From the NCBI GenBank assembly GCA_032358255.1, contig JAULBX010002889.1, positions 62,001 through 126,000 on the forward strand: DNA of 64,000 nt. Direction: 5' to 3'. Source of the stretch: Heterotrichella gracilis. Lineage: Eukaryota; Sar; Xanthophyceae; Tribonematales; Xanthonemataceae. Below the pieces are notes generated by a model, which saw only the letters and a program-made list of their open reading frames with translations, made no database searches and had not been told where the DNA came from. Below are positions 1 through 64,000 of the stretch, piece by piece. Within the stretch, counting starts at the first letter, position 1. Each line of letters opens with the position of its first letter. Position numbers and translations under genes: made by a program.

Positions 1-860
1 ACCAGCCCTTAATCCTAAACCCCAGCAGCAGCAGACCCGTTTCTACCACGGAATCAACCAACCCTAAGCCCTATTCCCTAAACCCCAAACATCAGCTGCC
101 CATTCTTCCCAGAGCCATTGCTCCAACCTGTGCTGGGGCAGCGGCCGCTGGTGCGGGGTGTTAGGGTTTGGGGTTTAGGGTGCTCCAAGCTGTGCTGGGG
201 CCGCTGCCGCTGGAGGATAGTGCGTGCACAGGTGGTGTGCAGGCACTGCCTGCAGGCATCTTGCATAAACGGACCAAGTGCTGGCTGGGCAGAAGTAGAA
301 GTGCAAACAGATGGCCAAATCCGTGACATGAGTTGGAATATGTAAACAACTTCCCCAGGGAGTGTAGCATGCAGTGCGGTTTCACTTTTGCTCAAGTTTG
401 CATATATAATTGCTCAAGCTAAGTGCGCCAGGTTGACTTGTCCAGATATCTATCACCATGATACTGACCTGTGAAACACTTGGCGCCCTCCTAGCCCTCC
501 TACGTAGTATATGTATACACCCTTCCTCTGGCACACGCCTCTTCTAAGCTGTTACCAGAACCAGGCCAGACAAGGTCAAAGGACCGCCCATGCGCACACC
601 AGGAAACACCCAAGGGAAAAAGTGTTTCCGAAAATTTCCACAACATGGACTGTGCTCCGGCCTCGTCCCCAAGTTGAATTGTGCTCGATGCCCAATAAAC
701 GGCTACATCCCTCCCCCGCCCACCTCGCCCCTCTCGTATACAAGCCCAGCTGTACTTTAGTTTAAGGGATGCGGGATAAGCCCACAGCAGGAAAATCAAG
801 GAAACAAGCATGTAGATCCCCAAATATTCCCCAAACCACGTGACACCATAACCTCATTCT
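1..860. other. no gene recognised; contains decayed LPP echoes
   Basis: No convincing exon seen. Two short stretches resemble parts of the neighbouring phosphatase gene. About 635-700 resembles the end of its last exon (compare 1372-1440). About 765-830, on the minus strand, resembles its membrane exon at 2063-1977 (a LIFLLWAYP-like reading against FAFLLWDLA). They look like the most decayed members of the echo series described below. Confidence 0.4.
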
Positions 861-864
861 GCCA

Positions 865-1545
865 TCGTTCTCAAAGTCGATAGGTGTGCCCCTCAGCAGC
901 TGCATACCCCCTCGGGCACAAGCGTTTACCCATTGCACCCAGGACATTCACACCATGGACTGCGCCTCGGCGTCATCCACAGGGTGCATTGTGCCCCCAT
1001 ATGGTCCTTGAAATGCCCCCTTCCCCATGCCATTCCCGGTCCCTGCCCCCCTCCAGCCCATGCCCACGCGTTACCCTAGACAAAGGTAGCTGCAGGCATG
1101 GTGCCCATGCAGTCGCTTTGTCCAGAACACCGTATGCAGCAGGGAAAACCAACTCCCCCAGGATTCATACCATAGACTGCGCCCCAACATCATCCTCAGG
1201 GTGCATTGTGCCCCCATGCTCCTTCAGAGGCCACATGGCACCCCCAGCCCCTTTCACCCCCTCCCGGCCCATGCCCACGCGTTACCCCAGAGAAGGATAG
1301 CTGCAGGCATGGGTGTCCACGCTGCTGGCTTGTCAGCAAGGCCGCATGCAGCAGAAAAACCGATTACCCAAAATTTTCACACCATGGACTGCGCTCCCAC
1401 ATCGTCTTCAGGGTGCATTGTGCCCCCATGCCCCTTCAGCGGCCACATGGCGCCCCCAGTCCCAGCTTCCACCCCCTCGGGCACATGCCCCACGTACTTG
1501 ATGCGCAGCACCGCCCTGATGATGTACAGCCCACCCACCAGGGTG
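865..1545. repeat. tandem array, ~210-bp unit, copies of the LPP last-exon 3' end
   Basis: Three diverged direct copies of a ~210-bp unit start near 870, 1090 and 1305. Each holds a version of 'accatggactgcgc', then 'gggtgcattgtgccccca'. Only the copy at 1305-1545 is read as the 3' part of the last phosphatase exon (stop at 1379-1377). The other two lie downstream of that stop on the minus strand and look non-coding. A fainter fourth copy lies near 635-700. Confidence 0.75.
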
Positions 1546-3669
1546 CCCAGGTACTCTCCGCCCACCACGTCTGCTGGGTGGTGGATGTGGTCGGCCACGC
1601 GGGAGGCGCCTGTGGGGAGCGAGGGGGGGGTGGTGTAATTACAGAGGGTCATAATGGGTTGAAAACATTGAACCGGTTCAACGGCACCGTGGTACCCTTG
1701 CTCGCGACAACGCTGTTCACCCAGTGACATGCAGGGCAGCAAGTTGCCCATGCGGCATCTGAGCAAGCATCCATGGCTGTGCTCCACGCAGGTGATCATG
1801 CATCACGCACAGTGCTGCCTGCATGCATTGGTTAGGCACACACCCATGCATCACCAGGATGGCTGTGCAGCATAGGATCACGATGGGATGTGTGACAGCA
1901 ACTTCAGGGTTACGGGTATGCACTTCACGGTTTAGGGTGCACGACGATGGACAATGTCACAAAGCAATGTCATTACCTGTGAACCATGCAAACGCCAGCC
2001 AGCCCAGCACCCAGAACCAGGCAAAGGCATGGGCAAGGTCCCACAGCAGGAAAGCAAATCGGCCTGCAAGGAAGGGACAACACTTGTCAGTATTCACACA
2101 AGACTGGTGAGCGATGATACAAAATTGGTCTAGTAATCATTGCCAGTTGGGTCCCAGAGCAAAGCAAATTAGCTTGAGGGGGAAGCGATGGTATTGGTGG
2201 GTAAGAAATAGCTTGTGCACACAACGCCATGCAAATGTGCCACGAAGATGCAGACGCAGAAAAATACTACTAGGGTTTTACAATAGGTTTTCACACTCCA
2301 CCTCACTTTGAACATTATGACGTGGCTCTCACGCAGGTACAGCATCTACTGCATGCAGCCTAAGATGTAGGTGGAAAAAGACAACGCTGCCGTGGCGAGA
2401 AGCAATGCTCTTATATTTCCCTCCTCAACCCACCAGGATTCCATCAGGGTTCCGTTGGGGTTACATTAGGGTTCCGATAGGATTAGGGTTAGGGTCCTCG
2501 CCTCTGAACACCATGACGTGCCTCTCCCGCAGGTACAGCGTCCACAGGATGTATCCAGAGATGTAGGTGGCAAAGCACATGGCCACACTGGCATGGCCTG
2601 ATGGGAAGCTCTTCTTGCCATCCTCAACAAACTTGTCATCGGTGTTGGTGCACAGCGGTTGAATGCTGGCGCCGATGGTGAGCGTGGGGGTGGTGGTGGT
2701 CTCGCTGGTGGGGGGCTGGCAGCGGGCGAGGTAGGCGGGGCGCGGGTAGCCCACGAAGTCGTTGGTGGTCTGCACAGGGAGAAGTGTGTTCATGGAGTAG
2801 GGTTTTCCAGTAGGGTTTCCACCGTGTTGGTTGATTTGGATTTCCAATAGGGGTGTGCTATTGCCCTGCATAAGGAATAGCTGCTATCCTAACATGTAGG
2901 GCACATGCACCCCCCACAGTAACACTGGTATTTTCCACCCAGCTTTCGAGGTTCCATTAGGGTTTCCTGTCACCTATGTGTTGGCCACATACTCAGCAGG
3001 GACACGTGGCGCATGCATGCACGCCAGCAGTAGGGCTTCCTAGGTATCTTCACTAGGGTGTAGGATGCAATCGTGCAATTTACGAGGGGCTGTTATCACC
3101 TGTGTGGGAGACATATTTCCCTGTCTACGTATGTTGCAGCGCGTCTAGCGTTTAGGATACTTGCATTCCTACAGGGTACAACATCACCTGCGTGAGGAAC
3201 AGCACCGCCACCATTGCCCAGATGCCCTGCAGGAACATGTGCAGCGCGCACGCAACACCCGCGGTGGCACTTGGGTGCTTCAGGTAGCGCCGCCCACCCC
3301 ACACCTGGACACATTTACAATCAGTGACTCAGCAAGCTGGTGCTTTTGTGTCATGATTGTTTGTGGTTCCCATTCACGGAAGCATGCCAGGTTGCTGGGA
3401 AAGTAACCCACAGTGTCGTCAAAAGCCTTGCACAACCCTCATACTAAACACCCTACACCCTACACCAGACCCTTGGGTAAGCTTACCTCGAAAGTCAGTG
3501 ACAGCAGCAGCAGGAAGAGGCCTGGGATGACCACCACCACCCAGGAAGGGATGGTGTTGCTTTCCACCGGGTAGGAGATGGTGGCATCGTAGATGTAGAT
3601 AGGAGTGAAGCGCGGGTCCCAGTTCCAGTAAGCAACTGCCACCAGGGCGCCAAAGGGGATGATGAGGTA
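1377..3669 (-). CDS. PAP2-family lipid phosphate phosphatase (LPP), 5' end unresolved
   Basis: Probably an integral membrane enzyme that dephosphorylates lipid phosphates such as phosphatidic acid. Exons on the minus strand, phase-consistent: 3669-3487, 3304-3188, 2769-2502, 2063-1977, 1609-1377 (295 codons plus stop). The first two exons give hydrophobic segments (YLIIPFGALVAVAYW; WVVVVIPGLFLLLL) and the family word YPVESNTIP. The third carries the catalytic motif SFPSGHAS. The last carries SRVADHIHHPADVVGG, matching the SRx5Hx3D motif. The first motif reads TNDFVGYPRP: the RP is present but the usual lysine is threonine. The intron after 2502 appears to be GC-AG (gcgagg); phase only closes with that donor. 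An N-terminal exon is still missing; 5192-5560 is a candidate. Family assignment is firm; substrate is inferred. Confidence 0.87.
2305..2376 (-). pseudogene. decayed echo of LPP exon 2769-2502 (donor-side half)
   Basis: On the minus strand this reads like TYILGCMQ-stop-MLYLRESHVIMFK, against TYISGYILWTLYLRERHVMVFR in the real exon. A stop codon replaces the tryptophan. It sits in the intron just downstream of the exon it copies and includes a GT at the equivalent donor site. Confidence 0.75.
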
Positions 3670-3784
3670 CTGTGAGCAGGGGAGGGGAGGGGTCATGCAT
3701 GGGGATGACGATGGCTGAGCAATGCTTCTTCTTATGTTGTATCTTGTGTATTTTGTGTCAAACCTTCATGAAATTGCATGTTTC

Positions 3785-4295
3785 TGCATTGTAGGTGCAG
3801 ATAAGGGAGAAGCGCGGGTGAATTGCTGTTTAATGCTGTGTTCTGTATCAAAACATTCATAAGAATTGCGTGTATTTGTATTACAGTTACTAACTGTAGG
3901 GGCGAAACTTGGGGCCGATTTCCAATATGGCAGCCACCCGTGCGCCAAAAGGAATGATGAGATACTGTTAGGAGGGGAGAGAAGGGGTCATGTCTGGGGA
4001 TGGTGTTGGGCATTACCCACTGAACTTGTCCGATGAGTGATGAGGTTGCTTCTAGTGTCAAGTTCTGACACAAAATTACAACATCATCACCAATTAAAAA
4101 AGTACAGCCAGGCGATGATGTTCACAGGATGACCAACATCATCGCCTGACACGATGCCTTTCTCTCTTCCTCACAACACGGGATTTCAATGCCATTGTAG
4201 ATGTACAATGGAGTCAAGTGTGGGTCTCAGGTCCCCTATGCAGCTGCCACTGGAGTGCCAAAAGGTGTGATGAGGTATCGCACGGCCACCTACCG
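3785..4295 (-). pseudogene. decayed echoes of LPP exon 3669-3487 (acceptor-side half)
   Basis: At least two clear copies (about 3885-3990 and 4190-4295) and a weaker one (about 3785-3825) repeat the exon segment 3580-3690. They share the words 'gatgaggtac' and 'gccaaaaggaatgatgaga' and the flanking tract that on the plus strand reads gaggggaggggtcatg. Frames are interrupted. They lie upstream of the exon in transcription order. Confidence 0.7.
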
Positions 4296-4299
4296 TGGG

Positions 4300-5190
4300 A
4301 ATAGAAAAACATGTACATCTTGTGATGGTATGCTTTGGTGCATGCATACAGGCATATGCAATGGCTGCTATACTAGACTACAGACTAAAAATAAAAGATT
4401 AAATGGAGTTGCCCATTGGGATTGACTTGCATGCGTCCCAAGGATGCAGCACATGGGTGACACATGATGCAGCAATTTGAATGCAGTATTGATAAGCTGC
4501 GCAGCTCAAACGCGGGCTCTGACCCTAGCTGTAGGTGATGGTGAGTCTGAGGTCGACCCCTTCCTGATGCACCAGGTTCAAGATGGGTTTGGTCCACTGA
4601 TCTCCTGCTTGGAATGGTCTGGGTTCCAATCTGCGCTGCTCTCTTGCTTTAAAGGCTGTGGATTCTGATTTGGGCTGCTGGACGCAGCAATAACCGCAGG
4701 CATACGAAGTGCATCCCTTGGAGGGGTTCGCCGGCCAGCTGAAATTGCTGTCTCCAAAAGCCTCGATCAGAATCCAAATCATTTAAAGCAAGAGGGCAGC
4801 ACACTAAGACCAACTGCAACCGATGCACCAGAAAAGGGTCAACCTCACGCTCTCCACCACCTACACCTCCCTGTACCTTCTCAGGAGACCATGGCTGTTC
4901 AGGGGTTTGCGCTCTGTTGCAACCCTTAAACAAATGGCAATATAATTATATTGCCATTGCAGAGCGAGTCAGAACCATCCACCAGATCTCGGCAGCTGTG
5001 GCCTGCCTGTCCTCATACAGCGCCAACCCTCATCAAAAGGCAAGACCTGTGCAAGGGTTCTGAGATATTGCTGGCCCCCTGCCAGAGCCACCCGGAATCC
5101 CTACGACCCCATAAACCCGTTGGCGAGCTTCCCAGAAACCCTGGAGAGTGTGCTCTATGAAAACATGCTACGATAGGGTTTATGCACTCA
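4300..5190. other. unassigned stretch, no clear gene
   Basis: Contains short open frames on both strands but no recognisable domain and no phase-closing exon pair that I could find. It may be intron of the LPP gene if the exon at 5192-5560 belongs to that gene. Confidence 0.3.
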
Positions 5191-5191
5191 C

Positions 5192-5560
5192 CAAATCGCC
5201 CCACAGCTGCAGCCTGATTGCCCTTAGGAAGCTGAACCCATGCCACCAGCTGCTGCCCATCCTGGCAGAGCCATCCCCAAACCCTTCCTTGGGTCGTTCC
5301 CCCTGGCCTGCACCCTCCACCCCCAGCGCGCCAGGGGGGGTGTACGACCCATAGCCAGTGCCAGGGTTCAAAGGGGAGGAATTGGAGTCAACCTCTGGGG
5401 AAGTCACAGTCAGGCGCTGACCGGCTGTGGGTGGGGTGGAGGTGTATGCTTGTGACGTGTAGGGGTGGAGGGGGGGTGCGTCATCTGCCTTCTGGGCGAG
5501 GGAGGTGGGTGGGTTGGCCATGCTCCCGAAAGCGCACAGGCCAGGTGGGTTGGCAGCGGT
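5192..5560 (-). CDS. candidate 5' exon, Pro/Ser/Thr-rich, possibly of LPP
   Basis: A long open stretch on the minus strand, low in complexity (TSQAYTSTPPTAGQRLTV), ending in RAIRLQLWGDL followed by a strong donor gtgagtgc at 5191. It is the only convincing donor-terminated exon upstream of the LPP exons on the same strand. It could encode the cytosolic N-terminus of that protein, but no conserved LPP residue confirms this. The exact acceptor is uncertain: CAG sites lie near 5560 and 5580 on the minus strand. Confidence 0.4.
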
Positions 5561-5699
5561 GATGACCTGCAGTGAGGCCCTGCACAAGGGAAAGGAAAAC
5601 TGATTAACCCAATGCATGTTTGCAGCGCATTTGCTGACTGCTCTTCCTCAACAAACCCGCCCATGCAAGAGACAGGATCCGTATTTATCCATTTAATTT

Positions 5700-7435
5700 G
5701 TTACTTGATTAATTTGTTTAGATACTTATTTTAAACTAATAATCGATTTATTCACGCAGCACATGGGTCAGCTCTCTGATTTGGAGTCCTGGCAACCTTG
5801 AGATGGATGTCAGTGAGGGTTTGGGCCACGCTTTCATGACATTGTGTGCCACGTGAACGTTGCAACTAGGCCATCACCATGCGAAAACCCTAACCTCTGC
5901 AGCAAAACCCTTAGGGTTTTCAGACCCCGCAAAATGCAGGTGACCTCTGCAATGGCTGTGGGGTGGTGGGTTGTGTGGGGGGGCCGGAGGGGGCGGGGGG
6001 AGGGGGGGGCGCGGCAAATTTGCATTTACACCGGAAATAAATCCCTGATACTCTGTTGAGCCTTGCTTGAAAATGTAGGCTGCTGCATTCCTGCTCCAAG
6101 GCATTCCCTGTGCCTCTGCTACTGCGTTTACTTTGTGACTAGCTAGCCTATAAGGCAGTGAACAACACTGTTGAAGGCAAGCTCTGCCTTGGTCCACCCT
6201 GGGTAAAGCTCTTGGAGAACTTCCTCCAAGTTGGCAATTGTTGTCAAACTGGAAGGGCGCGTTCTTTACTCACCCTTTGCAAGGAGTGAACCCGTTCTTG
6301 TCCCTTTACAGTTCACAAACGTTGTAGGTTTGAGCCGCTCGCTACGACACCTGCCAGGTGAAGGGCCTTTCAAGGCCTTCCAATGCCTTCTCTTCTGACC
6401 ACTGCCAACCTTACAATGGCAACACGGTAGCCACAACCAACCACCCAGACGCCTTCAAGACTCCACAATACAGCGGCTACGATGCAACGTATCTCCTTAT
6501 CTGAGAAGGGTCGTCGACAACGACCTCGTTGCGATGGATTTGTCGCAAAATGGCCGTTTCGGAGACCAGGTGGGGATTAATAGCAGGGGTGTGGCAGCTG
6601 CCCTGCATCTGGGCAGGTGTCACATAAATCACAAAAATCGCAAATTACAAACGCCATCCCTGTTCTTGTAGCAATCCCCGTTCTGCTTGCATGACCAGTA
6701 ATAACGAAGCATTTGCACCAGGACCTGCACCACCTCACTAAGCCAGCTGCAAGCACATAGCCACAGGTGCGCAGTGCCACTGGCTTCAGAGTGATTGCTA
6801 GCCGCTGGCTTAGCCACAGGTCTTGGTACTTTAAAGCGTAGTATGTTATAACACTGTAACCTGCGTTTCATTGTCTACTTCCCATTCCCAGGCCCTATCT
6901 GCCAATTTTGTCATTTCTTTTATTGATGTGCTGCCATTTCTCCCAACCTTTTTCCCAATGCCCCCCCCTTTGGCGGATTGAGGTGCAGGGTGGCTAAATG
7001 TGTTGTCTTTTAGAGTGCCAGCTAGGTGCGGGTTAGGAATATTTAATCACTCTTTTTTTCTTTTTTTCTGGAATGCACATTTAAACGCGTTGAAGCGCGG
7101 TAAATTTTTTTATTCCGACAGCACTTGGAAATCCACCTGGTGGAACGGAATTCCCAGTGGTGGAATCTCTGGGTACCAATAAGAATGCTTATGGTTTGGT
7201 ATCAAATCCAGCTCCAGCCACTTTTTCAGCGTTGCCCACATCAGCCATGTTGATGGCATTACACAGCTATCCACCTGTTTGCAGCTGTCATAACGTGCCT
7301 AGTGCCGCACTGTGACTCTCAATCACAACTTTCGTTATAGCTGGGCATCTGCTGATGGAGTGATGGCTAAAGGGCGGTAGACAACAGAAGGATGTAACAT
7401 GCACACTTGGTTTCCAAGAGGGGAGCAACATGTGC
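5700..7435. other. gene-poor stretch
   Basis: AT-richer segments (5680-5760, 7040-7120) alternate with a G-rich tract at 5960-6012. I see no exon with recognisable content on either strand, and no terminal repeats of a transposon. Confidence 0.35.
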
Positions 7436-8425
7436 AGTCACATTTGCCCAAAATGGATGCACCACATGTGTCACGGAGCAGCATTTGGAGATGGAACATC
7501 ACATCTGAACACATAACAACTCAAGATTCTCACTATGTGGTTTAACAGTTTATGAGACATGGATGCAGCTGAAACACCCATATGGAAGGCGCCATGGCAA
7601 AAACCCCGTCCAACTACCACCAGGTCATGAAGGGCGTGTAGGGTTCAACCATGTAGATTACTCTGGCCATGTGATGGGTAAAACGCATGTCAGTTTTTGG
7701 CAGGTCAGGAAGTACGCACATGGTTTAGGGTCCAGCTCCGTTGTCCAGGTCCGACTGTCTGCCGAGCATGCAATGGGCTCCTCCCCGCCCCCATCGTGGG
7801 TGGAAGTGGTGGCAGCAGTGGCGGGTGTGCGGGCGGTGGTTGGCTCTGGTGATGCTGCTGTTGTCCCTAATTCGGCAGGGGTGTGTGAGGATGGAGCTTG
7901 CTGGCACGACAAATAGGGGTGCAGGCTAATCACATTGCCTAAGAAGTAAAATGCGCTGCTGTTTATTCTTCTTTTCCGAAATTACAGTAATGTAATATTT
8001 GTGAGACTTCTGTGGTGTTTACCTTCAGGGCAGTGTCCTTCTACAATTGACAAGTCAAATGTCATTTAATTCACTGAAACTCACAAAACATAAATCATTG
8101 AAAAGTACTTGGCATGGCATTGCTCAAGCTCATCTCGTAACAAACATGATACATTTGTAAATTTGTAGAAATTGCAGACATATCCGATCCAGAAGAAGCA
8201 ATAAATTACCTCCACAACTAATTGTCAAGTTTTCGTTTGATACAAATGTGCTTCCCCATTTATCGCAAACAGACCTCCGAAGGTGGGTATGCGTATAAGA
8301 GAGTATTGAGTAAAACATAACCCTCCGTACTTCATCCAACTACATTCGGTGTTTGCCTTCAGCAATTGCAATCAAAGTGCATTCAGTGCAGTCACACTAA
8401 TGTTATACCTCACAACTGTATTGGC

Positions 8426-8752
8426 TCAAGCTTCTGGCTCAATTTCAACTTTTTCGTACTTATTATATGTGCTGTGCCAGCAACAAACGACGTCGTGGAA
8501 AGAAAGATTGGTCATAGTTTCAGATTTTGCAGGGGGTGCCTTGTATTCCCACCATTCTGCCCCATTGTACTTGGCCCTTCGTAGCCACCAATTTTCTCCT
8601 ACAATACAGATGCTCCTGCTAATGTGGAGTGTACCAAAACCAGAGTTATAATTGATTCGATTGGCAATCTTCATAAAGATTTCAAATGTTGTGGACGAGC
8701 CACCAAGCGCGACAAATTTGACATCGGTGGACGTGAGTCCATGTTGCTCCAA
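8426..8752 (-). CDS. unrecognised protein, copy A (C-terminal half open)
   Basis: A 108-codon frame with STDVKFVALGGSSTTFE, MKIANRINYN and IVGENWWLRRAKYNGAEWWE, ending EIEPEA then stop. I do not recognise the family. The sequence is conserved with copy B at the protein level, which suggests it was, or is, coding. Upstream of 8752 copy A is out of frame relative to copy B, owing to a small deletion near 8765, so the N-terminal half appears lost. Confidence 0.45.
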   Translation of the reverse strand: MEQHGLTSTDVKFVALGGSSTTFEIFMKIANRINYNSGFGTLHISRSICIVGENWWLRRAKYNGAEWWEYKAPPAKSETMTNLSFHDVVCCWHSTYNKYEKVEIEPEA

Positions 8753-10164
8753 CTCTTCAAGTTTCCTTTCCTAGGTTTTGCCAATCTGGCGAGGTTTTCC
8801 ACTTAGCCTGAGCCTGAGTCTCAGTATCATCATTCAGTTGCCCACTGTCGGCGCACGGAGCCAGCGCCTGCTGCGAATCCATCTCCAAGCTCATGGCTGG
8901 GACTGCAGCACGGGCAGCATGTTCAGCACATATAGCTGTCAGTTCCAGTAATGTTTAAGGACTTTACCATTGTTAAAATGGTGGCAGTTCTATAACTGAT
9001 AGCTATAATCACTTGTACCATTTGCAGGTTGTGTTCAGCAGCAGTGGGTAACCCGAAGTAGCGACTGACAACACCAAAGCTGTAACATGTGGTTTCCATG
9101 AATAAAGCCAAACGCGCAGTCACCCGTGCCTAATGTGGATGCACCGCATGTTTCAGAGAGCAGCATTTGGAGACCAGACGTCACGTAACAACTAAAAAAT
9201 TCCAGCCTGTGGTTTGATAAATTATGACACATGTTTGCGGCTGAAACACCCACATGAAAAGTGGCAAAACTCCCGTCCGGGGCAACCAGAGCAAGAAGGG
9301 TGCGTAGGGTTCAAGCATGCAATTAGGTCACCCATATGCTGGGTAGAACGTATGTCGTTTTTCGACGGGCAGGAATACGCACAGGGATTAGGGTTCAGCT
9401 CCGTCATCCAGATCCGCCTGTCTGCGGAGCCTGCAATGGGCTTCACCTCGCCCCCATGGGTGGGTGTGGTGGCAACAGTGGGGGATGTGTGGGTGATGGT
9501 TGGCTCTGGTGATGCTGCGTCGGCCCCTGCATTGGGCCGCAGGGGTGTGTGAGGGTTGGGCTTGCTGACACGACAAATAGGGGGGGCAGGCTATTCATAT
9601 TGCCTAGGAAGTAAATGAGGTGTTGTTCCCGTGCTTTAAATGGAGTGTTTCAGAGTTTGCTAGCTAGTAATAATTATAAATACTAGTAGATAATAAATCG
9701 TGAGATTATTCTGGTATTTACCTGCGAAGCAGTGTCCTTCTAGACATCGACAGGTCATATGTCATTCCCTGAAACTAATAAAAGCTACGATTTAAATCAC
9801 TGAAATGTAGTTGGCATGGCATTGCTTGAGCTTGCGCTGTGAGCTATGAGCTGTTGAGTCATGTTGTAGCAAATTTCAACAAACATGGTACATATGCCAG
9901 TTTGTAAAACTTCCATACATACCCGATCCTGAAGAAGCAATAAAATTATCTCCACTATAGTAGCTACCAATTGTCAAGTTGCCATTTGATACAAATGTGC
10001 TTCCCCATGTATCGAAATGGACCTCTACTAGAGGCTCTAGACTGGGTAACAGAGTACCAAGTGAAATTAAGCTTCTGGGTCAACAACATTGGGTGTTTGG
10101 CTTATTGGCAGAAAACTGTTGAAGTGGAGTCACACTAAGCTTGTCCCTCGCACTTGTGTTGGCT

Positions 10165-10681
10165 CAAGCTTCAGGCTCAATTTCAACTTTAATATCTTTA
10201 ACATATTTGCTGCGCCAGCAACAAATGACGTCGTGGAGAAAAAGATTGTTTATATTCTCAGATTTTGCAGGGGGTGCCTTGTACTCCCACCATTCTGCCC
10301 CTAACCTCTAGACCCAGTTCTTTGTAGCCACCAATTCTATCCTACGATATAGATGCCCCTGCTAATGTAGTTTGTACCATAATCAGGGTTATAATTGATT
10401 CGATTGGCAATCTTCATGAAATCCTCAAATGTTGTGGACGAGCCACCAAACGCAACATATCTGACATCAGTGGACGTGAGTCCATATTGCTCCAACTCTT
10501 TAAGAGTTTCCTTTCCCAGGTTGGTCAAACCTGATGAGGCTTTCCACCCATTATCATCATCAGTTTGCCTACCATCAGCGCTCAGCGTTGGAGCCACCTC
10601 CAGTGCCTGCTGTGAATTCATCCCCAAGCTCACTCCTGGGACTGCAGTAGGGACAGCAAGTTCAGCTGTTTGGTTCAGCAT
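10165..10681 (-). pseudogene. unrecognised protein, copy B (N-terminal half open, C-terminal half broken)
   Basis: ATG at 10681 opens a 114-codon frame ending at a TAG (10339-10337) exactly where copy A reads GENWWL. Beyond the stop the homology to copy A continues to the shared EIEPEA-stop near 10165, but with a further stop and rearranged bases. So copy B keeps the N-terminal part (TAELAVPTAVPGVSLGM, then TSTDVRYVAFGGSSTTFE) and has lost the C-terminal part. If 10337 is instead crossed by an intron, the gene might still work; no good donor supports that. Confidence 0.55.
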
Positions 10682-10959
10682 TTTAAAGATTTTGACTTGT
10701 GTTGCATGCGGCTGCAGGAGGGAGCGAGGATGGGGATTGCTGGCATGGGAAACAGGGGAGAAGCTTTTCTTCATATCCTCTCAGAAGAAAAATACGCTGC
10801 TACAGGGTTTGGGGTTTAGGAGTTAGGCTTCAGGCTTCATATTTTAGAACTTCAGCGGTATGGAATGCTGGCGTGCCACGTATGCGTGATACAAGCATGT
10901 ACATTAGTGGAGAGCGCACCATGTTTGAACCCTGCATCTTACATCTTACATCTGACTTC

Positions 10960-11260
10960 TCCACACCATGAACCTACGTGCATGGCGCTGGCTCTCGGCA
11001 ATGGATTGCGTGTTGCATTCATGATATGCATTCCCATCACCGTCCACCATCGACCAGCATTTTGCTTCACCCCTCCACTTGTCTATAAGTTAGTACAACA
11101 TGAAACCTCTACAGTTGCTCATGGGTACCACTACAACCAGCCACCAACACCAGGTCACCAACACTCCACTTGCCATATGTATACAGCACTTCCCATCACC
11201 GTAACCAGTAGTCAGCCCTGCTAATGGTGGCAGGTACCCAGCACCGCCACCGTCCCCTGG
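10960..11260. repeat. intronic duplicate of 13845-14065
   Basis: Shared landmarks in the same order: 'ggcaatgga(t/c)tg(c/t)gtgttgcattcat', 'ccaccatcg', 'catgaaacctctaca', 'gtaccac', 'cacttcccatc', 'gtaaccagta'. The duplication covers non-coding DNA between related exons of the modular gene, so whole exon-intron units were copied. Confidence 0.7.
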
Positions 11261-11379
11261 ACATTTCAAGTATTCATCACCACCCAACAGCACCCACAAT
11301 TATAGGCTCTTGACCCAGCCTATACAGCCACCCACTACCCAACCAGTCGCAGCGTTATATATTTTTCTTTTCCCCTCAC

Positions 11380-14300
11380 CTGGCGCTATCAGCAGGCATG
11401 TGCGCCCATTTGGGTACAGTATCAAATCCCCGCCCTCCAGTGTAAAGCCCTCGGCAAGCTCACTGATCCTCCCAATCAGCTTTCGCCACACAGCCACGCC
11501 TGCAAGGGTATACATGGTATAGAATTAGGGTACAATATGGAGGATTTAGGGTCCAGGTTCTGGGTCAAGGTTTGATGCGCCCAATCAGTTTCCAACATAT
11601 TTTACTGGTCACAAGCAGCTTTAAAAAATGCTGGTGCAGGGACAATGCAAGTTATAGAACTGGGTTGCGCAAGGCATATAAGGCTGCCGGTTAATCTAGC
11701 TGTATTGCTGATACGCACCAAGCAAGGTACGGGCCAGCAGTTGTGCGTCGTGAATAGATTTAAAATCTCCCCTATGCGCATGATGTGCATTTTTGCAGGC
11801 ATGGCGATTGCCCAATCTTTTCCCTAACTTTTTTCTTCTTTTTGGCCCGTGACAAACCAGATATATTCAAATTGCTAAACCCCACCCCTGATGCGCATCC
11901 CTAATAAAACGCCCATCCAAGGCGTGGATGATAATCATTGTGCATGCCCTCACCTTGCACATCGCCTGCCAGCTGCAGCGCCAGTGCATTGCCCTTTGAC
12001 ACAAGCTCCACCCCTGCAATAAGCCACCAAGATTGGGTGGGTCAGAAATTGCTTAGTTCCTATAATTTGAATCGAACACCCAATGCACAAACAAGACCCT
12101 GATTTCCCGGTGGAACGCCATGCTTGCAAGATATCAACAAATAAAACAAAAAAATATAGTTAGATGCGGGAGTTCGAAGGGTAGCTTAAAAGCTACTAAA
12201 AAATAGAGCATGCTTGAATGAAAAAGTGTCAGCACGTGCGTGCGCAGTGAATGTCACATTGCGAGTCGCCAGTTACTGCACCTGAGACATCCTCTGCTTC
12301 AAGGGTGAGCTCGTGAAGCTCGTACCGCACGCCTCCCTCCTCGCCACTGCCTGTACAAGGGAGGTTGCGTAAACGAGGATGCCATTACTGGGTAGCAACA
12401 GTTGCTTGGATGCAATGGTTGGCTTTGTATAGAGTGTGCATGGCCATGGCATTGGGGGTTGTACTATAGTTGTACCTAGCTTGGGACCAAAGCGTCGATC
12501 GGAGGTGAAGAAACTGGGACAAAACTGAGACTGGATTTGAGCAAGAGGGGCCTAAGAAGATAATGTGGAAACGGAAGGTGTGTCCATAGTTCAAAGTGCA
12601 AGCAGTCTACTGGGGCCTACATAAGGTTGGCTTTGCGGTGAACTGGTATGGCTGAACTTCCCAAACAGCCACACACCTTCTCCTCACCCCGCTGGGCTAA
12701 GGGTGTCTTCACATGGCACACAATACACACAGCGTTTACAGCGTAGTATTGAAGGTAGTGCAGGAAAAAATGCAGTAAAGGAAGGTAGCGGACACATTGC
12801 CAGGTAGGGCAGTTGAGGTGTTGCAGACAGGGAAAGTGGTGCAGTAAGCATCTCAAAATCACAAAAAATGAAAACTTCAAATGTTTTTTTATATTCAACA
12901 AACATTTATTATTTGCAGGGGAACCACAGGTTGATATAATAATAATTTACGCACCTGCCGCCATTGTAAGACACTTGAGACCGTTGGGCAAAGCCACTAT
13001 GTCGCCCTCGTCCAGCTGGAACCTCTCCCCACACACAAGGGTGTGCCCAAGGGGCTTGCGCCACACAGACACGCCTGCGAGCGAGTGGATTAGGACTCAG
13101 GGTGTAGCCATGTGGGCATGGGAACTATTGCTGACAATGGCACGCGCATGTGGATTGTGGACCACGATTCGCCATTATTTCGATGAAATAGCACAATGGG
13201 GTTGGGTGGTGGGTACAAGCCCCCCCAAAAGCTAGGGATTCACAACTCTATAAAAGGTTGTCAAACCCGAAGGGCTGTATAACAGCTACCACAGGTATCC
13301 TCTTGGCATAGCTGCCGGCTCTGTGCCCATTCTCCCAGTGGCCAAGGTACAGGGTTTAAACCCCAACATTTAAGGGTTTAGGGTCACAGGTCCTGGGGTG
13401 CTAGACTAGCAAGTGGGGTTCAAGTGTACCCAAAGTAGAGTCCAACGGCAGCGAGCCATGCATGCTGGAGGGTGCACTGCATGACAACTCCACTCCACTT
13501 AGTTTCTGTGCGTGAAAAGCGCTTTTGCACATTACCCCGGGAAGTGGTAGAAGTGGGTTTCCCACCCAACTTGGAAATGGGTTGTCTTGGGTCCCACATT
13601 TATTGCTACCCACCAATCCGCCCCTACCCTTTACCCAAACCCCGCCATCAATTCCCACCTGTACAGGTCCACATGGCTAACACAGCTAGCTAGCTCACGC
13701 GCAAGCACATGCTGTACATGTTGTTGGGTTTGGCGTCATGCACCTCGTACCGGTCACGTTATCATCCACACACAGGGTGAGGTTGCCATCCGTCGTGTCA
13801 AGGTCCACTCCAGTCACTGCATCAAAACACCAGTATACATGAACGCATGTGCCTGGCTTCAGTTCTTGGCAATGGACTGTGTGTTGCATTCATATCCATC
13901 ACTGCCCACCATCGTTCAGCACTTTGCACCACCGATCCGCTTATCTGTAGTACACCATGAAACCTCTACAAGTATCTAGTCGCCATGCGGTACCACTTCC
14001 CATCCCCGCAACCAGTAATCACCCCTGACCATTAACAGGTATCTAGCACCGCACCCATCCCGCTCTAAAGAATGTTTTAGGGTTTAGGGTATCGGATAAC
14101 ACAGCTAGCTAGCTCACGCGCAATGCACATGGTGTACATGGTGTTGGGTTTGGCGTCATGCACCTCGTACCGGTCACATTATCATCCACACACAGGGTGA
14201 GGTTGCCATCCGTCGTGTCAAGGTCCACTCCAATCACTGCATTAACACCAAAACAGCTTCGTAGCTTGGGTGTGGGTTGTAGTACACTGATAAACGTTGT

Positions 14301-16026
14301 AGGGTTTAGGGTTTAGGGTGTCTAGGGTGTCGGATATGCATGCATCTGACCAAAGACGCAAGCTTGCGGGGAATCAGGGACAACGCAGCACAGAAAAATA
14401 TGTCATTGGTTATGGTTTCTAAGGAAAACCGTTATGAGGTGTCACCAGGCTTCATAAATATGGCAGTTTGTGTACTCGAGTGGTGGGCTCTGCTCGGGAT
14501 GCATGCAGCTATAGCTAGGAGCTGCAGAGGTATAAGAGGTATGGCCAATCAAGCTGGGCCCGATACAGAAAAAAAATAGCATTCCTAAAGTCTGCTACTT
14601 TGCCCTCGAAGATGTGACAATTAGCCGAAGCGAAGTTTTATAACTGAGTTTAGCATGCGCATACATAAGTGTGCGCCTGTACCCACCACTCAGCGTTGAC
14701 GCAATCTCAGACACCCGCTGCAGCTGGTACCCTATCCGTGGGTTGACGTCTGTCCCTGATGCGTCAACTGAAACCACCGAAGCTGCCTTTGTGACGGATA
14801 GGCGCCTTCCAGAGCGAGCGGGCTGGTTGCTAGCATGCGCACTGTGGGGCACTCGGGCGTTTGCAAAAAAACTAGTATTATTGGGGTTCGCACGCCTGGT
14901 GGTGGGGCAAGCACGAACAGCACGAACGAAGATTCTGGTGCATACCGAGAGAGTGGCAGGCGCCTGCCGTGTCAGCAACATGGCTGCGGTTGGAAGGGCA
15001 ACACCTCTGCCGAAACAAAGCTTGCGCTAGAAACAACAAATGGGTGCCCTTACTTAAACAGGAGGGAACCCCACGCCTGACCGAACGGTGCCCAACTGAC
15101 TGTAATGACTGTTATTGTTAGACCTTGGTATAACCCAGAGGGATGCTATACACATGTTGAAAGCCTTTCTGAGAATACCACCAGGTGCCTGTGAAGGTGG
15201 TCACCCTAAACCCTAAACAGCTCCACTTCAAAGGTGTTGCACATCAGACGGTGACACTGGCGCAAGTCACAGGGTGGGACAAGCCTTACTAGTAGGGGAT
15301 AACACATCAGATTATACGGAACGTTCGCCACAAAGCTACTGGTGCAGCTGAACCTCCCCACAGTGTAGACAACGCCCCCCCCCATACCTTGGTACCAAAA
15401 TAAATAGGAAAGAATATCACTTCCGCTTTCCACCTTGTGCACCATGAAACCCATAATACAAAGAGGAGCACTACCCTCCCGCTCCCAACTTTCCCACCGG
15501 CCGCCAAAACATTAAAAACGTTCGGGTTCACTCTGTGATTTTTTTCTATGGTTTTTTGACCCGGGTGACAGGAGCCCGGGGAAGGCTACGCTGCATTTGT
15601 GAATTATCTATCTAGCTACCCTGTTCACTTTGAATGTCGCGGGGCGCAAGGAGAAAAAAACTTCGTCGCTGTCGTTGCGCATGGCATTCAAAATTTTCAC
15701 ATGGGAAAATCCTTCGCGCCTGCACCAAATGACCCTCTGTAATAAGGGAAAAGAGCCAGACCTGGCCAGACATTCGGATGGAAAAAAGCCAATGGTCTGT
15801 TTACAGTGGGGGAAAAAAACCCAGGTATGCAGATGGAAAGGAGCCAATGTGCCCCTTCACGGTGGCAGCGTGAGTGCAAAGGTGTATGTTACGGGGCGTG
15901 AGAAGGGGAAGGCCTCGTCGCTGTCGTTGCGCATGGGGGTGTAGCTGGGCAGCTGCGCCAGGTCAGCCTGCCAGCTGTCGGCCAGAAAGTAGAAGCTGTC
16001 ACGGGCGCACGCCTCAAGGTTCCACC
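11380..16026 (-). CDS. unrecognised modular protein built from paralogous short exons (partial model)
   Basis: Exons on the minus strand: about 16026-15893 (ends SDEAFPFSRP), about 14810-14692 (SVTKAASVVSVDAS...), about 13816-13750 and/or its twin near 14226-14160 (GVDLDTTDGNLTLCVDD), 13074-12955, 12350-12282, 12013-11954, 11499-11380. The last four are all bounded by phase-1 introns. Two of them are exactly 120 nt and clearly paralogous: GVSVWRKPLGHTLVCGERF against GVAVWRKLIGRISELAEGF. The 20-codon exon GVELVSKGNALALQLAGDV resembles the twin exon GVDLDTTDGNLTL. I do not recognise the family. The pattern suggests a beta-rich repeat protein grown by duplication of symmetrical exons. Both ends and some internal exons are unresolved. 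Confidence 0.5.
13690..14245 (-). repeat. near-identical twin exons with flanks
   Basis: 13690-13830 and 14095-14245 are almost the same. Each encodes VDLDTTDGNLTLCVDD after an acceptor 'atgcag' and before the donor 'gtacgagg'. They differ by a few bases. Both copies look spliceable in phase 1. This is the youngest duplication I can see in the window. Confidence 0.8.
15620..15690 (-). pseudogene. decayed echo of exon 16026-15893 (donor side)
   Basis: Reads MRNDSDEVFFSLRP on the minus strand, against MRNDSDEAFPFSRP in the exon. The donor GT is changed to GC. It lies downstream in transcription order. Confidence 0.75.
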
Positions 16027-16582
16027 TGCACGCAATTGACCTTTGAAATTTGACCTGCTTGGTAGATAGATTGGTAGATATCTGCATGGCCAGTTTTCAA
16101 AATACCACTAGCACAAGTGGTCTTTTGAGGGTATTTTTCAACTGAATACTGAGCATTAATGCCTGCATGCAAGGACCCTTAGGGAGGGTTCTTTGCATAA
16201 TGGCATGAGTCGTGGGATGTACCTGCCTAAATGCGACCCTCTTCAGAGTCATGCCACGACTCGCAACACTTCTCACACATTATAAAGTACGATACCCAGG
16301 CACTTTCGGATATACAGAAGTGACTGTCGACATATGTGTTATGAATCAGCTGTTGACATCAACGCTCAACAACTGGTGGGCACTGCTGCAGTAAGTGTTT
16401 TCGACAAGACAAAGCTAGGTGTGCCCATACTTTTGCAGCACAAGATTGCCGATATTGCAAAGTTGCAAGGTTCCACCGGGCTAGCCTGTGACACAAGTTT
16501 GTTCTCGTATACTGTAAGAAACGTTTCTTACAGTACGGGCGTACGGGCTCACCTGCTTCTGAAAGCTTTAACAAACCACAGC

Positions 16583-18665
16583 ATGGCATTCACCAGACCC
16601 ATTGTGGCTGCCCTTTGCATGGTGGTGCTGCTGCTCCTGGCGTCAGCACACTGCCGAGAGCTGCAACAGGGTCCTACCAGCCCTACCAACAGTACAGACA
16701 GCTTCAATATCAACGATCAATTCCCTCTTGCTTCATATTTTGAATGGTTCGCAAATGCTACAGCGATGGGCGACGCTCGATCCATGTCCCAAGCTATCAG
16801 GGGAGCCATTATTCATGGAGCTGATGTTAATGCTGTAGCGTCTGCCTTCTCACAGGCAATAGAAGGTACTGCAAAGTAGGGTTCACAGTGTGCATGGAGA
16901 GTCTGGGTATGCGTGGAGAGTCCAGGTAAGTCCAGGGGAGGCTCTGGTGCCAATGACACCTGTGGGTGTTCCCTTCCTTCAAACAGGGTTAATTTTCTTG
17001 AACCCTAATATACAGCTCAGTGTGAAGGTCACGACGGTGACCACTGCCACTATGTGTGGTCAACATCAGAAGTGGTGCATGCAAAAGCCAAAAAGCGAGC
17101 TGGACATCACGGTTAGGTAGATCATCAGGCTACACACCACATATGTCTCAGACAAACTTCTGGACTGCAACGCGCCTGGTTCACTTCTGGAATGATTCAG
17201 CGCACAAGTTATTCATGCGCAGCACTTCAAATAGGACAATTCTGCGTTGCCAACTGCTGCTGAGTGCAGCATGTCATGCACCCGGCAGGGTCCAATGTGC
17301 ATCCTGTGGCACCACCACCTCAGGGCATTGCCGATCAAAACCTCAGACCCACCTTTTGCACCTATATAGTCTTTCTCAAATAACGGGGATAATCATCATT
17401 TCCCGTGCGCGTGCACTTGCTCCACTTAACCCCCATCTCATGCCTAAGTCCGTTTACCCCATTCCCAGCAGGGGATTTTTTCCAGGCAAATGCTGTAGCC
17501 ACTGCGGTCAACCTGATGGACCCTGAAGAAGTGAGCCTCACCGCCACCACTTTGAAGGCATACGCGCAGGCGTTCACACAGGCGATGTCCAGTGGAAAAT
17601 TGACCACAGCGGCACAGGTAGGTTACCTGTGGAAAAAGCTGTGATCCCCCAAACCCTAAGCTTTGGCACAACGGGCATATGCCCTGCCAGGCACAAGTGC
17701 TGATGCAAATGGTGTCAGAGTGTTAGACTGAGTGAATGGGAAGTGCTGCTATACCCCCCACGGGAAAAAGCCATTGGAAAGTCCAAATACCCTCTCCACA
17801 CTGTCTTCACCAAATACCCTGCCGTTTATCCGTTGCATATGCAATGTACTACGCTGAAAGTGTTCCACGCATCCAGAGTTCATCAGCTATTTCACTTAAG
17901 GATAGTGATATATAAGTTACTAATACGCATATGGGCCATGCACACGTATTATAAAGAAAGTGGTAAGTTGCTTAGCATGGCTTGAACAGGCACGTTGGCT
18001 GAAAAAGAGACTCAGCACATGGAAACATGTCTGCTATGGTCATCAAATATTGTGTGACACTGCTCTGGGTGAATGACTGGCATGGTCTTCCTCTCAGGCT
18101 CTTTCAGCAGCCATCACTCAAGGCGGGGCAGTGGGCCAGGCCACTATCAACGCGCTGGCCAACTTTGCGCTTGGCAACTTTGCCACGGTGTCTGGGACGG
18201 ACCAGTGCAAGGAGGCACAGGGCACTGTTGCAGGTAGCGGAGGAATGCGCATTTTTGTCCGCAACCATGCATGCGTTGGTGCAATGGTTGGCACCAGGCC
18301 CAAGGCAGTGGTACAGGACGATCTTGCATGCTATCGCCAGTTACAAACATGTGCAGCATGCCACATCCCACACAATCTGATCGTGTACCAAAACTGAAAG
18401 GCCCAAACCTCTCACCAATTTGCCTTTGTGTAGAACATGTAATACAACATCATGAATTCGGTTGGTTGACCCACCTCTCCTTGTGATCACCCCTTTCCTT
18501 CCCCTTTCCCCAGCTGCCCAGGCACTGCCCATTGCCCCAATCCAGAGCGGCAATCCCCAAGCCAGCGCAAGCGCCATAGGCACAGCCACAGCAGACACGC
18601 TCAAGAAATGCGCTATAATCCAGCAGTTTGGACAGAGTTCTGCAGCGCCGGCGCCAGCACCATAA
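16583..18665 (+). CDS. secreted Ala-rich protein, family unknown
   Basis: Exons 16583-16865, 17472-17617, 18098-18233 and 18514-18665 close in phase (238 aa). The N-terminus MAFTRPIVAALCMVVLLLLA is a clear signal peptide, followed by a Thr/Ser/Asn-rich linker with an N-x-S/T site. The rest is a series of short Ala-rich helical segments (FSQAIEGDFFQANAVATAV; TLKAYAQAFTQAM; LANFALGNF) and two cysteines (DQCKEA; LKKCAII) that could pair. It ends in QSSAAPAPAP. Exported or wall-associated is the reasonable inference; I do not recognise the family. The upstream open frame from 16334 adds residues but would bury the signal peptide, so I start at 16583. Confidence 0.7.
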
Positions 18666-18667
18666 CA

Positions 18668-18870
18668 GGCATCGGAGGGGTGACACCGGTGTGGTTGCGT
18701 GCAGCGGCGCAAACAGTAGCCACTGCCATTTCCTGGGGCAATCACTCCAATGCAGCAACATTTGGTTTATTATGCCATGCCATTAGTAATGCGTTTGCAG
18801 CTGCCAGTGCAGCTGCCATTGCAAGCTGCGCCAGGCAGCTAGAGCTGCTGTTACCCTATATTGTGCAAAT
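18668..18870 (+). other. Ala-rich open frame directly after the secreted-protein stop
   Basis: In a different frame from the last exon of the preceding gene, this reads AAAQTVATAISWGN and AISNAFAAASAAAIASCARQ. The composition matches the repeat-like segments of that protein (compare FSQAI, AQAFTQAM). It may be an alternative terminal exon, or the remnant of a duplicated exon. Confidence 0.35.
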
Positions 18871-19571
18871 GAGGAAATTTCTCATGGCATCTTACAGCCA
18901 TATCACAGTCATCTGGCTCATGTGGTACAGAAGCACTACTGATATTGGTAATACTGACCAAAGGTGCATGTTATGCAAGTAGATACACATGCTATTGTCA
19001 AAACTGCCTGGTATGTCCATAGGCACTGAAATGTTATGCGCATGGATAGTCAAACTATACGCATGGCATGTAATGCACAACCCACTGATATTAAGAAACA
19101 CACACTGTGTACACATCAGCTGTAATAAACTGCAGCAAGTTTATTACAGCCAGAATTCTGATCAAAGTCGACTAATAGGCTAGGCGCTGACAGTGCCAGG
19201 CTGCAAAAGGGGCATGCAAGCCTTAGGAGTGCCGTCATGGTCATTGACAACCTAAATTACTGCAATACCAGGCAGGATGCTAACATGGCCCCAAAGTTGG
19301 GATGCAGACACCCCCGTATAAATACTCCATGAATTGTTGTAATCCGTGACAGAGAAACTAAACATGGAGAGGGAAATAAATCGCTGGAAACCTGCAATTG
19401 CGCTGGCCCTGTTCCAAAAACTGCATTAGTATGGAAATGTGCCGCTCTGGGACTGCGACCAGCTGCTCCAGGTTTGTGGACGTCTAAACAAAGCGTGGTG
19501 ACCAAGGTCCAGACCAAAACAAAAAGCCTCCAATCAAAGTGGTTCCGCCCAATCAGAGTCACTTGAGCCAA

Positions 19572-21407
19572 TCAAAGCTTCCAATCAAAATTGAAATCAA
19601 AGCTTCCAGCCAACGCTTGGCTGACAATGGCTCGGACCTTCTCTGGGGTCCCCGGGTCTTGCACAGGGGTTATAGGCAGGGGCTCTGGGTCTGGGGGAGC
19701 CTGAATGCGGATAGCGGGCAACAGCTTGTGGACTGGGAGCACTCCTTTGATTTGCAATTCCGGGCCTGGGACCGCGTATTCTGGTATTGCAGTTTCCTGC
19801 TCCGGGAACGCATATTCTGGGATTGGCGGCAGCGCTGGTCGATACCTGGGTGATGCCGGTGGTGGGTTACACTGGGGTGCATTTGCCGGGCTTGGAACGG
19901 GGATTGTGGGTGCCGGTTCTGGGATTGGGAGGACCCGCTCTGGGGCTGGGAGTCCAGGATGAGCTATGATGGGATGTTCTGGGATTGTGGGCAGCGCTGA
20001 TAATTGCCTCCCCTTCCTACACCTGTGCATCTTCCTCCCCTGTTTCCTGCACCACCACATCCCTTGCGTGACAAATCCATCCGGTGGGGGTAAGTCTATC
20101 AGTGATAGCCCCTGAACCAGCCCCACCCCTACATGCAAACCCTAGCAAACCCTAAACCATGACACAAGCCAAGGGGTGCTGGTGGTGGCTGCGCTTTCCC
20201 ACCCCTGCAGAGCCCCCTCCCCTGCTTTCTGCACCACCACACCCCTGGCTGGACACCTGATTATGCACTCACTGGTGTGAAGAGCTCACAGCCCCCCCCA
20301 GATTTAGGGCTTAGGGTATGGGGTATATAGGGCACGAACTCACACCCATATGAGCTCCCAGGGGTTTGCTGCACCCCATTCACTTGTCACATATGCTCTC
20401 AGCTGCCCATGTCTTGCACACAAAGTGTGGTGTCTTAGGAGTGTAGGGGTACAGGGTTTAGGGTTTTAGGGTTTTACGCACCTCACCGCCACCGCCCTGC
20501 TGATGAACTCTGTCATGGGTGCGGCGTTGGGCGGAGCAACTGCTGCAGCGGGGGCACAATACTGAGTTAGGAAATCCCTAGGGTTCAGCCACTAGCTTGA
20601 GTGACTCAAGCAGAGCCCAAAAGCAGGAAAACGCGTTACGGGACAAGAAGAGGTCAAGGCCTTAGGTCTTAGACAGGTGCTGCGCCAAAAGCTGCTCTAC
20701 CCTAACGTAGGGCCCTGTTGTCTAAGGCTCTGAGCATCATGCTATTTCTGCAGCTCACTGGCAAAATGACAACCCCGCCAACGGGCCTTAACCTCGTCCA
20801 TGCGCCCAGGAGGCGAGGTTACCACTGTTTAGGGTTTCAGATTAGGGTTTAGGCAGTGTCAAGCTTGACTTAATTTGACCATGGTATGCATACCCGCGCT
20901 GTTCGCAATGCTGTCAACGCTGACAGCGATGTTAACGGTAACACCTACACCCCGCCGTTGCGTCAAGGGCCTCAGGTGCCGACCCTCCCGCCGCTGGCCC
21001 TCGGCGCCAGCATCGGCAAGTTGGCGCACGAGCTCCGAGTGACCGCACGTCACCAGCACCTCTGCATCCGTTGGCCACGCCCCTAGTGAGTGCACATACG
21101 TAGTGGGTCCTCCATACTAGTGGGTGCTTCATAAAATTGTGTGCAGGCGTGCGCACGGGCCCGGGGTCATCTGTGCCCTTGCAAGGGGGCCAGCACGGCA
21201 GCTCGATGGGTGGGAATTCCAGGCACCACGCTGGGATGGAACCATAGTCGGCATTGGGTCACGAAAGTGGATTAATATGGAGAAGAAGAGTATCTACTCA
21301 CCCATGGCTCTACACAGTGTCCGCACGACCTGCTGCGCGCTGTCCAGCACCCCCGGGATGCCTGTGTGTAGCTGAAACGACTCGCTGGCGACGGGGCTCA
21401 CTGGCAT
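19572..21407 (-). CDS. probable Pro-rich protein (partial model)
   Basis: Candidate exons on the minus strand: 21407-21302 (MPVSPVASESFQLHTGIPG, donor gtgagtag), about 21086-20950 (GAWPTDAEVLVTCGHSELV), about 20545-20481 (AVAPPNAAPMTEFIS, donor gtgcgtaa), and a terminal open frame ending at 19572. The last is rich in Pro-Glu pairs (LPTIPEHPIIAHPGLPAPE, then PPIPEYAFPEQ). Splice dinucleotides and a shared strand suggest one gene, but not every junction could be closed. No domain is recognised. The Pro-rich tail resembles cell-wall or scaffold proteins in composition only. An upstream ATG at 21714 with a donor at 21684 could add a short first exon. Confidence 0.4.
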
Positions 21408-21719
21408 CGCTGAGCCGAAAGCGGGGTTGACGAACCAGTTTTACTACATATAAGGATGGGTTGGTGCTGGATACTTGTCATAAACCTGCAGCAACCACAC
21501 GCTGTTTGGGTTTTTAAAAGGTTGCAATGCACATGCATGCATGCAAGCATGTGTAGGGGGTAAGAAACTAACAGGCAAGGAGCTGTAGCAGCGTTTTGTC
21601 CTGGAAAATGGGCAAAAACACTTCAACAAACTTAAGTAACAACAGCAATGGAGTCGAACGCGAGTTTGTTGAGCAACCACCTACCTTTGCGGGATTGGCG
21701 CGGGTTGCCACCATGCAAT

Positions 21720-22870
21720 CCCTGTTTGCACGCGCCGAGAAACTGTCCCCCTGACACTCGCTCTACAGGCAAATAGAGCGGCAACGAAACCTCATATCAG
21801 ATTGTATCAGGTATTTCGGTGTAACAGGCAGGGCGAGTACTTCATAAACAAGAGTCGGTTCACACTGGTATTGAAGGGCTTCATGGGTAACGCAAGCACA
21901 GTCCTAGCTCAAAAGCCACTGTTGCACACACAAATCACAGACTTTGACAGTTGACGTTAGCCGGAGTTTTGCAGTTATTTGGGCGCAGGTGCTGAGTGCT
22001 ATGAAGCGTATGCCGTGTGTCTGGCACAGGACTGGGCAAACCTAGCTTAAACCAAATCAGCTCTAGGGCAGGTGCAGGGCGCTGACAGGACCTGCCCAGC
22101 AGGTGAAGGGTGTGTTACACCTTACAGGGTGTGTTATACCTTCTTAATTACTGGGGTACCCCTTGTCTCAGGTGTACCTATGCCACGATGCACACTTAGC
22201 TGATTTCCTTGCAAGATAGGTGCAGGAAGAGGCAGCAATTGGTGGCTTTATTGTTCACACAGCCTATGTATGATCATGATAGGCTATGATACCCCACAAA
22301 TTGCACCCACCAAAAGTGGCCACTGTCCTGCGCTCATGCCCAACGCTGACCACTGTGCTTTTAGTGCTTTTGCATGTTTGCAGTCTCGTACCCGCACAGA
22401 ATGCTTCCAGGATGTTCACAGGAATATTACACTGTAGGAAAGAGTGCATGTGCGGGCCAAGCAAGGCTTCAACCCGCAACAGCCCGTTTGAAGCAAAACT
22501 GCGTACGCGTATGTGAATTTCAAATAGTTTGCAGCCGCAAGACTTAGTGCTAAACAAGCCCAAGATGTATCCCTTTCAAAAGTGCGCATAGTTGTTTCGC
22601 ATATTTTGCATCTGCAGCTGCTGCGCAGAACAACAACTGGGTTGTACAGCTTTCAGCGCACAAACTGGGCGGGCAATTAGCTCTTTCAGCCCTGCCTTGC
22701 AACGCATACCACGATGGCAAGGGGGGTGGATACAAGCCAGTTGACAGGCAGACTGGGGCCTGAAACACCACAAGCAAGCAGCTAGGCGGGGGATTTTTGC
22801 GCAGCCACGTACCACGATATGCGCAGGGGTCGCACAGCCTCCAGCATACAAACCTAGACACGCAATAAGC
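21720..22870. other. no gene recognised
   Basis: Short frames only, on both strands. No recognisable domain, repeat or transposon end. It may include the promoter of the minus-strand gene ending at 19572. Confidence 0.3.
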
Positions 22871-23072
22871 TTTTTCAGGTATGCTTTGCGTGTCCAGGTT
22901 CTTGCGCTGAAAGCTGAACCGCCCTGCGCCCCTCGTGTACGTGACTGCCCACTAAAAATCCCCCAGTGCAGCTGCTGCTGGTGTTCTCAATTGAAGCAGA
23001 AGCCCCAACCCCCACAGTGCCCGCCACCTGGCTTGTACCCACCCACCTCGCCACCGTGGTACCCAACCACAC

Positions 23073-23480
23073 TCAGCTGTCAAGGGAACCCCTCTGGCGG
23101 TCAGCCAGCTTCTTGTCTAGCTTCTTGTCTATGCTCTCCAGGGTGGCTTGCATTTCTTTAAGGGTGTTGATCCACCCGTCATGCGTCACATCCAGTGCCG
23201 CCGTTCTGGCCACATATCCCTCCTGTTTACCCGCCACAACCCCCAACCTCCCCGAAATACCCCTTAGCTCCCCCGCAACACTCCCCAGCGTGGTGTCCAT
23301 CGCCTCGAGCCTGTGACTGGTGTCCCGGGGGCTCCCAGCACGGACGGCGTCCGCTTGGCTGTAGCTGCTGGCCACCCCAGAACCGGCGGCGAGGGTCTTT
23401 GTAGCATTTGACCTGCGACCTCTGTGTGGCAGTGCCCCAGTGAGATGACGCTCAGATCTGACGGCTGGTGCGCCAGTCCT
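23073..23480 (-). CDS. C-terminal coiled-coil exon of an unknown protein
   Basis: A minus-strand exon after a CAG acceptor near 23481, with a stop at 23075-23073. The C-terminal ~80 residues have heptad-like spacing of hydrophobics (HRLEAMDTTLGSVAGELRG; NTLKEMQATLESIDKKLDKK), typical of a short parallel coiled coil. The first part is Arg/Ser/Gly-rich. Upstream exons were not found with confidence; 24190-24525 on the same strand is a candidate. No family recognised. Confidence 0.5.
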   Translation of the reverse strand, partial: RTGAPAVRSERHLTGALPHRGRRSNATKTLAAGSGVASSYSQADAVRAGSPRDTSHRLEAMDTTLGSVAGELRGISGRLGVVAGKQEGYVARTAALDVTHDGWINTLKEMQATLESIDKKLDKKLADRQRGSLDS

Positions 23481-24189
23481 GCAACAGAGAACCCACCTCA
23501 AAGTTGGCCGTGGCACATATGGCAAACCCTAATTAAACCCTAAACCCTGGGGGCTGGTGCGGCTTTCTTGCAACAGAGAAGCCAACTCAAGGCTTTGGGC
23601 CATAGCAAATCCTTAACCCTGAACCAACCTCACAAGCTGGCCATGGCAAGCAACAGGTGTCCTGCCACTCTGTGGGTGAAGCGGGTTCCGACATCATTCC
23701 TGCCAAGTATGGCAAGGGTGAAAAACACCTTGTCTGTGCACTCCTTTATGCCCCCCAAGCACTTCACCCCGACAAAATACCGAAGCATAGACTGTGCACC
23801 CAATTTTTGTTCTTCTGTTCGTGTATCAAATAATAAACCCTAAACCCTAAAACCCTAATCCTATAACCCTGAACATAGGCTAGCTGAACCAGTTGCGCGC
23901 CTAAACGGGCTGCTACGGGACCTAGTGCCACCTCCCCTTCGCTCATGAAAGTGGAAAGTGGCTTGGTAACAATTACCAAAAAACGTTGTAACTGTTACCC
24001 AGCAAACAGTGACAAGGGTAACTGCACATGCCATATGCATGCATATGCCATATACCCTTGGCAACTGGTAACACGACCTAGGTAGCCTTGGTAACAAGTG
24101 AAGAGCTTCCTCCAACTCCCTTTCGCTCTGAGCTAGTTTTCATCCTACCCAAAGCCCACTGTAACTTACAGTGCTAGCAACCGTTACCA

Positions 24190-24525
24190 TACCTGGTGAA
24201 CCCTTGTGACAACCCGGCCCTCCCAGTTCGAGCAAGCCGCCCTGCAACGTCATGCGCCACTACAGTCCTGGCAAGCGGGGCAGACGGCCTCCTGGCAGCC
24301 GTGAGCGTATAAGTGCACGGCCGAGCCTTGATGGTCGCCATGGTCATGGCTACAACAGTTTCGTGCAACTCCCAAAGCACTCGATGGCCCTTCAAACCGG
24401 ATCGCCAAGGGTTGAAAAGCGGTAATGCAAATAGGGTTGTCGCAGTGAGGGAACGTGCACTTGGCCTCGCCCAATAATGTGGCGGGGCGTTGGCTTGCAG
24501 TACTTTTGTAAAGAGCCCCTAGAAA
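24190..24525 (-). CDS. candidate exon of unknown function
   Basis: Open on the minus strand in more than one frame after an acceptor 'ttttctag' at about 24526. One frame holds several Cys/His pairs (TFPHCDNPICITAF; CPACQDC), another is Arg/Thr-rich. Frame choice is unclear, so no function is offered. It could be an upstream exon of the coiled-coil gene. Confidence 0.25.
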
Positions 24526-24749
24526 ATGCAAAAAACTGTTTACATTAAAAACAAGCAGCATAAAAGGAAAACCCAGCCACTTTTACTTCCAAATACTGCC
24601 GTCTGGAAAGACCTGCTACATGACAAATACAAAGGAAAATATTTTTTTGAGCGCGCAGCTGGTTTGAAAAAGTGGTACCAACTTGCTACGTGACACTTAA
24701 AAAAGAGATGCGACTGAAGGTGCAGCTGGGTTGGTGAAGTGATAGCAAC

Positions 24750-25137
24750 CAGTGTTTGCCAGCCCACCTGAGCGGGAGCAGCTGCGCAACCAGCACCCCC
24801 CATCACACAGCACCCCAACGCCCCCCATGCCACACCCACCACCACCGCCCCATCACCCTCACATCGTTGGGGAGCACAGGTGACACAGTGGTCAGCACAC
24901 GATACCCACCACCACCACCGGCCCACCCCCATCACGCACCCCCTCACAGCGACCGCCTACCATTGGGCAGCGGGTCACCGCCCCACCCACACTCTCCCTT
25001 CCCACAGCCCCAATGTAACACGTGGCAGCAAGCCTGTAGCCCTCCCCCCCCATACACACCCTCTCCCCTGCACTCCACCATGGATGCATCCCCTCAGAGC
25101 GCCGATGTGACAGGTGGCAGCGGGTCAGCCTCCCCCC
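24750..25137. repeat. low-complexity CCCCACC region and duplicated last-exon ends of the isochorismatase gene
   Basis: The word 'gccgatgtgacaggtggcag' with 'cgggtcagc' occurs at 25100 and 25147. Only the second copy is inside the exon. Weaker relatives lie near 24960 and 25020. The flank is C-rich and degenerate. Confidence 0.6.
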
Positions 25138-27593
25138 TCACAGCGCCGATGTGACAGGTGGCAGCGGGTCAGCGCGCGTCTCCTTAAACAGGGTGCTGAT
25201 GGCCTTGAAGGAGGGGTACTGCAGGGGGGGGGAAGGGGGGTGGTGGGGGAGGCAAGGGGTTGGGGGGTGGGGCCTTGAGGGAGGGGTACTTCGGACTGAC
25301 GCGCGCTGACCCGCAGGGGAGGGGTGGTGGGCACTAATGGGGGAGCCAGAGGGGAGGGATGACCGCCAAACCTCATGGCAAGTCCCACACACGGATTCCA
25401 AACAATGCTCCTAACATCAAACCCCAATTGCCATGGTGACCCCATACTGGGTCCCCATATGATATCATCAGACGGGCAGTACTCCCACGCCCTCCGAAAT
25501 ACCATCTCAAACCCATAGCATTCTGCCGCAACACCGGCAAACCCCACCCACCTGCCACTCCATCACATGGAACGAGCCAAACTTTTGCAACCCCCAAAAC
25601 CTTTTAAAAATAACCCTACTGATTTTACTTATAGCCCTACCTGCGTTGACCCCATCATCTGGAATGTCGCCATTTCACTGGTGGCCAAAAAGGCCCCGCT
25701 CTGTGCCAGGCGAGTCAGCGCCACCTGGCGGTCCCCCAGGCGCTGTGAGGACACCCCATCAACGATGATGTGGACCTCATACCCTTGCTCTGCAGGCAGG
25801 GGAGTTGGGATGGGGTGGGTTTCAAGGATTTTTGAGGAGGATTTGGAGGGTTTAATTGGGATTTGCGGGGTTTGGAAGCAAGAGTATGTGCGTGGCAAAA
25901 CAGGGTACGGGTAACACATGCGGGCCAGTGGCACATGGCGCTTCCCTCAACCCAGGACACCCCGTCAACGATGATGGGGACCCCTTAATCATTCTCATGC
26001 TGATGGGGGGGTGGCAATTTTGCGATTTCGTGCGTGTGGGGTTTGTGGGTTTACATGCAAGGTGATGGGCTTGGTGGGCGCATGCGGGGAATGGTGTGCA
26101 CAGGCCAGAAGGGGGATACAGCCTTGAACAGGCATTGGTGGGAGCAGACAAATGAAATGTGCCCATCAGAATACGTTAATGAGGGGGTTTGCAGGGCTTA
26201 ACAACGACAGATAGAGTTTTCCTTCGTTTACCGTACATGCCAAGTGCACATGGACTTCCACTGAAAGCGGGCAGGGAAAAGGTAAGGGTTTAGGGTTTGC
26301 GGCTTAGGGTTTAGGGTTTGGGGGCGCACCTATGAGATCCAGTGTGGTCTGGAGCACACACACGTGCGTCTCGATACCCACAATCAGAACCTGCGCCACG
26401 CACATGCGGCCATGCATCAGTGCCCACACATCCTTAAGACAAGCTGTAAGCGCCCACACATATCCTGGAAAAAAAGTGCCTGTTCTCACTATTTTCCTCC
26501 TACCTTTTTCACATGTGCAAGCTTCCCTTGCATGTGGTCTGCCACCTCTGGCACTGCAGGGGGCACACACCAAGCTTTAGGGTTTTGGGGTTCACAGCAT
26601 TTACCCTAATGGTATTCAGGGCGTGCCACGAATTCCATGTGCCAGATGGCGAAAGCTCATGACTTCGGATTTAGGATATTAGCAAGTGCTGATGACCAGG
26701 GTTACAAACCCCAATAGAGTTATCCAGCAGGGTGCCTAGGGTTTTGCTCACCCATCATGCTGAACACGGTCTTGGCCACCACCAATGCGCCAGGTGGCAT
26801 ACACTCATGACCAGAAATTGTGCTTCTTGCACTAGAATTTCACTCACCCAGCGTGACTACCACAGTGTGCTAGGGTTGAAGTAGGGTTTTGCTCAGGGTT
26901 TGCTCACCCATCATGCTGAACACGGTCTTGGCCACCACGGGTGCGCCAGGTGGCAGGTGCTCACTGAGCTCAGCCACAGTGGGTCCTAGGGCTTTAGGGT
27001 ACTGCTCCGTCACCACCACAGGGATGTCCATCACGTGGGCAACGCGCACCTGCACAAGGGGAGAAGAAAAAATGGAATTCAGGTACAAGAGGAGGCAATG
27101 TTTTGTTTTTCAAATGCAAGTACCCAGGACTTGAAAGCTTGCAGGCTCACAATTGGCACAAAGGTTTTTTATGCATACGGTCATTGCCAGGCGGCGCGCA
27201 CAGTGCAAGGGTAAATGCCCGTCTTGCTGCGCCATTCAGTATCACCATTTACTTGAATAACCAATTCCACTGACTGCAAATTCACACAAGCAGCCCACTG
27301 AAGCGTGTGGGATTGGTCCCCACCTTTGCGGCATACCTAAGGTGATGGGCTTTAAGTTGCGCTCCTGGATGCGGCACGCTGTGCAAGGGTCACCATGTAC
27401 CCAAATTAAATTGGATTCAAAACACACAAGGAATTGCAGGGGATCGGTCACAGCCACTCACCATTCGCTTTGCGGTGTCGATCACAGCCGGCATGCCTGC
27501 AATGACGGGCCTGAACCGCTCCTGTATGTCGCACACAAACAGGGCAGTTTCACTGGCAACGAGCTTGCCCAGGCGAGCCATGGCGCCACTCAT
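25138..27593 (-). CDS. isochorismatase-family cysteine hydrolase (ISOC1/2-like)
   Basis: Exons on the minus strand: 27593-27462, 27049-26908, 26443-26330, 25789-25641, 25218-25138; all phases close (205 aa). The three residues of the isochorismatase-like active site are visible: Asp in TALFVCDIQERFRPVI, Lys in GAPVVAKTVFSMM and Cys in VGIETHVCVLQT. TEQYPKALGPTV and YEVHIIVDGVSSQR are family signatures. Length matches the short eukaryotic ISOC proteins. The real substrate of this eukaryotic subfamily is not established, so isochorismate should not be assumed. The start at 27593 sits a few bases after a CAG, so a 5'-UTR intron is possible. No targeting peptide is visible. Confidence 0.92.
25930..25990 (-). 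pseudogene. decayed echo of isochorismatase exon 25789-25641
   Basis: The plus-strand segment 'ggacaccccgtcaacgatga' with its flanks repeats 25742-25790 ('gaggacaccccatcaacgat') and then degenerates. It lies just upstream of the exon in transcription order (acceptor side). Confidence 0.65.
26744..26815 (-). pseudogene. decayed echo of isochorismatase exon 27049-26908 (donor side)
   Basis: 'tttgctcacccatcatgctg' and the following ~45 bases repeat 26899-26955 almost exactly (the end of KTVFSMMG plus the gtgagcaa donor), then decay. It lies in the downstream intron and keeps a usable donor. Confidence 0.8.
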
Positions 27594-27599
27594 GTGGAC

Positions 27600-29585
27600 C
27601 TGCAAGGAGGCATGGCAACAATTAGGGTCTATTTAAGGTACTTTGTGCTTGCCCTAGGGTTTGCGCTAGCACCAAGCTTGCACAGACGAGCCAACGGTCA
27701 CTTATGTGGACCTACGAGGCAGCTTGACACACAAATTGGGGTGTGTTTAGGTATTAGATTTTGTGCATGACACCACAACAGGGTTTGGTAAGTGTGGATG
27801 TCGCAGGGTTTGTGGATGGTAACAGCATGCTTCAGGTGGAATAAAAGCTTGCTGGCCTGGGTGTCTTTAGGGTATTTACTGCACGCCGTAAGGGTCTTGC
27901 TTAGGGTATCCATTGCGTTGTTGGGGAGTGCTTTAAATCGGTGTTTGTTGTGGTACGTCGCTGCTGTGGCCAAGGCGACAGCGGGAGAGACACTATCAAT
28001 GCCACAGCCAAGCCGTGTGTGTGCTGGTATGGGAAAACATTTAGGGTTTGGGTGAGAGCAGGATGCGCTAACAGCTAAGCTGCTGAAGGTGTACACAAAA
28101 AAGGTTAGGAGGTTTTAATGGAATTTTTACTGTCTCTGGAAAGGCATTGTGTCGTATGCGCGCCTAGCAAACCCTGCCAGTGCATGCGTGGGTGCGCGGC
28201 AAGGACCCTTTCGATCCGCGGCTTCGACTTCTCATTTGCAGATGTAATTTGTAATAGCCATGTCTAGGGTGGTCTGCAAGTGCAGGAGCGGGACAGCCTA
28301 GCGGGTCTATGTACGCATGCATGTGCAAGGGTGCATATGCATGCATATGTCGTTTGCGCGTCCATCCAAAGAACAAGGCATAGGCATAACCACAGATATA
28401 GAAACATGATCACCACCTTGCGGTTTCGAGGAGAACCAGAACAGCCTGGCCTTGAAAGGGCCACTCGCCTTCCAACCAACGCCTTGTAAGTTGGCAGTGT
28501 GCTTCCAACCATGCAGCAATGCAGAAGGCTGATTGCAGACCAGAAAGACACAAGCAGCAGGCAAAATCAGAAATTTGCTCCAAGCTTGGGTTTGCTTTGT
28601 CAGTTGCACGGCTGTCGTCGCTATCTAGCTAGCTAAATCAGTTGCAAATTAGCCTAGGGGGTAGTGGGGGCGCAGTGTACTAGGGTTGAGCCTAAACCCT
28701 AACCCTGGTCCATGCAATGCATAGGTCCGACCTTGAAGAGGTTGCAAGCATAAACCCCTTGGTACTCAAAATGCACCCGACATATCGATAACATATGGAA
28801 ACGCACAGCAGCGCAATACAAACCAGCTGCTGGTGTTACTGTTGGCATTGCGGTACAACCCCCGCGCAACCGTTGCAGACCATATGCAAGGCAGGCGCTG
28901 TGGATTATCGCAATGCAGAGGTCAAAGGAAAACACTGCCTATGCATCCCAATCCACTTCCTCTGCATGGCGTCTGCTTCGCAGTGCCCAGAGCTTATTGC
29001 TTCAGCGGGGTTGGTGTTTGGAAGAACGTTGTTGCACATGTAAACAATGCAGACGCAGCCACAAATTTTCCAACAATTTATTTGTGCCAATTTCCAATGA
29101 CCACCCGGTGATTATTGAAAGGACAACATCAGCCCAGGAGGCAAGAGATCACACGCGGGGGCATCGTGATGTAGGATTGCCTTGCCAGGCATTTTGTGGC
29201 TGCCACGCTCAGCGATGAACTACCAACCAGTGTTTAGGGAAAATGCGCTATTGTGCGAGGTGTGCAGCAGATGGCTTGCTATCACAGTAACCCTCTAGCA
29301 GCAGAGCGCCAGCAGCAGAGCATGTGCAAGTGTGACCAGTCCGTTCACTGCTTGGCAATCCCTCTCAGTATATGCTAAAAACCAAGTCTGCTCCATGCCC
29401 ACAAGCGAGACTTCATAGCAGCATATCTACCACCCCATCATGTGTGCACTTCTCAAATGTTTGCAAACTTTGGGGGGGTAATGGCATGTGCAGGCATGTG
29501 CCCAGCCACACCTGGAAGACACTGCTAATTTACCTGCTTTGTATTGCAAAATTACGTGCATGCACACGCAATCTGGGAACAACCA
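27600..29585. other. gene-poor stretch
   Basis: No phase-closing exons found. Includes an ATGCAT/CATATG-rich palindromic run near 28310-28350 and short CCCTAAA-like words near 28690. It separates the isochorismatase gene from a possible minus-strand gene. Confidence 0.3.
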
Positions 29586-29589
29586 ACCT

Positions 29590-29845
29590 GGGTGGCGGCG
29601 GATTGCATGAGGTGTGCAGCTCTTGCAGCTGCTGTGGCCCTGGAAAGCACCTCGCTTATATCCTCCACGCAGGTGCCATCGTTCTCCGCGCGCTGCCCTT
29701 CACGAAATTTCACGTCATGCGTCACGCAATCAGCGAGGTGGGTGCGCCCGCCGCCTCGCCGCCGTGCAGCGCACGACCGTGCTGCACCCCCAGGCGGCGG
29801 TGGATATCCGTGACAGCGGCGGTCTCCATTGCCTGCCGCGCTGAC
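29590..29845 (-). CDS. candidate exon of unknown gene
   Basis: Open on the minus strand from about 29845 to a donor-like gttggttg at 29589. It reads VTHDVKFREGQRAENDG, then ISEVLSRATAAARAAHLM, which has an acidic/alanine helix character. The plus-strand frame over the same bases is longer but has less protein-like composition. No family recognised and no partner exon confirmed. Confidence 0.35.
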
Positions 29846-30281
29846 TGGGATACAGTCAGAGTCGATTTAAAATGTGCTGGCGCTCGTTGGGCAGGGTTAC
29901 AGCTTTGCAGCAGAGGAAAGAAACGCTACAAAAGGAGGCTGGCAGTTCTTCTTTGGCTGCAACTGAACTTGATGAGCCCGTTAACTGACACCGCGTACCG
30001 GTTAGCCCTCGGCAGGAGTGCCCCAGATCTCCACCAAGCATCCTTGGACGCAGCCCCAGTTTCCAAGGTGAGGGCATATACCCATGGCAGCTGCTGCCTC
30101 ATACGTCGGTTCGGCCGGTGGTGTGATCCTGACTGGAAAACCAGTTGATACCTGTTATGTGCCTTGAACACGGAATGCAGTTGGTATGTTGCTTTGTGTG
30201 ACCATTGTGTTTGGCAATGCAGGCATTTTTTGACCCAACCAACCACCTCACTTGAAAGAAGTTTCCAAAACTGCCACTAAA

Positions 30282-31338
30282 ATGACGCCCGCACACGACG
30301 CACAGCTAATTGCAAAGGTAAGCTACGCCTCTTGTTTCTCATATCCATTTTGGTGGTTGTGGCAGCTCATCTCACACCTCTTTTGCTGCTCCCCAGTACT
30401 TTGGCAAAGTCACATCAAAGATGGCCTCAACGACCGCCCGGCCACACAACGGCTTCTCCACGTCGATGGCAGTGTATGACCGCACACTGTCACAGCAGCT
30501 CTCTGTGAAGGAGGCCTCTGCGCTGATGCAGGCCAAGAAGGCTGTGTTTGTGGACGTTCGGGACATGTATGAAGCAGAGAAGACATGTGGGTCCTGTGGT
30601 TTTGCCTGCGCCACAAAAAGAAGTGCTCTGCACCTGCCACACGCTGAAATTCCGTAAGTCCCTGTGGTTAAGTTCTCATACAAGCTGGTGCCAATTCACA
30701 GGCAAGATCCCAGACGCAGTGACCGCTCCCCGACACCTCCTCGCCTCTGTGGCCGATAGCAGCTCGCCACTCTTCAACTCCCTTTTCGCGGACAAGTCCA
30801 GGCAGTACGTCCTCTACTGCTCCAACGGGGACAGGTATGCTGCCCTGTACCACAATCACTAGTTTGAAGTGCCTGATTGCTGTGGGCATGGCATGTTGCT
30901 TGCGTGGTCGCCCAGACACATGTCACTTGCCACCCCGAGCCGAGTCAGCCACTCACGAAAACTCCCCACTGCAGGTCCAAGGCCGCGCTGGCCACAATGC
31001 AAGGACTGGGGTTCAACAACGTCAAGTCGCTGTCGTCCTACAAGGACTGGGTGCGGGAACAGGCGCCGGTGCAGGCATTCACAAGGTGGGATTCACTGCT
31101 GGAACGATTGCTTCCAGCCTGTCGAGTGGGGTGTTGGCTTTAGGCCAACGATTGCTGAAAAGGCCGAGGGGGCTGCTAAACCACCCTTGATACAGTCCCA
31201 ACAACCCCAATTTACTGAACCGATTCGCCTTTTTCCTGCAGGCCATCCACCCTGCTGAGCTCAATGGGTCGTGTGCCTGCCTCCGCCCTCCCTCGCCCAA
31301 CCGTGAACGGAGCCCGCGTCAGCATGGCCAACCTATAA
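30282..31338 (+). CDS. single-domain rhodanese-like protein
   Basis: Exons 30282-30317, 30397-30586, 30702-30834, 30975-31085 and 31242-31338 close in phase (188 aa). The rhodanese fold is seen as SVKEASALMQAKKAVFVDVR, IPDAVTAPRHL, then QYVLYCSNGDRSKAALATM. The last contains the CxxGxRS active-site loop with the catalytic Cys, and LGFNNVKSLSSYKDWV follows it. Rhodanese domains transfer sulfane sulfur or serve as Cys-based regulators. A ~45-residue N-terminal segment with Ser/Thr/Lys and a Pro/Val/Arg-rich tail lie outside the domain. The N-terminus could be a plastid or mitochondrial transit peptide, but that is inference. An alternative start is the ATG at 30421 (MASTTARPHNG). Confidence 0.9.
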
Positions 31339-32640
31339 GCTTCATCTCCTGGGTACCAACAGGGTGACATCAACCGCTTGAAACGTCTTGAAACGAACCT
31401 ACTCTTCTCCTCCGACAACTGGACAGAATTGCTGCCACATGGCGTGCTTTTGGGACCTTAGTATTAGGGCTGGTCTTAGATGTGTTTGGAGTCCTGTCCC
31501 TTGCGTGAAAACAAGGCAATAAAGAGTGTAAGAGGAAGGGCAAATTGTTTGCAAGCCAAGATGGCCATTTATTTGTACAATTACTGAGCGCAAAGCAGTG
31601 TTGGAGTGTAGGGAGCCAGTGTGGCAGTGAACAGTATGAGTGTATATTTGAGTGTGTATCGATGAGGGAACCAGCGATTGAGATCAAGTGTGAGATAGAG
31701 AGCTATGTGTATTTAGCAGTTTGCAATTAAACCCTTGAAAGCTTTGGAGCAATTGTGACATGCTGTTACTTTGAACAGTGAACAGGAAAAAGTAGGATGC
31801 GCTACCAACAGCTTGGTATCAACATGACAGCCTTTGTAGTCCCACCTGCTGCAGCTGATAACAGCGACTCAATCGGGTGATCTATATCGCTGCCAGTCTT
31901 GTGCAAGCCTTTGTAGGGACCTGTAAGACAGAACAGCTGCCTTGTGTCGACACACTTTGCCTTCCCAGTTCTGAATCAGCCAACCATCAATGGTTGGCTG
32001 ATTGATACGCAATACACTGACAGTTGTGGTTGTACAGATTTGTGTACCCTCAAATCCCTTATGAAGGCAACATGCAGAAATCTACTCTCATACAAAAAGT
32101 CCACGCCACTTGCTGGTATAGGTGATTAACATATTGAGCCAAGCTGTTATCGCTGTAACATTCACGTAAAGCAAGCTTTCCATTACTATGTGCAATGCAC
32201 AAGTTGTCCAAAAATAGAAAACACCCCTGCAACGTCGTGCTAGTCTAGTCTACTGTCTAAGGAAATGCTGTCAACTCCTCTGCAAGGTGACAGAATATAA
32301 CATATGGCAACATCTGCTGAAAACCTAGCTACAACACATCTTCGACTTGTACCTTTTGGGCTGCAAAGCCATATGCATACGAAACCCCCCTGGCATGCAA
32401 AACGCCCCTGTGCTGATCATAGCTATAGTCTTGCTTACTCACTGACTGGAAGAGGGGAAAATAGAGGAAAAAACTAATAAACTACTGATTTCAACAACAG
32501 CAAAACAGTCTCCGACACACAGGCGCCAATCTGACAACGCCAACTCTGCCTTGCCCATACAATGATGACCAGGATCTGAAGAGCCGCCAGGGAGTATGTT
32601 CCTGGCCATGGAATCCTTCCTTAGGTTTCATCCTGAGCCA
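31339..32640. other. intergenic, no gene recognised
   Basis: The first ~400 bases are probably the rhodanese 3' UTR. TGTAA, a common polyadenylation signal in green algae, occurs at 31526-31530. The rest is AT-richer and holds no recognised exon or repeat. Confidence 0.4.
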
Positions 32641-32939
32641 TCATAATGAATGCCTAGAATGTGTCCCACAGGTAGTCCCCTTTGGCCCTGCCATTGTGGC
32701 CACCACATTCTGCCAACACCCTTTTAAACTGAAATGTTTGATGCTCCCGCTGGTCCTGAAATCCTTTGTTAGGGCTTCAACATATCCTGCCCCCCCCCCC
32801 CCCTCCCCTGTTGCCCAAGCCACTGTGGCCTTCAAACCCTTTGCTAGGGTTGCTGCACAAACTCGCTGGCCCCAGCTGGAACCCAATGTCAGGGTTTCTG
32901 CATGTCGTCGCTGGCCATAAAAAACCCTTTGACAGGGTT
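32640..32939 (-). pseudogene. decayed echoes of the TauE/SafE last exon
   Basis: 32665-32725 ('gtcccacaggtagtcccctt' ... 'ccaccacattctgcc') repeats 32960-33012 of the coding exon. Further diluted copies of 'cagggtttcagcatatcttg' style sequence occur at about 32770-32795 and 32880-32915. They lie downstream of the stop codon. Confidence 0.65.
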
Positions 32940-35900
32940 TCAGCATATCTTGCCCGTATCCCACAGGTGCCCCCCCTTTGCCCCCCCTATGGTTGCCGCC
33001 ACGTTCTGCCCCACCAGGGCCAGGGTTGACAGCGCCAGCAGTATGGCCATGCTGAACACAATGAGGCTGCGGCGCCTGCAGGGTACGGAAATGGGTTACA
33101 GACAAACAAACAGAAAGGCATTTGTCTGTTTGTTTGTTTAAAAGGGGCCACTGGGTGAAAATAGGGGCGGCACAGTTTGGAAAGGGGAGGGGACGGCTGG
33201 TGCCTGCAGGATGGCTATGCCACCAAACGTCTAAAGGCTGCAGCGCCAGGGGAGCGCGGGATCAGCGACACTGTTTAGGGTTTTAAGGGTTTGGCAGCGC
33301 CAGTAGTGTGGCCATGCTGAACACAATAAGGCTGCGGCGCCTGCAGGTGGGAAGGTTGATTGGTGAAACGAGGGGCGACAATGGGGGACAAGGGGTGTGG
33401 AGGACTGGTGCGCGCATGCGCGGGGAGGGAATGCAAGGCGCTGGCCAGCCATAAAACCTAGGCCAGCGCTAGGGTTGACAGCGCCAGCAATGTGGTCATG
33501 GTGAACACAATGAAGGCTGCGAGGCACAGGCAATGGTCACCAGTCACCCCCTGTACATACACAACCTTGCCACACCCTGCCCCAGCACTCACCCCATGTG
33601 CTGCAGGATCCTGTACATGGCCAGCTGCCCAGCCCACGTGACCAGCAGGCCAATCACAAACATGGCGGCGCCGTAGTCCCAGCTGCACCACACAAAGGGA
33701 CGATAACCCTCAGTCAGGGTTTGCCCGGGGTGGGGGGGATTCAGAGCCCCACCAACATTGACGCAGGGGAAGAAGGGCATTGGTTGAAGTTGGCTGGGGT
33801 GGTGGGTTCACAGCACATTGAAAAGACCCTTCGCTAGGTTTGGGCGGTGTGGAGGGTTTCAAGACAGCACAGAAGACATTCAAAAGACCCTTAAGCGATC
33901 TATGACCCACCGCAGCTCTTGATGAGAATCATCGCCAACGCCGACAAGCCCTAGCGTAGGGTTCTGTGGTTCAGCAAACCCTAGTTGCACACCTGATTTG
34001 CCCAAAGGATATGAACACAACGCTGGCCGATGCTGCTGTGAAGAGGATCATTGTGGCGCTGGTGGCTGCAGACACCTCCGGCAACACGCCCATCTCCAGC
34101 ATCAGCGGACCCTGCAACGGGGTTTGCGATTGGGGTTTAGCATGAGGCAAATCGAGCGCGAGTCAGCATATAACACAGCCCACCACCTTGCAACCCCATA
34201 TTTCCTCACCTTTCTACCCACCTTTGCCCAAATCCTGGACATTGCAGACTACAGCCCGGCATCAGAACACAGCAGGAGGTAGGTAGGCCATTAAACCCGC
34301 TTCACACCCGCCACCAATCATCACCCCCCCACTCCCCCGCCACCGAGCACAGCAGGGGATAGGTCAGCGCCCACCCGCCCTCCGGCAACCCACCATCCCC
34401 CCACCCACCACCCACCCACCACACCTCCCCTCTCCCCCCTCTCCTCACCTTGACTATCCCCCCTCCAATCCCGAACATGCCTGCGCACAGCCCCGCCACC
34501 GAGCACATCAGTGGGTAGGTGAGGGTGGTGCGCGCTGACCAAGCCACATCCCCCTCGCACCCGCGCCACCCAAGGTACTGCTGGAGCAGCATGAGGCGAA
34601 TCAGCCTGGGGCGCACAATAAAGTAATGAAGTGAAATGCTTTTTAAGGATCATGGAGAGTAGGCCAGTGGCTTTTAACTCTAGAGCCATAAACTAAAAAA
34701 TGGCATGGGAATGAAAAGAGGAAAGGACATTTTGAAGACTGTGATAAAAGTATTACCTAGTGCGCAACTATGACCGCCATTAATGGAAGCACAGACATGT
34801 TGCGGCCAGTAGGCGACAAACCCCAAACCCTAACAGTACACTTTAAACCCTAATGATTACCTTGTTCGCACCACCGCCATCATGACCGCCACCAGGGGGA
34901 GTATTGACAGGGTGGCGGCCCAGTAAGCAACCGACCCACACGCCACCTGCTCCTTGGCCAAATCTGAAGCAACAACAGCTGCAAGGGGGAGGGGGGCAGG
35001 GGTACAGTTTGTTGGAGAATCACAACTTTGGAAACAATCATCATTGTACCAAATGGCAGCGGGAAAGATTGCTCGTCTGGCACACATTCGACCAGGGTTG
35101 AGGGTAAGGATGGTGGCCCGAAAAGCCATTATTGCCAAGGTCTGAAGCAACACTGCTGCGGGGGGAAGAGTGAGGGTTTGAACCAAAGGTGCGAGCAGGG
35201 GTGCCATCCTCGGTCCTTGTGCACTTTTGGGGGACTGATATTTGTGACGGGGGTTAGGAGAATGCCCCTTTAGACATGGATGCTTACAACGTCAACTGTA
35301 GGTCATTGGACACTTGCTCCATTAGGGCAAGGGTTTAGATTTTAGGGTACTATTCCCCCACCTGCAAACAGTAAGATGAGTGCCCCCAGCTTCTCCCATG
35401 GCACCTGGCGCTGGTTGGATTCCACATACCTGCGCAACACAACCCGGACAAGGGATTAGGAGTTAGCGAGTACAGCACCAGGCACCCATTTGACAGCACA
35501 GGCTCCCTTGACCTTGGCATGATGTTGTCCTCACCGCCACCTCAACCATAATTAACGTCACCCTGAAACCCTACAACTGTACGCACGCGCCATCTCGCAT
35601 TCCTTTGTGAAGCTGCGCTTGACAATCTCCAGCAGGGTGTGACTCAGCACCTCACGAGATGATGCCCATGGCCCCAGCCCTAACGCTACACCATATGGAC
35701 ATTAAACCTATCTACATCATGCGCCGCTCACCCCAAACCCTAGAAGTGATCCCCTTCAAACCCCAAAACGCACCGCGCCATCTCGTATTCCGTTGTGAAG
35801 CTGCGCTTGACATCCTCGGGCAGGGTTGGCTTGAGCAGCTCCCGAAACGATGCCCATGGCCCCGAGGCGCGGCGTGGCGCTGACATCAGCACAGGCTCAT

Positions 35901-37819
35901 GAGATCCTGCCACGTCAGCATGACCTGGCAAAGAGGTTACGCCTGGCGCACCCGCATGTTCGCCCCCTTGGTGGGGAGGGTCCGCATCTGGGCTCCCGAA
36001 TTGGCGGGGGTCCAGGTTTGGGGTGGGGGCTGGGCGGGCGTTGAGGGGGATTTCGGGGGTGGCTGGCGCCGCGATTGCTGGCGGGGAGTAGGTCAAATCC
36101 CCAGTGCTGGTGAACGGGGATTGGGGATAGGATTTTGGGCTGTCTGGGGAGAAGATTTCGTGGGAGTTGTGGGATCCCAACAGCGGCTGCATGCTGTTGG
36201 AGGTCGAGAGGGGGGTGGATCTGCGCATGGAGCTGGAAACCCTCTGTAGGGATTTGGTGATGGCGGTGTCGATGTCGCCCAGCAGGTCGCCTGTGCATGC
36301 ACATTCCATAACATTGCTCATTATCATTTCTAGTCTTTTGTGATCAATGTTGCAGATTGCAAATCGCGATCACAGATCATGGACCGCGGCAGGATCCATG
36401 ATCCTCCCTTCTCACCTGCGTGCACATCCTCCCCCCCATGCGTCTTGGCCAGGGGCGCAGGCAGTCCCCTGTCCTGCTGCTCCCTCTCCAGGTTCTCCTT
36501 GGCATACTGCTGCCTCCCCTTGGCCGCAAGCTTGAAGGTCATGTAGGTGAGGATGGCGCAGAGGAGGGTGGTGGTGACGCACACCGGGGCAAGCTGCGGG
36601 GAGGGGAAATAGTTATTTCTAAATTTAAATATGGACTGACAGAAGAAATGGAATTGGAACATATTTGTTTTTTGTCTAGTTTATGTTATTAACTTGCATG
36701 TCGTGTATGTTGCACAACTGGGTGGCGGAGACACACACCGGGAGGCAAGCGCTGCACGGGGGGAGACAATATTTAAACCATGTTTTCAATGTTACTTGAA
36801 TAAGAGCCTTCTTCCGTGATCGAGGATGGCGCACAGCGGGGACCATCACGCTTGTGAACCCCAAACCCCTAAACCCTAAGGATCTCACCTTGTTGAAATA
36901 CCCTCCCGCCACCGCCCCAACAATGGTCGCCGGCTCCATGACCAGTATGAGGTTCCAGTCTATGAGGGGGCCTGGCCTCAGGGGGTGCTTCTTAGGTAGG
37001 TTGACAACCAAGTTTGCCAGGGCACCCGCCACCACTGTGAGGTTGGAGAGGGCTACCGCTGGCTTGGTGCCAAACCCTACAGGAGGGTAATGACTTTTTA
37101 CTAACGAGTCGTTGATGACTTCACATTGGGTGGAGTGTTGTGGTGTTGAGCCTTGCAGGTGGAGGAGGTGCAGGGGGGGGGGTGTTATGGTGTTTCTTAG
37201 GCAGGTTGACCAGGTGGGTGCGCCACAATGGACAGCTGGTTTGGTGGCAAACCATGCAGAGGGTGATGACGCCAAGGGTTGGTTTCTTGGGCGCTGCATG
37301 TGCACCGCTGCCTGCCTAAGCTGCTAGAACGCATGCATGCATCTGACTATCACCAGCATGCATGCATATGGGGTGGGGGGTGTAGGGTTTCGCACCTAGC
37401 ACCACAATGTAAAGCGGCACCAGCACACCGCCACCACCAATGCCACCGCCAGCCGCCACGAACAGCGCCACCGCCATTATAGCAAACGCCGCCAGGTCCC
37501 GGCTGTCTAGAGGCCACAAGGGTTTGTGGTTGAATGCCGAAAATTGGCGGGAAAGCACCTGGCCTTGACCCAAACCAAGCCACGGCCACCTCTGCCCTCC
37601 GTCCACGTCAAGTGGTGAGTCGTGACCGTCATTGAGGGACCAGAAAGTAGCATTGTGTTGTGGTGACAACAGCTGGTGGCTGGAGGGAAGCGTGAGGTTG
37701 TTTCCCGTGGAGGCATCGGTATCAGGTCGGCTGTGTATCTCGGCGTTGAGGTCTGAAAAGTGCCAGAGCAGCAGGGAGAGTAGGATAAAAACGCTGGCAA
37801 AATAGCAGGGTATCCACAT
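32940..37819 (-). CDS. TauE/SafE-family membrane transporter, plant type
   Basis: Ten phase-closing exons on the minus strand: 37819-37396, 37076-36889, 36593-36416, 36290-35774, 35429-35362, 34978-34861, 34605-34449, 34111-33993, 33682-33593, 33075-32940 (664 aa). The family moves sulfite, sulfonates or other organic anions. Both halves show the typical Gly-rich helices: FVAAGGGIGGGGVLVPLYIV in the first, MCSVAGLCAGMFGIGGGIVK plus GPLMLEMGVLPEVSAATSAT in the second. An N-terminal hydrophobic segment (FASVFILLSLLLW) precedes a ~90-residue luminal-type linker with N-x-T/S sites. Exon 36290-35774 encodes a ~170-residue Ser/Pro-rich hydrophilic loop between the halves, longer than I expect for the family. 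An in-frame upstream ATG at 38002 would add 61 residues. Substrate not inferable. Confidence 0.92.
33285..33520 (-). pseudogene. two decayed echoes of the TauE last exon (acceptor side)
   Basis: 33290-33350 and 33465-33520 repeat 33022-33080 (plus-strand words 'gacagcgccagca', 'ggccatgctgaacacaat', 'aggctgcggcgcctgcag'). They lie upstream in transcription order and still carry CAG acceptors. The second has lost the correct phase. With the copies below 32940, the exon has at least five relatives. Confidence 0.8.
34260..34400 (-). pseudogene. decayed echoes of TauE exon 34605-34449
   Basis: The motif 'gagcacagcaggggataggt' (34343) and 'gaacacagcaggaggtaggt' (34265) copy 'gagcacatcagtgggtaggt' in the exon (34502). 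Both are in the downstream intron. Confidence 0.65.
35125..35170 (-). pseudogene. decayed echo of TauE exon 34978-34861 (acceptor side)
   Basis: 'attgccaaggtctgaagcaa' plus 'cactgctgcggggg' repeats 'ttggccaaatctgaagcaa' plus 'caacagctgcaaggggga' at 34955-34990. It lies upstream in transcription order. Confidence 0.65.
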
Positions 37820-38362
37820 CCTGCTCGCAACCAACGCCTCGGCCTTACATGGGTTTATGCGGCTTACCACGTTTTTCAAGGTGTGTTTCAAGGCATGAGT
37901 CAGCAGCAGATTTGGGCACGAGTCAGCAACAGCAGCCCTTTGCCTTTGGCGAAACACAAACCAAGAGACCTGAACGTCACAAGGAAAGGTCACCCATGTC
38001 ATGTATCACTCGTTTAAACGGAAGTTCGTTGTTCCGAGGAGGGGATGCCGTCAGGAACAGATCCCACCGTCCGCCGAATGCATAGGCGGCCAAGGCGGCG
38101 GCATCCCATCACGGAATTGTTGCATGGCATCAAGTTGAGAGGGCTGGTGTTGAAAGCCTTTCAGAAAGGGCGTGGCCTGTTGTTTTACCCGGTCTCCTAT
38201 CCATATCCCTGCACTGATATTTCGTTGCTAGCAGCACCTGCGTATATCCCACACGAACAATCTACTTCCTCGCCCACAGACCTTGGTGAACTTCTTGATA
38301 CAGTGGGTCCTGGGCTTTCCAAACCATACTTAGCATCCTGGGAGCTACCAAGAGCAGCAGCC
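37820..38362. promoter_or_regulatory. shared divergent upstream region of TauE/SafE and SmG
   Basis: The two start codons face away from each other with ~540 bp between them. Part of this is open in frame with the TauE gene up to 38002. No TATA box stands out. A bidirectional promoter is an inference from spacing only. Confidence 0.4.
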
Positions 38363-39491
38363 ATGCCTAAGGTCAACCCTCCCGAGCTGAAGGAGTTCAT
38401 GGACAAGAAGCTTAGCAGTGAGTTTCCCCGCGTTTCGTTCCCACCTCCAAACGTTTACCTGCTGCTCGTCTCCTTGCAATCATCCTCACGCAAAAAGCAT
38501 ACGAAAGCCTCAGCTTTGGCGTGGTTGGTCATCAGAGCAAGCTGAGCATTGCATCCCTGGGAGTGCCATATGCATGCATCTGTGCCTGTTGTCCGTCTCC
38601 TGGCACCCATCGTACACATAAGCCTGGTGAACAGCGGCCATCATGGCAACTGCAAGCTTGTGATGCGTGTTATCCTTGAAAAGTGCCATATGCATGCATC
38701 TGTCTCTGGCGCATCCACTGATGTCTCTCCGGCGGTTGCTGAGTGGCTGTCCTCACAGTGGCATGCTTGTATCAGGAGGTATGTATGTAGCTGGCAGTAA
38801 GCAGCGTCTGGTGAAGGAGGGAGGGCGTGGGCGTGTGGGCATTTTTTGGGTGGTTGCATCCTGGGCACTTTCACCGTCAAATGTACTGAACCCCACCGCG
38901 CCGTGCAGTTTCCCTGAACGCCAACCGGCAAGTGACTGGCGTGCTGCGTGGGTTCGACCAGTTCATGAACCTGGTGCTGGACAACACAGTGGACGAGAAG
39001 CTCAAGGTGGACATGGGCATGGTGGTACGTGCAACAAACCTAGTTTAGGGACATAGGCATGGTGGGGACGATGGGGACACGGGCACGGGGTGCATACAAA
39101 CCCTGTGTGATGCGATGGAGAATGCTGGTGGCGTCCTGGTGGTATGTTTTAAGCCCATGTGCACTGCACCCGCTTCATGAACCTGATGTTGGACTACACA
39201 GTGGATGAGGAGCGCAAGTTGAGCATGGTGGTACGTACAACCAAACCCTGTGCATAGTGGGGCGCATAGTCTTGGGGTTCCAGGGATAGCAGGCAGTACA
39301 TGATACCCTTGGTAGTCCAGTCCCTGTGCACTGTGTCGTGCAAGCCTGGCAAACACCCCACAGGTTCATGGTATCTGCTTGGGCTATCAGAATCCAGCAT
39401 GGCGTTGTGCTGTATTTAAACCGCTGCTTTGCTGGTGCAGGTGATCAGAGGAAACAGCATCGTAACGATAGAGGCTTTGGAGCGGATATAG
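38363..39491 (+). CDS. SNRPG: small nuclear ribonucleoprotein G (Sm-G)
   Basis: Exons 38363-38417, 38909-39024 and 39441-39491 close in phase (73 aa, the usual SmG size). The start MPKVNPPELKEFMDKKLS is characteristic of SmG. Sm1 is NANRQVTGVLRGFDQFMNLV with the Asp/Phe/Met/Asn RNA-contact loop, and Sm2 is VIRGNSIVTIEALERI. SmG is one of seven core proteins of the ring that binds the Sm site of spliceosomal U1, U2, U4 and U5 RNAs. Nuclear and cytoplasmic assembly. The presence of this gene fits the intron-dense genome. The intron after exon 2 carries an echo of that exon. Confidence 0.96.
38560..38705. repeat. paired direct repeat around 'catatgcatgcatctgt', 120 bp apart
   Basis: 'gtgccatatgcatgcatctg' occurs at 38564 and 38684 in the first SmG intron. 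The core is palindromic (ATGCAT). The same core appears elsewhere (28338, 37330, 40518, 45515, 60353). Confidence 0.6.
39163..39240 (+). pseudogene. echo of SmG exon 2 (donor side)
   Basis: 'cgcttcatgaacctgatgtt', then 'ggactacacagtggatgagg', repeats 38957-39030, ending in the same donor gtacgt. It is open and reads RFMNLMLDYTVDEERKLSMVV, against QFMNLVLDNTVDEKLKVDMGMVV. Three bases (one codon) and several substitutions differ. It has no acceptor of its own that I can see. Confidence 0.85.
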
Positions 39492-40540
39492 AGGGCTGCT
39501 GGGGTTATGGGCCATTATGATGGCAGAAACCATATGCTGGCCCTACTCTACCCTACACTTGTGCGCCCACCAGCCTGCCCAACAGCGTTGATCCTCCCTT
39601 ATTGCGCTTTCCAAATGACAGACACACACCCCTGGACGCTTTGCTTGCCCTACGCTTATTTTTATTGCACCCATATTGACCCGTTTGGCTACTGTTTTTG
39701 GCCTTCCCCAGTGCGTGGGTTGTCCCAGGCACCTTTGTAACAACCAACAGCAGTAATGACAATGGCACTGTGGAGTGTGGGACCTGTAGTGCTGCCATAC
39801 GTCGCCAACCTGCAGTTGCCCTTTCCTTGAGGCCAGCGGTCGGTGCGTCAAGTCAGTGAACCGATTCGCTGTGCATCAGTGAAGCAGACGGCACTCCAAT
39901 CTTACATGAGTGGCATGGTGGATGATGTGGATACGGCAGTGGCGATGCATACCCTCCCAAGGGTTGGACAAGCACCTCACGTGCGCATAGAGGTTAAGCA
40001 TGCCATGTGTAGCTACTAGTGCCGTCGTGACAAGGTGCCATGCCTTGATGGCTGGCCGATTCCCTCTCTAGGGAAATCGGAGTATCCTAGTCACTGGAAT
40101 AAACAGGGATAATGGCACCAGCAACCCAGGACGTTTGTGTGGAGGGATTGCTTAAGCAACTGCCAACTGGCGTGAAGGGTTTCCTCCCCGGGTCAGTGAC
40201 ATAACAACCACCCCTTTCGCACCATGCCACAGGACACTTCGTACAATACTAAAGCAAAGATACACTGCCACATCCACATTATCCTTACCCCGTATTGCAA
40301 TACGTCACCCATCCAAACAACACTGTTTCTTGGCAAATGCGCACGCATGCTCGTTAAGGAGGTGGTATTGACTGCTTGTCTGACATACCACTTTAGCCCA
40401 ACCTTGGATTCTTTCAAACTCCGCATATTTTATAATACCCCTGTACCCTCTTCCGCCAGTGGCTGCGTCCAGGGTATATGCACGCATCCCATGCGCTCGT
40501 ATGTGCATGCATGAGGTATATATGCATGCATAGCCGACGC
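39492..40540. other. intergenic, no gene recognised
   Basis: Holds the SmG 3' UTR (a TGTAA word at 39736) and short unrelated frames. An ATGCAT-rich run lies at 40500-40535. No exon recognised. Confidence 0.35.
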
Positions 40541-40719
40541 GCATGCACACGCCAAGCAACCGGCCGGTGACGCAATGGGATGGAATTGATAAATGCAGCT
40601 CAAGGAGGCCTCAACTGAAACCAGTGGGCTCGCAGGAAGGGAATCATGGAAGAGCCTGGCTGATAAATAACCCTACCAAAAACCCTACACACCAGCACTA
40701 TGACAGCAGACTCGCACTA

Positions 40720-43700
40720 ATGGCGCACAAGGGAGGCACCATGGCGGAGCTTATCACCCCAAACATAGGGGAGATCAGGAACCAGTTCCAGGCTGCTGTG
40801 AGGCGCAATGACCTGGCGGCAGCGAGGAGGGCCCACGTGAAGCTGCTGGAAGCTGGCGCAAAACCCTCGTAAGGGACTCTGAACCCTGCATGAAGCCCTG
40901 TAGTATCCTGACGAGTAATCCCTAGCGTACGCCCTATCCCATGGGCCTGCATGCATGTGCACAGCTTAATACACTACAATAACCTCCCATACCCTGGAGA
41001 AACCCTGCCGAAAGCCCGACCAACCCCAACCCCAAAACCCTAAACCCTAAGCCGCCTGTTGCATATCCCTTGCCACAACTGCTTCCCACTCCTCAGGACG
41101 CAGCACTGCAACACCCTGATCAGCCTGCATGCGCGCGCACGCGACTTTGCCGGGGCGTTTGAGGTCTCAGACCAGATGGATGCGCAGGGTGTGCCCAAGG
41201 ACACATACACCTATGGGGTGCTCATTAACGCATGCGCAAAGGTGGGGAACAACCCTAAACCCTAAACCCTTAGCCATAAGCCGACACCAGGGAGTGGAGC
41301 GGTAGTTCAATAAAGAAAAAAATGAGGGTTTTCTTATGCTTTCGGCGGAGCCTTTCATGTGCCGAAACAGTTAGATGCACAGGGTGTGCCCAAGGACGCA
41401 TACACCTATGGGGTGCTTATCAACGCGTGCGCAAGGGTGGGGAAGTCAAATTATTAACCCTAAAACCTGCACAGCATGGTGGCTCCTGTTCTATGCCATG
41501 TTTTTCAATGCATTGGTCCGATACATTGGCATCAGTCCCACTGCCCTGCTTTGGGGACAAGCATGTGCTTGTTCTCAAAACCTTTACAAATAGTGCCGGA
41601 TGCGGCGAGAAGAAGAAGTAGAAGAAGATGACGCAACGTGTTTTAAATCTTCTTCCTCGCAGGCCGCGCACCCCCCCTACGACTGCCTGCCAGAGCACGC
41701 CCAGCGCGCCCAGGGGGTGTACCAGGAAATGCTGGATAAAGGGGAGGAACCCACACGCATCGTGGTGCATGCGCTCATGGACTGCCAGGTGGGGTTGGCA
41801 TGGGGGTTGAAAAGTTGGGAGGGAATCTTCCATAGTGGGTGGAAATGATGAGGGAGTACCTCAAGGGGTTGCCACAGCCAAGTGCATCGATGCATGCAGC
41901 AGGACCCACCTACCAGTAAGCTTAGCTCAGGGTTCAGGGATACATCATATTACGCCACCCGCCCCCTTTCCCCCCTTCGCAGGTCAAAGCGGGGATGGTG
42001 GAAGGAGCCTTTGTCACTCTCGCCCACATGGTATCCCAGGGCATGGCCTCCAACAACTGGAGCTTTAGCATCCTCGCCAACACACCTTGATCCTGTGTAA
42101 ACCCACATAGGGCTCCAGGTTTTGGGTTCCAAGTGTAGCGTATATGGTCTACATGTTGCACAAAAATCCCCCCCAAGTGCAGGCTAAAGCGGGGATGGTG
42201 GAAGAAGCCTTCTCCACTCTCGCCCACATGGCGTCCCAGGGCATGGCTCCCAACAACTGGACTTTCAGCATCCTCATCAACGCCTGCAGCAGGGCCAAGC
42301 AGCCCTTCAGGGCGCAGGAGGTTGTTGATGTGCTGATGCCGCGAGCCAAGGTGGCCCCCGATGTGGTCACCTGGAACTCGCTGCTGGGTGCTTTTGCACG
42401 AGCGCGGCATGTTGACGGTGCGCGTAAAACCTAACCAAAAATCGTAAACCCTAGAGATTTTGCTTGGCAAACCCCTAAACCCTGCAGCTCCTCAGGGGGG
42501 CAGGAGATGGTACACCCTTTGAACAACCCTGCGGGCCGGGCATGGCCATTACGACAGTCACACACTACATTCATACCCTGCTCCCCCTGCTTCCCCTGCG
42601 CATGCCTATGCCCCCCTGATACCCCTGCATCATACCCCCCCCCCCCCCTCACTCCAGGCGCCTACCACACGTGGCAGCGCATGCAGCGCGCGGATGTCCT
42701 CCCCTCTGAGATCACCATCCGCCACCTGGCAGAGGCATTCTCAGCAAACCCCGAGATGGCAGCGGAGATAGCGCAAGAGGCAAAGGACATACGCCTGCTC
42801 AAGCTGCACCAGCAGGTAAGTTATAAACCCTAAACCCTATATCAAAGACCCTAAGCTCTTAAGTAGAAGGCGAAGGAATTTTGCTTGCTCAAGGTGCATC
42901 AGCAGGTAAACCCTAAGCTCTAAACGGTAACTCATGAAACTCTATACCGGACACAGCAGGATGACCTTAATGACCCAGTAGACCTTCAGCAGTGAGACAA
43001 ATACCTACTTTCCACTCCTCAGGCGCCCCTCGCCACCACCACCACAGCCGCAGACACCCCACACCCCTCCCGCGACAGGGCCCAGCAGTCCCGCACCCGC
43101 ATGGCCAGGTACCGCCAGGTGGACATGGACACATATGACCCCCGCGCAGAGAACGATGCGCCCACCGATCCCCTGTTCTTGGACCTGCATGGCATGAGCC
43201 AATCGGCTGCGCGTGTGGCGGTGCTGCGGGTGAGTGTGCGCTTACTAGATCAATTGCAGGGTTGTGGCGGGTTGTGCCTTGGTTGCACCAGTAAATGTTC
43301 AGGGTTGTGCTTTTGGAACGCCAGGTGGCAGTAGTGGGTACAGGGTTGAGGAGCACAGGGAGGTGTAAGTGACACGTCATCATGTATTAACGTGCGTTGA
43401 AGTGAAAAATACCTTTTTTATTTATTGTGTACAACGTATCATGTATATTGAAATTTCACTTTTCACCACATCCCTCCCCCTGTTTCTCTCAGCGCCTCAA
43501 CTACCTTGTGCTCACCAAGGCCAAGCAGAAGCCACCCACTTTTGCCGAGCTGGCCTGGGGACAGCCGCCATCCTCACTTGCCTCGCCAGGTAACATTCCA
43601 CCCCAAGAAGTGCTCCCATCCCCAGCTGCTTCGGCCACCCCAGGCACCCCCCCTGCCACCCCCCCACATGCTTCCGGTATCGCCAGCTGGCAGGAATATG

Positions 43701-44593
43701 GACCCCTGTTGAACCAGTCAGGTGGCGCCACATCAGCATCGGGCTCACAGGAGGAACCAGACCCTGCGCTAGGGTTTGGCGGCGCAGGGCGAGGGAGGGG
43801 AAATCCTGGGCTAGGGTTTGGTGGTGCCACGTCAGCATCAGCCCAAGGGGAGGGACGAGACCCTAGCCTAGGGTTTGGCGGCGCAGGGCGAGGGAGGGGA
43901 AACCCAGGCGAGCGGCGAGGGAGAGACAACCCTGGGCTAGGGTTTGGAGGCAAGGGGCGAGGGAGGGGAAACCCCGTGCTAGGGTTTGGCGGGGAGGGGC
44001 GAGGGGCGCGTGGGGGGCAGCAAGGGGGGGCGGGGCCATCGGACCATCAGGGGGGAATTGGAGCCTCCTCGGGAGGGAGCAAGCCTTCCCGCATGGACCA
44101 TGGGAGGAGGGCAATCCCTACTGGAGGGGCAGGCCCATCCCCAGCCGGTTCTTCCCATCCCCGGTCAGTGCCGGACCAATCCCCAGCCACAGCTCCCACA
44201 GCCAACGCAGCACCACCCCCGACCCCATCGGATTTTCCCAATCCCGATGCGGCGCCACACCCCGCTCCCGGGGATTTGGTTATCATCACGGGGTTGGGCC
44301 GCCACTCCCGGGGAGGGGTTCCTGTCCTCAAGCAGGCAGCTGTGGAGGTGCTGGAGGGTCAAGGGGTGGTATATCAGACCTCGCACGCAAACCTGGGGAG
44401 GCTGGTTGTCCCAAGGGGTGTGTTGGAGGAGTATGTTGAGGGGAGGATGCAGTCGGGGCTGGAAAACCAGCTGTACCACCGGGCGGGGCAGCGGTATGTG
44501 GTGGTGGTGGCGGGCATCGTGGGGACCCTGGCGGCCATGTATGTGCTTCCCAAGGTTATGGCGCACAACTACCCAGTGTGGGGTGGGGAATAG
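40720..44593 (+). CDS. PPR-Smr protein with a C-terminal membrane segment
   Basis: Exons 40720-40868, 41097-41241, 41663-41788, 42183-42417, 42658-42815, 43023-43229 and 43493-44593 close in phase (706 aa). Residues ~50-300 hold pentatricopeptide-type repeats (THCNTL-like HCNTLISLHARARDFAGAF, DTYTYGVLINACAK, NNWTFSILINACSRA, DVVTWNSLLGAFARA), which bind RNA in organelles. An Smr domain follows: LFLDLHGMSQSAARVAVL at ~323-340 and LVIITGLGRHSRGGVPVLK at ~600. Unusually, ~245 residues of Pro/Gly-rich repeats split it. The C-terminus has a hydrophobic helix (YVVVVAGIVGTLAAMYVLP). Relatives in plants act in plastids or mitochondria. No clear transit peptide is seen from 40720, though the frame is open upstream to 40543. 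Confidence 0.9.
41365..41450 (+). pseudogene. echo of PPR exon 41097-41241 (donor side)
   Basis: 'gcacagggtgtgcccaagga' followed by 'cgcatacacctatggggtgc' repeats 41181-41250 with few changes, including GTGGGG at the donor. Reads AQGVPKDAYTYGVLINACARV-like, in the downstream intron. Confidence 0.85.
41975..42080 (+). pseudogene. echo of PPR exon 42183-42417 (acceptor side)
   Basis: From 'cgcaggtcaaagcggggatg' it repeats 42176-42275 (VEEAFSTLAHMASQGMAPNN), becoming VEGAFVTLAHMVSQGMASNN, then decays. It retains a CAG acceptor and lies upstream. Confidence 0.85.
42865..42912 (+). pseudogene. echo of PPR exon 42658-42815 (donor side)
   Basis: 'gcttgctcaaggtgcatcag' with 'caggtaaacc' repeats 42795-42820 (LLKLHQQ plus donor), in the downstream intron. 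Confidence 0.75.
43770..44010 (+). repeat. in-exon minisatellite coding LGFGG repeats
   Basis: Five copies of 'ctagggtttgg(c/t/a)gg', four preceded by 'ggcgagggaggggaaa'-like blocks, give repeats such as GRGRGNPGLGFGG. The core word is close to the TTTAGGG-like words found in introns nearby. It forms much of the insertion splitting the Smr domain. Confidence 0.85.
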
Positions 44594-46270
44594 GGTGCGT
44601 GTTCCGGGTAGATAGGGACGTCCCTAGCATACGCTTATTTGATAAACAGGAAATATCCTTTTGGAATTGTGCAGGGTGCATACAATCTGATTTTTTTTCG
44701 ATTGTTTGCAGGGCGCATGCAAGTGCAGCAATAAGAACAACACATGTTTGCTACTCATTGACTTAGATAGCAAGGTAGCTCCAAAGTCCCAGCCATAGAG
44801 CCAGATTTGCAGTCAGTCTTGCACATGCGGCGCCAAGGCGCTGTCATGGCACTGTTTAATGTTTGCTATTGTGTGTGTTTTAGCCATTTTCATAGAGGCA
44901 GTAACCTTGCAAGAGCCTTGGCCTGAAGTCTATGTGCGCACGTGCCTCTTCATGAATGGCTGGTGAGGGGCATTGCGTGGGCTTGCCCGCTTGGGCAGAA
45001 CCCTAGTCTAGGGTATCACACGCGGTGGGGTACAGGGCGGTGCTGACAGGTGGACCACAGGTGGACCGACCAGGTCGGAATAGGCAGTTTGCAGGTTGCA
45101 GACCTGAAATGGAGGATGATTAATATTGTGATACACGGACCATGCGTGCCACGATACTGTCCTGGTGACCTTGCCGCATGGACCTTGGGAACAAAGAGAA
45201 AATGGCATGCATGCGAATTTCCTGGATATTTCCACCATTTTTCGTTAGTAACACTTTCACCAGTAATACTTTCACGGTTCACCCCGGGGTACGTACAGCT
45301 TAAGTGCAACTCCATGAAGGACTGCCATGTCTCAGGAGCACGATGCATGCATGGTAAAATATGTGCACCACGCTGTGTGATGAGCAATACGTGGAGTGGA
45401 ACTGAACTTGGAAACAAACCGTTTTCTGAGAAAATGCCTGCGAATTTCCTGGGTATTCCCCCCATTTTTCGTTACTTTCACGTTTCACCCCTTAACCATG
45501 CCAGCGCAGAATATATATGCATGCATGTGTCGCAGACCATTGGTCTGTAGAACGCAATCCACCTCACTTGGTATTTAGTTTCGCTGCGTTTGCGTGCAGG
45601 CAATTCAACTATCGAGTGTCACTGTTTTTGCCAACTCAATTTACTCCGCATTTCGCCCTTCTTGTTTGTGACAAACGGTTGTAGAAATTGTTGTAGGCAA
45701 TGTCGACTGAACGCACCTGACGTAGCTTAGGAAGACAGGCGTTGTGCTGGCTGTTAGATGTGGTGAGTAGTATTGGGCGGTTTATTTGGACAATCGTGGC
45801 ATGCGGGGGGCGTGCCATGCTGTCGTGGCCACCCTTGCACTTAGGACGTGTAGGTAACTCCAGCTACATTTCAGAGCAGACCTTCACACTGTCAAAAACA
45901 GCTTTTCGGTGAACATATCTTGACTTCATACCAGGCAAAGGTTTCTTCTTGCTACAGCCTCAACAACGCTGTACATTGGCATAGCAGCCACTAGACACAC
46001 TTACTGATAGCCAATACTTGTTGCTATTAGGCCGCAGGAATCTCACCCTTTTATCATCTGGCGGCAGGCTGTGCAATGGCGAAGCGTACTTAGCACGTTG
46101 GGAGCCATATTTCGTTGGTGTATCTAGCCTGGGGAGACCCTTGTAGGTGTTCATTCCCACGCGTGTCAATTTGGGCATACAACCATCCCAGGATAAGCAC
46201 TTGGGTGTACATCACAACCATGGGTTTCCTGGAGCCTGCGTGGTAGGCCCATGTTGTGCTTGCCTATCCT
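44594..46270. other. intergenic, with one internal duplication
   Basis: No exon recognised. 45205-45300 and 45430-45495 share 'gcgaatttcctgg(a/g)tatt', 'ccatttttcgtta' and 'ctttcacg(t/g)ttcacccc', a diverged ~65-95 bp direct repeat. A 72-codon minus frame at 46178-45960 has no recognised family. Confidence 0.4.
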
Positions 46271-46276
46271 GAGCAG

Positions 46277-49200
46277 GCTTGGAGCTTGGAGAAGGCTCAA
46301 CAGCAGCAACAACAGCAGTCACAGCAGCAGCGGGAGGAGGGGGCTGCCAGTGCACGCTGCTGCACACCCACGGAAGGTATGGCAGGTGAATGCACGGGGG
46401 GGTTATGGCGGTGGTCTACAAGTAGCAGAGGACAGAAACCTTGTGCACTGACTGCTAGCCTGGCGGTACTGCTGCACTTGCACGTCCCTACCTATCTAAC
46501 AAAACAACCAAAAACGTTTCTTCTACTATATCTAACAGGATATGAAAAATTATCTTACTTAACTTGCCCTTTCTGCCTGTAGCAGGTAGCTGCAGTCACC
46601 AGCCCCACCCCACCCCCAAGCAGCCCATGGTGTCCGCCAGACCCCGTCAAACCCAGGTCAGTGGAAACCCTAAACCCTAAACCCTAAACCAGGTCAGTGG
46701 GTTGAGCCCAGCGCCTGTGCAGCCCTGTGGGGACACAGACCCCCCACCCACCCAGGTCTCTGCACACATGCTGGGAGCCACTTGAACTGCACCACACCCC
46801 TCTGCACACTTGCTGCGAGTCGCCTTGCATCAAGAAATTCCATCCCTTCAATAAAAGCCTGTTGCACACTGGCAGCGCACTAACTGGTGTGCTTACTAAG
46901 AAATGCTTTTTCGGTGGAAATCCAGGACCCGCCCGCTGGTGAGCGCTGATGACCTCGATGCATCCCCACCTGGTGGCGATGAGCGGGGATCCCCAGCTGG
47001 GGACGACAGCCGGCGGAAATATGATGACGGCAAAAAGCGGTACAAGTCCCGGGGACCGCCCACCGAGGAGCACCGGCTGAAAATTCAGGCTGCCCTCAAG
47101 GGCCGCAACCTGGGCAAAACCCTAAGCGACGACCACAGGAGGCACGGGCAAAACCCTAAAACCCTAAAACCCTAAAATCTCAAGCAGTGGCCGTAAGAAC
47201 CCTTTGGATGCATAATATACAAGGGCGAGAGGGGGCCTGCGCTCCTTAGACCCTCTGCAACTGTACCTCGTCAGGTCACATCGCAGCGCGCAGCGCCCCA
47301 TTAAACACTAAAGTCTGGGGTGTAAACTCACAGGAGCATTTCCATGGGCATGCGGCGCGTGATGTCGCAGCGCGCGGCGCGGCTCAAGCGCAGCCTTGCG
47401 TCCCAGGGCAAGCCCAAGACGTGCTCCCTGTGCGGCCAAGTTGGACACAACCGACGCGCATGCCCCACAGCAACGCAGGGCCTTGTGGGGTCGCCTGTGG
47501 GCGATGCCGAGCCAGGACCACTGTTGTCACCGCTGTCTGAAGCATGGGTGGCGGGCAGGGTGGAGGGTGGAGGGGAGGGGGAGGAGGGCGTGGGGGGGAG
47601 GGCGCTGAGGAAGGAGCGGGCTGCTGCTGCGCGAGCGCGGCGGCAGGTGCTGGCGGCGCAGGCGGCGGCTTCTCCAGCGCAGGTATGTTACCCGGGTTAT
47701 TGTGGATGTTGTACAACTGTGCAACGAGAAATGGTTATAAATTGCTCAGAAGGAGCACCGGTTATAGTACAAGCATCCTCAATCACGTGACTAATTGAAG
47801 GTACTCGATACATACAGTGCTACTGGAACATACAAGCATCGTCATTCTTGCAGATCTGATCTCAGGGCAGCCATCAGCATGCCCTCTCATCCCATCACCA
47901 CCACCCCACCCCCGCAGGCCGCCTCCGCCTCCCCACCCGCCGCCCGCCTGCGCCGCTACGTGTGTGCCCAGGGGGCAGTCTTATAGCAATACAAAAATGA
48001 ATCTGTCACCCTTTGCACTCCCGCAATCCCACGCTGCCAGCTTTCAAAAAGTTTTGTATCACCCACCCACACCCAGACCCACACCCAGACCCACACCCAC
48101 ATCATCAATACCACCACCATTACCGCAGGCCGCCTCCGAGCCTCCACCCGCCGCCCGCCTGCGCCGCTACGTGTGCGGGCACTGCGGCCAAGCGGGCCAC
48201 AGCAAGCGCTTCTGCCCGGAGCTGCAGGCGGAGAACGCTGCGGCAGCTGCGGCGGCAGCTGTGGCAAAAGCCGAAGATGAGGCTGCCAGATACGCCGCAC
48301 AGGTAGGTAGTAGATGCATGTGCTGCTGGAGACCTGTAAGCTTGCTACAGCGCGTTTCCCCCCCCAATGGTTTTTCCTTTTCCTTTTGCTGGGAATGCCG
48401 ATGGCCATCCGACAAAACACATTTATTTAACTAGAAATGGTTGCACCATTGCACCTCCCTACCTGCGCCATTTCATAGGAATATAACACCCCCCCTGGTG
48501 CATCCTACCCCCAAAACCACCCAACCACTTGACTGACCATTTCTCACTCTGGTTCTGCAGCAGCAGCTTCTGGCTAGGCAGTCTGCGGATCTGGCTACTA
48601 GTTCCGGCAGCCCCCCCGCACCCCCACCCCTCACCCGCCAGGGTCTTCCCGAGCCGCTGCCCACCCAGCCGGAGGAGCTGGTGGCACAGGTTGGGTTTGG
48701 GTTTGTGGGTTTAGGATTTTGTGCTAGGTGGCGCAACCAACCCAACCAGAGGAGCCAGTGACGGATATGAGGTTTGGGGCAACGGCTTGTTGTCGACTTC
48801 TGTGATATGTGTTCCTCAAACCCTTTTGAGAAGAATACCTTTCCTCTAGTAACATGCGCATATTCTTTAAGTAATGCTAGAATTTATTACAATTTATGTT
48901 AATGGTATAAGGTATACCAGTTGTATGCCGTGGCTTGCTGTGATATCTTAAGACCTGCAGTGTATCTTTCTAAGGTATGTATACCACCCACCGTGCAGGT
49001 TGCGGGTGCGATCATACGCGCATGGTGCGCTGGCGACAGGCGGCAACAGATCGAGCTGCCACTACCCTACGGGGCAGCCAACGACAGGGGAGCATGGTTC
49101 GTAACAGACCCTAATGACAGCAATACCCTAATGGCAATGAAGCCCTGAAATGATGGGGACTTTTGCTCGCCAGCGGGTATGCACTGCTCTCATCCTTCCA

Positions 49201-50854
49201 GGGTGGTTTGAACAATGCCAGAAACGAGCTGCTTTTGGCGCAGCATGTGCAATACCTACTGCAATCTGGCTGTAGTGTGCTGGAATGTATGTAAACTAAC
49301 TACCGGTAACTAATCCTCCACCCACACTACCCAATCACGTGCCCCCTCCCCCCTTCTCAGGCCTGGTGGCATTCGCCAGCAGTTCCGCGCCGCTCTGCCT
49401 GTGGTTGAGGCGCTCCTGAAGCAGCTCAAGGCGCATGAGGGGCTGCAGGGCAGGCTGACTGCGGAGTGGCTGGACGAGTCGGACTGCGTAGGTGCGGGCT
49501 GCATGGATATGAATTACAAATACCTGCATGCAAGCAGTACCGATTACAATCACCTGCATACCATTTGTGCCAGTTATAGTACCATGCACTAAACTGGTGT
49601 CTGGCAGGGTTCCAGCTTCCTGTCCTGCCTTCCCTGCTCCCCTCCGCCCCTACCTCCAACCTCTCCCACACCCCTGTCTGCAGGCGCCTGGCAGAGCCCC
49701 ACCCTGGCAGCCGTGCTGTTCCCCACCGCTGACACCCTGTCCCAGCTGCGGTCGCTGGATGGGGACGATGGCCGCCTGGTGCTGCTCATCAACCCTCAGT
49801 GGCAGCTCCAAGGGCAGATAGTGTCGGACTTTGGGTTTGGGGCCTCGGCGCGGCAGGCAGAGGAGTACGTGGCGCTGTTCCGTGAGGTGTACAGCCTGCA
49901 GCGGGTGGCGGTGGCGGGGGACGATGTGTGGGTGCTCAGGTGGGTCTAGGGTTTATGAACCCTATAGGGTTTAGGGGTGGTGTACAGCCTGCAGCGGGTG
50001 GCGGGGGACGACGCGTGGGTGCTCAGGTGAGGGTCGGGGTTAGGGTTTAGGGTTGTGTGCAACAGGCTGATGGTGGTGGTGGCGGGGAATGATGCGTGGG
50101 TGCCCAGGTGGGGGTTGAGGCGCGGGGTGACGTGTGGGTGGTCAGGTTGGGGGGTTACAGGTGTGCGAATTTTTTGCGTGGCTTGACTGTGGCGGAAGGG
50201 GAAATTATGTGGGTGCTCTGTTGGGGGCGTGGGATGGGCATCCAGGTGTGTAAGAGTGCCAGTACACTCTGGAGTTGCAGTGTTGACCTTGCACCCCCAC
50301 TGCGCAGGTGCTACCCCGGCAGCTGGCAGGCCTTTGCCTCCCTGCCCGGCAACCGCCCCCAGCTCCTCACCACCACCCCCGCCCGCCCCACCTACTCCGA
50401 GCTGGCGCAGGTGCTGAAAGCCCTCAAGGGTTCCCGCGCCAGCCGCAGCTGGGTGGACCGAGTCCTTGCGAGGGAGGGGGGCGGTGGTGGTGGCGCGGGT
50501 GGCGCCGGGTGGCAGGCGGGGTACAGCGGCGGCGCCCTAGGGGAGGGTATGCGTCGGCTGGAGGCGATGGAGCGGACTCGAGCGGCTGCGCGGGGCGCCG
50601 AGGCGGCGGATGCGGTGGATCGGCGGCGGGAGCGCGATATAATCACCGGGGAGAGTGTGCGGGACATCAAGCTGGACCCTGTGCTGCAGCTGGCGCGCTG
50701 GCAGAAGGCCATCTCCTCGCTGCCCAACTTTGCCGGCGGAGGGGGTGGAGGGGGAGGGGGGTCGCAGCAGGGGGGGGGCGCCAGGCCTCCGGTGGCGCCT
50801 CCTTTGGACGCTGACCGGGTGCGACCCGATGGGTCAAATGCACCCGCGCCGTGA
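46277..50854 (+). CDS. NUMOD3-like / CCHC zinc-knuckle / DUF1995 protein
   Basis: Exons about 46277-46374, 46596-46656, 46926-47147, 47334-47682, 48129-48302, 48561-48689, 48999-49096, 49361-49491, 49684-49939 and 50308-50854, phases closing. Order: poly-Gln stretch; NUMOD3-like motif (PPTEEHRLKIQAALKGRNLG); zinc knuckle CSLCGQVGHNRRACP; a second knuckle CGHCGQAGHSKRFCP; Ala-rich helix; DUF1995 from VAGAIIRAWCAGDRRQQIEL through WPGGIRQQFRAALPVVEALL and INPQWQLQGQIVSDFGFG; Gly-rich tail. DUF1995 occurs in plastid proteins of plants and algae, including the photosystem II assembly factor LPA3. Knuckles bind single-stranded nucleic acid. The donor at 47148 appears to be GC. Whether two genes were joined here is open; intron phase supports one. 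Gene start not found. Confidence 0.72.
46666..46692. repeat. interstitial CCCTAAA tract
   Basis: Nearly four head-to-tail copies of the plant-type telomere unit in an intron. Similar shorter tracts: 14296-14320, 20455-20475, 23527-23545, 23838-23865, 26286-26320, 41035-41050, 41260-41272, 42826-42838, 47150-47178, 61380-61400. Confidence 0.8.
47914..47972 (+). pseudogene. echo of zinc-knuckle exon 48129-48302 (acceptor side)
   Basis: From 'gcaggccgcctccg' it repeats 48125-48180 (AASxxPPAARLRRYVC), then stops matching before the knuckle. It keeps the CAG acceptor and lies in the upstream intron. Confidence 0.85.
49970..50150 (+). pseudogene. two to three echoes of DUF1995 exon 49684-49939 (donor side)
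   Basis: 'gtgtacagcctgcagcgggt' with 'ggcgggggacgacgcgtggg' at 49980-50030 repeats 49889-49941. A weaker copy (gatggtggtggtggcgggga, atgatgcgtgggtgcccagg) is at 50070-50112, and a faint one at 50125-50145. The first two end in a GT after CAG. Confidence 0.85.
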
Positions 50855-52380
50855 GGTGGTGCGGGGTGGCGCTGAAGTGGCAGGTGGGTGCTGCTAGGTT
50901 GGCGACGCCCCGGCGGTGGGGGGTGCGTTGGGATTGTGGCGGGATGGGTGGTGCTCGCAGGGATGAGTGGGGTGGGGTGGGGTATGCTGGTTTATTTTTG
51001 CTAGAGTTGAGAGAAGAGTCTGGGGATGGTGCAAAGTGGTGTGGGTGTGCGTTGCGTGTATCTGTTCTCCCAGAGGTGTGTACACTGCTTGTGTTTTTGC
51101 TCCCAAGCTTTGGGGTACGGTTGTTAGCTGAGGTACTAGGTATTTAAAGCTGGGTTGGATAGCTGGATTGGATTTTGGGGCTGTGGGATGTTCTTACTGA
51201 TAGCAGGTGGGTGTTGCCACGAGGAGAGCGATTGTGAAGTGAAGTTTTGAGACTGCAGTTTTGGGGGCAGGGTTGGCGTTGGTGCTTCGGGGCCTGCCAT
51301 CCCGTTTTTTACTAAAGGCAAGGGGCCAACTCGATCTATTCGGGGAAAGGTGTTACTCGAACACGGGGTGCACATCAGGGGTGCGCGCGGTTTTAGCTGG
51401 TTCGGCACTGCCCAATTATTTTGTTGGGGTCTGCTGTAAGCCTAGGAGCTTGCCACTGGCATGATAGTACCCGTGTCAGGTCAATGACAGCGCACTAAAT
51501 TGCTTGCCGCTCTTGATTACTTGCGCGCCCACAGCTGTTGTGCCGCTTTACAGGAACGCCGGCAGTGCCCATGCCATTGCCTGCTGTTGTTGCACAAACA
51601 CCACTCGTCTCTGCCTGTCCCTGGCAGGTGTGGCAGTGTACCCAGTTGGTTGCTCATTGCTTGCTAGCATAGCCTTGTCAGAGCCCACAGCCGGGGGAAC
51701 GTTCCATTTGCCTCTGCCTTGTCAGGCAGATATCTGCACGATACGGGGGGCACAAATGGCTCCGGAGTTGCATCCGTTGCACTGAAAGTGTCCTCCCCTC
51801 AGAGAGCAGGTAGGACGTGGGCGCCGGAAGGCCGATCGTCGCTGGAGGATAACACAGGCGTATCCAACCCCCGCCGGTGTCGATAGTAGCACAGGCGCAG
51901 CACAAACTGTGTGCGGCCAATACCTTCTAGCTGGGGCTTCGTACTGGTCACTGGCTTCCCTTGTACCAGACTGTACCAGGCACAGGCAGAGCCTGGACAT
52001 GTAAATCTGACGTGGAAGGTGCTGAATCCCCGTCTGAACAATGCCGCTTTTAGGGACGGTGTATGGGGATTGGTTCCAGCATGAAGCGGCGTCCTGAAAG
52101 ATGGTGGGCGCCCAAATGTCCCTTGAAATCCATGCATTGAAGGGTGCACGGTCGCGCAATGGCACTCGATGTGAGTTCCGCCCTTGGCAATCGGGCTGCA
52201 TTTAAACTGGGGTTCGAAAGTGAGCATATGTGACCCCGTGGTAGTGCCAGTGCGCTGGCCGCACACCAGAACTCATAAAGGCTGTTGCCAAACGTAAACG
52301 GCAGGAGAGGCAAGGATCCTACAGATTTGTTAGAGGCGTGGAGCGATGGACCAGCCTGGCAACCGCTGTTTGCTTTAGCC
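50855..52380. other. intergenic or unresolved, no gene recognised
   Basis: G/T-rich 3' flank of the DUF1995 gene to about 51200 (TGTAA word at 51428), then mixed sequence. Frames here lack recognisable motifs. Confidence 0.3.
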
Positions 52381-52383
52381 CAG

Positions 52384-52799
52384 CTGGAGCGTGGCCTTCA
52401 ACGGAGCCTGGGGTAATGCGTGCAAGCCATTACTGGTACGATGGGGTGCACGGCCCAAACCTGCCTGATGTCTTGCGTGGTGTCGTGTTGTATGGGCACG
52501 TTTGCTTCCTTGAGCGTATGATGCGTGCGACGTAAGCGGACGCGGTACAAGTAGCCAGGAGGTTCGTGTCCTTGTGGACACTTTTTTATAACCAGTGTGT
52601 CTATGTGTCTCCGGCAGACCAGAGCAGTGGAAGGATTGCGCTTGGGTCCTTTCAGCTCCCGCAGCCTGTCTCAGATGCTCCATAACGGCCTGTGAGGAGC
52701 GTTTACTGGCTGCAATGAGGGCTGGGACGTACCATGGTGGGAAGCCGGAGCGGGGTTTGGACGAGCTCTGTGCTGCAGCCGCGTCTCTCTCGAGAGCAG
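52384..52799 (+). CDS. two phase-matched exons of unknown function, possibly the 5' part of the winged-helix gene
   Basis: Exons 52384-52531 (HYWYDGVHGPNLPDVLRG...VCFLERMMRA) and 52618-52799 (PEQWKDCAWVLSAPAACLRC...ERLLAAMRAGTYHGG) join in phase 2 and end in phase 1. The composition is protein-like, helical and Cys-containing. The family is not recognised. The closing phase equals the opening phase of the exon at 53541, so these may be N-terminal exons of that gene, but other exons may lie between. Confidence 0.45.
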
Positions 52800-53540
52800 G
52801 TGGGTGGAATGCTCCCCAAAACCCCCAGCCGACCTTCATTGCACTGCATTGCTGACGCATTCTTGATGCTCAGTAGCAGCCTCGTATCATCAACTTCGCC
52901 TGTGATCCCTTAGCACACGGAGCCGGTGCACGCTTTGAGTTTCTTGTGCAACCCTTGCCCTGGTGGTGGATGGGCTCTGCGCAGTAGGTGCTTGCCCTGT
53001 GTTGCCAATCAGATGCCCGCCAATAGCTGCACCATGTTGCCTCACACAGGTCCCGTGCTTGCACCTTTGAGCACCAGTGCCCTGATAAGGTTGGGTACGT
53101 GCTGTATGGTTGCTCCTGCATAGCATTTAGTCACATCTACGTGGCGCACTTCGCGAGGGAATTTTCCTGAAGGGTGGCGAGTGGATGCGATGGTGATGCA
53201 GGCGTTTGCCTCGCCTCTCAAGTGCTTGGAAACGTTCTTTATCTATCGTTTCGTTAGTAGACGGCTCGCTGGTGCCCTTGGCTCGTTGTTACAGCGTTTC
53301 CTGACGTGCTCATTCCACACACTGAACGGGTTATCGCTGGTGGGCTGCAGGGGACGTGCCGATGGCTGGGGATCTTCTTGCCACACCAGAGGCGAGCGGT
53401 GCGTACTCGTTGAGAACAGCTACCTGGTGCCCCTTGCAACCTTGCTGTTTGTCACTGTCGTGGTGCACAGCCCTGTTGTTTGCACGGCCTGACTGCTATG
53501 TCGCCGCTATGACACATTGCCCCCATGTGCCCTTATGCAG

Positions 53541-56500
53541 GAGTGGCAGGGAACAATCACACCAGCGAGATTAAGGTCCGTTCCCCGCTGTTGGTGACAT
53601 CATACGCTTGCCTTGGGTTGCTCCCTTGCTGCGCTGCACGGCCTGATGCCTTTTGCATCGCTCTAACCTAGCAACATTGGTGCCATGCAGGTCCAGGAAG
53701 TCGATGCCTTCGTGAGCGTCCATGATATGATTCACGCGGCAATTGCCTCGTATGGACCACAGGCGACACTCCGTCAGGTAAGGGATCAGTGCATCTGCTG
53801 TGTTGTTGGCATAGCACCATGTCGAATGCCCCTTTTGATGGAACATTGCCCTCAATCCACACTGGGTTTGCCCAGTCGTGATCACTGCAGTCCCACACCA
53901 CGGTCTCGCTGCTGTGCAGTGCAGCTTTGCCTGCACTTGTGCTGTGGGTTCACTCACTCTCACGTGTGGCAGATATACGCTGCTTGTCAGAAGAAGGGAA
54001 GGATTGCCTACAAGCGCTCTGGAGGGTCCAGGCTGATTACGCACAACGACCACTGGAAGAGCCAGATTAGGCACGCCCTCTACACCACAGAACGCTTCTC
54101 AAGGTAGGCTACCTCACACCACCGTATACTATACCGCCTCCCCAACCCTTTTTGAGCCCCTCCACCTTCATTTGCCATGCAGCCCTTCCCTGCCATGTCA
54201 CAGTTCCATCACCCAATGCAGATCCCTGCTGGGATCATCCACCCATAGCAGCCATATGTCATGCACTCCTGCCTTGCACAGCCCGCTGCCAAGCTCCCTT
54301 GCCACGCCAACCCCTGCCAATTTAACCCCATCTGACCCCGATCCCATGCCACCTGTGCAGGATCAGCGAGGGCTCTGACTACTGGACGGTGTCCAAGAGC
54401 CACGCCAGGGTGGTGCCCCAGCTCACGCGCGTGCTGGTGCGCACCGACCCCGAGGCCATGTCCATCTGCGCGGACCTGGAGGACACCAAGCGGCCCTGCC
54501 GGAGCTCCCGGCGCCTGAGCGGGGGCAAGCGCCAGCTTCCTACAGACGCACCCTTCCCTGCCGTGTCGCCCAAGAACAAGCGCACAAGGTAGGGAGAGCG
54601 CCTGGACTGCAATGGGCCCTGCAATGGCTCCGGACGGGGCTTCACTTTTCTTGGTTGCAGTTGATCCTGGTGCACTTGCTGCCCCTTGCCAAGCACAGGC
54701 AATGCGCGCGTTAGTATTGGCTAAGGATGCTTTGTGTGTACCTCTGGGCACGCTGCCGCTCTGGTTGCTTGGGTGCCTGTACTTGCCCCACTTACACCGC
54801 TGCCACCCTTCCAATTTGGCACCTGACTGTGGTTGCTCGTCGACATTGCAGGTCCAACCGAACCGCTGCCAAGTTTGTGCACCTGCCAGAGCCCCCGACC
54901 GGCTCTGCAGCTTTTGAGGCCGCCAGTGAAAGCATCGCTGGCACGGGCTTTTACAGGACTCCCATCACCAGGACACCCATCAGGTAAGGCGCTCTTGAGC
55001 ACTGATACTGGCTTGGAGCACAAATGTCATCGAGGATCTTAGGACAGGCACCTTGGGTTGCCGCGTTCACCTGTATGCTGCCTTTGGCCAGTAGGCCTTA
55101 AGACTGGTTTGTGCTGGTCTTTTTGCGCAGCTTTCCTTATTGCCTCCCTGGATCCCACCCTTCCCTCCTGCCCTCCTCACTCTCCGTTCCCCCCCCTTGC
55201 CCCCTGACTGTTTCCTCCCCTTGTCCCCAGCTGCAAGACCTTGGACCCCCCTGCTGGCTCCACCCTCAACAGCGGCTACTACAATGGGTACAAGGGTGAG
55301 GGCGAGGGCGAGAGCAGCTTTGTGGACATGCAGCATATGCGCCGCAGCCTGCCAGGCTGGCAGCAGCCCAGGGTGCGTCCGGCAGGGCTGTGTTGGGCCG
55401 CAGCTTAGTCATGGTGCACAGGGTTGTGTTACCGCCCGGCCAGAATTGGCAGTTTTTTGTCGCCAAAAGATGAAACCCTGTTCATTCCCCCTCTCCTCAT
55501 CGTTATTGGGGTCGCGTAGCACTGTTTAAGGGTTATCTAGTGGGTGCCATCTCAAATAGCAGTCCCATGGTGGACCGTGCAGTACAGGTAGATACCAGTG
55601 TACTAGATTGCTTCGCCTTGCCCACAGCCTGGGGTAAGATCCTAGCCAGGAGCACCTGCTTTGGACTTCCCTGGGACACCTCTGGGCGGTGCCAAGTGCA
55701 AGCAGATGCCTCAGCAAGCAAAACTCCCGCCAACCCTGCGTGTGTGTGTGGTGCAGACCCTGAGGATGGCCAGCCCGCACCCCCCCGCCCCCCACCCATA
55801 TGGCCTGCCCGCCCAGGTGCCCAGGCAGGCCTGTGCGCCACTGGCGCCCTCAGTGCTCTTCCCTGAAGGTAAGATACCGCCATCCCGCACACACCCTCGC
55901 CTTCTCATACAATGCTCCCCAGGGGGCCCTTTGGGCACATTTTTACCCTGCAGCTGCCTCCACCACCCCGGCCTAAAATGCCCCATGCGTCTCAGTCCTT
56001 GCCATTCGCACTCATAAGCGCCTCTGAACTGCTGCCGTCCAGCCCTCCCCTGACCCATTCTTTCAACCCTTACTGAAGCCCACCTCCCCATCCCCACTTT
56101 TTGCAGTGGCCAACACCGCCAGCCTGGCCGCCAAGCGCGCCCGCTCCGCAGAGGTGGAGAGCCCCCCGGTGGGCCCCAGCTACCACCTGCGCCCCCGCAG
56201 CATGATGCACAGCAAGCCGCCCCTGCCGGAGGCGTACGTGCAGTACTACCCGCCTGCAGCCGAGGCGGCCCCCGCGGCGGACGAGGACATGGCGGACAGC
56301 GCCATGATGTTCGGCCCCCCGAAGAAGCGGCTCAAGGTGTGTGCGGGGGCGTGGTGCACCGCAAGGGGCTTCTGCTGGTGACCAACCGCTGTCCTTGTGA
56401 CTGTCACTGTGGCGCGTTAGGGTTTGAAAGCTGTTGTGGGCAGCTAAAAATGCTCTGGTGCAAACGGTGCTGATGGAACTGGTACTGGCTCCCGCGGCTC

Positions 56501-57946
56501 TGAGGCATGGACCAAAGTGCAGTGGTAGTGCAACGGTAGCTTGACCAAGGCCTCTTATTGTGTGCCCCAGGCGAAGTACAAGGCGGAGCTGGCAAGGGAC
56601 GCAGCCGCCTCCAGCGCGCAGCACGGCACAGACACCAAGGGCAGCGCCGACGGGCGCCAGCCTGCGGCCGCGGCCCAGCCCGAGTCGCCCACCGTGGTGC
56701 AGCAGACTGGCGTGGCGGACGTGGAGGAGAGCAACATGGCGGCGACCAACGACTACGCTGCTTGTGAGTACCTCCTCCACTGGCAGGGTATCTTAGTACA
56801 TCCATTGTTTCCAAACCAGGGGCACTGCCTTGCATCCTGGTGGTGTCCCTTTGTACAGGACAACCTTGGTCCCACCTGGCAAACCCTTGCCCTGTTTTTT
56901 ACCTCCCCTATGCCGCAGTTGCGTGTGCCTCCCTTTGCTATTACCCCCTAGTTTCCCTCCCCTCCGCCGCAGCTACTCACTCCTCCCTTGTCCCACTGAC
57001 ACTCTGACCCCTTACATTTCCCTCCCCACTATCGCAGTTGCACAGTTCTCCCTGGAGCACTCCTCTGCCGCTGGCACCGGGGGGTTCGCCAGCGCCAACT
57101 TTGGCTCCGCCTCCCTGCGCAACGGGCTGCGCATGCTGTCCGCCACCCCCTCGGGCTGCGTGCCGGTGTCTGACGCGCCCTCCAGCACCACCCCCGGCAG
57201 CGTGTCACTGCTCTCCCCGCGCTTCTCAGCACTGCTGCAGGTGGGTACGGCAGTTAGCCACGCAACTGTGTCTGTTTAGTCACCCTGCCTGGGTGCCGAC
57301 TGAAAACTGTGAGCGTTTCTGCACAACAGCTACCTTGGGTATTGCCACCTCCTTGTCCACCACAGGCAACAAACCTAGCTGCTGACCTGTACCTCCACTT
57401 CACACCTACCGTTTGGGCATAGCGGGGGCACGTGCAAAGCCCTGTACTGCCTGTAGTGCATGCCTGATCGTGACCCTGAACGCCTTTCCCAATGTACCCG
57501 CAGGATGCCCGGTTTGCCAAGCCCTACCAGGTGGACATGTGCCGGTACGGGCCCCCTGACGCCACCGGGCAGCGCCGTGTGCTGAGGAGCCACACAGCGG
57601 CAGGGAGCTCAGACTCTGCAGACAACCAGGTGGGTGGCAGGTGCTGGAAACTGGCCCGTCAGGCTTGGAGGTGTTGGGCAACACAGGCAGCCTTGGTGAA
57701 CGTTAACTACTTCCAGCACTACATGTTGCAAGGGGGCAGTGATCTTTCTTTTCCACTGGTGTAATGGTTTGAGTGTCCAGTGGGTTGGGAGCTGCATCTT
57801 TTGGTTCGCACAGCTGTCAGTGACATGTCGTTCTTACTGCATTGTGCGGATTCTGCTTGAAAGGGCGCGTGCATGTGCTTGCTATGCAGGTCGTTGCAGC
57901 TCCCGGGGTCAAGTTGGCCACCGGCACCCTTCAGGAGCAGGAATAG
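53541..57946 (+). CDS. nuclear protein with a forkhead-like winged-helix domain (5' end unresolved)
   Basis: Exons 53541-53574, 53691-53777, 53973-54103, 54361-54588, 54852-54983, 55231-55372, 55757-55868, 56107-56336, 56571-56763, 57038-57240, 57504-57629 and 57890-57946 close in phase. Residues from VHDMIHAAIASYGPQATLRQ to WKSQIRHALYTTERFSRI and YWTVS match the forkhead order: helix 1, helix 2, recognition helix WxxxIRHxL, then Phe and the wing YW. The rest is disordered, with basic nuclear-localisation-type clusters (SPKNKRTR, GPPKKRLK) and Ser/Ala/Pro-rich stretches. It ends GTLQEQE. A DNA-binding regulator is the inference. Other winged helices, such as linker-histone type, are less likely given the IRH motif. 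Confidence 0.68.
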
Positions 57947-59940
57947 GGAGAGCAGGAGGTCAATATGGGGGCTGGTGCGCAGCTGTTGGGGTTTTGGGGG
58001 GTGCAGGTTGGGGGGTTAAGGGTGGGGGATAAGGCAGGGCTTGGCTATGCCAGCCTTCGGTGTGCAAGCTGTGCAGTTTACCAAGATCTAGGCCACTGGC
58101 GTGTGCCGTACAATAGGCAGGAGGTTTGTGGTGTGTGATGCATCAACGCGCAGGGTGGGCAAAGGGGGGCTGTGGGTTGCTGCGCAGCTAGCTGCCGTGG
58201 GGGTAGCGTGACCGAAACGTATGTGGTTGGAAACCCTTACACTGTTGGAAACGTTTCTTCTCAGTGATGGCAAGCCTGGGATATTTACGGCCGTTCTGGT
58301 CGAAACAGCAGCACTTGTTGCGCAATGATGTCCTCTGCAACACTTTTTTGGCACAATATCCTTGCACCGGTATGCAAGGAGGGAAAAACCCCAAAAAATA
58401 TATTTATCACTCTTGTTGGAACGGCATCCCGGTCATGTACGTCACTCCCAGCGTTCCACGCACCATTTTCAATTTGGTTCCCCATTTTTGGCTCTCCAAC
58501 TGGTGCTGCCAAGGGTCCGGTTTGGTTGGCCACACCTTGCTTCAATGGCCCTACCTAGTTTGTTCCTCCTTAGGGTGGGTCCACTGTCTCCAACTAATGT
58601 GCCTCCAGTGTTCCCTTGACAAAGGGGCGCTGACTCTCAAGGAGTAAGGTGGTGTTGCTGTATTGTGGCGACTCCTGCTGTGAACCGTGCTGTTTTCCAA
58701 CACAGCAGGCTGCACGGGTTTTCTTCATGGGCTGGGTTTTTCACTCCCTGTGGCATCCATCTTTTGGGGGTGCCACTCCACGAACTGCACTGGTCTGTTA
58801 GCTACGTAGTGACTCAATAAGTTGGCTGTCCCTTGCGGAACGTTCACCCGCAAGGCAGTGTTGCAAGGCAAGTGTTGCTGAAGGTATGTGTGGGCAATCA
58901 GTCCCGTGTGACCAACCATAGTGCTCACTGTTTGCCTTGCTTGCGCGGTTTCCAAGTGCGCATGTGTGTCAAGGGTTTGCTTGTCACACGTGCAACGCCG
59001 CAGGAAGCAAACAAGGTTGGGCATAAGTGTGAAACCAAGTGTGCAAGGGGTCGCTGGTGGGGGAGAGGGTGGTGATAGAAACGCTGCAGGCCAGGAATCA
59101 ATTCCTGGCAAGAGGTATATTGGTGCCAGCAGCAAAATGCTTTTGATATGCAGAGGTTTAATTGGCAAACTGGGTTTCACGTTTGAGTGTTTACATTGCT
59201 GTTGACATCCCCTTGTGCGTTGTGTGCTTGAACAATCAGCCTTAATCGGACTGTAACAAGGATCGATACCTTACCGGAGAGCTTCTGTGTCACGAAAGCT
59301 GGTAAAGAAGGTATCAACCGCAACTTAACTGGTTGGCTTGGCTCTGATGTCTAGCGAATACCCGCGCGGACCAGGCGGGCGAACCCTGGCCTATCCTCGG
59401 TCGGATATGGATGATATTCTCATGAGGAGGGGAGGTCAACTCGCCCCTGATTCCGGCAGTTCACGACAGGTGGGCGTTTGCAAATTCAAGCCGACATAAT
59501 CTGACCCCCAAAGCAGTTGGGATCCCCTTAGGGATCGATGAGTATTCGCGAAATCTGAGGAGAAAGGTACTTTTTAGTCCACATGGGACCCAAATGTTAT
59601 TTTTTGCCCATGTGACTGCCCATGTGATGTCCGCCGATGACTCACGCGGACCACAAAACTCCGGAAGGTCCATACGAAAGCCCCTTTTTTGCTGAAACCT
59701 TCGCGCCAAACGCCATCGGACAACGCTTATGAAGGCACAGCCTCGTGTTTGCTGGACTCTTTACATGTCTGGGCAAGGTGAGGGAGAGATGCCTTGCTGC
59801 CCACACCACATTCTTTGCAAAACATGGTACCAGGCATGGGCACGAGTCTTGGGTTTTGCGTAGCTAGCCACCCACCGACCAGTGGTTGCACACCTCCTCA
59901 CGCGACCGCTAGACCTGGGTCCTCTGCTAAACAATGCGAT
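57947..59940. other. intergenic, no gene recognised
   Basis: Downstream flank of the winged-helix gene and upstream flank of the DHQS gene. An 82-codon minus frame at 59709-59461 (RREFCGPRESS-like) has no recognised family. No rRNA or tRNA signature seen. Confidence 0.3.
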
Positions 59941-59942
59941 AA

Positions 59943-62900
59943 GTGAAGTCACTAGCAGTTGCCCCAACGTGTTCGCTGCAACGCAACATGCTGCCCTCGC
60001 CAAGGCATGGCAACGTCATCACGAGCGCCCCACTGCTCGTGGCCCGCCTCCCCTCCCCCTCGACGACTCCCGCTATTGGGCACCACCACCGGGGTCTTGC
60101 TTCCTACTCACACGTTGGGTCCCGACCACGTACACCATGCTCCGGCGCCCAGCCCCTATCACCCAACCGCGCCAGGCCAGGGGTGTGTGCCAGGAGAGAT
60201 AGAGGCAGTGGCATGCGGGGAGCGAAACTGGCTGTGGCACACGCTGCCAGGCAGGTGGAACAAGACAAAGTGGTGTGGATCCAGACGAACAACAAGGTAG
60301 GATACAATTGTAGCGTAATATAGCTGATTGTACATGCCCACATTGCGCAGCCATATGCATGCATGTGTCTAGCCACCTCTAAGTTGGCATGCATACGGCA
60401 ATCTGCAAACATTCACGCTACACGGCTGAAAACCGTACACTGCAATCTATACCTAGTCACTATTGAGGAGCACTCATGGCGCATCCTATATGCATGCGTG
60501 TCGGGCCCATTTGCATGCATAAAACCATGGACTCGACGGCATGCTTTTGAAAGCCCAGGGCATCACTTTGAATCTAATGCCATTTGTGCGGGGTTTATGT
60601 CGCATTCTATGATTCAAGCATGCCTGTTGTGTATAGCCCACGTAGCCCACATGGTCCACTTGGTGGCCCTCAACCCTATCATACGCGGACTCACCGGATG
60701 CCAAAACCCTCCGGGCGTGTTTCGTCACTCACCTGAGTGTCTGTCTCGCAGTATAGCTTGTGATCACCACTGCGTTGGAGCTGGGCTTTGACACCTTTGT
60801 CTTCCCGGAGGACCAAGGAGGGGGCCAGGCAGCATCCAGCTTGGCCAAGCTGCACGTGCTGCTGCTGCACCCAGATGGCAGGCTGATGAACGACAGTGGT
60901 GATCAGGTGGGGCGTTTTTTCAGATGCATGCGGATACCTTGCATGGGTGACGGTGGCAGGAAACAAGGTGCACAGCACTGTCTACGTCCGGCTCCATTGA
61001 GCACTGCTTAGGGTTCAGGGTTTAGCGTGCAGCTTCCAGCTTGGCCAAGCGGCTCATGCTGCTGCTGCACCCGAATGACAGGCTGTGCAACGACCAGGGG
61101 GTGCAGGTAGGGTGCATGGCATGCAGCAGGGTTTCGTATGTGCCGCGGTGGCGCAAACAAATATGTGCACTTCTAGGCTGTTGGGCTTAGAGTTAAGGGT
61201 TTTAGGCGGACCCAGCTTGGCCAAGCTGCGTGTCTGCTGCTGCGCCTGAATGGCAGGCTGGTCAGCGACCAATGGGAGCAGGTGGGGCTTTAATGAGATG
61301 CATGCTGACACGTTGCATGGGTGACGGTGGCGGGGAACAATGTGCACAGCATCGACCACACCCACTCCGATGAGCACTGGTTAGGGTTTAGGGTTAAGGG
61401 TGTTGGTCACGGGCACTGATCAGGGCTGAGGGTTCAGGCAATTCACTTTGTCTACAGTACCCCCTACACGTACACGCGTATACAGTGCTCTGATGCACCA
61501 TGGCAACCCCCTCAGTACTCCTCCCTCACCGCCGTGTGCCATCGTGTGTGCCTCAGGTGGGCGTGGTGGTGGGTGTGGATGGAAGCACACAGGCAGCGGA
61601 GGCAGCGGCTGCGTGTGCGCCACCTGGCACCGTAGTGGTGTTTGATGCAACTGATTGGCAGGTAGGTGTGGGGGGGTGTGGGGGTTGGTGCGGGTGGGCA
61701 AGTGGGTGGGATGGGTCAAAAATATGTTTGATGCAGAGGACTGGTGTGTACAAGGATGCACTAGACAGGAAGCAGGCAGCGGGTGCCTCATATTGTAATT
61801 GTCATGCTTGTCATAATATTGTAAGGTAATAGCAACTGTAATTGTGAGGGTGGCAAGGCGGTGGGTGTGGGCGGTTGAGAGGGGTATAAAGGAGTACTTG
61901 GTACTCCTATATACTAAGTACTCCTACGCCTAGGAGGACTGCAGGAGGATTGCACATCGCACTTGATGTGCAATCACTGTGCCTACCCCTGCAGGTTATT
62001 CCCGCAGAAAACCTGGTGGCAGCGTGCCAGGGCACAGGCGCCCGGCTATTGGCGGTGGTGGGGGGTGCGGCGGGTGCTGAGGTGATGCTGGGGGCGCTGG
62101 AGGTGGGGGTGGATGGGGTGGTGCTGCGCACAGAAAACCCTAGCCAGGTGAGAGGGAAACCCCTAGCTGAACGGGGGGAAACCATGAACGTGCTATTTGC
62201 ACCCTCTTTCCAGCATCGGTTCAAAATTGAAACTCTGTGTACTGTGGTGACTACGTGATTGTGTACTTATATTTCACGTATTTTTCACGTATTCTGCTGT
62301 ACTGGAAATGATAAAAGTATGACAAGGGGAAAAATTACACAAAATGCGAGAATCTATTGTCTTTCTTTGTTGCCAGCCTTTTCTGTGCACCTCGCAGGTG
62401 CGACAGCTGGCAGAGCACCTTGCGCAGCAATCCCAGCCCCCTCGCATCCATTTCGCAACCGCCCGAGTCACCTCCTGCCGACCGGTGGGGATGGGGGACC
62501 GAATCTGCGTGGATGTGTGCTCGATGATGAGGCCTGGGGAGGGCTTGCTGGTGGGCTCCTTTGCCCGAGGCCAATTTTTGGTGCACTCGGAGTGTGCGGA
62601 ATCCAGCTACATTAACAGTAGGCCCTTCCGTGTGAACGCTGGGCCGGTGAGTGTGCAGCAAACCCAAAACCTGTAGCCCTGTAAGCCCAAACAGAGGGCC
62701 GGTATGGGTGATGGGGGGCAGATCAGTGGGCACGCAACCCTAAACGAAGGGTACTGGTGATAGTAGGTCAAACTGCCAATTTTGACAGCAGTAGGCTTTT
62801 GCCCCCATGTCAAAATTCAGCTACATTAACAGCAGGCCCTTTCGGGTGAACGCGGGGCCGGTGCGTGTGGGGCAAACCCTACACTGTCAGGCCTGAAGTG

Positions 62901-64000
62901 TAAACCCTGGACCGTAATTGGTAGGCCCTTTCGGGTGAATGCGGGGCCGGCAGCAAACCCTAAACCCTGAGTGCCTGAAGCCCAAACCCACCCTGCTGGC
63001 TGATACGAGGCCGAACAGTGTGCAAGCAACCCTACACCAAGGGCAGTAAGATAATTTGGTCCCAAACCAGGGGATTAACTATTATTTGACTTTTCACTCC
63101 CCTGTAGGTCCATTCCTACTGCGTCCTCCCTGGCGACCGCACCGCCTACCTGTCTGAGCTGTGTGCGGGCCAGGGGGTGATGGTGGTGGATGAGCAGGGG
63201 GCGTCCAGGGTGGCGGTGGTGGGGAGGGTCAAGATGGAGCGGCGGCCCCTGGTGCTGGTGGAGGCGCAGACAGAGAACGGCACCAGGTGGGTGTAATGCA
63301 TCTCTAAATTAAAGTGAATTCATTTTTTTTTATCATTTTTGAACGACATGCCGGGGGCGCGCACAGACAGAAAATGGCACCAGGTGAATTGAATGCAATT
63401 CCAAGTCAAGTATATTTTAATCTAAAAATCATGCGACAGGAAATGGCAGCAGGTGGGGTTAATTCTCTTTTTAGTTTACCTGTAATTCACTTGTAAACCA
63501 ATTTCCTATACAATGGTGGTGGCGTGCGCATACCAGAAGTGGTACCAGGGGGTCAACGCGTTTCCCCATAGCACCATAAATTGTACTAAAAACCATACCA
63601 GTTTTGGGTAATACAATGTAAACCTACGGTTGCCCAGCCTATTGTGAGGCCTCTTCCCCCGCCTGTAGGCACAGCATCATGCTCCAGAACGCAGAAACAG
63701 TGCGCTTGGTGGGGCCTCAAGCACACAAGGAAACCCTTCCACGGTCCATGGGAACCCTTCCCCAGGGTTGCATCACAGCCCTTGCCAGCTCAGCAGCAGC
63801 AGTGCCAATTGGCGCCAGCTCAGAAAGTGCAGCGCCGGGTGGCACTGATTCACCTGTGGCAGTGCCAGGTGGCGCCAGCTCGGAAGCTGGAGTGGCGCCC
63901 TGGCGTGCCATTTCTGTGTCCCTGCTCCAGACGGGTGACCTGGTGTATGTGTATGAGCAGACTGCTGCTCGGCATACAGGCATTAGCATACAGGAGATGC
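59943..64000 (+). CDS. type II (archaeal-type) 3-dehydroquinate synthase, 3' end outside window
   Basis: Exons 59943-60296, 60757-60906, 61557-61661, 61995-62147, 62398-62646, 63108-63286 and 63669-64000+ close in phase (508 codons seen). Signatures of DHQS II: KVVWIQTNNK, TTALELGFDTFVFPED, IPAENLVAACQ, GVDGVVLRTENPSQ, PVGMGDRICVDVCSMM, GEGLLVGSFARGQFLVHSE, SRPFRVNAGPVHSY, YLSELCAGQGVMVVD, VGRVKMERRPLVLVEA and LQNAETVRLV. In archaea this enzyme makes 3-dehydroquinate from an amino-deoxy-heptulosonate precursor, not by the AroB route. The ~90 N-terminal residues are basic and Ser/Pro-rich, like a plastid transit peptide. The last exon has a ~60-residue Gly/Ala/Ser insertion (AVPGGASSEAG) before SLLQTGDLVYVYEQ. 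Only a few residues should lie beyond the window. Confidence 0.9.
61020..61290 (+). pseudogene. two echoes of DHQS exon 60757-60906 (donor side)
   Basis: 61028-61115 and 61208-61285 repeat 60834-60912 ('cagcttggccaagctg', 'gcaggctg...aacgac', 'gcaggt'). Both keep a GT after CAG. In the first, 'ggtgcaggtagggtgcatgg' continues into intron-like sequence shared with 60906-60945. Confidence 0.88.
62812..62970 (+). pseudogene. two echoes of DHQS exon 62398-62646 (donor side)
   Basis: 62816-62885 ('agctacattaacagcaggcc', 'ctttcgggtgaacgcgggg', 'ccggtg') and 62918-62962 repeat 62604-62665, with the donor preserved in the first copy and lost in the second. The intron word 'ggcaaaccct' is copied too. 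Confidence 0.88.
63355..63465 (+). pseudogene. two short echoes of DHQS exon 63108-63286 (donor side)
   Basis: 'cacagacagaaaatggcacc' (63363) and 'gcgacaggaaatggcagcag' (63432) repeat 'cgcagacagagaacggcacc' (63266), each followed by AGGTG. Weak third member near 63527 (cataccagaagtggtaccag). Confidence 0.75.

Follow-up and report, generated by a model that had tools for sequence, protein, structure and literature searches.

The window analysed here, a stretch of 64,000 nucleotides (64 kb) from Heterotrichella gracilis, carries genes whose model proteins match the Pfam families LPP (PAP2), isochorismatase, TauE, PPR, DUF1995 and DHQS II, and in each of them parts of predicted exons recur as partial direct copies, here called echoes, in the adjoining introns or flank. 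The copies found in the window are as follows:

120..213, no strand: non-genic pair (32 nt, 91%) with a telomere-like spacer; the same structure, with no predicted exon
639..1490, reverse strand: LPP gene, last exon and flank, an array of direct copies with a main offset of about 212-219 nt
2306..2628, reverse strand: LPP gene, exon end and donor with a downstream echo (offset 196 nt, 73%)
3584..4002, reverse strand: LPP (PAP2) gene, exon start with upstream copies at 3786-3819 and 3897-4002
23463..23590, no strand: non-genic pair with an AAACCCT-rich spacer
24994..25165, reverse strand: isochorismatase gene, last predicted exon, whose end has a downstream echo (36 nt, 81%)
25748..25982, reverse strand: isochorismatase gene, exon start segment with an upstream echo (93%, 29 nt)
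26896-26955, reverse strand: isochorismatase gene, exon end and donor; echo at 26740-26799 with 93% identity, sharp ends and a spacer of 96 nt
27553..27753, reverse strand: isochorismatase gene, exon start with an upstream echo
32956-33010, reverse strand: TauE gene, stretch close to the last exon's end; downstream echo at 32661-32714 (76%)
33014-33082, reverse strand: TauE gene, start of the last exon and acceptor; upstream echoes at 33288-33347 (92%) and 33463-33521 (88%)
34491-34523, reverse strand: TauE gene, exon segment; echo in the adjoining intron, the whole spanning 34335..34523
35768-35863, reverse strand: TauE gene, exon end and donor; echo at 35581-35675
41173..41444, forward strand: PPR gene, exon end and donor with a telomere-like run after the donor; echo 195 nt downstream
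41979..42281, forward strand: PPR gene, exon start; duplicate upstream, 200 nt before the main exon
42778..42906, forward strand: PPR gene, exon end and donor, then an AAACCCT run, then the echo
47893..48175, forward strand: DUF1995 gene, exon start and acceptor duplicated upstream (offset 210 nt, 86%), with the first copy likewise taken for an exon
49886..50115, forward strand: DUF1995 gene, exon end present three times with telomere-like spacers; the second copy is called an exon by the model
60829-60912, forward strand: DHQS II gene, exon end and donor; the next intron has copies at 61029-61112 and 61212-61379, with a telomere-like run between copies
62600-62655, forward strand: DHQS II gene, exon end and donor with a telomere-like run after the donor; intron echoes at 62814-62869 and 62921-62950
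63264-63300, forward strand: DHQS II gene, where the last predicted exon ends; echo at 63361-63397

No pairs fall in the rhodanese gene in the window set, and no cluster lies between 50.2 and 60.8 kb, although one model has several of its exons there. A plasmid collection was compared with the DHQS II region for relatives and gave no match.

The sample was enlarged to 154 kb by adding nine 10-kb pieces (L-numbered, such as L023 and L029) to the window. Exons were called by a self-trained gene finder working on the genomic sequence alone, which gave 22 gene models with 318 predicted splice junctions; all eight of the proteins or protein pieces submitted from these models had Pfam matches. The gene finder at times calls an echo an exon (L027, and window positions 61216 and 49988), so the junction counts below are slightly inflated. 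SmG, which has no safe gene model, and the 'modular gene' of the first-pass annotation were left out of separate scoring.

With telomere-like runs masked beforehand, the main set of matches (at least 34 bits, at most 1 kb apart) holds 106 same-strand and four inverted pairs, which is the direct, local arrangement that tandem duplication at staggered breaks requires. A stricter cut leaves 81 near same-strand and two near inverted pairs in the 154 kb, with identities graded from 67% to 98%, and three dinucleotide shuffles of the same sequence give no pair in either orientation at this cut. When the window is compared with itself (E ≤ 1e-3), there are 37 same-strand and two inverted pairs in total. 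The exon-edge copies described by the first-pass annotation, same-strand and at graded stages of decay, are therefore real. Clusters occur on nine of the ten stretches examined and on several contigs, the 10-kb piece L029 having none. All further counts refer to the 104 of the 106 same-strand pairs with an offset below 600 nt, the two at 600 nt or more being dropped; clusters are counted as well because pairs inside arrays are not independent.

The form of the copies varies. Several of the young pairs are sharp-ended on either side, with an unrelated or telomere-like spacer between the copies, which contradicts plain tandem duplication, with a unit equal to the offset, as the sole form; other young pairs are complete tandem units. 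Some young pairs, such as L023 5568 and L028 2668, have adjacent copies and others spaced ones. Offsets in the window seemed to cluster at about 200 nt, and a nucleosome-length unit was considered; it was dropped when the larger set proved broad, with humps near 90-120 and 180-230 nt.

Most pairs involve exon edges. A predicted exon is touched by 72 of the 104 pairs (69%) and by 51 of 70 clusters (73%); for the window alone, which has 41 pairs in 29 clusters, the figures are 27 pairs and 19 clusters. With runs masked, the similarity reaches into the intron by a median of 8 nt at donors (28 pairs) and 12.5 nt at acceptors (16 pairs); these short intron-side extents are partly due to the masking, and unmasked alignments often reach further into the intron, by 2 to 206 nt. 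Exon-touching pairs occur in 16 of the 22 gene models, and an echo lies at 55 of the 318 predicted junctions (31 donors and 24 acceptors). The first-pass statement that almost every multi-exon gene is affected is a little strong given these proportions and the empty L029.

The copies also have a consistent polarity. Donor-side copies lie downstream of their exon and acceptor-side copies upstream, as first described, in 54 of 58 scorable pairs; of the 104, 32 make no exon contact, 12 make it with both copies and two were left unscored. The four exceptions are the window pair 61036/61212, in which an echo is called an exon, two pairs in a single low-complexity-repeat gene of L025, and L028 5510/5676.

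The most telling feature of the copies, absent from the first-pass annotation, is their association with telomere-like (AAACCCT)n runs. Such a run is present in 48 of 99 spacers, where 8.6 +/- 2.8 were expected (maximum 20 in 500 draws) and where runs had been masked before the pairs were detected. Telomeric repeats thus stand at non-terminal sites, as in the class of interstitial telomeric sequences (ITS), and the direct target duplication that occasionally flanks an ITS has its counterpart in the 32 of 72 clean spacers with a run between the copies. The seven most enriched 7-mers beside the copies are the seven rotations of AAACCCT, and a word search of spacers lacking a telomeric run found no clear motif (best CCCCCC, z 6). 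Among clean spacers, runs are found in 23 of 33 at offsets of 50-125 nt, in 6 of 32 at 125-235 nt and in 3 of 7 above, and this weaker association at longer offsets suggests that a second route may exist.

Runs crowd just inside introns, chiefly 12-30 nt past donors and in both orientations. Across the whole assembly, a telomeric 12-mer stands 0-25 nt after donor-like CAGGTGNG in 271 and 299 cases (two orientations) against 77 and 64 at 60-85 nt, and a C-rich run precedes acceptor-like TGCAGG in 475 cases against 207, counts that include overlapping matches within one run and splice sites that are not genuine. Exact telomeric 18-mers number 1573 in the whole assembly, chromosome ends included, and zero in a reversed control. 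At least some of 19 other heptamer classes also show a raised near/deep ratio at donors, at far lower density.

Copies that are same-strand, local, junction-centred and polarized on several contigs make a recurrent mechanism likely, as the first-pass annotation proposed in speaking of one ongoing process. Of its candidates, error-prone repair fits best, since slippage accounts poorly for young copies with sharp ends and unrelated or telomere-like sequence between them. Our preferred reading, held with somewhat more confidence than doubt, is that the echoes were left behind where DNA breaks close to exon-intron junctions were repaired locally, repeatedly and in an error-prone way. Nicks in the two strands at a distance of some 20-150 nt would make a staggered break; filling in and rejoining both ends would duplicate the stretch between the nicks in direct orientation, often leaving a short telomere-like filler between or beside the copies. 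With a donor inside the duplicate, the first copy would still work and the second would sit in the intron without harm; with an acceptor inside it, the last copy would work and the first would become intronic. The working copy being first at donors and last at acceptors would account for the polarity observed, and the spare copy would then decay neutrally, with the copy in the exon staying conserved. We infer the staggered breaks, the fill-in, the end processing of telomere type (telomerase, CST-Pol alpha) and the cause of the location of breaks at splice sites from this pattern.

A less probable reading, though one to be taken seriously, makes the runs the cause and not the by-product: they would pre-exist at splice sites as fragile or stalling sites at which ordinary tandem duplication starts and takes in the adjoining exon edge. 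Telomere-like sequences are described as break-prone in the part of the literature consulted (PMC11626172). Donor-proximal runs also occur in introns with no detected pair, and 12 of 33 carry no echo flag. Among simple pairs with an inner run, 11 of 20 have a run just outside one copy as well, so that the run looks like part of the duplicated unit and masking makes it seem a spacer. Exchange between two runs, however, would leave runs on all three sides, and this is seen in none of the 20. The donor-proximal placement of the runs is left unexplained by their pre-existence, and the preference for exons is also found in pairs without any telomere-like run (36 of 54). Against our preferred reading, 36 of the 72 exon-touching pairs have no run within the pair or the 20 nt around it, and two further features of the runs gave null results: the strand polarity expected of telomerase extending a 3' end is not seen, the G-rich run lying as often nearer the 5' copy as nearer the 3' copy (16 each of 32), and run purity does not correlate with copy age (rho 0.12, p 0.5, n=32).

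We regard it as unlikely that tandem duplication strikes anywhere at random and that purifying selection, with slower decay of pairs that include an exon, only mimics a focus on junctions. Selection does account for the polarity and for the lack of exon-exon (EE) pairs (0 of 101), and 20 of the 104 pairs show that duplication is not confined to predicted genes. Under a simple decay model, with unit lengths taken from pairs of at least 86% identity, simulated random duplication with selection and decay nevertheless gives an exon-touching share of 15-17%, against the 69% of pairs and 73% of clusters observed; units of 250 nt placed at random raise the share only to 35.5%, before decay. Intronic pairs are not restored by switching off the low-complexity filter (12 and 12). 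The excess over the simulated share indicates that the junction focus first noted is not survivorship alone.

The copied exon edges, with telomeric repeats beside many of them, point to recurrent break repair near splice sites and not to working spare exons. In 60 pairs the mismatch between exon and echo is 0.114, 0.129 and 0.233 at codon positions 1, 2 and 3, as expected of a neutral copy set against a constrained exon; a functional duplicated exon would be constrained itself, and the echoes differ by 11-13% at positions 1 and 2. The GT is retained in 19 of 23 echoes and the AG in 13 of 16, as might be expected of functional alternative exon ends or selected splicing decoys, but this is about the neutral expectation at 12% divergence. 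We therefore think a functional role very improbable, and consequences of the decoy splice sites named in the first-pass annotation are not supported.

The remaining explanations are hardly credible. If introns were created when an exon segment with AGGT duplicates in tandem, each should be as long as one unit and have matching ends. This route shares with our case a tandem duplication involving splice sites, and CAG is favoured before GT at exon ends and G as the first exon base; yet donor and acceptor surroundings are alike in register (above 99.5% of the null) in one of 159 introns, where 0.8 would be expected, which, with an ungapped comparison of 20 nt each side, refutes this origin for most introns. 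Sharp-ended copies, of which there are some, could also come from a dispersed mobile element or introner that picked up exon fragments, but such an element should place the same sequence at many unlinked sites. In comparisons within the window and within single pieces, all 37 same-strand window matches have their copies less than 3 kb from each other, which neither of the two inverted ones does, and none of the four inverted pairs touches an exon. Against collapsed or misjoined alleles in the assembly stand the identities graded from 67% to 98%, the clusters on nine of ten stretches, and the constraint on the exon partner that the echo lacks.

Break repair near junctions has clear relatives, and exon-edge duplications with telomeric filler are a variant of known processes. 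Plant work by Schiml, Fauser and Puchta in 2016 reportedly dealt with small tandem duplications arising from staggered breaks. In mouse and human cells, according to the sections consulted, CST-guided fill-in at 3' overhangs of induced breaks made by paired nicks yields tandem duplications, local and direct as here (PMC8355091); those sections describe no telomeric filler or splice-site focus, whereas many of our copies are spaced. ITS inserted at double-strand breaks in primates, rodents and horse are likewise short telomeric stretches at internal breaks, at times with a direct target duplication that the horse paper ascribes to staggered breaks (PMC2246262, PMC7215372). From the parts of these two papers drawn on here, target duplication is a minority outcome in mammals (about 4.5-16%) and the intronic share of human ITS is described as fitting random insertion, while in H. 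gracilis direct duplications of about 20-150 nt are common and the runs crowd splice sites. Rogers and Bendich (2025) also tie direct repeats near exon-intron borders to break repair; in the portion consulted, repeats of 4-30 bp flank the intron as an insertion, whereas here the interior of the intron receives a copy of the exon edge, and an intron's own ends are not alike in register (PMC11782384). Our search of open-licence literature, seen in part, found no junction-centred duplications with telomeric filler. The first-pass remark that the phenomenon has no named description is thus partly right, although both staggered-break tandem duplication and telomeric insertion with target duplication had been described.

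More tentatively, it is possible that telomere-end machinery, namely telomerase with fill-in of the CST-Pol alpha type, serves as a routine repair route for transcription-time breaks at exon-intron junctions, each event leaving telomeric filler and a spare exon edge together with its splice site, so that introns would grow and gain decoy splice sites. The observations bring together the growth of introns, small tandem duplications and telomeric repeats at internal sites, which are usually treated separately. The ITS study of horse and human, in the part consulted, calls the effect of intronic telomeric repeats on splicing worth testing (PMC2246262/PMC7215372), and Heterotrichella gracilis would be well suited to this. 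If breaks do concentrate at splice junctions and are patched in a telomere-type manner, this process would be a mutational source of decoy splice sites, and the genome would be a natural recorder of the positions of genic breaks.

Self-comparison of the window, extended to nine 10-kb pieces of the same assembly (154 kb in total), confirms and extends the observation of exon-edge duplication. At E<=1e-3 we found 81 near repeats on the same strand and 2 inverted, while three shuffles gave no near repeat of either strand. The first-pass annotation had described these as partial direct copies of exon ends, with their splice sites, in neighbouring introns. A looser cut, with telomere-like runs ((AAACCCT)n-type repeats, C-rich or G-rich by strand) masked beforehand, gave 106 same-strand and 4 inverted pairs. 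All 37 same-strand pairs of the window lie no more than 3 kb apart; matches were counted within the window and within single pieces. Activity varies from place to place in the genome, as one 10-kb piece (L029) holds three gene models and zero repeat clusters. Three individual repeats of the window, in forward-strand coordinates, are:

4632-4803: imperfect inverted repeat, its two 77-nt arms 75% complementary and separated by 18 nt; longer than the other two inverted pairs listed
7380-8927 and 9067-10666: 1.65-kb direct duplication at 72% identity within the predicted LPP gene span, far larger than the exon-edge units
13675-14248: two 155-nt copies, 95% identical and 265 nt apart, not in a predicted exon; among the youngest copies

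Exons and junctions are predictions of a simple gene finder self-trained on the sequence alone, which gave 22 models, with 159 introns used in intron tests, and the consensus CAG|GTRNG at donors and YGCAG|G at acceptors. In a Pfam search, 8 of 8 submitted proteins or pieces hit the expected family (PAP2, isochorismatase, rhodanese, TauE, PPR, DUF1995, DHQS and ILVD_EDD), and the best solved relative of a GAPDH predicted on another contig (piece L031) is a chloroplastic GapA. Taken with the telomere repeat, which is of plant type, the GapA match suggests a green alga. Across the window and the nine pieces (L023-L031), CATGCA/TGCATG is about 5.9 times over-represented relative to base composition. 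Another assembly sequence, the 894-kb contig C1, was sampled over 200 kb: its GC content there is 35% and local repeats are scarce, with 5 near pairs on the same strand and no inverted one; C1 is probably from another organism, in which case the assembly would be a mixture.

The description of the copies as junction-centred holds: 72 of 104 pairs (same-strand, offset below 600 nt) and 51 of their 70 clusters contact a predicted exon. A simulation that placed duplications at random, discarded those damaging coding sequence and let the rest decay (four age limits, 4000 events each) gave 15-17%, and the random share climbs to 35.5% with larger duplicated units (250 nt). Survivorship thus does not fully account for the junction focus, and a separate test ruled out low-complexity filtering as its source. 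With telomeric runs masked, similarity covers a median of 43 nt inside the exon and 8 nt past the donor (28 crossing pairs), and 38 nt on the exon side against 12.5 nt on the intron side of acceptors (16 crossing pairs); this asymmetry is partly a masking effect, since unmasked alignments often extend further into the intron. The claimed polarity was likewise upheld in 54 of 58 scored pairs, with 4 exceptions: 35 donor-side copies have the echo downstream and 19 acceptor-side copies have it upstream (32 pairs lacked exon contact, 12 had exons at both copies and 2 were unscored). Polarity arises because splicing tolerates a donor-spanning duplication if the first donor is used, and an acceptor-spanning one if the last acceptor is used.

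Mismatches between exon and echo at codon positions 1, 2 and 3 amount to 11.4%, 12.9% and 23.3% (60 pairs), a 1:1:2 pattern that results from comparing a freely drifting echo with an exon changing mostly at third positions. Echoes keep the donor GT in 19 of 23 cases and the acceptor AG in 13 of 16, close to neutral expectation. Given both observations, the echoes look like relics rather than spare exons.

The copies have a telomeric partner. With runs masked prior to pair calling, an AAACCCT-type run is present in 48 of 99 spacers between copies, while random segments matched to them give 8.6 +/- 2.8, bearing in mind that a run belonging to the tandem unit becomes "spacer" once masked. The share falls with spacer length (10/11 at 12-40 nt, 12/19 at 40-65 nt, 10/42 longer), and the telomeric heptamer, in its seven rotations, takes the top seven places among 7-mers enriched beside copies. 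Unmasked, runs make up 4.4% of spacers, 8.4% of the non-exon part of copies and 1.2% elsewhere (permutation p 0.004). Runs also concentrate after donors, at a density of 11-12% at 12-30 nt, 7% at 30-40 nt and 1.4-3.2% from 60 nt inward (155 introns). In the first 40 nt after donors the telomeric class reaches 8.6%, and none of 19 other classes of heptamer with equal composition exceeds 1.5%; some listed non-telomeric classes likewise have an elevated near/deep ratio. Counts of such patterns over the whole genome point the same way, with 271 and 299 near donors against 77 and 64 far, and 475 near acceptors against 207 far (one orientation); the listed hits include arrays, for example C75:85520/85701/85807 and C23:72994/73106/73218 (two other assembly sequences). 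Of the 33 donor-proximal runs, 17 are G-rich and 15 are C-rich, with 1 unclear; the presence of both orientations speaks for an event at the DNA level rather than an RNA signal.

Since the copies are same-strand, local and often sharp-ended, with only telomeric filler in common, they point to staggered breaks that were repaired by filling in both ends, which would leave a local direct duplication. Passages of PMC8355091 describe CST-Pol alpha fill-in at 3' overhangs yielding small tandem duplications, and parts of PMC2246262 and PMC7215372 report telomeric repeats inserted at breaks, sometimes with target duplications, ascribed in the horse paper to staggered breaks. As CST is a telomere complex, one end-processing route could, we infer, yield both duplication and telomeric filler; against such shared processing, the runs have no strand polarity (16 vs 16), and their purity has no relation to copy age. 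An outer run is also present in 11 of 20 simple pairs, which suits a run that pre-exists as a fragile site beside the duplicated stretch. The data do not support intron gain through duplication (1 of 159 introns against 0.8 expected). The components are known kinds of repair scar; what is new is their density, their focus on splice sites and their telomeric partner.
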